A DNA stretch of 43,226 nt from a virus: positions 1 through 43,226 of IMG/VR virus record IMGVR_UViG_3300027962_000001, one strand, 5' to 3'. Positions 1-43,226 of the stretch are shown piece after piece (position 1 is the first letter of the stretch; the number at the start of each line of letters is the position of its first letter). Under the pieces are notes generated by a model. It was not told where the DNA came from. It saw only the letters and a program-made list of their open reading frames with translations, and made no database searches. A program made the position numbers and the translations under genes.

Positions 1-420
1 CAATGGGTCGCCATAACCTCACAACGGAGGGTGCCTATGGTTTCGTGGGTGCAAGCTGGTGAGTTTAGCGAGGCAGTTGACCCGTACCCTGTTGGCATTG
101 GCGATGAGGACGAGGTGGTGTACGCTCCCGTGCCGGTGAGCAAGTCCGCCTTCGCCCTGGCCGTCCAAGGCGACAGCATGTATCCCCGGTACTGGGAGGG
201 AGACACCATCATCGTGGACCCGGAGGTCCGGTGCGAGTCGGGCGATCCGGTCATCGTGAAGGTGAACGACGAGGTGGTGTTCAAAGTCCTCCACCGTGAG
301 GAGGGCCGGATCAGGCTCTCCTCCATCAACACGAAATACGGCTCGATCATCTATGACGAGGAGGGCGGGGCCGACGTTCGCGTGGTCGGTAAGGTCGTCG
401 CCCACCTCGGGAAGGGTTGA
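1..420 (+). CDS. LexA/CI-type phage repressor, C-terminal S24 peptidase domain (partial at left edge)
   Basis: This is a self-cleaving S24 (LexA-family) domain, expected to hold the lysogenic repressor as a dimer and to autocleave after RecA activation. Counting from the GTG at 31, the sequence shows a V-Q-A-G cleavage-site motif (A9-G10), the nucleophile in G-D-S-M (S49) and the general-base lysine in F-K-V-L (K85). The spacings of 40 and 36 residues are close to LexA. No DNA-binding domain is present. The frame is open to base 1, and the segment R-R-V-P-M before SWVQAG resembles the usual linker of HTH-S24 repressors, so I infer that the HTH lies off the left edge. The alternative is a stand-alone domain starting at ATG 37, which has GGAGG at 26-30 in good position. 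It probably acts on the repeats at 842-858 and 875-891. Confidence 0.85.
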   Translation, partial: QWVAITSQRRVPMVSWVQAGEFSEAVDPYPVGIGDEDEVVYAPVPVSKSAFALAVQGDSMYPRYWEGDTIIVDPEVRCESGDPVIVKVNDEVVFKVLHREEGRIRLSSINTKYGSIIYDEEGGADVRVVGKVVAHLGKG

Positions 421-422
421 TC

Positions 423-791
423 ATGAAACGCTTACTCCTGGCGCTTTTGCTGGTGGCCCTTGCGGGGCCGTCCCTGGCCGACACGCTCAAAATCTCCGCA
501 AAGGAGCTTCACGCCTTCTATGAGGCGAACGAGATCAAGGCGGACTCCATGCTCAAGGACAAGTGGTTCTTCGTGCATGGCCAGGTGGCCGAGGTCGATC
601 AGTTCATGGGGGCTCCCGTGGTGTACCTGTACGTGGACGACATGACGGTCCACAACGTCCGATGCATGTTCGAGAAGTCCGCTCGCGCCCAAGTGGCCGA
701 CCTGGTCAAGGGCCAGCTCATCACGGTCAAGGGCACCTGCCATGGGATGACCCTCACAGCCGTCACTATGGTGGACTGCGAGCTGCAATAA
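423..791 (+). CDS. Exported OB-fold protein (tRNA_anti-like family)
   Basis: A 122-residue protein with a clear signal peptide: K-R, a Leu/Ala-rich core, then cleavage probably after S-L-A. The mature part has the pattern of the tRNA_anti-like OB-fold family: an alpha-helical A-x-x-F-Y-E-A-N-E start, a W-F-F-V-x-G-x-V strand, a V-x-C-x-F segment and a K-G-x-C-x-G near the end, with a final D-C. ATG 423 is preferred over the TTG at 417 because GGGAAGGG at 409-416 is well spaced for it. The gene follows the repressor by two bases and ends just before a terminator, so it is probably co-transcribed with the repressor in the lysogen. That suggests a lysogenic-conversion role such as envelope alteration or superinfection exclusion; this is inference only. 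Confidence 0.7.
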   Translation: MKRLLLALLLVALAGPSLADTLKISAKELHAFYEANEIKADSMLKDKWFFVHGQVAEVDQFMGAPVVYLYVDDMTVHNVRCMFEKSARAQVADLVKGQLITVKGTCHGMTLTAVTMVDCELQ

Positions 792-808
792 CCCCACCCC
801 ACGCCCTG

Positions 809-832
809 GCCGCCGCTCGGCGGTCTTTTTTT
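809..832 (+). terminator. Rho-independent terminator after repressor/OB-fold genes
   Basis: The stem CCGCC/GGCGG (810-814 with 819-823) has a GCTC loop, a G-T closing pair, and seven T from 826. It separates the repressor transcript from the early promoter at 864-892. Confidence 0.75.
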
Positions 833-841
833 GCCTTCCTG

Positions 842-858
842 AAATACGATGTGTATTT
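842..858. promoter_or_regulatory. Candidate operator 1 (AAATAC-N5-GTATTT)
   Basis: A perfect inverted repeat of 6-base arms with a 5-base spacer lies just upstream of the -35 box. Its geometry matches the repeat at 875-891, and the centres are 33 bases apart, about three helical turns. I infer binding of a dimeric repressor, most simply the S24 protein at the left edge. Confidence 0.55.
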
Positions 859-863
859 TTCCC

Positions 864-892
864 TTGACTCCCCGAATTACATAGCGTAGTAT
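864..892 (+). promoter_or_regulatory. Early rightward promoter (sigma70 type)
   Basis: TTGACT (864-869), a 17-base spacer and TAGTAT (887-892) form a near-consensus sigma70 promoter. It lies directly after a terminator and about 120 bases before the first early gene at 1010, with a candidate operator on each side. Confidence 0.75.
875..891. promoter_or_regulatory. Candidate operator 2 (AATTAC-N5-GTAGTA)
   Basis: An imperfect inverted repeat with the same 6-5-6 layout and similar half-sites to the repeat at 842-858. It overlaps the -10 box, so occupancy would block RNA polymerase. The assignment as an operator is inferred from position and symmetry. Confidence 0.5.
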
Positions 893-1009
893 ACCCAACA
901 TCAGCTCCCCCGCTCGCACAGACGACGGCCCAACCCAAGCACCTCGCGCACTCTGAGCGGAGGTCACGGGAAGGGGGAGGGGGCGAAATTCGAAGAGGGG
1001 AGGTGAGGC

Positions 1010-1606
1010 ATGATAGAAACCGCAACCATAGTAGACCTCAAGCAAGACCTCGAATCCCTCGAAGGCATCATCCGCGTGAATCTGAAAGCCTTCTATGAGG
1101 TAGGCCGTGCCCTTCTAGAGATCCGGGACCGCAAGCTGTACTGCGACGTGAAGGGCTACGCCACGTTCGAGGAGTACTGTCGGGCGGAGTGGGATTTCAC
1201 AGGAAGGTATGCTCGCAACCTTATGGCAAGCACACGGGTTATAGAAAACATAGGAAGCGGAACAATTGTTCCGCTTACCGAATCCCAAGCCCGCCCGCTC
1301 GCCAAACTCCAACCGGACCAACAGCGCGAAGTATGGCAGCAAGCCGTGGAGACCGCCCCGGAGGGGAAGGTGACGGCACGGCATGTGGCGAAGGTGGTCT
1401 CTGAGGTGACGCGCGACGACATCCAAAAGAAGGTTGCCAGGGTTGAGAAGGCAACGCATCAGGTGACTGTCAGTCCCGAGTTTGAGAAAGCCTACCGGGA
1501 TTTCTACCGAGAGGTGCAGAATGCCAAGTTAGAGGGCTGGAAGGACACAGACAAAGACAAGGCTTTGCAGTTAGTAAAATACATCGTTGATCTAATCACT
1601 TTATAG
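1010..1606 (+). CDS. ParB/DUF3102-like DNA-binding protein, first early gene
   Basis: A 198-residue, mostly helical and charged protein. An early segment reads A-L-L-E-I-R-D-R-K-L-Y, then an aromatic F-E-E-Y-C-x-x-x-W region, and then a stretch common in phage and plasmid ParB/KorB-like HTH proteins (E-S-Q-A-R-P-L-A-x-L-x-P, A-P-E-G-K-V-T-A-R-H-V). These suggest sequence-specific DNA binding, not enzyme activity. The start is set by GGGGAGGTGAGG just before ATG 1010. It is the first gene behind the promoter at 864-892, and a ParB-like protein follows 13 bases after it, so the pair may act together in replication, partition or early regulation. The exact family is uncertain. Confidence 0.6.
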   Translation: MIETATIVDLKQDLESLEGIIRVNLKAFYEVGRALLEIRDRKLYCDVKGYATFEEYCRAEWDFTGRYARNLMASTRVIENIGSGTIVPLTESQARPLAKLQPDQQREVWQQAVETAPEGKVTARHVAKVVSEVTRDDIQKKVARVEKATHQVTVSPEFEKAYRDFYREVQNAKLEGWKDTDKDKALQLVKYIVDLITL

Positions 1607-1619
1607 AGAGGAGGACAAG

Positions 1620-2564
1620 ATGAGCCATTTTGATCTACGGAAAAACTTAATTGAAAGAAGAAACATTGAATTGGACCCGGATTGGGCCGAGCATTATTTG
1701 AAATACAATACATATGAACACCAAAGGCCAGTACGCGAAGCCCATGTTAATGAGCTTGCAGACAAAATGAAAGACGGGCGATTTCGTTTTGGTGATATTG
1801 CGTTTGGCCTATATAACAACAAGCCCGTTATGGTAAATGGCCAACACCAAAGCCATGCGGTTATTAAATCAGGGGAAACGGTGCCTTGCGTTTTGGAAAA
1901 GTACCGATGCTCATCAAAAATGGACTTGGCCGACCTGTTTAGGCAGTTTGAGCTACTGCCAAGAAGTTTAAGGGATATGGTTAAAGCCAAGGCCGGGGGT
2001 CTCGGCCTTATTTGGCCCGCCTACGTTGCAAATTTAGTCGTGGCGGCCGCAACAATTGAGTACGGATTTCAAGCCTCCAGGAATCCCATGCAAACGAAGG
2101 CATCTAGCATGCCAGGTATATCATCCAAGCACTCCGGCAAATACGCATTAACCAAAGAGCAACGAGTGGAGTTGCTCGAAAAATACATAAAAGAGGGCGA
2201 TTTTTTGTATAGGCTTCTCTGTATTAAGGATGGTGAGACATTTTCGAATAAAGGGGCATACCGCCACATACAAAGGGCACCTGTCGCTTATGTCATGTTT
2301 TTAACAATGCGGAAGGATGAAAGGGACGCTTTTTGCTTTTGGGAGCGAGTCAGGGACGGCGAGCAATTAACACGAGAAATGCCCGAGATGAAGCTAAGAG
2401 AGTTTCTAATGTCAGTAAATAGCCACGCAACCCCCTACTCCTATCGTACAGTAAAGCCACACGAGTATATCTATAAGTGCATTCTGGCGTGGAATAGTTA
2501 TCGGGCAAGCGTCCCAACAAAGCTGAGTTATAGTCCGGCCAGAAAACTGCTTGCCGTCAAATAA
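1620..2564 (+). CDS. ParB-N/sulfiredoxin-fold-like protein
   Basis: A 314-residue protein. Residues about 35-80 resemble a ParB-type N-terminal (ParB/Srx) domain: a strand and helix with L-A-D-K-M-K-D-G-R-F, then V-N-G-Q-H-Q (72-77), which corresponds to the D-G-x-H-R type motif of that fold. The rest is helical and unrecognised. Related domains bind DNA, hydrolyse CTP or act as nucleases; which applies here cannot be read from the sequence. Base composition is clearly more A+T-rich than both flanks, with many AAA, ATT and TTA codons, which suggests recent acquisition. The SD is GAGGAGGACAAG before ATG 1620. It sits in the early operon next to another ParB-like protein. Confidence 0.6.
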   Translation: MSHFDLRKNLIERRNIELDPDWAEHYLKYNTYEHQRPVREAHVNELADKMKDGRFRFGDIAFGLYNNKPVMVNGQHQSHAVIKSGETVPCVLEKYRCSSKMDLADLFRQFELLPRSLRDMVKAKAGGLGLIWPAYVANLVVAAATIEYGFQASRNPMQTKASSMPGISSKHSGKYALTKEQRVELLEKYIKEGDFLYRLLCIKDGETFSNKGAYRHIQRAPVAYVMFLTMRKDERDAFCFWERVRDGEQLTREMPEMKLREFLMSVNSHATPYSYRTVKPHEYIYKCILAWNSYRASVPTKLSYSPARKLLAVK

Positions 2565-2656
2565 CGGCACCACCCGGACCCCCGGTCCGGTAAACGCGAA
2601 AAGGCAGCAACGTCAACCAGGGCCAACACCAGGGAAAGGGTCTCCTCGAACGGTTG

Positions 2657-2690
2657 CCCCTGCCCCTCACGGCCCGGGGGCGGGGGTTTT
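2657..2690 (+). terminator. Strong hairpin with short T run
   Basis: A ten-base stem, CCCCTGCCCC (2657-2666) against GGGGCGGGGG (2677-2686), with one T-G pair is followed by TTTT. A second perfect 7-base stem (CCGGACC/GGTCCGG, 2574-2590) lies upstream without a T run. Together they occupy the 140-base non-coding gap after the ParB-like gene and probably reduce readthrough into the next genes. Confidence 0.45.
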
Positions 2691-2704
2691 GAAAGGAGGG
2701 AGTC

Positions 2705-2896
2705 ATGATCCGCACCAAACTGGCCCGAAAGGCCCTGACAAAGAAGGAGCAACAGCACCTCACCGAAATGGGCGTTCATTCTATGGAGGGTTTCAAGCGC
2801 ACCAGGGAAGCCCAAATCAAGATGAAAGCAGAAGAGCCGCGAGTCGAGCCCTGCTTTGAATGCCGGTCCATCGCCGCCAAGTTGGGGATGGAGTAA
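2705..2896 (+). CDS. Small basic protein of unknown function
   Basis: A 63-residue basic helical protein with a C-x-x-C pair (C-F-E-C) near the C-terminus and no recognised family. The SD GAAAGGAGGG sits just before ATG 2705. It starts a run of small, tightly packed genes (2705-3722) behind the hairpin at 2657-2690, a typical early-region accessory block. Confidence 0.6.
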   Translation: MIRTKLARKALTKKEQQHLTEMGVHSMEGFKRTREAQIKMKAEEPRVEPCFECRSIAAKLGME

Positions 2897-2906
2897 GGAG
2901 GGAGCC

Positions 2907-3149
2907 ATGACCGACAACGAGTTCCGCGTCCTGTGCAACACCATCGAGTACCACATGGCCCGCCTACGGCAGCTCCAGGCGATCCACCGCCGGGAGACGG
3001 GCCGGGACTACGTTCCGCCCTGCCGGGTGGACGAATCATGGGTCCGGGTCCAGGAGCAGCTGGACCGGGATGAGGCCCGCAACCGGGATGCCGTGGCCGC
3101 TCACGAGGCCAGCATCGACATCCGGGCGGATGGAGGGGGTGTGAGATGA
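2907..3149 (+). CDS. Small helical protein of unknown function
   Basis: An 80-residue charged, helical protein, rich in Arg, Glu and Asp. ATG 2907 is chosen over an in-frame upstream start because AAGGAGGGAGCC lies directly before it and the upstream part would overlap the previous gene. Its stop overlaps the next start by four bases. Confidence 0.6.
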   Translation: MTDNEFRVLCNTIEYHMARLRQLQAIHRRETGRDYVPPCRVDESWVRVQEQLDRDEARNRDAVAAHEASIDIRADGGGVR

Positions 3150-3388
3150 AAATTGTTTCCCGCGGCATCCTGCACGACAAACCCCGGCTGTACCGTGAGT
3201 ATGCGTGGCTCACACTTGAGCCGGGAGACTTGATTCAAAAAGTCGGAACCGACCAGCAGTACCTCATCAAAAATGACCACCGCACCGTTGAGGCGATTCG
3301 TCCGGTTTACAAAAACGGAAAACCCCGAGACCCGTGGTCGTTCAGGTACGGAACCTATTTTTACACCGCCAACGGAGAAGCATCATGA
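3146..3388 (+). CDS. Small protein of unknown function
   Basis: An 80-residue protein with several aromatic and basic residues and a Y-G-T-Y-F-Y-T C-terminal segment. No family is recognised. Its start overlaps the stop of the preceding gene (ATGA) and its end overlaps the following start, so it is translationally coupled on both sides. Confidence 0.6.
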   Translation: MKIVSRGILHDKPRLYREYAWLTLEPGDLIQKVGTDQQYLIKNDHRTVEAIRPVYKNGKPRDPWSFRYGTYFYTANGEAS

Positions 3389-3537
3389 TCCACCACCTGA
3401 TCAGTCAATGGACACAGGAAGAGGCCGAGGAGCGCCGCCGCCGACTCTGGAGCATGGCCGGTTGGCTTCTCTTCGTCGGCTTCATCGGGCTTTGTTTTGG
3501 CTACGCCTGGGGCCGGTATCATGGGGGGTTGGGATGA
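3385..3537 (+). CDS. Small single-pass membrane protein
   Basis: Fifty residues: a charged N-terminal part (E-E-A-E-E-R-R-R-R) and one hydrophobic segment at about residues 21-43. ATG 3385 overlaps the previous stop by four bases and is preferred over an upstream GTG. It is probably an inner-membrane protein; its role is unknown. Confidence 0.55.
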   Translation: MIHHLISQWTQEEAEERRRRLWSMAGWLLFVGFIGLCFGYAWGRYHGGLG

Positions 3538-3722
3538 GCACTTACAACCAAATGAAGGCCGACGCCCAGCACGACGCCACTCCCTACTGCTATTGCCCGG
3601 AATGCGGGGAGCAGGGTGTGGCCGTGTGGGAAGACTGCTCGTTTGATCATGCGTTCGGGACGGAGCACGACGGGCAATGGGTGAGCGCGTGCTGTGAGGC
3701 GAAGGTCGAGGAGGTTTGGTGA
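3534..3722 (+). CDS. Small zinc-ribbon-like protein
   Basis: A 62-residue protein with C-x-C-x-x-C near the start (C-Y-C-P-E-C-G) and a C-C pair near the end, consistent with a small zinc ribbon. ATG 3534 overlaps the stop of the membrane protein by four bases, and its own stop overlaps the nuclease start at 3722 by one base. Function unknown. Confidence 0.6.
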   Translation: MSTYNQMKADAQHDATPYCYCPECGEQGVAVWEDCSFDHAFGTEHDGQWVSACCEAKVEEVW

Positions 3723-4591
3723 TGATCGAACTCAAGCCCATTCCGGCCCCCATGCCGCCCGAGCTGGAGGGCTGGTATCAGATGTCGAACGAGGTCTACC
3801 ACCGGGAGGCCCCGGGGCTCTCCTGCTCCGGGCTCAAGCACATGGCGAAATCACCGGCCCATTTCCAGTGCCGGGAGGAGTACCAGGAGACCCCCGCCAT
3901 GGTCTTCGGCTCAGCGGTCCACTGCGCGGTTCTGGAGCCGGATGTCTACGCCGAGGCCTACGAGGTCCACCCGGACGGCACCCGGTTCACGGCGAAGCTC
4001 AAGGGCGAATGCGCAGCACAGGGCCTCACCCCGATCAAGCAGGGCGACCACGACCGAATCCGGCGCATTGCCGATGCCGTGCGGTCCCACCCCGACGCCC
4101 GGGCGCTCCTCTCCGATGGCCTGGCCGAGGCCTCCGGTTTCTGGAAAGACCCCGCCACGGGCGTTCAGTGCAAACTCCGGGCCGACTGGATCAACCCCGG
4201 CCTCCGGGCCGTGGTGGACCTCAAGACCGCCGGGAACCCCTTCGGCGCGAAGAACGGATCCCCGGCCTGCCCATCGGCATGGCAGAACACGGTCGCCCGG
4301 TCGAACGGGCATTGGCAGCCCGCATGGTATCTCACCGGGGCCTCGATCATCACCGGGGAGCGGTGGGCCGACTTCGCCTGGATCGTGGTCGAACCGGACC
4401 CGCCCTTCGTGGTGGGGGTGTACCAGGCGTCGAAGAACCTGGTCTACCAGGCCGCCGAGGAAATCAAGCCCGTGGTTGCGCGGTACGCCGAATGCCTCCG
4501 CTCCGACGAGTGGCCGGTGCCGCGGTACGGGCTGGAGGAAATGAGTTTGCCCGAGTGGCGGGTGAGGGAGTTTGAACTTCATGAGGGATGA
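3722..4591 (+). CDS. PD-(D/E)XK exonuclease, RecE/exodeoxyribonuclease VIII-like
   Basis: A 289-residue nuclease of the RecE/DUF3799 type, expected to resect double-stranded DNA ends for phage recombination. Visible motifs are the N-terminal Y-H-R-E-A-P-G-L-S-C-S-G-L family opening, G-S-A-V-H at 63-67, a metal-binding acidic residue in R-A-D-W (D155), the D-L-K catalytic core (166-168) and a Q-x-x-x-Y motif (Q199, Y203), as in RecB-type nucleases. The start at ATG 3722 has GAGGAGG at 3708-3714. It is followed by an SMC-like ATPase and a probable annealing protein, a common recombination trio. Confidence 0.85.
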   Translation: MIELKPIPAPMPPELEGWYQMSNEVYHREAPGLSCSGLKHMAKSPAHFQCREEYQETPAMVFGSAVHCAVLEPDVYAEAYEVHPDGTRFTAKLKGECAAQGLTPIKQGDHDRIRRIADAVRSHPDARALLSDGLAEASGFWKDPATGVQCKLRADWINPGLRAVVDLKTAGNPFGAKNGSPACPSAWQNTVARSNGHWQPAWYLTGASIITGERWADFAWIVVEPDPPFVVGVYQASKNLVYQAAEEIKPVVARYAECLRSDEWPVPRYGLEEMSLPEWRVREFELHEG

Positions 4592-4784
4592 CATGCAGAT
4601 CATGGACCTGTTCGACTTGCGGGCTGCGGCGGGGAAGAAGAAAGCGGTTGTCGTTCCAGATCACCCCGCTTGGAGGAAGCCGCACCCGGCATCGTGGCTG
4701 TTGAACCTCCCAGGGGCAATGCTGGTGCGCCTCCTGGAGTGCGGGATGTTCGTTTACCAGAAAAAGAGGAGGAGGAAGCCGTGA
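4581..4784 (+). CDS. Small basic protein of unknown function
   Basis: About 67 residues, with a hydrophobic centre (A-S-W-L-L-N-L-P-G-A-M-L) and a strongly basic end (K-K-R-R-R-K-P). It could be a membrane-associated or DNA-binding accessory of the recombination cassette it sits in. ATG 4581 and ATG 4593 are both possible starts. It overlaps the nuclease gene upstream and the ATPase start downstream. No family is recognised. Confidence 0.5.
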   Translation: MRDDMQIMDLFDLRAAAGKKKAVVVPDHPAWRKPHPASWLLNLPGAMLVRLLECGMFVYQKKRRRKP

Positions 4785-5998
4785 AGATCATCGAGATGAG
4801 GGCCGAGAACATCAAGCGCCTGTCTGCCGTGGAGATCCGGCCGGACGGGAACATGGTGGTGATCGGAGGAAAGAACGGGGCCGGGAAGTCATCCGTCCTG
4901 GACGCCATCATGTACGCCCTGGGCGGCACCCGCGCGGTTTGTGACGTACCGGTCCACCAGGGGGAACGCAAAGCCAAGGTCGAACTGGACCTCGGAGACC
5001 TGGCCGTGGTCCGCACCTTCACGGCGAAGGGCGGGGGCACGCTCACGGTCAAGAACAAGGACGGCGTGCAGAAGTCCCCCCAGGCCATTTTGGACAGGCT
5101 GGTGGGGCGGCTCTCGTTCGACCCCCTGGCCTTCGCCAAAATGCGGCCGGCCGATCAGCGGGATGCCCTCAAGGGCCTCGTCGGCCTGGATTTCTCCAGC
5201 GAGGATGCCGAACGGAAGCGGCTCTATGAGGAGCGGACCCAGGTGAACCGCGAGGTGAAGAGCCTGGAGGCGCAGCTGGAGGCCGCGCCCCGGCACCCCC
5301 AGGTCCCGGGCGAGGAGGTGAAGGTCTCGGAGTTGAGCGCCGAGCTGGACCGCCGCCGCGAGAACAACCGCTCCATCGAGGAGAAGCGCGACAAGGTTCA
5401 GCGGGCCACCAGCGCCATTGAGCGGATCGACGCGGAGATCCGCAGGCTCACGGCCCAAAAGGAGGAGTTGACTGGCACCCGGAAACGCATCGAGGCCGAA
5501 CTGGAGGGCATGGAGGAGCAGGACCAAGGGGAGATCATCCAGCAGATCCAGAACGCCGAGGAGACCAACGCCAAAGTCCGGGCGAACCGGCGGCGGCAGG
5601 AGTTGAGCGAGGAGCTGGAGAAGAAGGACGCCGAAGCGGAAAACCTCACGGAGCAGATCGAGGGGATCGACAAGGCGAAGGCGCGGGCCATGGCCGAGGC
5701 CAAGTTCCCGGTCGAGGGCTTGGCCTTCGACACCGACGGCGTTCTGCTCAACGGGCTCCCCTTCTCCCAGGCGTCCCAGGCCGAGCAGTTGCGCGTGTCG
5801 GTCGCCATGGGTTTGGCAATGAACCCGGAGCTGCGAATCCTCCTGATCCGGGACGGTAGCCTCCTGGACGGGGACAGCCTTCAGATGGTCGCGGACATGG
5901 CGACGGGGCAGGATGCCCAGGTGTGGATCGAGCGCGTTGGGGAAGGGGCCGAGGTTTCGGTGATCATCGAGGACGGAAGCATCAAAACCAAAGAATAA
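4781..5998 (+). CDS. SMC/RecF/Rad50-like ATPase
   Basis: A 405-residue ABC-type ATPase. The N-terminal V-K-I-I-E-M-R-A-E-N-I-K-R-L strand is typical of RecF/SbcC proteins. Walker A is G-G-K-N-G-A-G-K-S (29-37). The central third is a long charged coiled coil, and the C-terminal lobe has a signature-like S-Q-A-E-Q-L-R-V-S and a Walker B-like L-R-I-L-L-I-R-D-G. GTG 4781 is chosen because GAGGAGGAAGCC precedes it and it overlaps the previous stop (GTGA). An in-frame upstream extension would overlap the previous gene. With the neighbouring nuclease it probably forms an end-processing complex similar in concept to SbcCD. Confidence 0.85.
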   Translation: MKIIEMRAENIKRLSAVEIRPDGNMVVIGGKNGAGKSSVLDAIMYALGGTRAVCDVPVHQGERKAKVELDLGDLAVVRTFTAKGGGTLTVKNKDGVQKSPQAILDRLVGRLSFDPLAFAKMRPADQRDALKGLVGLDFSSEDAERKRLYEERTQVNREVKSLEAQLEAAPRHPQVPGEEVKVSELSAELDRRRENNRSIEEKRDKVQRATSAIERIDAEIRRLTAQKEELTGTRKRIEAELEGMEEQDQGEIIQQIQNAEETNAKVRANRRRQELSEELEKKDAEAENLTEQIEGIDKAKARAMAEAKFPVEGLAFDTDGVLLNGLPFSQASQAEQLRVSVAMGLAMNPELRILLIRDGSLLDGDSLQMVADMATGQDAQVWIERVGEGAEVSVIIEDGSIKTKE

Positions 5999-6013
5999 CG
6001 GAGGGGGAACGAT

Positions 6014-7306
6014 ATGGCAGAGGCAGCGCAGAATTTAAGTCTGGCCCACCGGCAGCACGACACCTGGGCCCTTGCCGACATCGAGCAAGAACGGGCCATC
6101 ATGGAGGTCCAAGGGGCCATGGTGATCGCCAAGCGATTCCCCCGGGACCAGAAGCAGGCCCTGGACCGTATCCTGAACGCCTGCACCCGGCAGACCCTGG
6201 CCGAGGTCGCGCTCTACGAGTACAGCCGGGGCGGAACGCAGATCACCGGGCCGAGCATTCGCCTGGCCGAGGCCATCGCGCAGAACTGGGGGAACCTCCA
6301 GTTCGGGCTCCGCGAGGTCGAGCAACGGCAGGGCTCCAGCGTGGTCGAGGCTTTCGCCTGGGACATCGAGACGAACACCCGGCAGGTGAAGGTCTTCCAG
6401 GTCGCGCACAAGCGGCACACCCGGAAGGGGACCTACATGCTGGAGGACCCCCGGGACATCTACGAGATGGTGGCGAACCAGGGGGCGCGGCGGCTCCGGG
6501 CCTGCATCCTGGGGGTGATCCCCGGGGACATCGTGGAGGCTGCGGTGAAGCAATGCGAGACAACGCTCCGCACCCAGGAGGAGGTCACACCCGAGAAGAT
6601 CAAGGCCATGACCGAGGCTTTCCAGGCTTTCGGTGTCACCAAGGAGCAGATCGAGAAGCGGATTCAGCGGCGGATGGACGCCATCACGCCGGCGCTCATG
6701 GTCAACCTGCGGAAAATTTACAACTCCCTCAAGGACGGCATGAGTGGCCCCGAGGACTGGTTCGAGGTCGATGAGAAAAAGGAGGAAAAGCCCGAGCCCG
6801 GGAGCCTCAAGGACCGGCTGAACCAGGCCAAGAACCAGCAGGAGGACCCCTTCCCCGGCGTCGACAAGCCGTTCGAGGAGTCAACCCCACCCGAGGCTCC
6901 CACCGAGCCCCAGGAAGCGCAGGAGAAGGCGCAGGGGCTCGAATCCGTGCCCTTCCGCGAGGAATGGATCAACCTCCGGGCGGCCGGCTACTCCACCTAC
7001 GTCTTCAAGAACCTGGAGCGGTTCAAGGCCGCGGACCCCAAGGACCAGGCCGAGGGCCGCGAGAAGTGGCTGAAGCTCTACGGCGAGACGGGCGACCCCT
7101 GGCCGCTGGACCCGAAGCCGGAGGAGCCGGCGCCCCCCGCCGAAGACCTCAGCGACGAGACCCTCCTCGACTGCCCGGAGCGCGAAGACTCGCGCATGAT
7201 AGCGAGGTTCTGCGAGGAGTGTCGCACGAAGGACCGTTGCCCGAGCTATCTCGACTACAAGGGGCTGCCGATGCCGCAGGACGAGGACGACGACATCCCC
7301 ACGTAA
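6014..7306 (+). CDS. Probable single-strand annealing/recombination protein with Cys-rich tail
   Basis: A 430-residue protein. Residues about 25-200 form a conserved globular part (V-I-A-K-R-F-P-R-D, G-T-Q-I-T-G-P-S-I-R-L-A-E-A, N-Q-G-A-R-R-L-R-A-C-I-L) that I recognise as recurring in phages next to RecE-like nucleases and SMC-like ATPases. Position suggests a RecT/Erf-type annealing role; the fold itself I cannot assign. The region from about 255 is Glu/Pro-rich and likely disordered. The end carries a cysteine cluster (L-D-C-P, F-C-E-E-C, D-R-C-P) that could bind zinc or an iron-sulfur centre, like the short Cys motif of some phage RecB-type proteins. SD GGAGGGGG before ATG 6014. Confidence 0.6.
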   Translation: MAEAAQNLSLAHRQHDTWALADIEQERAIMEVQGAMVIAKRFPRDQKQALDRILNACTRQTLAEVALYEYSRGGTQITGPSIRLAEAIAQNWGNLQFGLREVEQRQGSSVVEAFAWDIETNTRQVKVFQVAHKRHTRKGTYMLEDPRDIYEMVANQGARRLRACILGVIPGDIVEAAVKQCETTLRTQEEVTPEKIKAMTEAFQAFGVTKEQIEKRIQRRMDAITPALMVNLRKIYNSLKDGMSGPEDWFEVDEKKEEKPEPGSLKDRLNQAKNQQEDPFPGVDKPFEESTPPEAPTEPQEAQEKAQGLESVPFREEWINLRAAGYSTYVFKNLERFKAADPKDQAEGREKWLKLYGETGDPWPLDPKPEEPAPPAEDLSDETLLDCPEREDSRMIARFCEECRTKDRCPSYLDYKGLPMPQDEDDDIPT

Positions 7307-7413
7307 CTCCGGCACACCTCCAACCGGTACTCGGCCCGGGCCCCGTCCAGCCGGGGTGGGCGACCATGACGCCCTTCATGATGGGCGGGGCGAAGGCCGA
7401 GAAAGGAGGCGAC

Positions 7414-8061
7414 ATGAAAGAGCACCCCATCTTATTCAGCGACCCCATGGTGAGGGCCATTCTTGATGGCCGGAAGACGGTCACGCGGCGGGTGGTGAAG
7501 CCGCAGCCTAAACGTATCCATTGGCTTGGTGAAAACGGGGGTCGGACCTTTCTCGACTGTGAACGGTTATTCAGGAACCGGAAAGCGGAAGAATTAGGCC
7601 GAATTTATTGCCCCTGCGGCGCCCCCGGCGACCGGCTGTGGGTGAGAGAGGCGTGGCGCCCCTGTGGCGATGATGAAATGAGCGCGGAGGCCGTTCAAGC
7701 ACTGCGCCCAAGCATTGCATACAGGGCTGACGAACCCTGGGATAAAGAAAGTAAGTGGCGACCCTCCATCCACATGCCGAAGTGGGCCTCCCGCATCACC
7801 CTGGAAGTCACCGACATCCGCGTGGAGAGGTTGCAGGAAATCGCGGAGGAGGAGGCGCTTGCCGAGGGCGTAGCGGAGTGGATGAAGACCGATGCGTTCA
7901 AGGGATTGGCCTACAACGACCCGCATCCCGGAGCGCGGGGAGTCTTCGCGCAGGGTTGGGATGCCTTGAATGCCAAGCGGGGCTACGGGTGGGACGTGGA
8001 CCCCTGGGTTTGGATCGTTTCGTTTCGGCGTGAGACCCCCCAAGGAGGCCCCCATGCCTGA
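7414..8061 (+). CDS. ASCH/PUA-like domain protein
   Basis: A 215-residue protein beginning with the characteristic H-P-I-L-F-S-D-P-M-V-R-A-I-L-D-G-R-K-T-V-T-R-R-type segment (described by key residues: the R-K-T-x-T-R-R-V-V core near 22-31), followed by P-G-D-R-L-W-V-R-E-A-W and a C-terminal aromatic strand (V-W-I-V-S-F-R). This matches phage ASCH-domain proteins, often labelled morphogenetic or nucleic-acid binding without proof. ASCH folds resemble PUA domains and are expected to bind RNA or modified bases. ATG 7414 has GAAAGGAGGCGAC before it. Confidence 0.75.
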   Translation: MKEHPILFSDPMVRAILDGRKTVTRRVVKPQPKRIHWLGENGGRTFLDCERLFRNRKAEELGRIYCPCGAPGDRLWVREAWRPCGDDEMSAEAVQALRPSIAYRADEPWDKESKWRPSIHMPKWASRITLEVTDIRVERLQEIAEEEALAEGVAEWMKTDAFKGLAYNDPHPGARGVFAQGWDALNAKRGYGWDVDPWVWIVSFRRETPQGGPHA

Positions 8062-8100
8062 CGACAACGAGGCGGCTGAGGCCGAGTGAAAGGAGGAGCC

Positions 8101-8376
8101 ATGAAGCTCGGAGACAGAGTGCACTGGGAAAGCCAAAGCTCAGGATCGTGGACCCGGAAGGAAGGTGAGGTCGTCGCCATTGTTCCGGCGGGGGTCAAGC
8201 CCGACAACTGCATGCCCGCCGGGTTCAAGCGAAATACCATTGAATACGGTCTTCCACGGGACGAGGAAAGCTACCTGATTCGGGTTGATGGGAAGGGGCG
8301 ACGGCTCTACTGGCCGAAGGTGGATAACCTTGTGCTTGACAGGGACTCGCACGATGAGCGCCCCGAGGCCGACTGA
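8101..8376 (+). CDS. Small protein of unknown function
   Basis: A 91-residue protein with an N-terminal K-L-G-D-R-V-H-W strand and a later Y-L-I-R-V-D-G segment, suggesting a small beta-barrel of SH3/KOW type. This is inferred from pattern only. ATG 8101 is preceded by AAAGGAGGAGCC; an in-frame GTG at 8086 lies inside that SD region and is unlikely. Confidence 0.6.
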   Translation: MKLGDRVHWESQSSGSWTRKEGEVVAIVPAGVKPDNCMPAGFKRNTIEYGLPRDEESYLIRVDGKGRRLYWPKVDNLVLDRDSHDERPEAD

Positions 8377-8408
8377 TGCACCCCACCCCCGCATGAAAGG
8401 AGAGGGAG

Positions 8409-8591
8409 ATGCTGAACCCTGATTTCTTGCGTCAAGTTTTGAACCGCCTTTGCTGGACCCCCACAGGCAGAAGCGGAGCCATGATGGAAACACCGCTGGA
8501 CCCGTACAAATCCAGGCTCTCCGACAAGAACTGGAGGGCCCGCAAGAAGCGAAACAAAGCCGCCCGCGCCAGCAGGAAGAGGAACCGCTGA
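8409..8591 (+). CDS. Small Arg/Lys-rich protein
   Basis: A 60-residue protein whose last third is strongly basic (R-A-R-K-K-R-N-K-A-A-R-A-S-R-K-R-N-R). It probably contacts nucleic acid and is likely unstructured in isolation. It lies one base before the HTH gene that precedes integrase. SD GGAGAGGGAG before ATG 8409. No family recognised. Confidence 0.5.
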   Translation: MLNPDFLRQVLNRLCWTPTGRSGAMMETPLDPYKSRLSDKNWRARKKRNKAARASRKRNR

Positions 8592-8592
8592 G

Positions 8593-8967
8593 ATGACCGC
8601 TCCCGCCCCATGTGGTAGGATAGCCACCCTGGAGGAGCTTGCCGACTACCTCCGCACAAGCCCGTCCACATTGAGGAAGCGGTGGAGGGAACTGCCCCAC
8701 TTCTTCGTGGGAAGGGGCCGGAACCTCAAGTCGGCACGGTTCGACGTGGAAGACGTTCTATCCTACCTCAAGGAGGCGCATCATGGGGATCAAGCGGTAC
8801 AAGACAAGCCAAGGGTGGCGGTGGAAGAACAGCTTCAAGTTGGGCGGGGTCAAGCATCGACGGCAGGGGCTCAAGAGCCGCGCCGAGGCCGTGGAGTGGG
8901 AGCTGAAGGAGCGGGAGAGGCTTCAACGAATCGGACCCTCGTACAGCTTCGGGGCTATGGTCGATGA
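8593..8967 (+). CDS. Excisionase-like HTH protein, 3' end overlapping integrase
   Basis: The first about 65 residues form a MerR/HTH_17-type winged helix (L-E-E-L-A-D-Y-L-R-T-S-P-S-T-L-R-K-R, then F-x-V-E-D-V-L-S-Y-L). Its place directly before integrase suggests Xis or a directionality factor. The frame stays open for a further 185 bases inside the integrase gene, where the encoded sequence (rich in Gly, Arg and Ala) looks like an out-of-frame shadow. Either the real protein has a read-through tail, or a stop codon near the integrase start was lost. There is no obvious SD for ATG 8593 (upstream GAGGAACCGCTG is weak), and coupling to the previous stop is likely. Confidence 0.6.
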   Translation: MTAPAPCGRIATLEELADYLRTSPSTLRKRWRELPHFFVGRGRNLKSARFDVEDVLSYLKEAHHGDQAVQDKPRVAVEEQLQVGRGQASTAGAQEPRRGRGVGAEGAGEASTNRTLVQLRGYGR

Positions 8968-9826
8968 GTACCTGGATCATTGCCGCGCTCGGATGCGGCA
9001 CAACACCGTCAGGCAGAAGCATCATGTTTATCAACTCTTCTTGGAACGCATCGGCGGGGACCGCCCGGTGGAGGAGGTCACACCGAGGATGATTTCGGGG
9101 CACGTCCAGAGCATCGCCATCCTGAATCCCAAGACGGCCAACCGTCACCTTCGGGATTTGAAGGCGGCGTACAACTGGGCGCTCCGGCAGGAGAGGATCG
9201 ACGGCAGGAACCCGTGCAGGTCCATCGAGCCATATGCCGAAGACCCGCACCTGCCCTATGTCCCACCGACAGAAGACTACCGAGCCGTTCTTCTGGTTGC
9301 CTCAAGGGACGAGCAGGACTTCCTTGAAACCCTCTACCACACCGTCAGCCGACGCCGGGAGATCCTGCGGCTCACCTGGAACGATGTGGACTTTCAAGCG
9401 GGGTGGATCAGGACGTACACGCGAAAGCGGAAGGGCGGGGGCCTGGAGCCCATGGACAAGCCCATGTCTTCGGCTCTACGGAGGGCCTTGGAGGCCCGGA
9501 GGAAGCGTCAGGACAAGCGGGTGCAGAAGGTCTTCTCGTTTGAGCAGAAGGCCCTCGACCGGATGATGCCCCGGCTGTGCGCCAAGGCGCAGGTAAAGCC
9601 CTTCGGGTTCCATGCGCTTCGGCATTTGGCCGCGTCGAACCTCGTTCAGGCCGGAGTAGGGATGCAGGCGGCTCAGAAGCTCCTGGGCCACAAGAGGCTC
9701 ACCACAACGGAAATCTATGTCCACACCTTGGACGATGCCTTGAGAGAGGCCGTGGAGGTGTTGGGGGGTCAACCTAGTGAAGAATTAACCCATAGCAAGC
9801 CAATAGGGAAAGGAGAAAGGAAATGA
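8783..9826 (+). CDS. int: Tyrosine recombinase, phage integrase
   Basis: A 347-residue integrase. The N-terminal about 45 residues are an arm-binding type region (M-G-I-K-R-Y-K-T-S-Q-G-W-R-W), and about 55-145 is the SAM-like core-binding domain. The catalytic domain shows the first Arg in the S-R-R-R-E-I-L segment (R190 by spacing to E193), H-A-L-R (H277, R280), L-G-H-K-R (H303) and the nucleophile in I-Y-V-H-T (Y312). All expected catalytic residues are present, so it should be active. ATG 8783 has AAGGAGG at 8770-8776. Its stop overlaps the next gene by four bases. The tRNA-Ser at 10413-10499 is the likely site of action. Confidence 0.93.
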   Translation: MGIKRYKTSQGWRWKNSFKLGGVKHRRQGLKSRAEAVEWELKERERLQRIGPSYSFGAMVDEYLDHCRARMRHNTVRQKHHVYQLFLERIGGDRPVEEVTPRMISGHVQSIAILNPKTANRHLRDLKAAYNWALRQERIDGRNPCRSIEPYAEDPHLPYVPPTEDYRAVLLVASRDEQDFLETLYHTVSRRREILRLTWNDVDFQAGWIRTYTRKRKGGGLEPMDKPMSSALRRALEARRKRQDKRVQKVFSFEQKALDRMMPRLCAKAQVKPFGFHALRHLAASNLVQAGVGMQAAQKLLGHKRLTTTEIYVHTLDDALREAVEVLGGQPSEELTHSKPIGKGERK

Positions 9827-10398
9827 AGTCAGAGATCGTGTGTATCATTGACAGGTCTGGGAGTATGTCTTCAATTAAAACGGATGCGATTGGCGGTTTT
9901 AACACCTTCCTGGAAGAACAGAAAAAAATTCCTGGAGAGGCTACATTAACTTTCATCCAGTTTGATACAGAATACGAAGTCCTTCACGAAAACACTCCGC
10001 TGCAAAATGTGCCATCTCTCAACGAAGACACCTTCCAGCCCAGGGGAATGACGGCATTACTAGACGCCCTTGGGAAAACCATTGATTCGGTCGGTGAACG
10101 CCTCAAAGGAATGCCAGAAGAGAACCGACCCGATAAAGTTATTTTCGCCATTCTTACTGACGGGCAAGAAAACTCCAGTGGAAAGTATTCCTTATCTCAG
10201 GTCAAAGAAAAGATTGAGCATCAGCGCAATGTCTACAAATGGGAGTTTATTTTTCTTGCCGCCAACCAGGATGCCTTTGCGGAGGGCTTCAAGCTCGGCA
10301 TCGACCCAAAGGACACTTTCAACTTTCAGTCAACCGGAAAAGGAACGAGAGCCGCATATCGCACTCTTTCCACATCGGTTGCCCAATATCGTTCTTGA
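9823..10398 (+). CDS. von Willebrand factor A domain protein
   Basis: A 191-residue single vWA domain with an intact metal-ion-dependent adhesion site: D-R-S-G-S-M-S (D10, S12, S14), the Thr in R-G-M-T-A-L (T77) and the Asp in L-T-D-G-Q-E-N (D113). No signal peptide is seen, so it is probably cytoplasmic. Similar short vWA proteins occur near AAA+ ATPases, tellurite-type stress genes or defence genes; no such partner is present here. It overlaps the integrase stop (ATGA) and separates integrase from the attachment region, an unusual place. Its base composition is more A+T-rich than the integrase, so it may be recently acquired cargo expressed in the lysogen. Confidence 0.85.
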   Translation: MKSEIVCIIDRSGSMSSIKTDAIGGFNTFLEEQKKIPGEATLTFIQFDTEYEVLHENTPLQNVPSLNEDTFQPRGMTALLDALGKTIDSVGERLKGMPEENRPDKVIFAILTDGQENSSGKYSLSQVKEKIEHQRNVYKWEFIFLAANQDAFAEGFKLGIDPKDTFNFQSTGKGTRAAYRTLSTSVAQYRS

Positions 10399-10412
10399 TT
10401 TAATTAAAAAAG

Positions 10413-10499
10413 CGGCGGGGGTGAGATTCGAACTCACGGTGCGCTTACACGCACAACAGATTAGCAATCTGCCCTCTTAAGCCACTCGAGCACCCCGCC
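10413..10499 (-). tRNA. tRNA-Ser (anticodon GCU)
   Basis: Read on the minus strand, an 87-base class II tRNA folds completely. The acceptor arms are GGCGGGG (5' end at 10499) and CCCCGCC with discriminator G at 10413. There is a short D arm, an anticodon arm with loop TTGCTAA, a long variable arm (GTGCG/CGCAC) and a T arm GTGAG-TTCGAAT-CTCAC. CCA is not encoded, and six T follow the 3' end. It is complete, not a 3' fragment. Its 3' end faces integrase, as expected for an integration target, but phage-like genes lie on both sides. Confidence 0.92.
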
Positions 10500-10642
10500 A
10501 TATCGGAAAACCCTATTTCTCCCAAGGGGCAAAATAGGGGGACAACGTGAATCCTTTCTGTGCCACACAAGCCCCTGGTTTCATTGTCGATCGCACGGAA
10601 AACAAGAGCTATATCAACTCGCTTAGCAGACGAGGAGAGGTT

Positions 10643-10672
10643 TTGAGAACCACCCTAAACCATTGGAATAAT
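10643..10672 (+). promoter_or_regulatory. Weak candidate promoter for the 10763-12870 operon
   Basis: TTGAGA (10643-10648), an 18-base spacer and AATAAT (10667-10672) lie about 90 bases before the first gene of the accessory operon. The boxes are moderate matches to sigma70. The operon is otherwise separated from the early genes by the tRNA region, so some promoter here is expected. Confidence 0.35.
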
Positions 10673-10762
10673 TCAACCCGGTTGTCCCCTTCTCGCCCCC
10701 TCTGACCGCTACTGACCTGTGCGGGGGGCAACGTGGGGGGCAAGGAGAGGAGGAGAGGGGAT

Positions 10763-10990
10763 ATGAAGGTAAAGGTGCTTGAAACAGACGAACGGCTTGG
10801 AATTAAAGCGGGTGAGGTTTATGAGGCTTGCCGGTATCGCTACGATCCCGAAAAAATGACCTTACTGAGGCGGGTGCCCGATGGGTACGACCCCGAATGC
10901 AACCAGTATATGCACGAGATCGCTTTTTGGGTTCAGGGCGAGTGGATGGTTGTCGGAGAGGGGTATCGGTATGTGCCGATGAACACCTAG
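10763..10990 (+). CDS. Small protein of unknown function
   Basis: A 75-residue protein (MKVKVLETD start) with aromatic and acidic residues and no recognised family. ATG 10763 follows GGAGGAGAGGGG; an upstream in-frame start would use the attachment region and is less likely. First gene of a six-gene rightward operon. Confidence 0.6.
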   Translation: MKVKVLETDERLGIKAGEVYEACRYRYDPEKMTLLRRVPDGYDPECNQYMHEIAFWVQGEWMVVGEGYRYVPMNT

Positions 10991-11015
10991 CCCGCCCACG
11001 GGCAAGGAGGAGCAA

Positions 11016-11192
11016 ATGGACGAAATGCTGGAGCAACTGAATGAAATCATGAAAGCCATGGCGGACAACGAGGAGCTTATGGGTAATATCTCTCGTTTTC
11101 TTATGCGGTTCATGGAGAGCCTTATGAAGCAAGGCTTTACCCGTGAGGAGGCGGTGAGCATTGTCACGAATTTCAAGGCAACAGGATCTTAA
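11016..11192 (+). CDS. Small acidic helical protein
   Basis: A 58-residue Met-rich helical protein (M-D-E-M-L-E-Q-L start, G-F-T-R-E-E-A-V near the end). The C-terminal part resembles the short G-F-T-x-x-Q-A-L helix-loop-helix often found in small phage proteins. SD AAGGAGGAGCAA directly before ATG 11016. The same ribosome-binding sequence and first codons recur at 11223-11237, which suggests a duplicated initiation region. Function unknown. Confidence 0.6.
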   Translation: MDEMLEQLNEIMKAMADNEELMGNISRFLMRFMESLMKQGFTREEAVSIVTNFKATGS

Positions 11193-11232
11193 GAGAACAC
11201 ATAATTATGCGCTTATGCGCCGGGAGGAGCAA

Positions 11233-11565
11233 ATGGATAGGATGAGGCGGAAGAAATGTCCAGGGTGCGGTGGAGTCACCGAACTGCACTTGCCGGTTCT
11301 GGCCGAGGCGCAACCAGAATGGGAGTTTTGCGACAAATGCAAGGCCGAGGTGTGCGAAATGGCTCAAGACATCGAAGACGCATCCCGTGAAGCCCGAGAT
11401 TGGGTGCCGGGGGAAGAGTATCGCGCCCTCGCCGACCGGGTGCGGGAGTTGGAGAATCTTCTCCGTAGGGCAGTCGGCCCTCTGGATGATGCGGCAGACA
11501 CCATGCCTCACGTTGAGGCGTTGCTTGAAGAGATTGAAAAGACCCTGGAAGGAGGGAAGCCGTGA
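11233..11565 (+). CDS. Zinc-finger-like small protein
   Basis: A 110-residue protein. Residues about 8-40 contain C-P-G-C-G and F-C-D-K-C-x-x-x-V-C, a likely zinc-binding treble; the remainder is helical and acidic. ATG 11233 is chosen because GGGAGGAGCAA precedes it; longer in-frame starts at 11161-11215 lack an SD and would overlap the previous gene. Its stop overlaps the next GTG start by four bases. Confidence 0.6.
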   Translation: MDRMRRKKCPGCGGVTELHLPVLAEAQPEWEFCDKCKAEVCEMAQDIEDASREARDWVPGEEYRALADRVRELENLLRRAVGPLDDAADTMPHVEALLEEIEKTLEGGKP

Positions 11566-12134
11566 GTGAAACGCCGACACTAAAGCTACTAGAATTGCTT
11601 GGCAACGCAGTATACAAAAGCGATTTCGCAAGGGCTGAAAGAGCCAAGGAGCTTACGGCCATGCTCCACGACCGCATCCGCACCCTGGAGCGGGAACGCG
11701 ACAAGGCCATTGAGGAGCTTGGTAAGTGGTCACGGAAGGCGGGGAGGTTGGAAGCCCAACTAGCCGACCGGGAGGAGCGGCTGGAGAAATTGTCGGAAGC
11801 AGTCAATGAGGCCCCGCGCAACAAGACAGATATGCCTCCTGAGTTTCAAAGGTTGTGGGAATCATGTGTACGCCTTTCAAGTAAAGCTGAATTTAAGCAC
11901 GTTTTCCGACACCTTGAACGACTAGAGGCCAAGTTGAAGGACCGGGAGGAGCGCCTGGAGAGGGTGCTGGGGCTTACCGATGAACTGGCGCTCGAAATGC
12001 AGAAAGACGAGCGCATTCAGCGGTTAACCAAATCAGAAGAGGAGCGCGGGCTTTACGCCGGCAAGTGGCAAGTCAAGGGCCGCGTGGTTTCTCGCCTCCG
12101 CTCCGTCGTCGAGCGGGAAGGGAGGGCAAAATGA
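11562..12134 (+). CDS. Coiled-coil protein of unknown function
   Basis: A 190-residue, highly charged protein predicted to be mostly coiled coil, with two copies of a similar heptad stretch (L-A-D-R-E-E-R-L-E-K-L and L-K-D-R-E-E-R-L-E-R-V), which look like an internal duplication. GTG 11562 overlaps the previous stop and has GGAGGGAAGCC in front. Likely structural or scaffold-like; no family recognised. Confidence 0.6.
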   Translation: MSETPTLKLLELLGNAVYKSDFARAERAKELTAMLHDRIRTLERERDKAIEELGKWSRKAGRLEAQLADREERLEKLSEAVNEAPRNKTDMPPEFQRLWESCVRLSSKAEFKHVFRHLERLEAKLKDREERLERVLGLTDELALEMQKDERIQRLTKSEEERGLYAGKWQVKGRVVSRLRSVVEREGRAK

Positions 12135-12316
12135 CACGAGTAACGGTCAGATGGTGGGACGGCTACCTTGAAGAGTTTGAATGTTCCGAGGTCCGCTTCG
12201 GGTCCGACCTCTTGTGGATGCGCCTAGCGGACGGGAAGAACCGACACGTCCCGACAAGGCATATTCGCTGGTATTCGCTGACGCCGGAGAGCCATGAGCG
12301 GGAAGGGAGGGAGTGA
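12131..12316 (+). CDS. Small protein of unknown function
   Basis: A 61-residue protein with V-T-V-R-W-W-D-G-Y and W-M-R-L-A-D-G-K strands, suggesting a small beta fold. ATG 12131 overlaps the previous stop (ATGA) and has GGGAGGGCAAA before it. Confidence 0.55.
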   Translation: MTRVTVRWWDGYLEEFECSEVRFGSDLLWMRLADGKNRHVPTRHIRWYSLTPESHEREGRE

Positions 12317-12318
12317 GG

Positions 12319-12870
12319 ATGGGAGGCTACACAGTAATCCAATGCCCTAACTGTAAGCAGGTCATCTCCGAAGGCTACCCAGGCGACTCCATGCACGACA
12401 CGCCTTGTGATTGCCCGTCACCGCTGGATGAGTGCCGCGCCGAACTGGAGCGGGTGAGGGACATGAGCGAGAGACGGAGGCAGGCACTCAACCAGCAAGC
12501 TCGCCTGAATCGAACCTGTGAGAGAGTCCGCAACAAAGCGTTTGCAGAGGTTGACGCCCTCCGCGCCCAGGTGGAGAGGGAATGGCAACCTATCGAGACA
12601 GCGCCGAAGGACGGAACCCTGATCGACGTTTGGTGTATCCCGCCGGAAGGCTCAGACTTTGAACCCATTAACTGGGGGATACGTCTCACGAATGTCTCCT
12701 GGGGAGAAGCAGACGAAAAGGTTGGTTGGCTCCGGATTTGCGATGACGGGCAGTGGGATTTCCTGGAAGACGGGCCGTGTGAAGGCGTGTGCGGCCTACC
12801 ACCCTGGGTTCCCACCCATTGGATGCCGCTGCCAAGTGGGCCAGACGCCGCCCTGCGCGGGGAGGAGTGA
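12319..12870 (+). CDS. DUF551-containing protein with N-terminal zinc-ribbon-like segment
   Basis: A 183-residue protein. The N-terminus has C-P-N-C and D-C-P cysteines, then a helical linker. The C-terminal half from about residue 92 is a DUF551 domain (W-Q-P-I-E-T-A-P-K-D-G-T, ending T-H-W-M-P-L-P), a common phage domain of unknown function. ATG 12319 is preferred over GTG 12313 by SD spacing (GGGAGGGAG). It is the last rightward gene; the opposing late operon ends 23 bases away and no terminator is visible between them. Confidence 0.75.
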   Translation: MGGYTVIQCPNCKQVISEGYPGDSMHDTPCDCPSPLDECRAELERVRDMSERRRQALNQQARLNRTCERVRNKAFAEVDALRAQVEREWQPIETAPKDGTLIDVWCIPPEGSDFEPINWGIRLTNVSWGEADEKVGWLRICDDGQWDFLEDGPCEGVCGLPPWVPTHWMPLPSGPDAALRGEE

Positions 12871-12893
12871 AGCTATGGACAAAGCGTTACAGG

Positions 12894-13088
12894 TTAATTG
12901 TCCGGCTCCACCCAATCGGGCTTCTTCGCCTTCCGTCCCTCGGGGTAAATGATGCTCCCAAGGGCGATGGCCGCAGGGATAGCCGCAGCCTCCCACGGCA
13001 TCTGGCCCGCCGCACACACACCAGCAAGGCCCACCAATTGCGCCAGGCCCGCTCTTGTCGAGCCCATCTGCCAAAATCGTTTAAACAT
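12894..13088 (-). CDS. Small holin-like membrane protein
   Basis: A 64-residue protein with two hydrophobic stretches (A-G-L-A-Q-L-V-G-L-A-G-V and A-A-I-P-A-A-I-A-L-G-S-I-I) and a charged C-terminus (G-R-K-A-K-K-P-D-W). Together with the M23 peptidase upstream this suits a holin or holin-associated protein, but the class is not certain. ATG 13088 has AAGGAG at the right distance; ATG 13094 is too close to it. It is the last gene of the leftward late operon. Confidence 0.5.
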   Translation of the reverse strand: MFKRFWQMGSTRAGLAQLVGLAGVCAAGQMPWEAAAIPAAIALGSIIYPEGRKAKKPDWVEPDN

Positions 13089-13542
13089 GATCATCTCCTT
13101 GGATGAGGTTGACCGGAAACCCGTACTCCTCGAAATTCTCCCGCCGCCGGATCACTCGGTAGAGGAGCCGGAGCTCGTAGAGGTCCCGGCGACTGTACTC
13201 CCAATGGGGACCACCGAACATCTCCACCGCTTCCCGCATGATCCACGCCCGCTCGGGATCAGCGTTGTTTCGAATCAGGATGTCGTGGAAGATCAGGTCC
13301 CCCTCGTCCCGGGGTACTTGGTGGAACAGATATATACAGTCGTGCACCAGGGCCGCCGCCATCACCACCGGGTGGAAGGGCGTGTAGGTCCGCCGCCACC
13401 CGATGGAGGGGATACTCGCCCCATCGAACCGGAACGCCCCCGGCACCACGATCCGGTGCCCCCGGCTGATGATCGCGTAGTCCTCCAGGAGGCGGTACAT
13501 GCCCTTGTGCGGAATCGGACGGAGCTCGGGCTGCGCGATCAC
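13081..13542 (-). CDS. DUF1353 family protein
   Basis: A 153-residue protein with the DUF1353 hallmark: a strand with F-R-F-D-G-A-S-I-P, then a helix with A-A-L-V-H-D-C-I-Y and later Y-R-V-I-R-R. The H-D pair looks like a metal or active site, but no activity is known to me for the family. GTG 13542 overlaps the stop of the membrane protein at 13539-13715 (GTGA), which supports this start over a longer in-frame one. DUF1353 genes are frequent in phage tail-end/lysis regions. Confidence 0.75.
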   Translation of the reverse strand: MIAQPELRPIPHKGMYRLLEDYAIISRGHRIVVPGAFRFDGASIPSIGWRRTYTPFHPVVMAAALVHDCIYLFHQVPRDEGDLIFHDILIRNNADPERAWIMREAVEMFGGPHWEYSRRDLYELRLLYRVIRRRENFEEYGFPVNLIQGDDHV

Positions 13543-13715
13543 GGGAACGGCACCCCCTTCTTCTCCAGGATGTAGGCCCACACGCCCAGGCACCAGAGGG
13601 TGGAAACGGCCAAGAACGAGGCCTCGAAGAGGAGGTGAACCAGGAGGATGACCTCCACCAGCGCGAGAGCGCCCAGTCCCAGGCCGATGGTGATATGGAC
13701 GATGGATTGAAGCAT
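13539..13715 (-). CDS. Small membrane protein, lysis module
   Basis: A 58-residue protein that is mostly two hydrophobic helices (I-T-I-G-L-G-L-G-A-L-A-L-V-E-V-I-L-L-V and A-V-S-T-L-W-C-L-G-V-W-A-Y-I-L) with a short E-K-K-G end. Its ATG follows the stop of the M23 peptidase directly (TGAGATG) and its stop overlaps the DUF1353 start, so it is coupled on both sides. Size and location suit a holin or antiholin. Confidence 0.6.
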   Translation of the reverse strand: MLQSIVHITIGLGLGALALVEVILLVHLLFEASFLAVSTLWCLGVWAYILEKKGVPFP

Positions 13716-13716
13716 C

Positions 13717-14337
13717 TCAGAGCCCCATGAGCGGTGTCGGATCCACCAGGGCCTCGGCCTGATACAGCTCCGTGTGGAGGTGGGGGAGCATCCCGCCCTC
13801 GGCGTAGCCGTCCCGGAGCGTCACGTCCTGGGCGTGCCCGATGATCTCGCCCTCGCGCACGCGCCGCCCCAGGAGGCCCTCCAGGGGCTCGACGTAGAGC
13901 ACCCGGCACTCCCAGCAGCGGGCCTCCAGCACCACCAGGCGATAGTCCTCGCCGGCGTAGCACCAACCGATCCGGGAGACGGCCCCCGCCATGGGGGCCC
14001 GGACCGAATCTCCGGGCGTGCAGATCGTATCCAGCCCCCGGTGGGCGTAGCGCTTGGCGCCGTTCCTGCGCCAAGCCCCATAGGCCCCGTCGCCCATGCC
14101 GTCCGAGCGGATCTGGTAGGTGCCCGCCGGGTCCAGGAGGCGGATCTCCAGCCGAGCTTGGTCGATCAGCGCCTGGAGGCCGTCCATGGTGCCCTGGCAG
14201 CGGTGGAGCATTTTCCCGAGCGTGCTCTGCGCCTCGATGATCAGGCCCCTTTCACAGGAAAGGGCGTTTCTTACCTGGTGCGCGAGTTCCAGGCAGGCAT
14301 CCGCCCTCTCGGCCCGTTCCAAGTCCTCGACGCTCAC
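13717..14337 (-). CDS. M23 (LytM-type) peptidoglycan endopeptidase, probable endolysin
   Basis: A 206-residue protein. The N-terminal about 70 residues are helical, and the C-terminal domain is an M23 metallopeptidase with zinc ligands H-R-G-L-D (H99, D103) and H-L-H (H186, H188). These should cleave peptide cross-bridges in the cell wall. There is no signal peptide, so export would depend on a holin; small membrane proteins lie on both sides. It could instead be a virion-associated lysin, but its position at the end of the late operon favours lysis. Confidence 0.8.
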   Translation of the reverse strand: MSVEDLERAERADACLELAHQVRNALSCERGLIIEAQSTLGKMLHRCQGTMDGLQALIDQARLEIRLLDPAGTYQIRSDGMGDGAYGAWRRNGAKRYAHRGLDTICTPGDSVRAPMAGAVSRIGWCYAGEDYRLVVLEARCWECRVLYVEPLEGLLGRRVREGEIIGHAQDVTLRDGYAEGGMLPHLHTELYQAEALVDPTPLMGL

Positions 14338-14338
14338 G

Positions 14339-14641
14339 CTATCCTCCGATCAGCGGTGCGAACAGCTTGGCCTCCAGCAGGATCGGGAGGAGCTTCGTCG
14401 CGCCGATCTCCAGAAATATGGCTACGGCTAGGATCACCAGGAGCTTGTCCCGCCTGTTCACCTTTTCCCGGTTGGCTTCCATGCTTTCGAGGTGGTTTCC
14501 GACGCGCTGAAGCTGTCGGGACGCTTCGGTGAGGAGCCCGAAAATCTCCCTGTCTTTTTGGTCGGCATCCATCATGCGCCATTCCTGGTAGTCCCTGACT
14601 TCCCGAAAGTGCCCGTTCAGTCCGCAAGGATCGTTGCTCAT
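14339..14641 (-). CDS. Coiled-coil plus C-terminal membrane helix protein (holin-like accessory)
   Basis: A 100-residue protein: a helical polar part with heptads (residues about 30-62) and one hydrophobic helix near the C-terminus (L-L-V-I-L-A-V-A-I-F-L-E-I). The layout resembles XhlA-type lysis accessory proteins. It ends one base before the M23 gene begins. Function inferred from layout and position. Confidence 0.55.
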   Translation of the reverse strand: MSNDPCGLNGHFREVRDYQEWRMMDADQKDREIFGLLTEASRQLQRVGNHLESMEANREKVNRRDKLLVILAVAIFLEIGATKLLPILLEAKLFAPLIGG

Positions 14642-14662
14642 TTTTCTCTCTCCGATCTGGTG

Positions 14663-15004
14663 TCAATCCTTCACGTCCAACCTGAAATATCCCCACACGA
14701 TGCCGTTCGTGTTCGCCGCGTCGTAGACGATCAACCGGGCCAGGTAGTTCGAGCCCGCCGTGATGCTCTCCCCGCCGAGGTCGATGGTGACTTTCCCCGT
14801 CGTCCCCGTGGTCCAGTCCCAGATGCTGGCATCGTCGTCCGAGTCGATTTCCGCGATGGAGTCCGGGTCCGCCGCCGTGCCGATCTGGAGGACCATCCTC
14901 GTCACGCTGGAGAGATCCTCGGCGGCCATGGAGCCGGAGGAATCACTTTTGAGCAGGAGGTCAATGGTGTTGTCGCGGGAGTTGTACACGGTCTCGGTGA
15001 TCAT
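14663..15004 (-). CDS. Beta-rich virion protein, tail or fibre accessory
   Basis: A 113-residue protein of beta strands with Asp/Ser-rich turns, opening with T-V-Y-N-S-R-D-N-T-I-D-L. I recognise this opening as recurring in phage tail regions, but know no defined role. It lies between the lysis genes and the Ser/Pro-repeat protein and is probably a small virion or fibre component. Confidence 0.5.
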   Translation of the reverse strand: MITETVYNSRDNTIDLLLKSDSSGSMAAEDLSSVTRMVLQIGTAADPDSIAEIDSDDDASIWDWTTGTTGKVTIDLGGESITAGSNYLARLIVYDAANTNGIVWGYFRLDVKD

Positions 15005-15016
15005 GCTGGGCCTCCT

Positions 15017-16417
15017 CTATGTGGCCTCGATCCGGCGCTGGGTCGTGAGGCTCTCAATGGTACGCTGGACCGTCAGGCTTTCGATCTCGGTATCCACCAC
15101 GTCCAGCGGAGCCGCCGCCGAGGCGCTCGGGCTGGAGCTCGGGCTCGGACTGCTCGACGGGCTCTCGCTCGGCGATGCCGAGGGCGTCCCGGATGGGCTT
15201 GCTGACGGCGATGCGCTCGGCGTTCCGGAAGGAGAAGCCGATGGTGTCCCGCTCGGCGAAGCACTCGGGCTCGCCGAGGGTGTGCCGCTTGCCGACGCAC
15301 TCGGGGACTCGGACGGGCTCGCCGAAGGTGATGCACTCGGACTCGGGCTGCTGGACGGGCTGGCGGATGGCGTGCCGCTCGGACTCGCCGAAGGGCTCGC
15401 GCTTGGCGAGGCGCTGGGGCTCGCCGATGGCGTCCCTGAAGCCGACGATGACGGGCTCGCGCTGGGACTCTCGCTCGGACTGGCCGAGGGTGACGCAGAC
15501 GGGCTCGCTGACGGGCTCGGGGAGCTGCTCGGTGAACTGCTGGGCGTCCCCGATGCCGAGGCCGATGGGCTTTCGCTCGGAGACGCCGATGGCGAAGCGG
15601 ACGGGCTCTCGGAAGGTGTCCCCGATGGACTGGCGCTTGGGCTCTCGCTTCCCGCCGGACCAGAAGCGGACGGGCTGCTGGACGGGGAGGCGCTGGGACT
15701 CGCGCTGGGGGACTCTGACGGGGTGCCGGACGGCGATTCTGACGGAGTGCCGGACGCGCTCGCAGACGGTGACGCTGACGGTGAGGCCGATGGGGTGCCG
15801 CTCGGTGAGGCCGATGGACTCTCGCTGGGGCTGGCGCTCGGCGACGCAGAAGGCGACTCCGAAGGTGATTCACTCGGCGTCCCGCTCGGACTTGCGCTGG
15901 GCGAGGCGCTGGGGGAAGCACTCGGAGAGGGAGAACTTGACGGGGAAGAGGACGGCGTACCGCTCGCGCTCGCAGACGGGCTTTCGGACGGCGAGGCAGA
16001 AGGGGACTCCGAGGGAGTCCCGCTCGGGCTGCTGCTCGGCGTCCCGGAGGGGCTCGCACTCGGGCTTGCAGAAGGCGAAGCACTCGGAGACGCAGACGGC
16101 GATGCGCTGGGCGAGGAAGACGGGCTCGGGGAACTGGACGGGCTGGAGGAGGGCGTCCCCGATGGGCTGGAAGAGGGCGATTCAGAGGGAGAGGCCGACG
16201 GCGTCCCAGACGGAGAGCTGGACGGGGATTCGCTCGGTGATGCGCTGGGGCTGCTGCTCGGCGTGCTGGAGGGTGACGCGGAGGGGGAGGAGGTGCCACC
16301 CGCCGCCACATCATCCGGCACCAGCCCCGCGCTGATGTAATAGCTGTTGCTCGTCGCCCCGGAACTGTTGTCTATCGGGACGAGACCAGCGGATATGTAG
16401 TATTTGTTGGTGGCCAC
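15017..16417 (-). CDS. Ser/Pro-repeat (mucin-like) fibre protein
   Basis: A 466-residue protein in three parts. Residues 1-44 hold two copies of an approximately 19-residue unit around Y-Y-I-S-A-G-L-V-P. Residues about 45-432 are tandem tetrapeptides of the form (S/T)-P-S-x, with x mostly A, S, E or G, broken once by G-P-A-G-S-E. The last about 34 residues contain a duplicated I-E-S-L-T-x-Q-R motif. The repeat would form an extended, polyproline-type rod, and its Ser/Thr density makes it a good acceptor for O-glycans. The gene starts at GTG 16417, overlapping the previous stop by one base. It lies a few genes downstream of a sugar-transferase cluster. There are no cysteines and no signal peptide. 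I infer a virion fibre or surface decoration. Confidence 0.7.
   Translation of the reverse strand: MATNKYYISAGLVPIDNSSGATSNSYYISAGLVPDDVAAGGTSSPSASPSSTPSSSPSASPSESPSSSPSGTPSASPSESPSSSPSGTPSSSPSSSPSPSSSPSASPSASPSASPSASPSASPSGTPSSSPSGTPSESPSASPSESPSASASGTPSSSPSSSPSPSASPSASPSASPSGTPSESPSESPSASPSASPSESPSASPSGTPSASPSASPSASASGTPSESPSGTPSESPSASPSASPSSSPSASGPAGSESPSASPSGTPSESPSASPSASPSESPSASASGTPSSSPSSSPSPSASPSASPSASPSESPSASPSSSASGTPSASPSASPSASPSASPSGTPSASPSSSPSPSASPSASPSESPSASASGTPSASPSASPSGTPSASPSGTPSASPSASPSGTPSASPSESPSSSPSPSSSPSASAAAPLDVVDTEIESLTVQRTIESLTTQRRIEAT
15122..16285. repeat. Coding tandem repeat of about 12 bases
   Basis: The centre of the fibre gene is an uninterrupted array of degenerate 12-base units, each coding (S/T)-P-S-x, about 97 in all. 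Units differ by synonymous changes, so the array is old enough to have drifted, yet the register is fully preserved. Unit number may vary by recombination. Confidence 0.85.
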
Positions 16418-17430
16418 TATGGAATCTCCACCGCCTCACGGCGATAGGTTGCGTCAGACGTTAAGTTGTAATCATCGCTCGCCGGGTCCTCGAATCCCTC
16501 GTCCGTGTCGGTGCCATTTGTCGTAATGGTTGAAGAGCCATCATTCAGCACTTCGTCATAATACCCTGTGATTTCATTGGTGTCGTCGCCGTAGTAATAG
16601 AAGATTGGGATACGCTGTGCCGCATCTATCTCAACTCCATGCCCACCATTGGAGGCGGCGCGAGAGCAAAGGAGAGGGAACGAATCATTCAAAACATCAT
16701 AGCCATCATCTGTGTTGTTATACGATGTGCAGTGAATATTGGAAAATACAGAGTCAAGCCCACCATACAAATAAAACCCATCACTCCCGTTGTCGTGTGC
16801 GATACACCCGATAAAGCCGGTATCATATCCCTTGAACCCATAGGTGCTGTTATTGTCAGCACGACAAAACGCGAGCAGGCAATATCTTGGGTCCTCCCAG
16901 CCGTTCCCGGCATTGTCGTAACTCCTGCAACGCAAAAATGTCGCGAATCGCATGTACCCAGCACCACAGTCGATTCCTGTGTGGCAATTATGGACAATGA
17001 CGTTGATAAATCTGCAATTATTAGAGTACGCAGCCGCAGTTACGATTCCGTCATTGCCGCTCGCCTCATTCGTATTGTGGATCTCGAAGTTCTCAAGCCA
17101 AAAATGACCGCAGCCATTAAACTTCAAAATATCAAACGCCCCGTCATTGCCGTCCAAAACGGCACGGGTCGAGCCGCCGACATTGTTCCCGCTCGCGTCT
17201 ACGCCGATGAACTTGCAATAACCGTCTGCCACGGTTCCAGCGTTCGTGCTGGTCAACTCCAAACCGGAGGAGAGCGTGTCGGTCCCCCGACAGTAGACGG
17301 TATCCCCCTCCCCTGGCGCGGTTGAGTTCGTCCCGGCAATGGCATCAGCCATGGTCTGCCAGGCGTTGGACCAATCGGAGCCATCGTTGTTGCCTGTCCC
17401 CAAATCAAAGTCGGCGTAGTAGTCTGTCAT
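16417..17430 (-). CDS. Parallel beta-helix tail spike/fibre protein
   Basis: A 337-residue protein that repeats short turns of the pattern N-G-x-D-G-(I/F/Y), with cysteines and Asn stacked at regular distance (D-N-G-S-D-G-F, Y-N-N-T-D-D-G-Y, S-N-G-G-H-G-V). This is the right-handed beta-helix fold of polysaccharide-binding or -degrading spikes. The first about 40 residues (S-D-W-S-N-A-W-Q-T-M) are the usual capping segment of pectate-lyase-like proteins. No catalytic triad can be assigned by eye. A+T content is higher than in the flanking genes, as expected for an exchangeable receptor module. Confidence 0.7.
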   Translation of the reverse strand: MTDYYADFDLGTGNNDGSDWSNAWQTMADAIAGTNSTAPGEGDTVYCRGTDTLSSGLELTSTNAGTVADGYCKFIGVDASGNNVGGSTRAVLDGNDGAFDILKFNGCGHFWLENFEIHNTNEASGNDGIVTAAAYSNNCRFINVIVHNCHTGIDCGAGYMRFATFLRCRSYDNAGNGWEDPRYCLLAFCRADNNSTYGFKGYDTGFIGCIAHDNGSDGFYLYGGLDSVFSNIHCTSYNNTDDGYDVLNDSFPLLCSRAASNGGHGVEIDAAQRIPIFYYYGDDTNEITGYYDEVLNDGSSTITTNGTDTDEGFEDPASDDYNLTSDATYRREAVEIP

Positions 17431-17771
17431 TGGATCGTATCCTCGTAGTGGTAGACAGTATCCACAAGTTGCCCATCAACGTAGATTTCGTCCTTGTCTG
17501 TCATGTGGCTGCACTCCGTGGCGCACTCGCTCAAGCCCCTCTCGACCCATCCTGGATGCACATGAGAGCACCGACTGACCTGTGTCCAGTTGCCACCGTT
17601 GATTGTCCAAGCGGGGTCTTTCTTGACGTTCGTCCAGTTGCCACCGTTGATGGTAAGTCTTTTGCCTTTGAGAATCACCGTGCCGGGAACAAGCTGACTG
17701 AAGTTCCCCGAATCAATCACGGCACCATCCTTAATGTCATCGCCGGGGTCTCGGAATGAATAATTCGCCAT
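17427..17771 (-). CDS. Small repeat-containing protein of the fibre region
   Basis: A 114-residue protein with two copies of T-I-N-G-G-N-W-T, probably consecutive rungs of a beta-solenoid, then a Cys/His-rich stretch (C-S-H-V-H, C-A-T-E-C-S-H). It may cap or connect the spike that starts four bases before its end. ATG 17771 has GAGGAGG in front and overlaps the previous stop region. Confidence 0.55.
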   Translation of the reverse strand: MANYSFRDPGDDIKDGAVIDSGNFSQLVPGTVILKGKRLTINGGNWTNVKKDPAWTINGGNWTQVSRCSHVHPGWVERGLSECATECSHMTDKDEIYVDGQLVDTVYHYEDTIQ

Positions 17772-17998
17772 CAATCAACCTCCTCGAAATCAAAGAAGTT
17801 GTCCCTCAAATACTTGTAAATCTGCCACGCCAGCGTCATGATCGGGTCCTTGCCGGACTTGATCCACCGGACCCGCTTCTCCCGTGGCAACCTTGCCCAC
17901 ACCTCCTTGCGCTCGTCCATACGGGTCTTGAGCGCGTTGATGTAGGGTTGGATTTGGTCCTTGGCTGTTTCCTGGTTAGTCAAGTTTAATGTCGTCAT
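17771..17998 (-). CDS. Small helical protein of unknown function
   Basis: A 75-residue charged helical protein. ATG 17998 (M-T-T-L-N-L-T-N) is chosen by the GGAGGG in front of it, within the 3' end of the GT2 gene, so the two genes overlap by 23 bases. No family recognised; it links the glycosyltransferase cluster to the spike genes. Confidence 0.55.
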   Translation of the reverse strand: MTTLNLTNQETAKDQIQPYINALKTRMDERKEVWARLPREKRVRWIKSGKDPIMTLAWQIYKYLRDNFFDFEEVD

Positions 17999-18920
17999 AT
18001 GCCCTCCACCCCGGCGGATCAAACCGCTCGATCAACCACTCTAGGGGCAAGTGCGCCCCCGGCCATTTGTCGTTCAGCCACAGATCCCGGCTGTACTTCC
18101 GGGCCTTGTCCACGTCGCGCTGGCTCATCCGGTACGGGAAAGAAGATCCGCCCCCGAACGCGCCCTTGAAATTTTCCGTGCGAAAAAGGTGAGCGAACCA
18201 TGTTTTTCTCGACGTGATCATCTTCCCGCCGGAAAGCCACGTCTTGCACGCCAACTCCGTCCCGAACTGCCCCCATGAGCCGTGCGCTTCGTCCATTCCG
18301 CCCAACTCCCAGAACCGCTCCCGGCGCATGAGGAAACAGGCCCCGATGCAGGACATGGTTTCGACCAGCATCTCATCCGTTTTCTTGATCGCCTTGTCCC
18401 GCTCCTGCCAGTATTGAAAGTGGAGATCCTTGTCGAAACGCCAGCAGATGGTCAGCACGCCGCTCCGCCGCTTCCAGACCATCACCTGCTCGAACTCGGT
18501 CCCGCCGCACTTGCACGCCTCCGGGCGCTTTCCCTGGTAGAAGGTTCGCCCGCAGGCCCCGCATTTCCAGTTGAACGCGTGGAGGTTGTGCATCTGTGGG
18601 ACCATGGTCCAACTCTCCCGGCAGTCCTCCATGAGGGCCACGTCAAAGCCCTGCGCCATGCGGCAATGGCCGTCGAGCTTCATAATGTACTCGGCCCTGC
18701 TGATCCGCGCCCCTTCGTTCGTGGCCGCCCGTTGGCCGATGCTCTCCGAATGATGCACCAGCGTCACCTTGGGGTGATCCTGGATCGGCGGGTCCGGCCA
18801 GTACCCGTCCGCAATAGCGATCACCTCGGTATCGGCCTCGGCGTGCTCCAGCACGTCCTCGATGGTACGCTGGAGGAACTGCTCGTTCCGGGCCGGTATG
18901 ATAACGGAGAGATCGGTCAT
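17976..18920 (-). CDS. GT2-family glycosyltransferase with zinc-knuckle insert
   Basis: A 314-residue GT-A glycosyltransferase. L-S-V-I-I-P-A-R-N-E opens the nucleotide-sugar fold, L-D-G-H (82-85) occupies the metal-binding D-x-D position, and W-G-Q-F-G-T-E-L lies in the acceptor/catalytic area. An unusual insert at about 118-140 carries C-G-A-C and C-K-C-G, a probable zinc knuckle. ATG 18920 overlaps the stop of the previous glycosyltransferase (ATGA). It is part of a coupled five-gene cluster embedded between tail and fibre genes, so its acceptor is plausibly a virion protein or a glycan built on one. Confidence 0.8.
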   Translation of the reverse strand: MTDLSVIIPARNEQFLQRTIEDVLEHAEADTEVIAIADGYWPDPPIQDHPKVTLVHHSESIGQRAATNEGARISRAEYIMKLDGHCRMAQGFDVALMEDCRESWTMVPQMHNLHAFNWKCGACGRTFYQGKRPEACKCGGTEFEQVMVWKRRSGVLTICWRFDKDLHFQYWQERDKAIKKTDEMLVETMSCIGACFLMRRERFWELGGMDEAHGSWGQFGTELACKTWLSGGKMITSRKTWFAHLFRTENFKGAFGGGSSFPYRMSQRDVDKARKYSRDLWLNDKWPGAHLPLEWLIERFDPPGWRAYDDIKLD

Positions 18921-19606
18921 TTTCTGCTCAGCCTGTGGAACAGCCCAAAAGGGTTGAAATCCGCGTCCCCGCAATACTTGCCGTTCGGGAACATGTAGAT
19001 GGGCGGCATGTACTCATGGCCCCGGTATTTCCCCGCCCGCATGGCGGCAAGCCACACGCTCTTGAACCCGCTGTCCTCGCCCTGGGGATACTTCCGGCCC
19101 ACCAGGTCTTCGCGGTAGCCGCCCAATTCGAAAAACACATCCCGCCGCATACAGAACATATTGGCGTGCGGCGTGAGGCGCTTTTTGAGGCGGGAGGGCT
19201 GGAGGCCATACTGCAAAAGGATTGTAGGCGATGCCGTGAATTGCCCGCTCTCGTCAAGCACCCCAAAATGCCGCTTGAAGCCCATGCGGTCCGCGTCACA
19301 TTCCCGAGCGGACAGGATGGTGTCCCGTGGCAGGATGTGATCCAGGTCGACCATCAAAAGCAGAACCCCTTGCGCTTCCCGTGCGCCCAGGTTCCGCGCC
19401 AGGGCCCACGTCCACGGGCGGGTGTCGTGGGTCTGAAGGATGCGGAGGTTTTTCACGCCCACGGTGTCCTCGATGGGCGGGTCCGAGCCGTCGTCCACCA
19501 AGATGATCTCCACGTCGTCCGGGAGATCCATGCGTCCCCACCAAAGGAGCTGCCGCCGCACCACCTCGTGGCTGTTCAAAGCGGGGATGATGATCGAAAG
19601 CCTCAT
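18917..19606 (-). CDS. GT2-family glycosyltransferase
   Basis: A 229-residue GT-A fold enzyme: L-S-I-I-I-P-A-L-N at the start, V-D-D-G-S-D for nucleotide binding, D-L-D-H (87-90) as the metal site, and G-E-D-S-G-F as the catalytic-base region. There is no membrane segment, so it is soluble. It overlaps its neighbours by four bases at both ends (ATGA). It is shorter than many GT2 enzymes but has all the core motifs. Sugar donor and acceptor cannot be predicted. Confidence 0.8.
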   Translation of the reverse strand: MRLSIIIPALNSHEVVRRQLLWWGRMDLPDDVEIILVDDGSDPPIEDTVGVKNLRILQTHDTRPWTWALARNLGAREAQGVLLLMVDLDHILPRDTILSARECDADRMGFKRHFGVLDESGQFTASPTILLQYGLQPSRLKKRLTPHANMFCMRRDVFFELGGYREDLVGRKYPQGEDSGFKSVWLAAMRAGKYRGHEYMPPIYMFPNGKYCGDADFNPFGLFHRLSRK

Positions 19607-20220
19607 TCGCCGAACTCGTATCCGAGCGCGTCGATCTCGGTGCGGTAAATCTCGCGCACGATCTCGATGGAGCGCACGTCATAATAAGCGGTGTATTCCC
19701 GGTGCTTGCTCGCGTTGATGTGCGGCAGCTCCTTCTCTTCATGGAGCCACCCGGCGATGTAGGCCCAGTCCACGCGCAGGTGCTCGTATCGCCCGATGAA
19801 CATTTGGGGGATGATTTTGCCGTTCCACATGAAGGTGGGCGCTTGCGGTCGAAAGTGCCGGTCCACGTTGTCGTATCCCTGGACAAGCTCGCGCTTCACA
19901 AACTCCTTGAACTGGAGCTTCTTCGGGAGCGTTCCGCGCTGCTGGAGGAAAAAGAAGGCGCTCACCACGCGGTCCCAGGGGTTCCGAACGAAGGTGAAAA
20001 GGAGCACGCGGTTGCGCTCCAGCCGTGGCACCACCACCTGCTCCCACACGCGCCGCCAGTTGCGGACGCCCCGGCGGTGGTACACCTGCCGATAGTCCAG
20101 GATGCCGAGCATCATGGACTTTTGGGCTGTTTTGGCGTTTCCGAAACAGGCCCACCGGCCCGCAGCGTCTACCGCAGGCAGGAGCGAGCCGAGATACTCG
20201 ATCAGCTTGGGATCCATCAT
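19603..20220 (-). CDS. Sulfotransferase (Sulfotransfer_2-like)
   Basis: A 205-residue protein resembling carbohydrate sulfotransferases. The N-terminal N-A-K-T-A-Q-K-S (28-35) corresponds to the PAPS 5'-phosphosulfate loop, and F-T-F-V-R-N-P-W-D-R (75-84) is the 3'-phosphate-binding segment, which is nearly canonical. The enzyme would move sulfate from PAPS to a sugar hydroxyl. It lacks the membrane anchor seen in eukaryotic members. Its start overlaps the methyltransferase stop (ATGATG), and its end overlaps a GT2 gene, giving tight coupling to glycan synthesis. Confidence 0.75.
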   Translation of the reverse strand: MMDPKLIEYLGSLLPAVDAAGRWACFGNAKTAQKSMMLGILDYRQVYHRRGVRNWRRVWEQVVVPRLERNRVLLFTFVRNPWDRVVSAFFFLQQRGTLPKKLQFKEFVKRELVQGYDNVDRHFRPQAPTFMWNGKIIPQMFIGRYEHLRVDWAYIAGWLHEEKELPHINASKHREYTAYYDVRSIEIVREIYRTEIDALGYEFGE

Positions 20221-20828
20221 GCCTTCTCCGCTCCCCGTTCCCAAAATGCCGTGGGCTCATAGTCCCGCGTCACGTACCACGGCTCGATTCGATGGCAGTG
20301 GGTGTAGGCGTCAACCGCTTTCATCACGCCGCCGAGGCGCATGGTGCAGTAGTCGTGGATGAGCACCAGTCCGCCCTTTCGCACCTTGGGCACCCACCGG
20401 ATGATGTCCATGCACGCCGGGTCGAAGTCATGGTCGCCGTCGATGTTCACGAAATCCAGAGAGCCGCCCTCGAAGCGGTCCACCGCGTCCATGCTGGACA
20501 TGCGGAGGACCTGCACCCGCTCTCCGTAGGGGGAAAGGTTTTTCACCGCATCCCTCCACCGCTTGTCCTGGTCCGCTTGCGAGACTTTGCCGTAAGCTCT
20601 CCACGGGTCGATGCACGCCAAATGCAGATCCGGCATGGCATCGAGCCAGATGCGCGACGACTGGCCGTACTTGATCCCGATCTCCGCAGCCACCTTGTAG
20701 CCCCTGGAGGCCATGAATCTCGCCAAATCCTTCCGGCCCCGGTTCCGGCCACTTCGAGGGGTTGCCAGAATCGGAAGGTTGTCCGGTCCCTGGTTGAAGC
20801 GAAAAAACTCGCGCAACTCATCCTGCAT
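20217..20828 (-). CDS. Class I SAM-dependent methyltransferase
   Basis: A 203-residue Rossmann methyltransferase of the Methyltransf_24 type. Motif I is A-E-I-G-I-K-Y-G-Q-S-S (48-58), the acidic C-I-D-P-W strand lies at 72-76, and N-I-D-G-D-H-D (128-134) is the motif typical of sugar and small-molecule O-methyltransferases, which often bind a metal. In this cluster it could methylate a sugar hydroxyl as a cap. It overlaps the preceding gene by 11 bases and the sulfotransferase by four. Confidence 0.78.
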   Translation of the reverse strand: MQDELREFFRFNQGPDNLPILATPRSGRNRGRKDLARFMASRGYKVAAEIGIKYGQSSRIWLDAMPDLHLACIDPWRAYGKVSQADQDKRWRDAVKNLSPYGERVQVLRMSSMDAVDRFEGGSLDFVNIDGDHDFDPACMDIIRWVPKVRKGGLVLIHDYCTMRLGGVMKAVDAYTHCHRIEPWYVTRDYEPTAFWERGAEKA

Positions 20829-21501
20829 TGAAGTGCCTCACGATGTTCTTTGCCTTACCCCAATAGGGAATGTCCCAAGCCTTCATCTCGCCCCTGATTC
20901 TCTTCATGCCGGGACGGCCCAGGTACGTGGGAGACAGCCCCCGGTCATGACACAGGTTCACGATGGGTACCTTTGACCAGAACTCCACGGCCTTCCTGGG
21001 TGTCACGCCGAGCCTTTTCTCCATCCTGCCGATCTCTCCATGAACCTCAGAGCCGTTGGGGTGCTTCTCCATGCGCTCCGAAAGCGCCTCCACCACCAGG
21101 GCCGTGGGGCCGATCATGGCAAAGTTCCCGCGTCGGCGGATCATGCCGAAGACCGGCCTGCGGTCCCAACTGAAGACCGACCACCGGGCCCGGTTGTAGG
21201 CCACGGCGTCGGCGGGAGGCCGGAAGTCGCTGAAGTGCCGATCCGAGTAAAGCGTATCGTCCTCGGTTACGGCCACGAACTCGGTCTCGGCCATCCGCGC
21301 CGCCCGGAGCATCTGCCGGTAGACGTTCCAGCCGGATTTCTCCTCCGTCTGGATGAGGTTCGTGCCGAGCGCCATGGGCTCGCGAGAGACAGAGATCACG
21401 GGCCGGTCCCCGATGGCCTTGAGCAGATGGGTCATCTGAAACGCCGCCCAGGATGGCGGGAGGTCGTTGCATGTAAGGAATATGATGGTGAGGTCGGTCA
21501 T
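20818..21501 (-). CDS. Glycosyltransferase-like protein (GT-A fold)
   Basis: A 227-residue protein with a GT-A-like start (L-T-I-I-F-L-T-C-N-D) and an acidic T-E-D-D-T (79-83) at the D-x-D position, followed by an aromatic and basic C-terminal half. It differs from standard GT2 enzymes and I cannot place its family. ATG 21501 overlaps the stop of the large tail protein by four bases, so the glycan cluster is coupled directly to tail gene translation. Confidence 0.65.
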   Translation of the reverse strand: MTDLTIIFLTCNDLPPSWAAFQMTHLLKAIGDRPVISVSREPMALGTNLIQTEEKSGWNVYRQMLRAARMAETEFVAVTEDDTLYSDRHFSDFRPPADAVAYNRARWSVFSWDRRPVFGMIRRRGNFAMIGPTALVVEALSERMEKHPNGSEVHGEIGRMEKRLGVTPRKAVEFWSKVPIVNLCHDRGLSPTYLGRPGMKRIRGEMKAWDIPYWGKAKNIVRHFNAG

Positions 21502-23426
21502 CGATAAAAGCTCGCGTCCAGACTGATGGTCAGCAGCGTGTTCGCGCTGTATCCCTTGGCCGTGTAGTAAGCCTCGATCAGGTCCTCGACGGCCGTCTCC
21601 AGGGCGCTCGAAACCGTCGCGGCCGTGGGATCCGCGCTCTTCCCGTCGTTGTCCGGGTACATGTCCGCAGCGGCCTGAATGAACAGGTGATGATCGTCCG
21701 TGATCCAGGCCCCACCGGAGTAGGATTCGGTCAGCGCCTGGTACACGTAGAGCTGGACCGCAGCCGAGGGACAGCAGAGAGTCTCGATCACGCGCTGGTC
21801 TGAGCCCTCCAGGCGGCCCTTGTCGGACTGAAGGGCGTAGGTGGCGCCCTGCGTCTGGGCCCCGGTGAGCGTCCCGATGCTCTCGAGGTGAGTGGTGAAG
21901 CTGTATTTGTCCGAGATGGTTTTATCGTTGTCGTCCGGCTCCGAAGGATCGGTGTAAATCGAGTCGGCATACTCCAGCACCAAATTCCAGTTCGTGTACT
22001 CCGTGTCGTCCACCCCCAGGGGGCCCGGAACGCTCAAGGCCAAACCGTGCTGCCAGAACACATCGACCTCTTCCGTCAGGGTCGTGAAGAAGTACCCGTC
22101 CACGCCAGAGTCGTTCGCTGAAGACAGAATGTTTGTCCCGGCCGCAAGCGTTGACCCCTCGATGTGCCGGCCCCATTTTTCCCGGGCGTTGTAGGTGTGG
22201 GCGGTTTCCCATGTGGTCACCTCTTCGGTGTCCCAGTCGTCCTCATTGCACGAGAGGATGTAAAGCTGCCCCCACTTGTCGTGAGTGTCATAATGTTGCA
22301 GGGTATGGCCGGTCAGGCTGTTCCAAGTCGTGTTCTGGCGGTTGATGCGCTTCTGTTCCGTCTCCGCCTCCCACGGCCCGCCCGTGGAGCACGCTCCCCA
22401 TGCAATCGGAAATTGGCGATTCCAGGCCATCGCATCATGGATGGAGCTGTCGGTCGAATAAGACCGCCACGGGTGGTTGTAGTCCGTGGTATTGTCCCGA
22501 AACGAATCGTCCGAACCAGGGCCGCTCCCCAGTGTGAAGACGGAGGCGGTGTCGGCCTCCTCTGTTTTGGCGCCCAGCCAGGTCTCAATGTCGGCCCAGG
22601 CGCAAGGGAAGGTGACGCTCGTAATCTCCTCCAGGCGGTCCTGCTCGATATTCCAAACGATGTACCGCCGTTCGCTCTCAGCCGCGCCTCCGCAGCGAAG
22701 CACGAGGTAGGTCGTGCAGGTCTTGGGGTTCGTCTTAAAGCCGATGATCACGGGGCTATCCCAGTCCTGATCGGTGAACTCGACCACCACCTCGTCGCCG
22801 ACGTCGAACGCATCCTGGTCGCAGCTCATGTAATCGAACGGCACGCCCGAGAGGGTGGTGGTCTGGTTCACGTCCAGGTCCTGCTGCGAGCTGGTGGCCG
22901 CGTCCAGGGTGACGCTCGCAAGCCCCCCGTCGAGCGCCGTGATCGTCCCGGTTCGAAAGGTGGGCATGTACTTTTGCCAGACGGGCAGGAGGGCCCAATT
23001 CCAGAAAACCCCGGCTGGCGTCCCAGCCTCGGGGCCTTCGAGTTGACCGTCCCGGGCGGAATCATAGGCGGCATTCCCCTCGTAGCCGGGTTGAATAAGA
23101 ACAGTCTCAGGCTCGCCCGGCACCTCGATGGTCCCCACCTCTCCGGTGAGGTCCTCGGTGAGATCCGCGCACCAGATCGTCCGCTCGTCCGCCGTGTACT
23201 CGGCCTGCCAGGCCTGCACCCGCTCAAGACGCCGCTCAAGGGCGCTTTTCTCCAGCTCGGCCCGGTCCTTGGCCGCACCATCGGAGAGCGTGGCGATGTA
23301 GGCGGTATAACCGGCGATCCTGGAGGTGAGGCGTGTGGCCTCGGCCGTGAGCCGATCCTCGCTCCACTCCAGGCGCACGATGTACTGCCCGTCGTCGCCG
23401 CCCGATATGATGGTGCCCTTCCCCAT
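21498..23426 (-). CDS. Large tail/baseplate protein of unknown class
   Basis: A 642-residue protein. The N-terminus (I-S-G-G-D-D-G-Q-Y-I-V-R-L-E-W) and a following helical hairpin are of a type seen in phage tail-tip proteins. A central part has several Cys residues and many Trp, and the C-terminal about 120 residues are helical. It follows a hub-like gene and precedes the fibre region, so it is likely part of the tail tip. No enzymatic motif is visible. Confidence 0.6.
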   Translation of the reverse strand: MGKGTIISGGDDGQYIVRLEWSEDRLTAEATRLTSRIAGYTAYIATLSDGAAKDRAELEKSALERRLERVQAWQAEYTADERTIWCADLTEDLTGEVGTIEVPGEPETVLIQPGYEGNAAYDSARDGQLEGPEAGTPAGVFWNWALLPVWQKYMPTFRTGTITALDGGLASVTLDAATSSQQDLDVNQTTTLSGVPFDYMSCDQDAFDVGDEVVVEFTDQDWDSPVIIGFKTNPKTCTTYLVLRCGGAAESERRYIVWNIEQDRLEEITSVTFPCAWADIETWLGAKTEEADTASVFTLGSGPGSDDSFRDNTTDYNHPWRSYSTDSSIHDAMAWNRQFPIAWGACSTGGPWEAETEQKRINRQNTTWNSLTGHTLQHYDTHDKWGQLYILSCNEDDWDTEEVTTWETAHTYNAREKWGRHIEGSTLAAGTNILSSANDSGVDGYFFTTLTEEVDVFWQHGLALSVPGPLGVDDTEYTNWNLVLEYADSIYTDPSEPDDNDKTISDKYSFTTHLESIGTLTGAQTQGATYALQSDKGRLEGSDQRVIETLCCPSAAVQLYVYQALTESYSGGAWITDDHHLFIQAAADMYPDNDGKSADPTAATVSSALETAVEDLIEAYYTAKGYSANTLLTISLDASFYR

Positions 23427-24721
23427 CAGCCCTCCACCACGTCCATTTGCTGGCGGTTTGCCGCCACGATGCAGGTAATCCGCCCCACGGTGAAGCTGTC
23501 CGAAAAATCGTCCGTCTCATATTTCGCCGTGTCCCCTGGCTGAAGGTAGACGTCCGGGACGGCGCAGCGGATGTGGAGCTTTCCCTCGTTCAAGGACCGA
23601 TAGGTCACATCCTGGAGGTAGGTGGTCTTTGTCGCCGGCGTGTTCGTGCGGGAGCCCTTGAGCGTGATGGACTCGCTCCGCGGTCCCTGGTCCGTCCGAG
23701 CGTCGTCCAGATCCACAGTCACCAAGGTCTCCCGCACGCTCTCTGTGCCGTCCACCACCCAGGCCATTTCCAGCTTGAGGTCTCCGTTGATCCGGGCGTT
23801 GATGTCGGAGAGGTAGTCGTCCACATTGGGCACGATGCACTCCAGGTAGCTCGGGTCTCCGGTTCGCAAGCGCATTTGGAAGCTCTCGATGGGGATCTCC
23901 AGGTCGGTCTCCCCGTCCGCATCGCCGGTGAGCGTCAAATAATAACGAGGTATGGCCAGGTGCCGGTTGTCGGCCAGCCACGAGGTCCAGTTGAGGGCTT
24001 CCACGGTGAAATCCATGGAGCCGGAAAGAGCGACGTCCTTCGGGGTCTCCCGGACCCGATCCGCGCTGAAGACCACCGAGGCCGTCTCGCTCACGCTCGC
24101 GGGGATCTCCAGTGTGGCGTCCGCGCTGAAGCTCACCGAGGCCGCTGCGGAGGCGGCCCGGTCCTGGTGGTCGAACTGCGCCCCGACCTCCACGTCCAGG
24201 GCCACCGTGCCCTCGGGCTCGTACTTCTCGATCAGGCTGACGATGCCGTTTCCGTCGTTGAACGGCCCCGTGAACATGGTGGGGTGCGTGTCGGCGGCGC
24301 TGTCGCCCGTGGTGTCGAACCCGTACTGGTAGCCGCTCCAGCCAGAGCTGTCATACGGAATGTTGTCGTAGGTGTAGCTGCCGAAATAGAAGCTGACGAC
24401 CAGGTCCTTGGAGCTGTCCAGGGCGAAGTCGATCACGTCGCTGGTAAGGTCTGAGGCGTTGATGTTCTTGGAGGCACTCCCGCCGTCGAACGTCACCTGG
24501 ACCTGATTCCCGTCGAAGTCCTCGTCGTTCGAGGCGCCCTGGTGTCCGATGTAGCACTTGGTGATCTGGTACGTGACGCCCCGATGGGCGAACGTCAGGC
24601 GCACGTGGTTGGCATCGGCGCTGATTTCGGACGCAGGGATGGTGATGCGCCAGGTCTTGCCGCCCTCGTCCGTGTTATTGGAGGAGAACGTGTTCTCCCC
24701 GACTATGGTGGTGTAGCCCAT
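23426..24721 (-). CDS. Tail-tip/baseplate hub-like protein
   Basis: A 431-residue protein. The N-terminal 170 residues are beta-rich and poor in Lys. The middle contains two related units, A-S-V-S-F-S-A-D and A-S-V-V-F-S-A-D. The C-terminal part (P-I-E-S-F-Q-M-R-L-R-T-G-D-P-S-Y, then L-K-G-S-R) resembles the hub/tail-tip proteins encoded shortly after the tape measure gene in long-tailed phages. Its ATG 24721 is four bases after the previous stop, and its stop overlaps the next start by one base. Confidence 0.6.
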   Translation of the reverse strand: MGYTTIVGENTFSSNNTDEGGKTWRITIPASEISADANHVRLTFAHRGVTYQITKCYIGHQGASNDEDFDGNQVQVTFDGGSASKNINASDLTSDVIDFALDSSKDLVVSFYFGSYTYDNIPYDSSGWSGYQYGFDTTGDSAADTHPTMFTGPFNDGNGIVSLIEKYEPEGTVALDVEVGAQFDHQDRAASAAASVSFSADATLEIPASVSETASVVFSADRVRETPKDVALSGSMDFTVEALNWTSWLADNRHLAIPRYYLTLTGDADGETDLEIPIESFQMRLRTGDPSYLECIVPNVDDYLSDINARINGDLKLEMAWVVDGTESVRETLVTVDLDDARTDQGPRSESITLKGSRTNTPATKTTYLQDVTYRSLNEGKLHIRCAVPDVYLQPGDTAKYETDDFSDSFTVGRITCIVAANRQQMDVVEG

Positions 24722-24724
24722 CGC

Positions 24725-25243
24725 TTACGCGCTGCTCGCCGAAATCGTGATCGTGATTTTGAGGACGTCATTGCTGGCCACGCTTTTGGAGCTGCTGAAC
24801 TTGGCCGCGCCGAAAAGCACCGCGTCCGTGGCCGCCGTATCGCCCTTGGAGTTATCGGAGACCAAAGCCGCGCCATAGATGGTCTCGCTCGTGGACATGG
24901 TGAAAGACGCCTTGTTGGCGCTGTTCGTCATGCTCTCGCCCGAGGCGGCGGCCTCGTTGTACTCCTGGCGGCTCGCCTCGGAATAGTTGCTGCTCTCGGT
25001 GTAGGTGGGCGAAGCGTAGGTATCGCCGGAGGCCGGCGTCACGTCGTCATTGAACAACGCCACGTACCAGGTGGAGGTCTGGGTGCTCCCGTGGAACATC
25101 ACGTCCAGGAGGTTGTTCAGGCCCTCGTTCGTCACCACGTTGTGGTCCCGAGTCACGTCCGCGATCCAGCCCTCGCTCCGAAAGCTGCATTTTCGCCAGT
25201 GCTCCACTTCGTAAATCGAGCCCACTTTCACTTTTACCTTCAT
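24725..25243 (-). CDS. Tail protein, small beta domain
   Basis: A 172-residue Ser/Thr-rich beta protein. The segment N-L-L-D-V-M-F-H-G-S-T-Q followed by W-Y-V-A-L-F-N-D occurs widely in phage tail proteins of unknown exact role. SD AGGACCAGAG before ATG 25243. Position after the tape measure suggests a tail-tip or distal-tail component. Confidence 0.65.
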   Translation of the reverse strand: MKVKVKVGSIYEVEHWRKCSFRSEGWIADVTRDHNVVTNEGLNNLLDVMFHGSTQTSTWYVALFNDDVTPASGDTYASPTYTESSNYSEASRQEYNEAAASGESMTNSANKASFTMSTSETIYGAALVSDNSKGDTAATDAVLFGAAKFSSSKSVASNDVLKITITISASSA

Positions 25244-25255
25244 TCTCTGGTCCTC

Positions 25256-25609
25256 CTATGCTTCCACGTCCGCGCTCTCCACCAGGAACGAGAAGCGGAC
25301 GGGGTCCACGTCGATTCGAAGGGGGCGGATGGCCCCCAGGAACAGGCCCTCCTCGCAGGAGAGCAGGAGCTGGGTTTCCGTCTGCACCCAGTCCCGAAGG
25401 ATGTCCCGTTCATCGTCGGAAATCTCGGGCCACTCGATCAGAAACGTCCGGTCCCCGGCGCTGTACCCCAGATGGGTGATCACAGCGTTTCCGTCCAGGG
25501 TGGCCGCCCGCGTGATCCGGGGCGAGATGGGACCATAGTTGGTCCCCGGCCCCGGCGAGATCACCAGGGGGGCGTTGGCGTTGCTCGTAACGGTCGTCAG
25601 AATGATCAT
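25256..25609 (-). CDS. Small tail protein downstream of tape measure
   Basis: A 117-residue beta-rich protein beginning immediately at the tape measure stop (25610). It occupies the position of lambda M or the distal-tail proteins of other siphophages, which join the tube end to the tip. No sequence motif decides between these. Confidence 0.55.
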   Translation of the reverse strand: MIILTTVTSNANAPLVISPGPGTNYGPISPRITRAATLDGNAVITHLGYSAGDRTFLIEWPEISDDERDILRDWVQTETQLLLSCEEGLFLGAIRPLRIDVDPVRFSFLVESADVEA

Positions 25610-28312
25610 CTACACCCCCAGGAGGAAGCTCGCGCCTTCCTCGGTGGCCCGAACCTGGATTTGCTGTACGATCTCGAACATGAACGCCTCAAGGTGCGGC
25701 TGGAGGCCGGCGCCGTCGATCTGGATCATCACGTCGTCGCCTGTTTGGGCCCGCTCGGCCCGAGCCTCGGCGATCTTGGTCTGGGCTTCCAGGAGGCGGG
25801 TCTGGAGCCCCTCCTTTTTCTCCGCGCTCTCCACCTGGCGCTCCAGCTCCTTGAGGAGACCAGCCCGGCCGGAGGAGTACGGCCCCATGCCGGAGAGTTC
25901 ACCCAGCAGGTCCGTGATGGCCTTCCCGCTCTCGCCGATCCCCTCCTGGAGGGTCTCCAGGGCCGTCTGCTCGGTATCGGCCTGGGCCTTGATCTTCTCC
26001 TCCTGGACCCCCATAAGGGCCTTGTACCGCTCCGTGTCGCCCTCCATGCGGGCGATCTCCAACTCCTGGAGCCGCTCCTCCCGCTTGGCCAGGGCCTCGA
26101 TGGCCTTTTGGGCGTCCTCGGTGGCCTTGGCGTCCATCTTGGGCTTGATGGCCACGTCCTTCTCGGAGGGGATTCCCTGTTCCAGCTCTTTGGTGACCTT
26201 CTTCGCCCCGTCCGCCGCGCTCTCGGCCGTCCCGTCCATCATGGCCTGGACGTGGCGCATGATGTCGTCTGCGCTCTCGCCCACGGCCGAGGAAGTGATG
26301 GAGGCGGTCTCCTCGGCAGAATCACCCACGCTCCTCACCGACTGGGCCGCCGCCCGGGTCTCCCCTGACAGCCCGCTCCAGGCCTGCGCGAGACGACTCA
26401 CCGCCTCCTCGGAGTTCTTCCCGACCTGGGCCTGGAGCTCCTCGTTCATGACCTTGAGCTCGTCCCGGAAGCTGGCGATGCCTTCGCTCACCCCGCCCAG
26501 GCCCGGGATGATGCCGGAGAGTTTTTCTGGGATGTAGGTAATGGCGCTCAGGAAATTCACCACCAGTTGCGCCATGCGGGAGAAGATAATCTCCAGCTCG
26601 TTCCAGACGAACCCCACGGCGCCGGCCACGGCATTGAAGACGTTCGTGATCTCGGCCCCGGACTTCTCGATGGCCGCGAGAGCCAAACCGATCTTGACGC
26701 CCGCCTTGGCGATCAACTCAGCAGCCCCGAGGAACTCCCCGGCCGCAATCTTGCTCGAGTTGTCCAGTTCGTTGAACCGCGACACGCCTTCCCGGATGGA
26801 GTCCCAAACCGGATCCAGGTACCGGACCATGCCCTCGGTCACCCGGACCAGGCTCTCCAGCGTGTCCACCACGCCCTGCATGGCGTCGCTCAAGCCCTCT
26901 GCCGTGCTGAGGTCCACCTCGTCAAAGAGGAGCCCGAATTGCCCGGCCAGGTCCCGGATGGCGTCCACCAGGCCGCTCCAGTCCACGGCCTCGAAGGCCT
27001 CCGGGAGGTTCTGGGCGATGGTCTCCAGGGCCGAGGCCAGGTCCTCCCCGAAGGCGTCCACCGCGTCGAAGATCTCATCCAGGGATCCCGCATCGACCTC
27101 GCTGCTGATGGCCCGGAAGATGTCCCGGGTGGCATTGGTCACATCGGTGGCCGCCGGGGCGAGGTTCTCGCCGAGGTTCAGAAAGACCGACTCCATGGCC
27201 GAGCGAAGGCTCCGCATGGCCCCGCCCATACCGCTTTCCATCTGGGCGGCGATCTCCCCGGTCACGCCCCCCAGCTCGCGGATCCGGGTCTCCAGACCCC
27301 TGACCGCATCGCTCCCCTGTTCCAACAACGCGGCCATCTGGGGCCCGCCCCTCTTGCCGAAGATCTCCACCAGGGTGGCCGCCCGGTCCGCGGGGTCCTG
27401 GATCCGAGAGAGTCCCGAGGACACCTGGACCATGATCTCGGTGAAGGGGCGGAGGTTGCCGGTGGAGTCCTTCACCTCCACACCCAAGCTCTTGAGGGCG
27501 TTCGCGCTGGAGGCCAGGTCGATCCCCATCTCCTCGGTGTTCACCCCCAGCTCCTTGAAGAGCTTCCCCATGTTCCCGGCCGGCGCCACCAGGGCGAGCA
27601 GGATGTTCCGAAGGGCCGTGCCGCCCTTCTCCGCCTGATACCCCGCATTTCCCAAGGTGCCCAGGATGGCCGCGGTCTCCTCCAGGTCCAGGCCCAGGCC
27701 CTTCGCCACGGGGCCCACGAACTTGAACGCCTGCCCCAGTTGCTCCAGGCTCGTGTTGGAGTTCGTGAAGGTTCCGGTCAGGATGTCACTCGCCTGAGAG
27801 AGGTCTTTCACCTCCACCCCGTACCCGGCCATGATGTTCGTCACGATGTCGGCCGTGGTGCCGAGCTCCATCCCGGCGGCCTGGGCGAGGTTCAGAACCT
27901 CCGGCAGAGCCCCGATGGCCTCCTCCACCTGGAAGCCCGCCAGGGCCAGGAACTCCAGCCCCTGGGCCGCCTCGGTGGCCGTGTATCGGGTGGTTTCCCC
28001 GAGGCCTCGGGTGAGATCCGTCAGGCGCTCGTATTCCTCCGCGTTCGCCCCGATCACGCCCTTGACCTTGAGCATGGTGTCTTCGAAATCGGCAAACTTC
28101 TTGATGGAGTAGGCCGCTCCCCCCACCGCCAGCGCCGCCAGCGCCGCGTCCACCTTGAGGACCGCATCCCCGATCTTGGCGAACGGCTGGGCCACGCCCG
28201 CGATGGCGGTCTCCAAACTCCCGAGGGACGAGCGGACCCCCTTGATGGTCTTCGTCACCCGGTCATCGCCCTGAAAGATGATGCTGACGACCTTATCGGC
28301 TGCGCTGGGCAT
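25610..28312 (-). CDS. Tape measure protein (TP901 family)
   Basis: A 900-residue protein with the TP901 tape-measure domain in the first about 350 residues (A-A-Q-G-L-E-F-L-A-L-A-G-F, L-G-Q-A-F-K-F-V-G-P, G-T-A-L-R-N-I). This is followed by hydrophobic segments and long helical coiled coils, ending in a charged helix. It sets tail length; at about 0.15 nm per residue the tail would be near 135 nm (an estimate). ATG 28312 is chosen over an upstream in-frame start because CAGGAGC lies just before it. The start lies inside the -1-frame extension of the tail chaperone, the classical arrangement. Confidence 0.9.
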   Translation of the reverse strand: MPSAADKVVSIIFQGDDRVTKTIKGVRSSLGSLETAIAGVAQPFAKIGDAVLKVDAALAALAVGGAAYSIKKFADFEDTMLKVKGVIGANAEEYERLTDLTRGLGETTRYTATEAAQGLEFLALAGFQVEEAIGALPEVLNLAQAAGMELGTTADIVTNIMAGYGVEVKDLSQASDILTGTFTNSNTSLEQLGQAFKFVGPVAKGLGLDLEETAAILGTLGNAGYQAEKGGTALRNILLALVAPAGNMGKLFKELGVNTEEMGIDLASSANALKSLGVEVKDSTGNLRPFTEIMVQVSSGLSRIQDPADRAATLVEIFGKRGGPQMAALLEQGSDAVRGLETRIRELGGVTGEIAAQMESGMGGAMRSLRSAMESVFLNLGENLAPAATDVTNATRDIFRAISSEVDAGSLDEIFDAVDAFGEDLASALETIAQNLPEAFEAVDWSGLVDAIRDLAGQFGLLFDEVDLSTAEGLSDAMQGVVDTLESLVRVTEGMVRYLDPVWDSIREGVSRFNELDNSSKIAAGEFLGAAELIAKAGVKIGLALAAIEKSGAEITNVFNAVAGAVGFVWNELEIIFSRMAQLVVNFLSAITYIPEKLSGIIPGLGGVSEGIASFRDELKVMNEELQAQVGKNSEEAVSRLAQAWSGLSGETRAAAQSVRSVGDSAEETASITSSAVGESADDIMRHVQAMMDGTAESAADGAKKVTKELEQGIPSEKDVAIKPKMDAKATEDAQKAIEALAKREERLQELEIARMEGDTERYKALMGVQEEKIKAQADTEQTALETLQEGIGESGKAITDLLGELSGMGPYSSGRAGLLKELERQVESAEKKEGLQTRLLEAQTKIAEARAERAQTGDDVMIQIDGAGLQPHLEAFMFEIVQQIQVRATEEGASFLLGV

Positions 28313-28415
28313 GTTGGAGCTCCTGGTAAAAACGCCCCCAGAGGGCTTCCTCAAGGGGCGTCAGAAAACCGAACGGAAGCAGGTCCGGGATCACTTCATA
28401 GAGGAAACGCTGTCC
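28293..28415 (-). CDS. -1-frame extension of tail assembly chaperone (GT-type)
   Basis: After the G-like gene, the -1 frame is open through to TAA 28293 and codes about 40 residues with clear protein character (Y-E-V-I-P-D-L-L-P-F-G-F, E-E-A-L-W-G-R-F-Y). Two G runs on the coding strand (complement of 28414-28418 and 28420-28424) give G-GGG-GAN sequences where the ribosome could slip back one base, before the frame-0 stop at 28391. The extension ends 18 bases inside the tape measure gene, as in lambda G/GT. The exact slip site is not fixed. Confidence 0.65.
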   Translation of the reverse strand, partial: GQRFLYEVIPDLLPFGFLTPLEEALWGRFYQELQHAQRSR

Positions 28416-28915
28416 CCCTCCCCCTCCGACGCCTCTGGAGCAGAGTGCGAGGGCGCTTCGCACTCGGGGGTTTGCCCAGAGGCGCTCGATTCCCCCTCGA
28501 TCTGGGGGCCTTGGCCGGTCAACTCCAGGATCTTGTTCGTGAGGGTGTAGAACTCAACGGGCCAATGCTTGGCGAAGCGGACCACCTGGCCCTGTTTGAG
28601 GGTGGGCTCGACGCTCCCGAGCCGCAAAAGGGCATGGCGCCGGACCAAGTCGTCCGGGACCTTCTCGGAGATCCCCAGGGCCGCCATGGCCGCCTCGGCC
28701 TGGGCCTTGGCCCCGCCGCTGAGCCGCTTCATGAGCTCCACCAGGGCCCGGTTCGTGTCCACCGCCGCATTCGCCTCGGCGAGCTCCTTCCCCTCCAGGC
28801 CGCGAACGACCCAGACCGGCTCACCGTCGAAGAACTCCGCGAGCTCGGGGAGCCGGACCTCGGCCGTGCGGGGCCTGGGCTTTGCGGCCTCGAACGCCTG
28901 AATGTTAAACGTCAT
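28391..28915 (-). CDS. Tail assembly chaperone (G-like)
   Basis: A 174-residue helical, acidic protein (start M-T-F-N-I-Q-A-F-E) lying directly before the tape measure gene. Its end is rich in Glu, Ser, Pro and Gly and covers the proposed frameshift site. Chaperones of this type coat the tape measure during tail assembly, with a minor frameshifted form carrying a T domain. ATG 28915 overlaps the sulfotransferase stop (ATGA), so the chaperone is coupled to the inserted enzyme gene. Confidence 0.75.
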   Translation of the reverse strand: MTFNIQAFEAAKPRPRTAEVRLPELAEFFDGEPVWVVRGLEGKELAEANAAVDTNRALVELMKRLSGGAKAQAEAAMAALGISEKVPDDLVRRHALLRLGSVEPTLKQGQVVRFAKHWPVEFYTLTNKILELTGQGPQIEGESSASGQTPECEAPSHSAPEASEGEGDSVSSMK

Positions 28916-29550
28916 GCCGCCTCCAGGTATCCGAGGTGCCGGAGCATCTCGTCCATGCGGGGTGCGAGCCAAGGGTCCAGTCTGCGGTATTTCTCCAGGT
29001 CTTTCTCCACACGGTGTGCGCCGATAGCCTCCGGGGGATACCTGTCCGTGTGGTCGTCCCCAGGGAAGAATGCCGGGTACTCGCTCCAGAGGTGCTTGAT
29101 CTTGAGGCCGAACCAGTTCGCCACGCCCACCTGGGTGCCGTCCGGGTCTGTTACGAGGTCCTCGTATTGCATGGTCCCGAGCTCCAGGAGTCCGGCCGCC
29201 TGCGCGATCTGGACTTGGCGCATGGACTCATACCAGCGCCTGCAGGAAGCGTAATCGCTCTCCACCACATCCCGGCCGTCCCGGAGGATGCAGAGCACGC
29301 GGATGTCCGGGCGTCCCTGGAGGAGTTCGAGTTGACGCCGCCCCTCCTCCACGGAAAGCTCATTGGAAAAGATGGTCCGAATGGTGCGCTTCCCCACCAA
29401 GACCCGCCCGGACTCGCTCCGCTGGTCCGCAAAGTCGTCCAGGCTGACCTCGTGGGGGATCACCTCGGTCCCCTCAAAGGCGTGGAAGAGGCGCCGGAGC
29501 AGGGTTGTCCCGCTCCGGGCGCATCCCACGATGTAGATCCGGTCCGTCAC
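28912..29550 (-). CDS. Sulfotransferase (classical PAPS-dependent type)
   Basis: A 212-residue protein. G-C-A-R-S-G-T-T (9-16) is the 5'-phosphosulfate loop, and L-R-D-G-R-D (89-94) is the 3'-phosphate-binding motif of sulfotransferase family 1/3. It differs from the protein at 19603-20220, so the phage encodes two unrelated-looking sulfotransferases. It sits between the tail tube gene and the tail chaperone, eight bases after one and four bases overlapping the other, with no promoter of its own. This suggests virion-related timing and dosage. The acceptor is unknown. Confidence 0.8.
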   Translation of the reverse strand: MTDRIYIVGCARSGTTLLRRLFHAFEGTEVIPHEVSLDDFADQRSESGRVLVGKRTIRTIFSNELSVEEGRRQLELLQGRPDIRVLCILRDGRDVVESDYASCRRWYESMRQVQIAQAAGLLELGTMQYEDLVTDPDGTQVGVANWFGLKIKHLWSEYPAFFPGDDHTDRYPPEAIGAHRVEKDLEKYRRLDPWLAPRMDEMLRHLGYLEAA

Positions 29551-29558
29551 GGGGCCTC

Positions 29559-30590
29559 CTAGCTGGAGAAGTTGACGCTCTTGGCCTCCTCCGCCTTGAC
29601 CGGAGTGATGGTGCAGGCCGCCGAGTTCTGCTGGTCTGCCGGAAAACTCCTGGAGGTCCCGAGGGTGCCCTGGGTGAGGATGTACGCGCTCTCATCCTCA
29701 TCCGGGTAGAACCGGACCGTGATGATTTCGTTCTGCTCACTCAGGAGCGCGTCGGTCACGCCGTCGTTCAGGTATGCGGTAAAGCTGCATTGCCCGATGG
29801 ACTTCGAGGATGCCGCCAGGGTCTTGCGGTACACCTGGGTGCTGGTGACCGAATGGCTCTCCTCAGCCGGGACAAAATCCACCGCAGACCCCAACTCGAT
29901 GAACGAGGGCGTGTAATACTGGAGATACACCTTTTTGCAGACCGTTCCCGTGTGGATCTTGGGAAGCGCCGATTGGAACTTGACGTGAGAGTTTTCCTCG
30001 GCCGAACTGTCGGCCTGCTCCCCGTCACCCAGGTGATGGATCTCGTAGCTCGGGTAGTCCGCCCGCTCGGTGTGCGTCCCCACGGTCTGGTAAATCTCCG
30101 AAGAGGCCACGGCGGCGGAGGTGGAAGACGTGATCCGAACCTGGCCCAGCTCCACCGATTCCACGGAGATCAGCGGGGGGCCACCGGCGGCGTCACGGGT
30201 GCTGGAAAACGTGGTGTCGGCGGAAACCGTGCCCTTGACGGAGACGATGGACCCATCCGAGGCCATGGTGATGGAGTAGACCGTCGCCCTGGAGGCCGTC
30301 GTGGGCCGGGTGAACGTGCAGGTAGTGGCGGTCACGGTCTGGAGGGCGCCTTTCGAGTAGGCCGTGAATGCGGCCACCGTCACCTTGTCGTCGTCGGCGT
30401 GGGTGGAGAGCACATTCCGGCCGGAGACGATCCCATTGGGCCGGATGCTCGGCTTATACCCGCTCTTGCCGCTCCAGATGGTCCCGCCGGTGAAGATGGT
30501 TTGGTCCCCGCTGTCCGTCAGCGCGGTGTAGCTGGTGAGGGTTCCGGCGCCGGACTCGATTTCGATCTTTGCATTTTCCGAGGTGGCCAT
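29559..30590 (-). CDS. Major tail tube protein
   Basis: A 343-residue Thr/Ser-rich, beta-rich protein with few charged clusters. It lies in lambda order between the U-like terminator and the G-like chaperone, where lambda V sits. It is longer than lambda V and may carry an extra surface (Ig-like) domain; no motif proves this. SD GGAGGAACACACC before ATG 30590. Confidence 0.7.
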   Translation of the reverse strand: MATSENAKIEIESGAGTLTSYTALTDSGDQTIFTGGTIWSGKSGYKPSIRPNGIVSGRNVLSTHADDDKVTVAAFTAYSKGALQTVTATTCTFTRPTTASRATVYSITMASDGSIVSVKGTVSADTTFSSTRDAAGGPPLISVESVELGQVRITSSTSAAVASSEIYQTVGTHTERADYPSYEIHHLGDGEQADSSAEENSHVKFQSALPKIHTGTVCKKVYLQYYTPSFIELGSAVDFVPAEESHSVTSTQVYRKTLAASSKSIGQCSFTAYLNDGVTDALLSEQNEIITVRFYPDEDESAYILTQGTLGTSRSFPADQQNSAACTITPVKAEEAKSVNFSS

Positions 30591-30611
30591 GGTGTGTTCC
30601 TCCGTTGGTTG

Positions 30612-31823
30612 CTATGGATTGATCCAGCGGGTGCCGGCCTCCTGGAGGTCCGTTTCCGCTCGCTCGCGCTCGGCCGCAGCGGCCTCCTCGGGCAGCTCGG
30701 CCAGCACGCGCTTGTATTGATCCAGGGCCCCCGAAGCCTCGGAGGCCAGGGTGGCCGCCGCCTTCCGCAGCACGTAAGCCTTGCTCTGGGGACAGTAGTG
30801 GTAGACGAACCGGGTGGCCAGGGTGGCGAGGCTCGACTCGAACGCATCGTAGAGCGCCACGTACTGGCGGGCCCCGTCAATGATGAGGTCCGGGCGGCGC
30901 ATCCACTCGCCATAGAGGACCCGGTCATACGCGATGTCGAGGTCCTCCGGGATGTCCTCCCCGGCCATGTCGAGCCACTTTCCGGCCTCCTCGTGCTCGC
31001 CCAACTGGAGGCAGCAATGGAAGAGCACGTTGTAGATGCTGGGATTGAACCGGGGATGCTTCCGCGCGTTCGCCACGTACTTCCGGCCGTGAACCAGGGC
31101 CCCCTCGTGGTCGTCGCGCTTGGCTGCGATGTGGGAGAGGTAGAAGTAGGCCCGATGGGCCTCCCCGGGGCCGTCCTGGAGCTCGCGCCGGATGATCTCC
31201 TCGGTCCGCTGGAGCTTCCGCTCCATGGCCTCGGGGGTGAGGTCATATCCCCAATGGCGAACCTTCACGCCCTCCAGGAGCGCTAGGGCCCCCTTGTGCT
31301 TGAGCACGTTGTGGTAGGCGCCCTCCCACACGGGGTTCCGGTCCCGCCGGCAGAATCGCACCTGGCTGAAGACGAGGGCGATGCTGTCGCCCTGCATGTC
31401 CTCGACCAGGACCGCCGCCGCGCCGATGTTCTCCGGCACCCTCGAAAGGATGTTTTTGACCTGCTCCGCCCCCACAAGGGTGTCGTCGGCATCGAGGACC
31501 AGGATCCAGTCGCCCGTGGCGTAGGCGTTGGCGCAGTTGCGGGCCAGCGCGAAGTCCCAAGGTTCGATCACATGCTCGTGGACCTCTGCGCCGAACTCGC
31601 GGGCGATCTCCATGGTGCGGTCCGTGGAGCCGGTGTCCATCACCACGAGCTGGTCGTGGCCGAGGCCCTCCAAGCTCGAAAGGCACCGCGGGAGGCTCTC
31701 CTCCTCGTCCTTCACGATCATCACGACCGAGAGGGTGGGGGAGGAGGCCGGGCGAGAGGCGGATCCGGCCCCCTCCTTCGGGGGAGAGGCAGCCGCGGGG
31801 AAGATGTCTTTTTCGTCGCTCAT
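30612..31823 (-). CDS. GT2 glycosyltransferase with helical repeat tail (SunS-like)
   Basis: A 403-residue protein. After a Pro/Ala-rich leader of about 30 residues comes a GT-A domain: L-S-V-V-M-I-V-K-D-E, D-T-G-S-T-D (63-68), D-F-A-L-A-R-N (90-96) and D-A-D-D (111-114) as the metal site. From about residue 210 the chain is helical with repeated A/L/Y positions, typical of TPR-like arrays. This layout matches peptide/protein glycosyltransferases such as SunS, which modify polypeptide side chains. It could therefore attach the first sugar to a protein. It sits between U-like and tail tube genes with its own SD (TAGGAGCGAC). Confidence 0.8.
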   Translation of the reverse strand: MSDEKDIFPAAASPPKEGAGSASRPASSPTLSVVMIVKDEEESLPRCLSSLEGLGHDQLVVMDTGSTDRTMEIAREFGAEVHEHVIEPWDFALARNCANAYATGDWILVLDADDTLVGAEQVKNILSRVPENIGAAAVLVEDMQGDSIALVFSQVRFCRRDRNPVWEGAYHNVLKHKGALALLEGVKVRHWGYDLTPEAMERKLQRTEEIIRRELQDGPGEAHRAYFYLSHIAAKRDDHEGALVHGRKYVANARKHPRFNPSIYNVLFHCCLQLGEHEEAGKWLDMAGEDIPEDLDIAYDRVLYGEWMRRPDLIIDGARQYVALYDAFESSLATLATRFVYHYCPQSKAYVLRKAAATLASEASGALDQYKRVLAELPEEAAAAERERAETDLQEAGTRWINP

Positions 31824-31830
31824 GTCGCTC

Positions 31831-32547
31831 CTACTGCACGTAGGGGTTGCCGGGGACGGTCTTGTACGCGACCTCCAGCGTCACAGAGGTCCCCACGTGG
31901 GTCTCCTCGCCCGAAGGATACGTCTCGGTCCCGCCCCGGATGTACCGGATGTCCTGGGCCAGCCCCCCGGTGGCACCCGTCTCAGGCGTCTCCTTCGAAG
32001 CCGTGGAGGTCGTGGTGGCCACGTTGTTCTGCTCGCTGATGTTCAGGTTCTCGGCGTTCTGGAACGTTCCGGAGACGCGCCGGAGCGTGAAGGTTCCGGC
32101 CGCATTCCCGCCGGACCAGGACCCGGAATCGAGGTCGATGGCGTCCACCACGCCCGTCGCCCCGGAGGTCGCCCCTGTGATCGTCTCGCCCAGCTCCACC
32201 TCCTCGGTGCCGCCGGAGTTGAAGTCGATGTCCCACTTCCTGGCCGTGGCGCACTCGATGAGGTCCCCCAGGAGCAGCTCCGCCACCTCCGAGGGGTTGT
32301 CGTCCCCGAAGGCGTCGAGCGCCTGGAGGTTCACCTCCATGGTGTGGGTCTGTTCCTTGTAGCTCGCTCGCTCCACCGCCTCCGTTCCGGGGAAGATCAC
32401 CACGCAGGGCATGTCGTCCGGGCTCACGTTCACCTGCGCCCGGAACACCGTTTTCCCGGCGTCCGTGTTGTAGCCGCGGACCCGACGGATGTCGTCCATC
32501 CGGGTCTCCAACGCGCTGATGATCTGCTCTCGGATGGTGTCCGTCAT
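31831..32547 (-). CDS. Tail terminator (U-like) with inserted beta domain
   Basis: A 238-residue protein. Residues 1-110 and about 193-238 together resemble a gpU-type tail terminator (helical start with I-I-S-A-L-E-T-R-M, then beta strands). An insert at about 111-192 is rich in Gly, Ser and Thr (T-G-A-T-S-G-A-T-G-V-V, W-S-G-G-N-A-A-G-T-F) and resembles small beta modules found in phage decoration and fibre proteins. The insert would be exposed at the head-tail joint. It is encoded between the Z-like gene and the tail tube region. Confidence 0.65.
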   Translation of the reverse strand: MTDTIREQIISALETRMDDIRRVRGYNTDAGKTVFRAQVNVSPDDMPCVVIFPGTEAVERASYKEQTHTMEVNLQALDAFGDDNPSEVAELLLGDLIECATARKWDIDFNSGGTEEVELGETITGATSGATGVVDAIDLDSGSWSGGNAAGTFTLRRVSGTFQNAENLNISEQNNVATTTSTASKETPETGATGGLAQDIRYIRGGTETYPSGEETHVGTSVTLEVAYKTVPGNPYVQ

Positions 32548-33185
32548 AGCTTACTCAGCATATAGTCGAGTTCATGGCTGAAGTTCTTGTCCAGTCGGGC
32601 CTTGGCCTTCCGCTCGATGGCCTCGAAGGTCGGGACGTGCTTCATGAGATCCGGGATGGCGGGGCCCCAGAGCTTTTCGATGGGAAGGCGGTACTTGAGA
32701 GGCATCGCCGCATAGGGGAAGCCCTTTCGAAACGGCCTCGTTCCCACAAACTGCTTTTTGCCCCGCCAGAACACTTGGCGCCCACCCTTGGGCGAAGCGA
32801 TAAAGGCATGGCGCACCAGGCTCCGGCTTTTCCTTCGAAGCACCTGGACCGTGACGCCCTTGGCGGTCTGACGCGCCCCAAAATGGATCAGCCCTGTCCC
32901 ATACTTCTGCTTGCTCGTCACCCTCGCCGTCATCCTGGAGACCGTAGCCTTGTCGATCCGCATGGTCTTTCGGATGGCCGTTGCGGTGACGTTCACGCCT
33001 TCGCGGATCTCGTTCACCGTGTCGGTCCGCACGCCCGCCAGGGTCTTGTTCACCGAGCGGACGATCACGCGGGAAGCCCCGTTCTTGACGCCCAGCAGCA
33101 TGGCCTCGGCCTTGAGCCAGGAGGTCCGGTCAATCTCGATGTTGAACCCGGCACGCGAAATGCCCCCTGGTGCTCCGAGCGGCAT
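32544..33185 (-). CDS. Minor tail protein Z-like
   Basis: A 213-residue basic protein with K-T-L-A-G-V-R-T-D-T-V-N-E-I-R near the start and later R-R-K-S-R-S-L-V-R-H-A-F. It matches the family of lambda gpZ (prophage minor tail protein Z), which acts in head-tail joining. Gene order (FII-like, Z, U) agrees with lambda. The start abuts the upstream stop as TGATG. Confidence 0.8.
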   Translation of the reverse strand: MPLGAPGGISRAGFNIEIDRTSWLKAEAMLLGVKNGASRVIVRSVNKTLAGVRTDTVNEIREGVNVTATAIRKTMRIDKATVSRMTARVTSKQKYGTGLIHFGARQTAKGVTVQVLRRKSRSLVRHAFIASPKGGRQVFWRGKKQFVGTRPFRKGFPYAAMPLKYRLPIEKLWGPAIPDLMKHVPTFEAIERKAKARLDKNFSHELDYMLSKL

Positions 33186-33517
33186 CAGTCATCCTCCTCG
33201 CGGACGTCACAGATGACGGTGTGGTCGTTGAACTCGGACACGCCCAGGACGATGTACGTTGTCCCATCGACCTCGAACTCATCGCCCCGGTGGGGGATTC
33301 CCACAGCGGAGCGGAGCGCCTCGATCCTCACGCCCTGCTCCCACACCTGGCCCTCCAGGCCCGCGGGCTGGAGGAGTTGTCCGGTGTAAACGAACGCCAG
33401 GCAGGAAACCGGGTCCGCGCCGTCGCCCCGCATGGAGGTGAAGGTCGCGGACTCAGCCTCCCCGTCAGAGGTGAAGATGTCGGCCAGGTCGTTGGCAATG
33501 TCCGTGGCGAAGGTCAC
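33185..33517 (-). CDS. Head-tail joining protein (FII-like)
   Basis: A 110-residue small beta protein (D-G-D-G-A-D... region, then W-E-Q-G-V-R-I-E-A-L, Y-I-V-L-G-V-S). Size and position between the capsid region and Z are those of lambda FII/head-tail stoppers. It overlaps its neighbours by a few bases on both sides. Sequence alone is not decisive. Confidence 0.65.
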   Translation of the reverse strand: MTFATDIANDLADIFTSDGEAESATFTSMRGDGADPVSCLAFVYTGQLLQPAGLEGQVWEQGVRIEALRSAVGIPHRGDEFEVDGTTYIVLGVSEFNDHTVICDVREEDD

Positions 33518-33729
33518 TCGGCCTCCGGCTCCTCAACCACAGGCTCCGGCCTGTCGGCCAGGAACCCCTTGGCCACCAGGTCGCCCTGGTCCAAAATCAT
33601 CAATTCATGGTGCTCGCAGGCGCAGCACTCCGGCTCGCAGGCCGTGAACTCATTGGGGCAATCCGCGTCCCCGGGCTTTCGGCAAACGACCCGGACCTTG
33701 GCCTGGCCCTCGAACGTCTTGATGTCCAT
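33514..33729 (-). CDS. Small Cys-rich protein
   Basis: A 71-residue protein with a Cys cluster (C-P, C-E-P-E-C-C-A-C) that could bind a metal, and an acidic tail (E-P-V-V-E-E-P-E-A-E). It sits where lambda FI lies but shows no likeness to it. SD AAAGGAGCAACC before ATG 33729. Function unknown. Confidence 0.6.
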   Translation of the reverse strand: MDIKTFEGQAKVRVVCRKPGDADCPNEFTACEPECCACEHHELMILDQGDLVAKGFLADRPEPVVEEPEAE

Positions 33730-33739
33730 GGTTGCTCCT

Positions 33740-34267
33740 TTACGGGATCAACAGCTTGGCCGTGGCCTGAAAAAACCGCGTGATCCCCGAAACGATCTGG
33801 ACCCGCATGTACCGGCACGGCGGCATGGTGAAGTCCACGAGATAGCGGGAGTTCCCGGAAACGGCCACGCCGTCGATCACGGTGGACGTCCCGGAAAGGG
33901 TCCAGGAAGCGTTGTCATTGCTGTACTGGATCCGCACCGTGAAGGTGGCCCCGCTGTTCGCCGCGTTGTTCCCGTCGCCAGCCGCCCAGGTGACCTCGTC
34001 CAGCATGATGGAGTAGGTGCGGCCGGGATCCATCATGTCGATGAGCGGGATCGTGGTCTCCGTGCCGTCCTCCGAGAGCCCCAGGTCCTGCGGGTTTTTG
34101 CTGATGGGGCTCAGCGTCCCGGAAACCGAGGCCACGTAAAAATCGGAGGCCCCGCTCGGGGCCGACGTGGTCCCCGTTGTGAGGTCGATCAGGACCCCGG
34201 CGTGAACCACCGGGGCCGACAGCACCAGGGCCAGGAGTCCAGCCAAGATGAGCGCGTGCTTACGCAT
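33740..34267 (-). CDS. Exported beta-sandwich protein within head module
   Basis: A 175-residue protein with a classical signal peptide (M-R-K-H-A-L-I-L-A-G-L-L-A-L, cleavage probably after V-H-A). The mature part is beta-rich, with Y-S-N-D-N-A-S-W and Y-M-R-V-Q-I segments, resembling discoidin or carbohydrate-binding type sandwiches; this is a pattern-level guess. SD AAGGAGGGACTGCC supports ATG 34267. A secreted protein between capsid and head-tail genes is unusual and may affect the host surface, block superinfection, or be a misfired export signal on a virion protein. Confidence 0.65.
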   Translation of the reverse strand: MRKHALILAGLLALVLSAPVVHAGVLIDLTTGTTSAPSGASDFYVASVSGTLSPISKNPQDLGLSEDGTETTIPLIDMMDPGRTYSIMLDEVTWAAGDGNNAANSGATFTVRIQYSNDNASWTLSGTSTVIDGVAVSGNSRYLVDFTMPPCRYMRVQIVSGITRFFQATAKLLIP

Positions 34268-34289
34268 GGCAGTCCCTCCTTCCCGGACG

Positions 34290-34829
34290 CTAGTCGGCCT
34301 CGTACTCGCTGATCACGTAGCCGCTCACGTCGGAGTTGTAGTTTCTCTGGATGCCGACGTTGTCGCCGCGATCCTCGCCGCCGGCAAACGTCACGCCGCT
34401 GGTCGTGTGCAACGGCTCCTCACCGTCAAACATCACGATGAAGGGCGTGGTGCCGCCCGCGTTGCGGATCCAGAACACCTCGTCGTCCCGATCCGCATCA
34501 TTGGGCTCCGCCACCCTGACAGTCACACCCGTGTCGCTGTTCTCGTAGGGGCAATGGTCTGTCTCGCCCCTGATGGTCGCGTGGCCGGGATCCACCTCGT
34601 AGATCACGCCGTCCTGCGTCTCCGAGATGGTGAAGCCTATACCGGCCACCGGCGTGAGGGTCACCACGCGGGGCTGCACATGGCCGTTCATCCGCAACAC
34701 GCCCTTCACTAGGGCGTTCGTAAAGAACCCGTCCCAGGAGAGGCCGGAAAAGGCCGGAACGGCGAAAAGCAGGCCAAGGGCCGCGATGAGCACGGACACC
34801 CCGATCTTGTTTCGCGTGAAACGCTTCAT
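34290..34829 (-). CDS. Exported protein of unknown function within head module
   Basis: A 179-residue protein with a signal peptide (K-R-F-T-R-N-K-I-G, then V-L-I-A-A-L-G-L-L-F-A-V-P, cleavage near A-F-S). The mature part is beta-rich and acidic. It follows the major capsid gene and precedes another exported protein; the two may act together outside the cytoplasm. SD GGAGGACAGACACA before ATG 34829. No family recognised. Confidence 0.65.
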   Translation of the reverse strand: MKRFTRNKIGVSVLIAALGLLFAVPAFSGLSWDGFFTNALVKGVLRMNGHVQPRVVTLTPVAGIGFTISETQDGVIYEVDPGHATIRGETDHCPYENSDTGVTVRVAEPNDADRDDEVFWIRNAGGTTPFIVMFDGEEPLHTTSGVTFAGGEDRGDNVGIQRNYNSDVSGYVISEYEAD

Positions 34830-34853
34830 TGTGTCTGTCCTCCCTGGAGGCCA

Positions 34854-34869
34854 GGCGCCCGAAGGCGCC
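34854..34869 (-). promoter_or_regulatory. UUCG-loop hairpin after the capsid gene
   Basis: On the coding strand GGCGCC-TTCG-GGCGCC forms a very stable tetraloop hairpin seven bases after the capsid stop, followed by a second small stem (CCTGG/CCAGG). There is no T run, so it is more likely an mRNA-stability or partial-stop element setting high capsid expression relative to downstream genes than a full terminator. Confidence 0.45.
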
Positions 34870-34875
34870 CGCTCC

Positions 34876-35826
34876 TTAGCTGATGACCGCGTCGATCAGG
34901 TACGCCACGTCCGAGCAGACGTTCACGAGGTCATAGGACTGCTCCACCTCGATGTACTCGCCACCTCCGCCCAGGGACTCGTCCCGGTAGGTCCGAACCT
35001 TGTACCCGACGTCGGTTTCCATCTGCCGCCACCTGAAAGACTTCCAGGCGCTCACGTTCTCCAGGCTCACCTGGGGGTCGATGTAGGCCAGCACGCAGTC
35101 CTTTCCCCACACGTAGGAATAGGACGCGGTCTTGGCTTTGTTGCTGGAGTTGTACTTGGCCTTGCCGATCAGAAGGCGCTCGACCTCGAAAATGTCGGCC
35201 ACCAGCTCGGGCCGCACGATGGCGGGATCGCCGACGGTCGCCCCGCCCTTGATCTTGTCGATGATCTGCGGATGGTGCTTGAGCTTCCGCCACGGCTCCT
35301 CGCCGATGATCATCGTGTTGGGCTCCACAAAGCAGGCGGCCTTGGCGGTCTCCACGTTACTGATCGGGTCCGATGTGGCGTACTGATCCCACTGGTCATC
35401 CCCGGAAAGCGTGGTCTTGTAGGCGGTCGCATAATTCCCCGCCGTGGTGACGAGGCTCGACACATACCGCTCATAGGCCAGAAGCAGAAGGTCGGTCAGA
35501 AAAGCCGTGGTCCGCTGTCGGGGGTTGATCGGGTTGTCGGAGTTCGCCACAATGGCGTCCGAGAGGAAATCCCGGAGGGCGTGGTCCACGCACCCGTAAG
35601 TGCTGGTGCTGGTGCTCCACGTCACCTCGTTCGCCGTGTCCTTGGGGCCGCGAATGGTTTCCGGGACGGTGAAGGAATCCTTCTTCGTAAAGGTGAAGTA
35701 TTCATCCGACTTGAAGTTGACCGGCACGAACGGTGCCACCATCTCGCCGATGAAGGCCTTGTTGCGGTACTGGACCGCGAAGTTGCTCAGGGGCCGATCA
35801 ACGTGGACATCACTGTGAAGAGGCAT
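34876..35826 (-). CDS. Major capsid protein
   Basis: A 316-residue protein with the layout of an HK97-fold capsid subunit of the lambda E/P22-coat-like short class: an N-terminal arm, P-F-V-P-V-N-F-K-S-D-E-Y-F-T, a spine-helix region (A-F-L-T-D-L-L-L-L-A-Y-E-R), and a C-terminal E-V-E-Q-S-Y-D-L-V-N strand. Its place after protease, scaffold and decoration genes makes the assignment firm. SD AAAGGAGAAGAACC before ATG 35826. Confidence 0.88.
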   Translation of the reverse strand: MPLHSDVHVDRPLSNFAVQYRNKAFIGEMVAPFVPVNFKSDEYFTFTKKDSFTVPETIRGPKDTANEVTWSTSTSTYGCVDHALRDFLSDAIVANSDNPINPRQRTTAFLTDLLLLAYERYVSSLVTTAGNYATAYKTTLSGDDQWDQYATSDPISNVETAKAACFVEPNTMIIGEEPWRKLKHHPQIIDKIKGGATVGDPAIVRPELVADIFEVERLLIGKAKYNSSNKAKTASYSYVWGKDCVLAYIDPQVSLENVSAWKSFRWRQMETDVGYKVRTYRDESLGGGGEYIEVEQSYDLVNVCSDVAYLIDAVIS

Positions 35827-35854
35827 GGTTCTTCTCCTTTCGCGTCAGGCCTGG

Positions 35855-36268
35855 TTACACGGCCAGGTAGCTCGGGCCGACCAGCATGACCTCGATCAGG
35901 TCTCCGTCCGCCGTGGAGGGCTGGAGGGCGATGGCGAAATACTGCTCCTTGTCGCTGTCCGCCTTGTGGCCGTGGTAGTTGGAGTTCGAGGCCAGGGGGT
36001 CGCCCTCGGCGATGTTGACCGAGTTGCCGTCCACGTAGAGGAGGCTGGTCCCCTCGGTAGCCACCTCGGCCTCTTCACCGGCGGCATCAGGCGCGTTCTG
36101 GAGAACGCCGATGCACACTCCGGCGGCGGAGGTGTCCACGTAGTCGATCTGGCTGTCCGTGTCGATTTTCATGGCGTGGTACTGATAGTCACTCAGGTCC
36201 CGCGCCGCTTCCCTCGTGATGGTCCCGGTCGGCTTGGCCTGAACGCCTCCGGATGCAATGCTGGCCAT
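35855..36268 (-). CDS. DUF2190-type head decoration protein
   Basis: A 137-residue beta protein with G-V-C-I-G-V-L-Q-N-A-P and A-E-V-A-T-E-G-T-S segments typical of DUF2190/decoration proteins that stud or cement capsids between protease and major capsid genes. SD GGAGGAAAAAACC before ATG 36268. Confidence 0.8.
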   Translation of the reverse strand: MASIASGGVQAKPTGTITREAARDLSDYQYHAMKIDTDSQIDYVDTSAAGVCIGVLQNAPDAAGEEAEVATEGTSLLYVDGNSVNIAEGDPLASNSNYHGHKADSDKEQYFAIALQPSTADGDLIEVMLVGPSYLAV

Positions 36269-36317
36269 GGTTTTTTCCTCCGTGGTTCGTCGGGATCATT
36301 GCCCCGAAGTGGGGTGG

Positions 36318-36827
36318 TTAATGCTTGGAAGCGGCCGGCATGTACGCCTTGAAAAGCTCCGGCTCCGCCTTGCAGACCCTGTTGAACGCGGCCTCGTAAG
36401 AGAGGCCCTTCTCCTCCATCATCTCCTTCGCCAGGGCGTCGAGCTGGTTTCCGGCGTCTCCGCGGTCCTTGGCGGTGCGCTTGCCGTTCTGCGTCCCGCC
36501 GTCCGGCTCGGTGGTGTCGGGGTCCGCGCCCAGGTCTCCGGTATCGGAGTTCCGGAGGTTCTGGAGTTCCCCCTCGGTCCGGGCCTTCTGGTCGGCGATG
36601 AGCTGCTTCCGGGCCTCGTCGGTGCTGGCGCCCTCGAAAATCAGCTTATCCGCAAGCTCCTCCTGGCCGTCGAAGGCGCTCTCCCGGATCTCCTTGACGC
36701 GGGACCGCTCGGCCTCAAGGGCCGCATCCACGGCCGCCTGGACGTCCACTTCCTTCCGGGCGTCGTCCTGGATCTGGGCCAGAAGCTCGGGAGCGTCAGC
36801 TTTCAGCGTTTCCATTGTGATGGTCAT
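36318..36827 (-). CDS. Nested scaffold protein (internal start in protease gene)
   Basis: ATG 36827 (M-T-I-T-M-E-T-L-K) is in frame at codon 234 of the protease gene and is preceded by GAGGAGGAACAGACC, a strong SD with normal spacing, which is unlikely to occur inside a coding region without use. The product would be 169 residues of scaffold lacking the protease, as with lambda C/Nu3. Confidence 0.7.
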   Translation of the reverse strand: MTITMETLKADAPELLAQIQDDARKEVDVQAAVDAALEAERSRVKEIRESAFDGQEELADKLIFEGASTDEARKQLIADQKARTEGELQNLRNSDTGDLGADPDTTEPDGGTQNGKRTAKDRGDAGNQLDALAKEMMEEKGLSYEAAFNRVCKAEPELFKAYMPAASKH

Positions 36828-37526
36828 GGTCTGTTCCTCCTCGTCGCTATGGTTTGACTCGATGATCTGCACGGGCACCTCGGCGCCCTGGTCGGAAAGC
36901 ACGATGGCGGCGGTGTCGCCGTCCGCGCCGAGGGCCACAAACGAGACTTCGCCCACCAGGGACTCCTGCCAAATCTCCGCAGGGCCTCGGATTTCCTGCC
37001 CGTTGACGGTTTCCGTTTCCTTCTCGCTGTCGAGCACCTTGATGGTGAGCGGCCAGATGCCCACAGACGCCTGCCACGGGAACCCTTCACCGGCGAGGGA
37101 CGCGATCTCCCCGGCGTCCGGCGTGCTTTTGGAGAGCTTCCCACTCACGTAGAAGTTCTGTTTGTCCGCCCAGGCCTTGTTCCCGTAGCCGACGATCCGG
37201 TCCCGCATGTGCTCGCGGAGGATCGGCATGGTCTCACGGGTCTTCATGCCCTTGAGGTCGAAGACGAGGCGCCCGAACCAGGTGTCCACGGGTCTGCCGG
37301 TGTAGGCGGTGATCAGAAACGACGCGGGGTCGTCGCCCTCCCCGGCCTTGAGTTCCACCGGCGCGGAGAGCGTCAGCGTGTTTCGCTTCCCGGCCCGGGC
37401 CTCGTCCCAATAGGCGTTGCACATTGCGTAGGCCTGATCCGACTTCCGGCCCTCCTTGTCGATGAGCTGCTTCGTGCAGCGGCTCAGGAAATCCTGTTTG
37501 CTCTCGTTCCTCTTGGGCGTCGGCAT
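36318..37526 (-). CDS. Prohead protease (S78-like) fused to scaffold
   Basis: A 402-residue protein. Residues about 50-205 are a prohead serine protease with a likely triad H106 (R-E-H-M-R-D), S154 (W-Q-A-S-V-G) and E193 (V-G-E-V-S-F). The N-terminal 45 residues (F-L-S-R-C, A-M-C-N-A-Y-W) are a tag often seen on such proteases. Residues from about 234 are an acidic, helical scaffold with Glu/Ala heptads, ending K-A-Y-M-P-A-A-S-K-H. Expected role: shape the prohead, then digest the scaffold. An internal start allows the scaffold to be made alone. Confidence 0.85.
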   Translation of the reverse strand: MPTPKRNESKQDFLSRCTKQLIDKEGRKSDQAYAMCNAYWDEARAGKRNTLTLSAPVELKAGEGDDPASFLITAYTGRPVDTWFGRLVFDLKGMKTRETMPILREHMRDRIVGYGNKAWADKQNFYVSGKLSKSTPDAGEIASLAGEGFPWQASVGIWPLTIKVLDSEKETETVNGQEIRGPAEIWQESLVGEVSFVALGADGDTAAIVLSDQGAEVPVQIIESNHSDEEEQTMTITMETLKADAPELLAQIQDDARKEVDVQAAVDAALEAERSRVKEIRESAFDGQEELADKLIFEGASTDEARKQLIADQKARTEGELQNLRNSDTGDLGADPDTTEPDGGTQNGKRTAKDRGDAGNQLDALAKEMMEEKGLSYEAAFNRVCKAEPELFKAYMPAASKH

Positions 37527-37528
37527 CT

Positions 37529-39103
37529 CTACTCCTCCCGGTCCCCGCCTTCGGTTCCCGGTGCGTCCGCGTCACCGTTCCCGGCTTGGCTCATGCCCTC
37601 CCAGGGGAGGTCCAACTCCTCGAACACGTCCTTCTCGCGCTTCGCCTGCTCGGCCTTAGCCTCCCAGTCGTGGCCGCGCTCCGCCGCCACGTCCGCCCGG
37701 GTCTTGTGGAGCATCCGCACCTCCAGCTCCGCCGCCTTCGCTTCCTTGAGCGGGTCCACCCACTCCCATCCCGGCGGGATCCAGAGGGCCCGGGTGTACT
37801 CCCACCGGAGGCTTTCCCACCTGGGGGCCTCCAGCTCGCCACGGAGGTATGCCTCTTCGAGGAGCACCTCCCATACGGGTTGACAGAGGTGGCGCACCAG
37901 AAGCTGCTGGTGAACGCGGAATACGCGGTAGGCTTGAAGGAGGGCCGCACGGGCGGACGAGTACGTGGTCTTGCTGAAATCCTTGATCACCAGCTCGTAG
38001 GGAAGGCCCAGGGCAGCACCGATCACGCGGAGGAGCTTCTCCATGAACTCGGCGAAGGATGTACCGCTCTCCGGGGGGCGGCCAAACTCGACGGACTCCC
38101 CCGGCTCCAGGTACTCCAGGAGGCCGGGTTCGAGGCCCTCGAGGCGCTGGCCGGAGTCGTTCGTGGTTTCGGCGTACCCCACGGCGGTGTCATAGGGGTT
38201 CCCCTCGCGCTTGATGAACGCCGCGAAGCAGGCCGCCACCCTTTCCTTCACGAGCACGGCTTCGAGGTAGTCCGCCTTGTGCTGGAAATACTCGATCACC
38301 GGGGCGAACCAGGGGATGCCTCGGGTCTGGCCGGGGCGAAGGACCGGAAAGACGTGGAACACGATGGGGCGGCCGGCGTCGTCCCGGGCGGGCACCCGCT
38401 TGTGCTCGTGGGAGGCGTTGGGGCTGTAAAGGGTCTCTCCCGGGTGAGTCTTTCGGATGTGGTACGCGACGGGTCGGCCCATGTCGTCGCGTTCGACGCC
38501 AAAGCGTATGTCCTGTCGCCCAGCCCGGGAGGGCTTTTCGAGTCGGTCCGGCTCGATCACGTCCAGGGCCAGCATGTACGGGCGGCCGTCCTTCTCCGGG
38601 AGCATCCGGCGGACGGCCAGGAACTCGCCCGACTCGATGATCTGCCGGAGGGCCAGCTCCTGGATCTCCTCGAAGTGGAGCCGGAGGTCCGCGCTCGCCC
38701 ACGGGCTCCACCGCTCCCAGATGCGCTCGGCCGTCCGCTGGAACGCACGAACGCGCTCCTGCGGGAGCGGCACGTCCCGAACGTCCACCCGGCTCTGGGG
38801 GCGAATGCCTGTACCGACCACGTTCGATGTGAAGGTGCTGGTGACGCCGGCCGCAATGGGGTTGTTCCGGTTGAGGTCGCGGGAGCGATCCCGGAGGGTC
38901 TGGAGCTCGCCGTCCATGGCGGCATCGGCCGACTCCTGCCCGGTCACCCAGTTGTAGGAGAGGCGGGTCTTGCGGGCGCCACGGAAGTGGGCGGAGAGGA
39001 GCTTCCCGGCCTTCCGATGGGCCTTCCGGCGAGCGGCAGCGGCGGGGCTGAAGACGCCCACCAGGTCATCCAGGCGTTCGCCTATGGTCTTCCGCTCGCT
39101 CAT
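37529..39103 (-). CDS. Portal protein (lambda B family)
   Basis: A 524-residue portal. Typical parts are N-R-N-N-P-I-A-A-G-V near 80, the S-R-V-D-V-R-D region, I-R-K-T-H-P-G-E, P-V-L-R-P-G-Q-T-R-G-I-P-W-F-A-P near 255-270, and the C-terminal G-L-P-Y-E-L-V-I-K-D-F-S-K-T-T-Y-S-S-A-R-A segment of lambda-type portals. It forms the dodecameric DNA channel at the capsid vertex. The start overlaps the W-like stop by four bases. Confidence 0.92.
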   Translation of the reverse strand: MSERKTIGERLDDLVGVFSPAAAARRKAHRKAGKLLSAHFRGARKTRLSYNWVTGQESADAAMDGELQTLRDRSRDLNRNNPIAAGVTSTFTSNVVGTGIRPQSRVDVRDVPLPQERVRAFQRTAERIWERWSPWASADLRLHFEEIQELALRQIIESGEFLAVRRMLPEKDGRPYMLALDVIEPDRLEKPSRAGRQDIRFGVERDDMGRPVAYHIRKTHPGETLYSPNASHEHKRVPARDDAGRPIVFHVFPVLRPGQTRGIPWFAPVIEYFQHKADYLEAVLVKERVAACFAAFIKREGNPYDTAVGYAETTNDSGQRLEGLEPGLLEYLEPGESVEFGRPPESGTSFAEFMEKLLRVIGAALGLPYELVIKDFSKTTYSSARAALLQAYRVFRVHQQLLVRHLCQPVWEVLLEEAYLRGELEAPRWESLRWEYTRALWIPPGWEWVDPLKEAKAAELEVRMLHKTRADVAAERGHDWEAKAEQAKREKDVFEELDLPWEGMSQAGNGDADAPGTEGGDREE

Positions 39104-39303
39104 GAGACAGGCCTCTTGAACCTGACGTAGTTGCGGGAGGTGTTCCCGGCGTCGATGCGCTCGATCTTGCGGAGGAGCATGGACTCCTCGGCCAGGAGGT
39201 CCTTCAGCTTGGCGCGGGTCACGCCCATGCCGCCGGCGGTGTTGTATTGGGAAACAGATCGAGCCTTGGCAATGTCCGTGCGGACCTGCTCAAGGCGCGT
39301 CAC
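39100..39303 (-). CDS. Head-tail joining protein (W-like)
   Basis: About 67 residues from GTG 39303 (M-T-R-L-E-Q-V-R-T-D), helical, ending K-I-E-R-I-D-A-G-N-T-S-R-N-Y-V-R-F. Size (lambda W is 68), basic C-terminus and place immediately before the portal match lambda W. A longer in-frame start (to 39375) would run into the terminator at 39343-39388 and is unlikely. GTG 39330 is another option. Confidence 0.65.
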   Translation of the reverse strand: MTRLEQVRTDIAKARSVSQYNTAGGMGVTRAKLKDLLAEESMLLRKIERIDAGNTSRNYVRFKRPVS

Positions 39304-39342
39304 AAGGGTTGCCCTGCTGTCGTATCCCACCAAAACCCCAAT

Positions 39343-39388
39343 AAAAAACCCGGCCAATGCGATGGGTGCGGCCACCGCACTGGCCGGG
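39343..39388 (-). terminator. Strong Rho-independent terminator in front of the portal operon
   Basis: On the minus strand a 13-base stem (39376-39388 with 39349-39361, one G-T pair) is followed by six T (39343-39348). It is oriented leftward, stands between a promoter (39429-39459) and the W-like gene, and has no T run on the other strand. A smaller perfect hairpin (GCGGGT/ACCCGC, 39403-39417) precedes it in the same leader. Confidence 0.75.
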
Positions 39389-39428
39389 CGTCAGAAGGAG
39401 GCGCGGGTGCTACCCGCTAGGGTTCCGC

Positions 39429-39459
39429 GTATTATTCTAGGTTAAATTGAGTCCGTCAA
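39429..39459 (-). promoter_or_regulatory. Leftward promoter of head/tail operon
   Basis: TTGACG (39459-39454) with AATAAT at 17 bases (39436-39431), or TAATAC at 19 bases (39434-39429). The region is A+T-rich between GC-rich genes. The transcript would begin about 30 bases before the terminator at 39343-39388. Confidence 0.5.
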
Positions 39460-39517
39460 CCCAGTTGTGTCCATTTTTCCCCGTTTTTGATGAAGAGTGC
39501 GTTCAAATTTTGCCGAT

Positions 39518-39769
39518 TTAGTCAACTATGCTGCGTATCGCCCACAGGTAAATCCGAAAATGACCGCCCGGAAGCCGGAACCACCCCTCGAACGGAATCG
39601 GGGCATCCTCCTCAGGCTCAAGCGCCATGTATTTCCGCAGGACCGTCTTCGGGTCCACACCGAGCATCCGGGCGGCCTCCCCTACTGATACGGCCTCCGG
39701 GGGCGGGTTGCGCTCGCGGGGGCGGCGCCCGCTGGGGATCCAGTTCTTATGTTTCTGAATCCAGGCCAT
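39518..39769 (-). CDS. HTH (MerR/excisionase-like) small regulator
   Basis: An 83-residue protein with a winged-helix start (V-S-V-G-E-A-A-R-M-L-G-V-D-P-K-T-V) and an F-R-L-P-G-G-H-F-R strand pair, typical of HTH_17/MerR-like regulators. It stands just upstream of the late promoter at 39429-39459, reading toward it, and could regulate it. No good SD; it overlaps the previous gene by 23 bases. Confidence 0.65.
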   Translation of the reverse strand: MAWIQKHKNWIPSGRRPRERNPPPEAVSVGEAARMLGVDPKTVLRKYMALEPEEDAPIPFEGWFRLPGGHFRIYLWAIRSIVD

Positions 39770-40067
39770 TTAAGATGGCTGCCCTTCGTTTCATCTTTTT
39801 TATAATCTGACATGCCCTGCCTCTGGATATTTCATATCTTTTGGCAATCTGTGTGCATGTATCTCCTCCCAAAAACTCTTGATACATGCCTAAATTTCGC
39901 TCAAGCTTGTTGTTGTGGCTACCCGATCTTTTAATCCGCCGATCGTACTGCTCACGGCATTTTCGCGCCGTTCGTTCACTTTGGTGAAACGTGTTGCATT
40001 TAGGCGTCCCGCAATCCCAAAATCGTTTCGTTTTCCCTCTTATTGCAATCTCTACCTTTTCGGCCAT
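39747..40067 (-). CDS. HTH protein with zinc-like Cys/His N-terminus
   Basis: A 106-residue basic protein. The N-terminal part has C-G-T-P-K-C-N-T-F-H (a possible zinc knuckle), and the C-terminal part is a helix-turn-helix (T-C-T-Q-I-A-K-R-Y-E-I-S-R-G-R-A-C-Q-I-I) of the sigma-4/resolvase type. ATG 40067 fits the AGGAGG spacing better than ATG 40076. A+T-rich, so probably recently acquired. It is possibly a late-gene activator, as it precedes the late promoter. Confidence 0.6.
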   Translation of the reverse strand: MAEKVEIAIRGKTKRFWDCGTPKCNTFHQSERTARKCREQYDRRIKRSGSHNNKLERNLGMYQEFLGGDTCTQIAKRYEISRGRACQIIKKMKRRAAILNGLDSET

Positions 40068-40091
40068 ATCGCCCATCCTCCTATCACTTAT

Positions 40092-40382
40092 TCACACTTT
40101 CCAGCGTAAATCATCCGGGTCACAACTTCCCGTGCTGATAATCTCTCCATCTTCCCGGAACCATGCGCCACAACATGGACACCGATACCTATTGCCGGCT
40201 GGAGTATGATAACCGCCCTTGGCGCAGCAATTATCATCGTTGTACATCACAGCCGCATTCCACCCGGCCACGAATGCCAAACGATATGCCTCACCCTCAA
40301 TACCCTCGCAATCATGCTGCTTCGCCCACACGCTCCACCAATGATCACGCTGCTTTTTATTTATTTCGGTTAAGACGCTCAT
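40092..40382 (-). CDS. Small protein with zinc ribbon
   Basis: A 96-residue protein with W-W-S-V-W aromatic cluster, then C-C, and C-P-C-C-G-A-W-F, a likely zinc ribbon. A+T-rich like its neighbour. SD GGAGG seven bases before ATG 40382. Function unknown. Confidence 0.6.
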   Translation of the reverse strand: MSVLTEINKKQRDHWWSVWAKQHDCEGIEGEAYRLAFVAGWNAAVMYNDDNCCAKGGYHTPAGNRYRCPCCGAWFREDGEIISTGSCDPDDLRWKV

Positions 40383-40587
40383 AATATGCCTCCACTGCTG
40401 GTTTTATTTCTTTTTCCTCATAAATATCCCGATCATGCCCATGGTCTGCATCTACTATCACCACACCATCGGCGGACTGATAAAGCATCAGCGGCTTTAA
40501 CTGCTCCTCCCACATGCCAATGACCAACTTATCCGCCGGATACTCCGCCAAGGCGATAATCAGGTCTTTGACTGTTTCGATGCCCAT
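40357..40587 (-). CDS. Small acidic protein of unknown function
   Basis: A 76-residue acidic protein (I-E-T-V-K-D-L-I-I-A-L-A-E-Y-P-A-D, L-V-I-G-M). Similar small proteins of this pattern occur in many phages. ATG 40587 is chosen for AAAGGAG in front. It is the first of four accessory genes between terminase and the W-like gene. Confidence 0.6.
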   Translation of the reverse strand: MGIETVKDLIIALAEYPADKLVIGMWEEQLKPLMLYQSADGVVIVDADHGHDRDIYEEKEIKPAVEAYYERLNRNK

Positions 40588-40598
40588 GGGGTCTCCTT

Positions 40599-42584
40599 TC
40601 ATCGCTTATTCATCCACCCCTTTTTGTTTGGCAACCACCCATTGGGACGACGGGGCAGGACTTCGCGGTCGGGTTGAGGGGGTGCCTCGCCCTTTTTCCG
40701 CTTCGCGGGCCTCCTCAACATCCGCACCCCGATGATCTCCGCCGCCACGAGGTTGTAGACTCCGCAGTCCCAAAGGTGATTCGCCCGCCCGCTCGGGCAC
40801 ACCCACAACCCTTTCTCGTCCTGCTGCTCCGCGATCATGTGGAGCGCGTACTCCTCCGTGGTCTCCGCATGGAGGTTCCAGCACCCCGGGTCGCCCTGCG
40901 AGACCTCCAGCTTGCCCGCGAGCTGGTTCTTGAAATACGTGACATCCGCCCGGCAAAGCTGCACCCCGCCCGGAATTGGCTTTTTCGTGCCGGGATAGTT
41001 CTCGATGGTGCTGAATCGGTACGGCGTCGTGAGGTGGTCCTTGCCCTGGAGGGGGATCAGCCGGCCCCGGTGCATCCGGCCAGCATCGTACACCTCGGCG
41101 GTCCGGTGCCCCATGGCGTCCTGAACGGCAATCCGCACCGGATAGACCGTGCCCTCCTGGTCCTCGTACTTCATCGGCGCCGGGTCCTCCCCCTCGAACC
41201 GCTCCGGGAACAGCACCCGGAAAAGCGCGTCCCAGGTCTCCACGAACCCCTCCCGGACCTGCCAGGACTCCAGCTCGATGCCGTATCCCCAGGCTCGGAT
41301 CTCGTACCAGAAACCGTTGTCCTGCGTGTCCACGCCGGCCGTGACCGCCGCCACGACTCCGCCGCCCGGCACCTGCCCCCGCGGCCGCTCGTCCCGAAGC
41401 GCGAGAATCCGCTCCACGTTCCGCTCGGCACCGTAGAGCCGCCAGGGCTGCGCCGAGTGCTTGTTCGCAAAGTCCTTCAGCTCGTTCTTGTCGTGAAGCC
41501 CCCGCAGGAAGGACGCCGCGATACTCGAAAGCGTCACCATTCGGGAGATCCAAGAGGGCAGGTGAAACCCGATGGTCCGGGGGTGCCGCTGGTCGAGGTA
41601 TCGAAAAAGGGGTGTGGTCTCGTCGTCCCGGGCCCGCCATTGGCCGTGCCGCACCGCCAGGTTTCGTTTCTCGTCGTCCCACACGCATCCGCAATGGGAG
41701 CAAACGTAGCAGGCCAGGTCCTCCACCTCCACGCGCTTGGGGTTCCGCTCCCCGTCCGGCCACCGGATCTGCTCGAAGGCCATCAGCTCCTCCTCGCCGC
41801 AGTCCGGGCACCGTACCCAGAAGTCGAACACCACCTCCGCGTCCTGGGTGAGCGCGAGCCAGATCGGGGCGTCCTCCACCGTGGGAGTCGAGGCCAACCA
41901 GGTCTTACCGCCCACGTTCCGATACCAGGTCAACCGGGCGTCCAGGAGCTGTATCGGGCCGGTCTCGCGTTTGTTCGCGCTCTCCGGGTACTTATCCACC
42001 TCGTCGCCCACGGCGTACTTGATGCTTTTGTTGGCGAGCTTCGAGGCGGATCGCGCCCAGGCCATGTAGACCTGCATGTGCAGGAGGTTGATCCTCCGGG
42101 CGGTCTCGTCGTCCGCCATGCCGGTCAAGTAGGACCGGAGTCGGGGACTCTTGCGGATCATCGGGAGGATCCGGTCCTGGGCGTTCTCGGTGGCCGTGTC
42201 CTCGTCCGGGTAGCAGTAGAGCACCGGGCCCGGAGCGCGGTCCATGGCGTAGGCGATGCAAGTGTCGATGATGGTGCTCTTTCCGGTCTGGGGGGCCGCA
42301 CAGAGGACGATCTTCGAGACGCCCGGATAGAACGAGGCGTCCATGATGCCGGCGGCGTAGGGCACCAGCTCATTCCGCCAACGGCTCCCCTCATATGGGC
42401 CCCGGGTGATGATCCGGTGCCGCTCCGCCCACTCGGAGACCGGGACGCGCTTCCGGCGGCGGTAGACGGATCGCTCCGCGTCGGTGAAACGGAATGTGTA
42501 GCCATCCGCCGCGATGGCGTGCCAGAGTTCGTCGGGCAGCCAGAGGGGTTGAGTTTCGGGGAGGCGGTAGGCTGGGGCGGTCAT
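40599..42584 (-). CDS. Large terminase subunit (GpA family)
   Basis: A 661-residue packaging motor. ATPase: Walker A A-P-Q-T-G-K-S (97-103) and Walker B-like Y-A-V-G-D-E-V-D (190-197). A zinc ribbon lies at about 259-298 (C-P-D-C, C-Y-V-C-S-H-C). The nuclease domain starts near G-V-D-T-Q-D-N (first acidic residue). This is the lambda gpA family, which suggests cos-type cohesive-end packaging. It overlaps the small subunit by four bases. Confidence 0.93.
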   Translation of the reverse strand: MTAPAYRLPETQPLWLPDELWHAIAADGYTFRFTDAERSVYRRRKRVPVSEWAERHRIITRGPYEGSRWRNELVPYAAGIMDASFYPGVSKIVLCAAPQTGKSTIIDTCIAYAMDRAPGPVLYCYPDEDTATENAQDRILPMIRKSPRLRSYLTGMADDETARRINLLHMQVYMAWARSASKLANKSIKYAVGDEVDKYPESANKRETGPIQLLDARLTWYRNVGGKTWLASTPTVEDAPIWLALTQDAEVVFDFWVRCPDCGEEELMAFEQIRWPDGERNPKRVEVEDLACYVCSHCGCVWDDEKRNLAVRHGQWRARDDETTPLFRYLDQRHPRTIGFHLPSWISRMVTLSSIAASFLRGLHDKNELKDFANKHSAQPWRLYGAERNVERILALRDERPRGQVPGGGVVAAVTAGVDTQDNGFWYEIRAWGYGIELESWQVREGFVETWDALFRVLFPERFEGEDPAPMKYEDQEGTVYPVRIAVQDAMGHRTAEVYDAGRMHRGRLIPLQGKDHLTTPYRFSTIENYPGTKKPIPGGVQLCRADVTYFKNQLAGKLEVSQGDPGCWNLHAETTEEYALHMIAEQQDEKGLWVCPSGRANHLWDCGVYNLVAAEIIGVRMLRRPAKRKKGEAPPQPDREVLPRRPNGWLPNKKGWMNKR

Positions 42585-43147
42585 TTGGTAGGTGCCTCCA
42601 TTACCTGAAACTCCTTCGTGCTCGCAAATCGGTTCAAAACGTCGTTTTTGAGGTCCGTCCAGAGCGCGATCAGGGCCGCCACCTGGGACGGATCCCCGTT
42701 CACCGCCGCGATGATCTCCGAGGCGTGGGCCTGGATCATGTACGTGAGCTCGTTCTCAAGCACCACCGCACGGGCGGCGAGCTCCCGGGCGAAATCCTCG
42801 CGGGGGATGTACCGGCCCTCTTCCGCCTCGCGCTTGAACTTCTCCCGCTTCCGGCGCTCCTCCTTGAGCGCGATCTCCACCAGCACCTTCTTCTGGCTCA
42901 GGTTCCACTCGACGGGCGTGCTGCCGGTCTCCACCTCGGCAATGTGGTTGGCGGCGTACTGGTCCACGGCCTTCCGGGTGAAGTTACCCTTGGGGGTGGC
43001 TTTGAGCTTGTTTTCATTGATGTGGTTGTAGATACTTCGTACTGTGATTTTGAAGCCCTGCGCTTCAAGATACGCATGGACCGCCTCAACAGAGGGAAAC
43101 CAAATGGCAGCTTGGCCGGTTGGTCGTTTCTTGCGCTTTCGAGGCAT
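42581..43147 (-). CDS. Small terminase subunit
   Basis: A 188-residue protein. The N-terminal winged-helix-like part (S-V-E-A-V-H-A-Y-L, R-S-I-Y-N-H-I-N-E-N-K-L) should bind the packaging start site; the charged coiled-coil centre (E-R-R-K-R-E-K-F-K-R-E) and C-terminal helix would bind the large subunit, as in lambda Nu1 and related DNA-packaging proteins. SD is weak (AGGTATCGCC). The 79 bases upstream are A+T-rich with a palindrome ATTTATAAAT (43190-43199), and could hold the late promoter or part of cos. Confidence 0.75.
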   Translation of the reverse strand: MPRKRKKRPTGQAAIWFPSVEAVHAYLEAQGFKITVRSIYNHINENKLKATPKGNFTRKAVDQYAANHIAEVETGSTPVEWNLSQKKVLVEIALKEERRKREKFKREAEEGRYIPREDFARELAARAVVLENELTYMIQAHASEIIAAVNGDPSQVAALIALWTDLKNDVLNRFASTKEFQVMEAPTK

Positions 43148-43226
43148 GTGGCGATACCTAGTTCAAATGAAAAAATGAAAGCAAACGAAATTTATAAATG
43201 CGGCCGAGTTTTGCGCGTCGGTGATC

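Follow-up and report, generated by a model that had tools for sequence, protein, structure and literature searches.

Why should a bacterial virus encode seven soluble glycan enzymes among the genes for its own tail, and on what would these enzymes act? The question arises from a window of 43,226 nucleotides (the whole stretch of DNA analyzed, IMG/VR record IMGVR_UViG_3300027962_000001), which carries the enzymes on the minus strand within the late operon of an uncultured siphophage; PHROGs assign the surrounding structural genes to tail terminator, tape measure, neck, capsid, portal and terminase. Such an arrangement, with glycosyltransferases and modifying enzymes encoded together with structural genes, is what a virion-glycosylation system would show at the level of genes. 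The reading we favor, with a probability of roughly 0.74, is that the phage produces a mucin-like glycoprotein of its own: a repeat protein, here called the SP protein, is O-glycosylated by a cassette of five enzymes and the tail tube is separately glycosylated by a second module. The relevant features are as follows (L numbers are loci of other phages).

15017..16417, minus strand: SP protein, 466 aa, with a (S/T)PSx array of ~385 aa; proposed mucin-like glycan acceptor (Pfam PT repeat, 5e-12)
16417..17430, minus strand: 337-aa protein, repetitive, perhaps a beta-helix; coupled to the SP gene (its L072 homolog adjoins the SP gene)
17976..18920, minus strand: GT2b, 314 aa, polypeptide-GalNAc-transferase (ppGalNAc-T)-like; candidate O-glycosylation initiator (PDB ppGalNAc-T matches, fold, invariant residues)
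18917..19606, minus strand: GT2a, GT2 transferase with DxD motif and chondroitin-synthase-like profile (PF00535, 2.5e-9)
19603..20220, minus strand: sulfotransferase ST1, Sulfotransfer_2/galactose-3-O-sulfotransferase-like (PF03567, 2e-11; phrog_3347, 1e-17); 4-nt overlap
20217..20828, minus strand: MT, TylF/Methyltransf_24-type O-methyltransferase (PF13578, 5e-20; PF05711, 4e-5); GT2b-MT fusion in L059
20818..21501, minus strand: GTA, small glycosyltransferase of predicted GT-A fold with EDD motif; domain fused to GT2b in other phages
21498..23426, minus strand: tail gene, 642 aa (weak Phage_base_V match; homologs in related tail modules); 4-nt overlap with the cassette
28912..29550, minus strand: sulfotransferase ST2, PAPS-type, Sulfotransfer_3 (PF13469, 1e-11), with RSGTTLL and RDGRDVVE motifs
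29559..30590, minus strand: putative major tail (tube) protein with 39 IMG/VR relatives, its gene lying between those for tail terminator and tape measure; inferred acceptor of the adjacent GT2
30612..31823, minus strand: GmaR/SunS-like GT2 with C-terminal TPR-like part (PF00535, 1e-16; TPR_19); candidate protein glycosyltransferase for the tail tube

Organization of the locus

The genes and their families are observed directly, and all seven enzymes lie where a preliminary description of this DNA had placed them and belong to the classes it had assigned, as judged by Pfam or, for the GT-A-like gene, by predicted fold. The five cassette enzymes (17976-21501) are translationally coupled to the tail gene upstream and the (S/T)PSx-repeat gene downstream. 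Recomputed with the best in-frame starts (ATG 18920 in preference to TTG 18974 for GT2b, ATG 20220 in preference to TTG 20244 for ST1), the overlaps from the tail gene to GT2b are 4, 11, 4, 4 and 4 nt, in agreement with the 4-11 bases first reported. Coupling continues beyond GT2b through a 115-aa gene (4 nt), the 337-aa gene (4 nt), for whose product there was no Pfam or PHROG match, and the repeat gene (1 nt), whose length of 466 aa and (S/T)PSx array were also as described. GTA had no Pfam or PDB sequence match, and its assignment comes from an AlphaFold model (pLDDT 88) that matches the GT-A enzymes SpsA and B4GALNT1 (E ~1e-6). GT2a has a PDB profile match to chondroitin synthase (1.7e-12) and occurs at 27 IMG/VR loci; single-sequence searches recovered few loci for GTA and for the GmaR/SunS-like GT2, for which alignments were required. 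A DNA-level search of the whole region against phage records gave no match.

A GalNAc-transferase-like enzyme in the cassette

GT2b carries a GT2 domain (PF00535, 2e-13, over 17976-18974), and its closest solved relatives are ppGalNAc-Ts, a likeness that the preliminary description missed. In a single-sequence search of the PDB its 15 best matches were all ppGalNAc-Ts (E 5.5e-8), a profile search returned the same family (E 6e-13), and so did all of the top 50 Foldseek PDB matches to its predicted fold (E 8e-16; TM, normalized to the query, 0.56-0.67). Residues D83, H85, W216, E222 and H244 are invariant in 81 of 81 sequences, and the D-x-H metal motif, the Trp loop and the later metal-binding His align with the corresponding ppGalNAc-T motifs. 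This likeness is not generic GT2 similarity, because the other GT2 enzymes of the window match GmaR/SunS and chondroitin synthase instead. With eukaryotic mucin-type O-glycosylation (GT27) the phage system shares the GT-A fold, the D-x-H, WG...E and H-x-F-R motifs and, by inference, a Ser/Thr-Pro-rich acceptor; it differs in that the enzyme is a phage protein that would act in the cytoplasm, with an extra Cys-rich insert and with neither the C-terminal ricin-type lectin domain nor the N-terminal membrane anchor, both absent by Pfam and transmembrane-segment searches. By sequence and modeled fold, GT2b is a relative of the animal enzyme that initiates mucin glycosylation, and it is a candidate for the same role here; transfer of GalNAc to peptide has not been shown, and the donor cannot be read from the sequence.

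The SP protein and its association with the cassette

The array of the SP protein consists exclusively of S, P, A, G, T and E, and is Ser-dense without Lys or aromatic residues. Its 69 SPSx tetrads amount to five peptides but are encoded by 64 distinct 12-mers of DNA, and exact DNA repeats reach 17 bp at most, from which we conclude that selection keeps the repeat at the protein level and that it is not a product of DNA slippage. Codon diversity, strand bias and residue bias together rule out that the ORF is an artefact of base composition or slippage.

Does the pairing of array and enzymes recur, as the preliminary description proposed to check? We found GT2b on 441 IMG/VR stretches, and in the best 80 of these a Ser/Thr-Pro array gene was present at 56, compared with 0 of 44 control tail-tube loci of equal GC (p=3e-16); after clustering at 70% the counts were 35/46 and 0/28. 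The array genes at GT2b loci are all on the GT2b strand at a median of 62 nt from the cassette, half of them within 100 nt. Scanning in the reverse direction, for the repeat alone, placed cassette enzymes at seven of 15 (S/T)PSx loci but at none of 105 others, with none beside the 49 TPTx arrays, so that the check was strongly positive both ways. Our first array pattern (SP[ST]x) did not detect TPSx arrays and took in an Arg-Ser-rich ORF that lay out of frame (L148); the pattern was refined after the data had been seen, and both versions gave significant results. At 24 of the best 80 GT2b loci the available stretch, in some cases incomplete, held no array, and there are arrays without enzymes nearby (L125 among them). 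That any phage GT2 would co-occur with arrays was ruled out, as there are none at GT2-bearing tail-tube relatives or in L044-L046.

The association extends to unrelated phages with the same gene order (L049-L055) and to fusions of GT2b with GTA or with MT. Support for a virion location of the arrays can be found in other phages, in which they are fused to a head virion protein (L125) or a tail-protein domain (L070), adjoin the major capsid gene (L107) or lie between the portal and capsid genes (L050); lectin-like LamG domains accompany some. Our inference for the SP protein is an extended stalk of Ser/Thr-Pro sequence, either built into the virion or fixed to it.

What does the cassette modify?

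The preliminary description inferred a sulfated, methylated O-glycan on the phage's own fiber or tail. Its central idea is strengthened by the comparative data, the virion contexts and the lack of membrane enzymes, while sulfation and methylation remain inferences from enzyme families. In the mechanism we propose, GT2b would start O-glycans on Ser/Thr residues of the SP protein, the inferred acceptor, in the cytoplasm of the host. The donor would be a nucleotide sugar supplied by the host, UDP-GalNAc or one related to it, the sugar being an inference too. GTA and GT2a would then extend the glycan and the methyltransferase and sulfotransferase cap it, an order of steps likewise inferred. Translational coupling would ensure that acceptor and enzymes are made together, late in infection. 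Display on the virion and any benefit are also inferred, the likely benefit being a hydrated, negatively charged glycan brush that would serve adhesion, protease protection or shielding.

Could the cassette instead glycosylate mainly other tail or baseplate proteins, with the SP protein as a mere accompanying spacer that stays unmodified? This is conceivable, since the cassette is directly coupled to the tail gene 21498-23426, three unrelated genes separate GT2b from the SP gene in the window, and mycobacteriophages glycosylate capsid and tail tube without any repeats. We nevertheless think it unlikely, because across unrelated phages it is the (S/T)PSx array that the enzymes follow, because GT2b resembles enzymes acting on Ser/Thr-Pro-rich peptides, and because of the composition of the array itself.

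Altering host surface polysaccharide, as in seroconversion or superinfection exclusion, is a common role of phage glycosyltransferases, and the enzymes could be morons in a tail operon with such a function. The similarity of GT2a to polysaccharide synthases and the SDR and aminotransferase sugar genes also present in L064 and L107 are compatible with this. However, Gtr-type O-antigen conversion requires a membrane flippase and a bactoprenol-linked transferase, and no TM-like segment was found in any of the seven enzymes (other window genes were outside the scope of this search); among these enzymes there is no membrane protein of the kind that lipid-linked O-antigen modification would require. 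Add the late structural operon, the array association, the fusions and the protein-glycosylating classes of the glycosyltransferases, and this explanation becomes highly improbable. Modification of phage DNA or a small molecule is scarcely credible, as the match of MT to a PHROG named 'DNA methyltransferase' spans only a generic methyltransferase region (Pfam gives Methyltransf_24/TylF) and sulfotransferases, a GalNAc-T-like fold and the operon position fit it poorly.

Comparison with known systems

Phage virion glycosylation has been demonstrated in few cases, on ordinary capsid and tail proteins. In cluster O mycobacteriophages three glycosyltransferases and an O-methyltransferase modify capsid and tail tube (PMC11600133, citing Freeman 2023), and Che8 and cluster O phages resemble this phage in encoding glycosyltransferases with an O-methyltransferase, there for modification of virion capsid and tail tube (PMC11600133, PMC11256854); we found no mention there of a dedicated Ser-Pro repeat scaffold, of sulfotransferases or of a GalNAc-T-like enzyme. 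Bacterial serine-rich repeat (SRR) glycoproteins likewise combine a long Ser-rich repeat protein with glycosyltransferases encoded alongside (PMC6973325). The phage system differs from them in its GT2/GalNAc-T-like enzymes, Ser-Pro tetrads and virion context, and no secretion system was seen. The SRR glycosyltransferases are a GtfA/GtfB pair, with SecA2/SecY2 for export; the cassette enzymes of the phage are of GT2 and GT-A types.

A literature search for mucin-like phage proteins found none. Virion glycosylation itself was already known, but a mucin-like scaffold dedicated to it, together with a GalNAc-T-like initiator, appears to be new. This unit recurs among the 441 IMG/VR stretches, and GT2b had no match in 50,697 GenBank phage records (in one search the top matches lay on an inserted endonuclease), so that no cultured relative is known; nor was it found in one phylum of bacterial genomes, a search without a positive control. 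The pairing of array and enzymes is repeated in dozens of further phages, so it may be that viruses of bacteria construct mucins themselves. The chances seem to us evenly balanced that many phage lineages make true mucins, in which long virion Ser/Thr-Pro stalks receive dense O-glycans in the bacterial cytoplasm from enzymes that form a phage branch of the polypeptide GalNAc-transferase superfamily, and a mobile cassette extends, methylates and sulfates the glycans. If our favored reading is right, there would be prokaryotic enzymes for cytoplasmic mucin-type O-glycosylation, with a bearing on the origin of polypeptide GalNAc-transferases and a suggestion of how phages may adhere to, or hide within, mucus and sediments.

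A second module at the putative tail-tube gene

The SP protein and the tail tube are probably the targets of two different modules. Gene order is the basis for the inference that 29559..30590 encodes the tail tube; the family to which the protein belongs, phrog_30644, has no assigned function. The neighboring GT2 (30612-31823), earlier called SunS-like, does match SunS in the PDB (5e-14), and GmaR better still (8e-24), and with a GT2 domain, a TPR part and these closest solved relatives it fits the GmaR/SunS-type class in its domain make-up. GmaR (the Listeria flagellin O-GlcNAc transferase) and SunS (the SPbeta peptide S-glycosyltransferase) have proteins as acceptors; unlike them, the phage enzyme adjoins a tail-tube gene, is fused or linked to a sulfotransferase in relatives and lacks the antirepressor part of GmaR. 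On the strength of adjacency, this GT2 and the sulfotransferase probably decorate the tail-tube protein. The tube-adjacent GT2 is present in 13 of 41 tube relatives and never elsewhere in those relatives, ST2 occupies the same place in L002 and L008, and in L040 a sulfotransferase-glycosyltransferase fusion lies at the tube gene.

Genome organization and translational coupling of the enzyme cassette

This 43.2 kb virus record (IMG/VR) carries on its minus strand a structural module in the order TerS/TerL, portal, protease, major capsid, neck proteins, tail terminator, putative tube, chaperone-like gene, tape measure and distal tail genes, and on its plus strand an early arm with integrase and recombination genes. 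An integrase gene near tRNA-Ser(GCT) indicates that the phage is probably temperate, with the tRNA gene perhaps as its attachment site. The seven glycan enzymes named in the preliminary description are real, and soluble. The features concerned are:

8783-9826: integrase gene, near the tRNA-Ser(GCT) gene 10412-10499
15017-16417, minus: SP gene, 466 aa, (S/T)PSx array
16417-17430: 337-aa gene
17976-18920, minus: GT2b, polypeptide GalNAc-transferase (ppGalNAc-T)-like
18917-19606, minus: GT2a
19603-20220, minus: sulfotransferase ST1
20217-20828, minus: methyltransferase MT
20818-21501, minus: GTA
28912-29550: sulfotransferase ST2
29559-30590: putative tail tube
30612-31823: GmaR/SunS-like GT2

The five cassette enzymes had been described as overlapping one another and the adjacent tail gene by 4-11 nt, and this was reproduced using the best in-frame starts: along tail gene 21498-23426, GTA, MT, ST1, GT2a and GT2b the overlaps are 4, 11, 4, 4 and 4 nt. 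Beyond GT2b the chain runs through genes of 83 aa (start uncertain), 115 aa and 337 aa to the SP gene, the last two overlapping by 1 nt, and therefore the enzymes and the repeat protein form a single translational unit.

The SP array and its association with the cassette

Did the array arise by DNA slippage? The 69 SPSx tetrads in it specify five peptides but are written in 64 different 12-mers, every Ser codon (six) and every Pro codon (four) appears, and no exact DNA repeat exceeds 17 bp, which rules slippage out. As its residues are also restricted to S, P, A, G, T and E, the array is kept by selection on the protein. A 526-aa ORF at 14760-16340 (plus) is an antisense shadow of the array and probably not a gene.

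The proposal that SP-repeat proteins and cassette enzymes co-occur in other phages was borne out from both sides. A scan of IMG/VR with a DNA pattern encoding any (S/T)P(S/T)x-like array, which took no account of enzymes, returned 120 stretches. Of the 15 with a (S/T)PSx array, 7 contained cassette enzymes, versus 0/105 without one and 0/49 with TPTx arrays (p about 1e-5 with the first array regex, 1e-7 after its refinement on inspection of the data). From the enzyme side, 441 IMG/VR stretches encode GT2b relatives, and of the best 80, 56 have an array rich in Pro, Ser and Thr that spans 60 aa or more, versus 0/44 tail-tube loci (p=3e-16), or 35/46 versus 0/28 after clustering at 70% identity. 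These controls were of similar GC and were drawn from related phages instead of at random, and the compared contigs are partial. All 56 arrays share the strand of GT2b, 28 have a cassette gene less than 100 nt away, and every second position of the arrays is about 91% Ser/Thr.

Searching with a GT2a alignment turned up 27 loci, about half with long S-x-S-P-type arrays, which often overlap the first enzyme gene (L066, L068 and L072; L-numbers denote other phage loci). In L049, SP-repeat proteins (960 and 900 aa) are immediately followed by the same five enzymes, arranged as in the window; this order recurs in L050 (SP inserted), L052, L053 and L055, and is kept in L054 and L057, but there ST1 was not detected. 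Larger SP cassettes (L064:8676-14371, L066:8960-11564, L107:11317-12381) also include genes of the DegT aminotransferase, SDR epimerase, GT17 and radical-SAM types.

The virion location of the SP protein is inferred. Elsewhere, arrays form part of a virion protein of the head in L125 (phrog_1731, 6e-25) and, in L070, of a protein whose tail-type YQBQ-like domain matches below the curated cut-off; in L059 and L068 they accompany LamG domains. In L107 the array comes immediately after the major capsid gene, and in L050 it lies between the genes for portal and capsid. At L125:6718-8049 two adjoining virion-type proteins end in SPSx arrays (only the phrog_1731 head protein was tested), and the cassette enzymes are absent from this 12.9 kb contig. 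Do host enzymes act there, or is the contig truncated?

GT2b resembles polypeptide GalNAc-transferases

The top PDB matches of the single GT2b sequence are polypeptide GalNAc-transferases only, and the family profile matches them at E 6e-13. Its AlphaFold model (pLDDT 90.6) has ppGalNAc-Ts as 50/50 best Foldseek matches, and three features are invariant in 81/81 GT2b sequences: the D-x-H motif, the WG-motif Trp and a His further on. On this computational evidence GT2b is related to a ppGalNAc-T and is inferred to work like one. Because it lacks their lectin domain and anchor and has an extra Cys-rich insert, we do not assign it to GT27. The zinc-ribbon-like insert (18540-18630, WKCGACGRTFYQGKRPEACKCGG) is conserved in most phage GT2b (68/81, loose pattern), was not seen in aligned animal ppGalNAc-T segments, and may bind the acceptor.

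Fused proteins usually belong to the same pathway. GT2b is fused to a C-terminal GTA domain in several phages (hhalign probability 99.7, E 4e-25) and to a Methyltransf_24 domain in L059; GTA itself is modeled as a GT-A fold. One GT2b-GTA fusion gene (L064:10720-13059) has an in-frame homing-endonuclease-like insert between the two domains, 39% to a Bacillus phage FADO endonuclease.

Phage virion glycosylation and the putative tail-tube module

In cluster O mycobacteriophages, according to PMC11600133 (citing Freeman 2023), three GTs and an O-methyltransferase modify capsid and tail tube; therefore, the general kind of system is already known. As far as our searches show, the mucin-like scaffold, the GalNAc-T-like enzyme and the sulfotransferases are new. 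Our reading of both the cassette and the tail-tube module is inferred from computation alone, with host and sugar unknown.

The closest matches of GT2 30612-31823 are SunS and GmaR, which transfers GlcNAc to Listeria flagellin. Of 41 other records sharing the tube gene, 13 contain a PF00535 GT2, in every case adjoining the tube or one gene off, on either side, and tube-side GT2s are fused to a sulfotransferase domain (L040) or a GT4-type domain (L019, L027). Because the GT2, in those relatives that have one, always lies at or near the tube, the tube is the likeliest acceptor, on computational grounds. Marinobacter phage PS3, with the same tail module, gave no GT2 or Sulfotransfer_3 match.

The sulfotransferase-like/GmaR/SunS-like GT2 fusion lies directly after the tail-tube gene at L040:11023-12840 (Pfam-supported) and L003:11115-12902 (by eye only). 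Between tail tube and GT2, a hexapeptide acyltransferase is found at L022:5136-5729 and L028:11081-11638, which suggests that these other phage tails carry acylated sugars.
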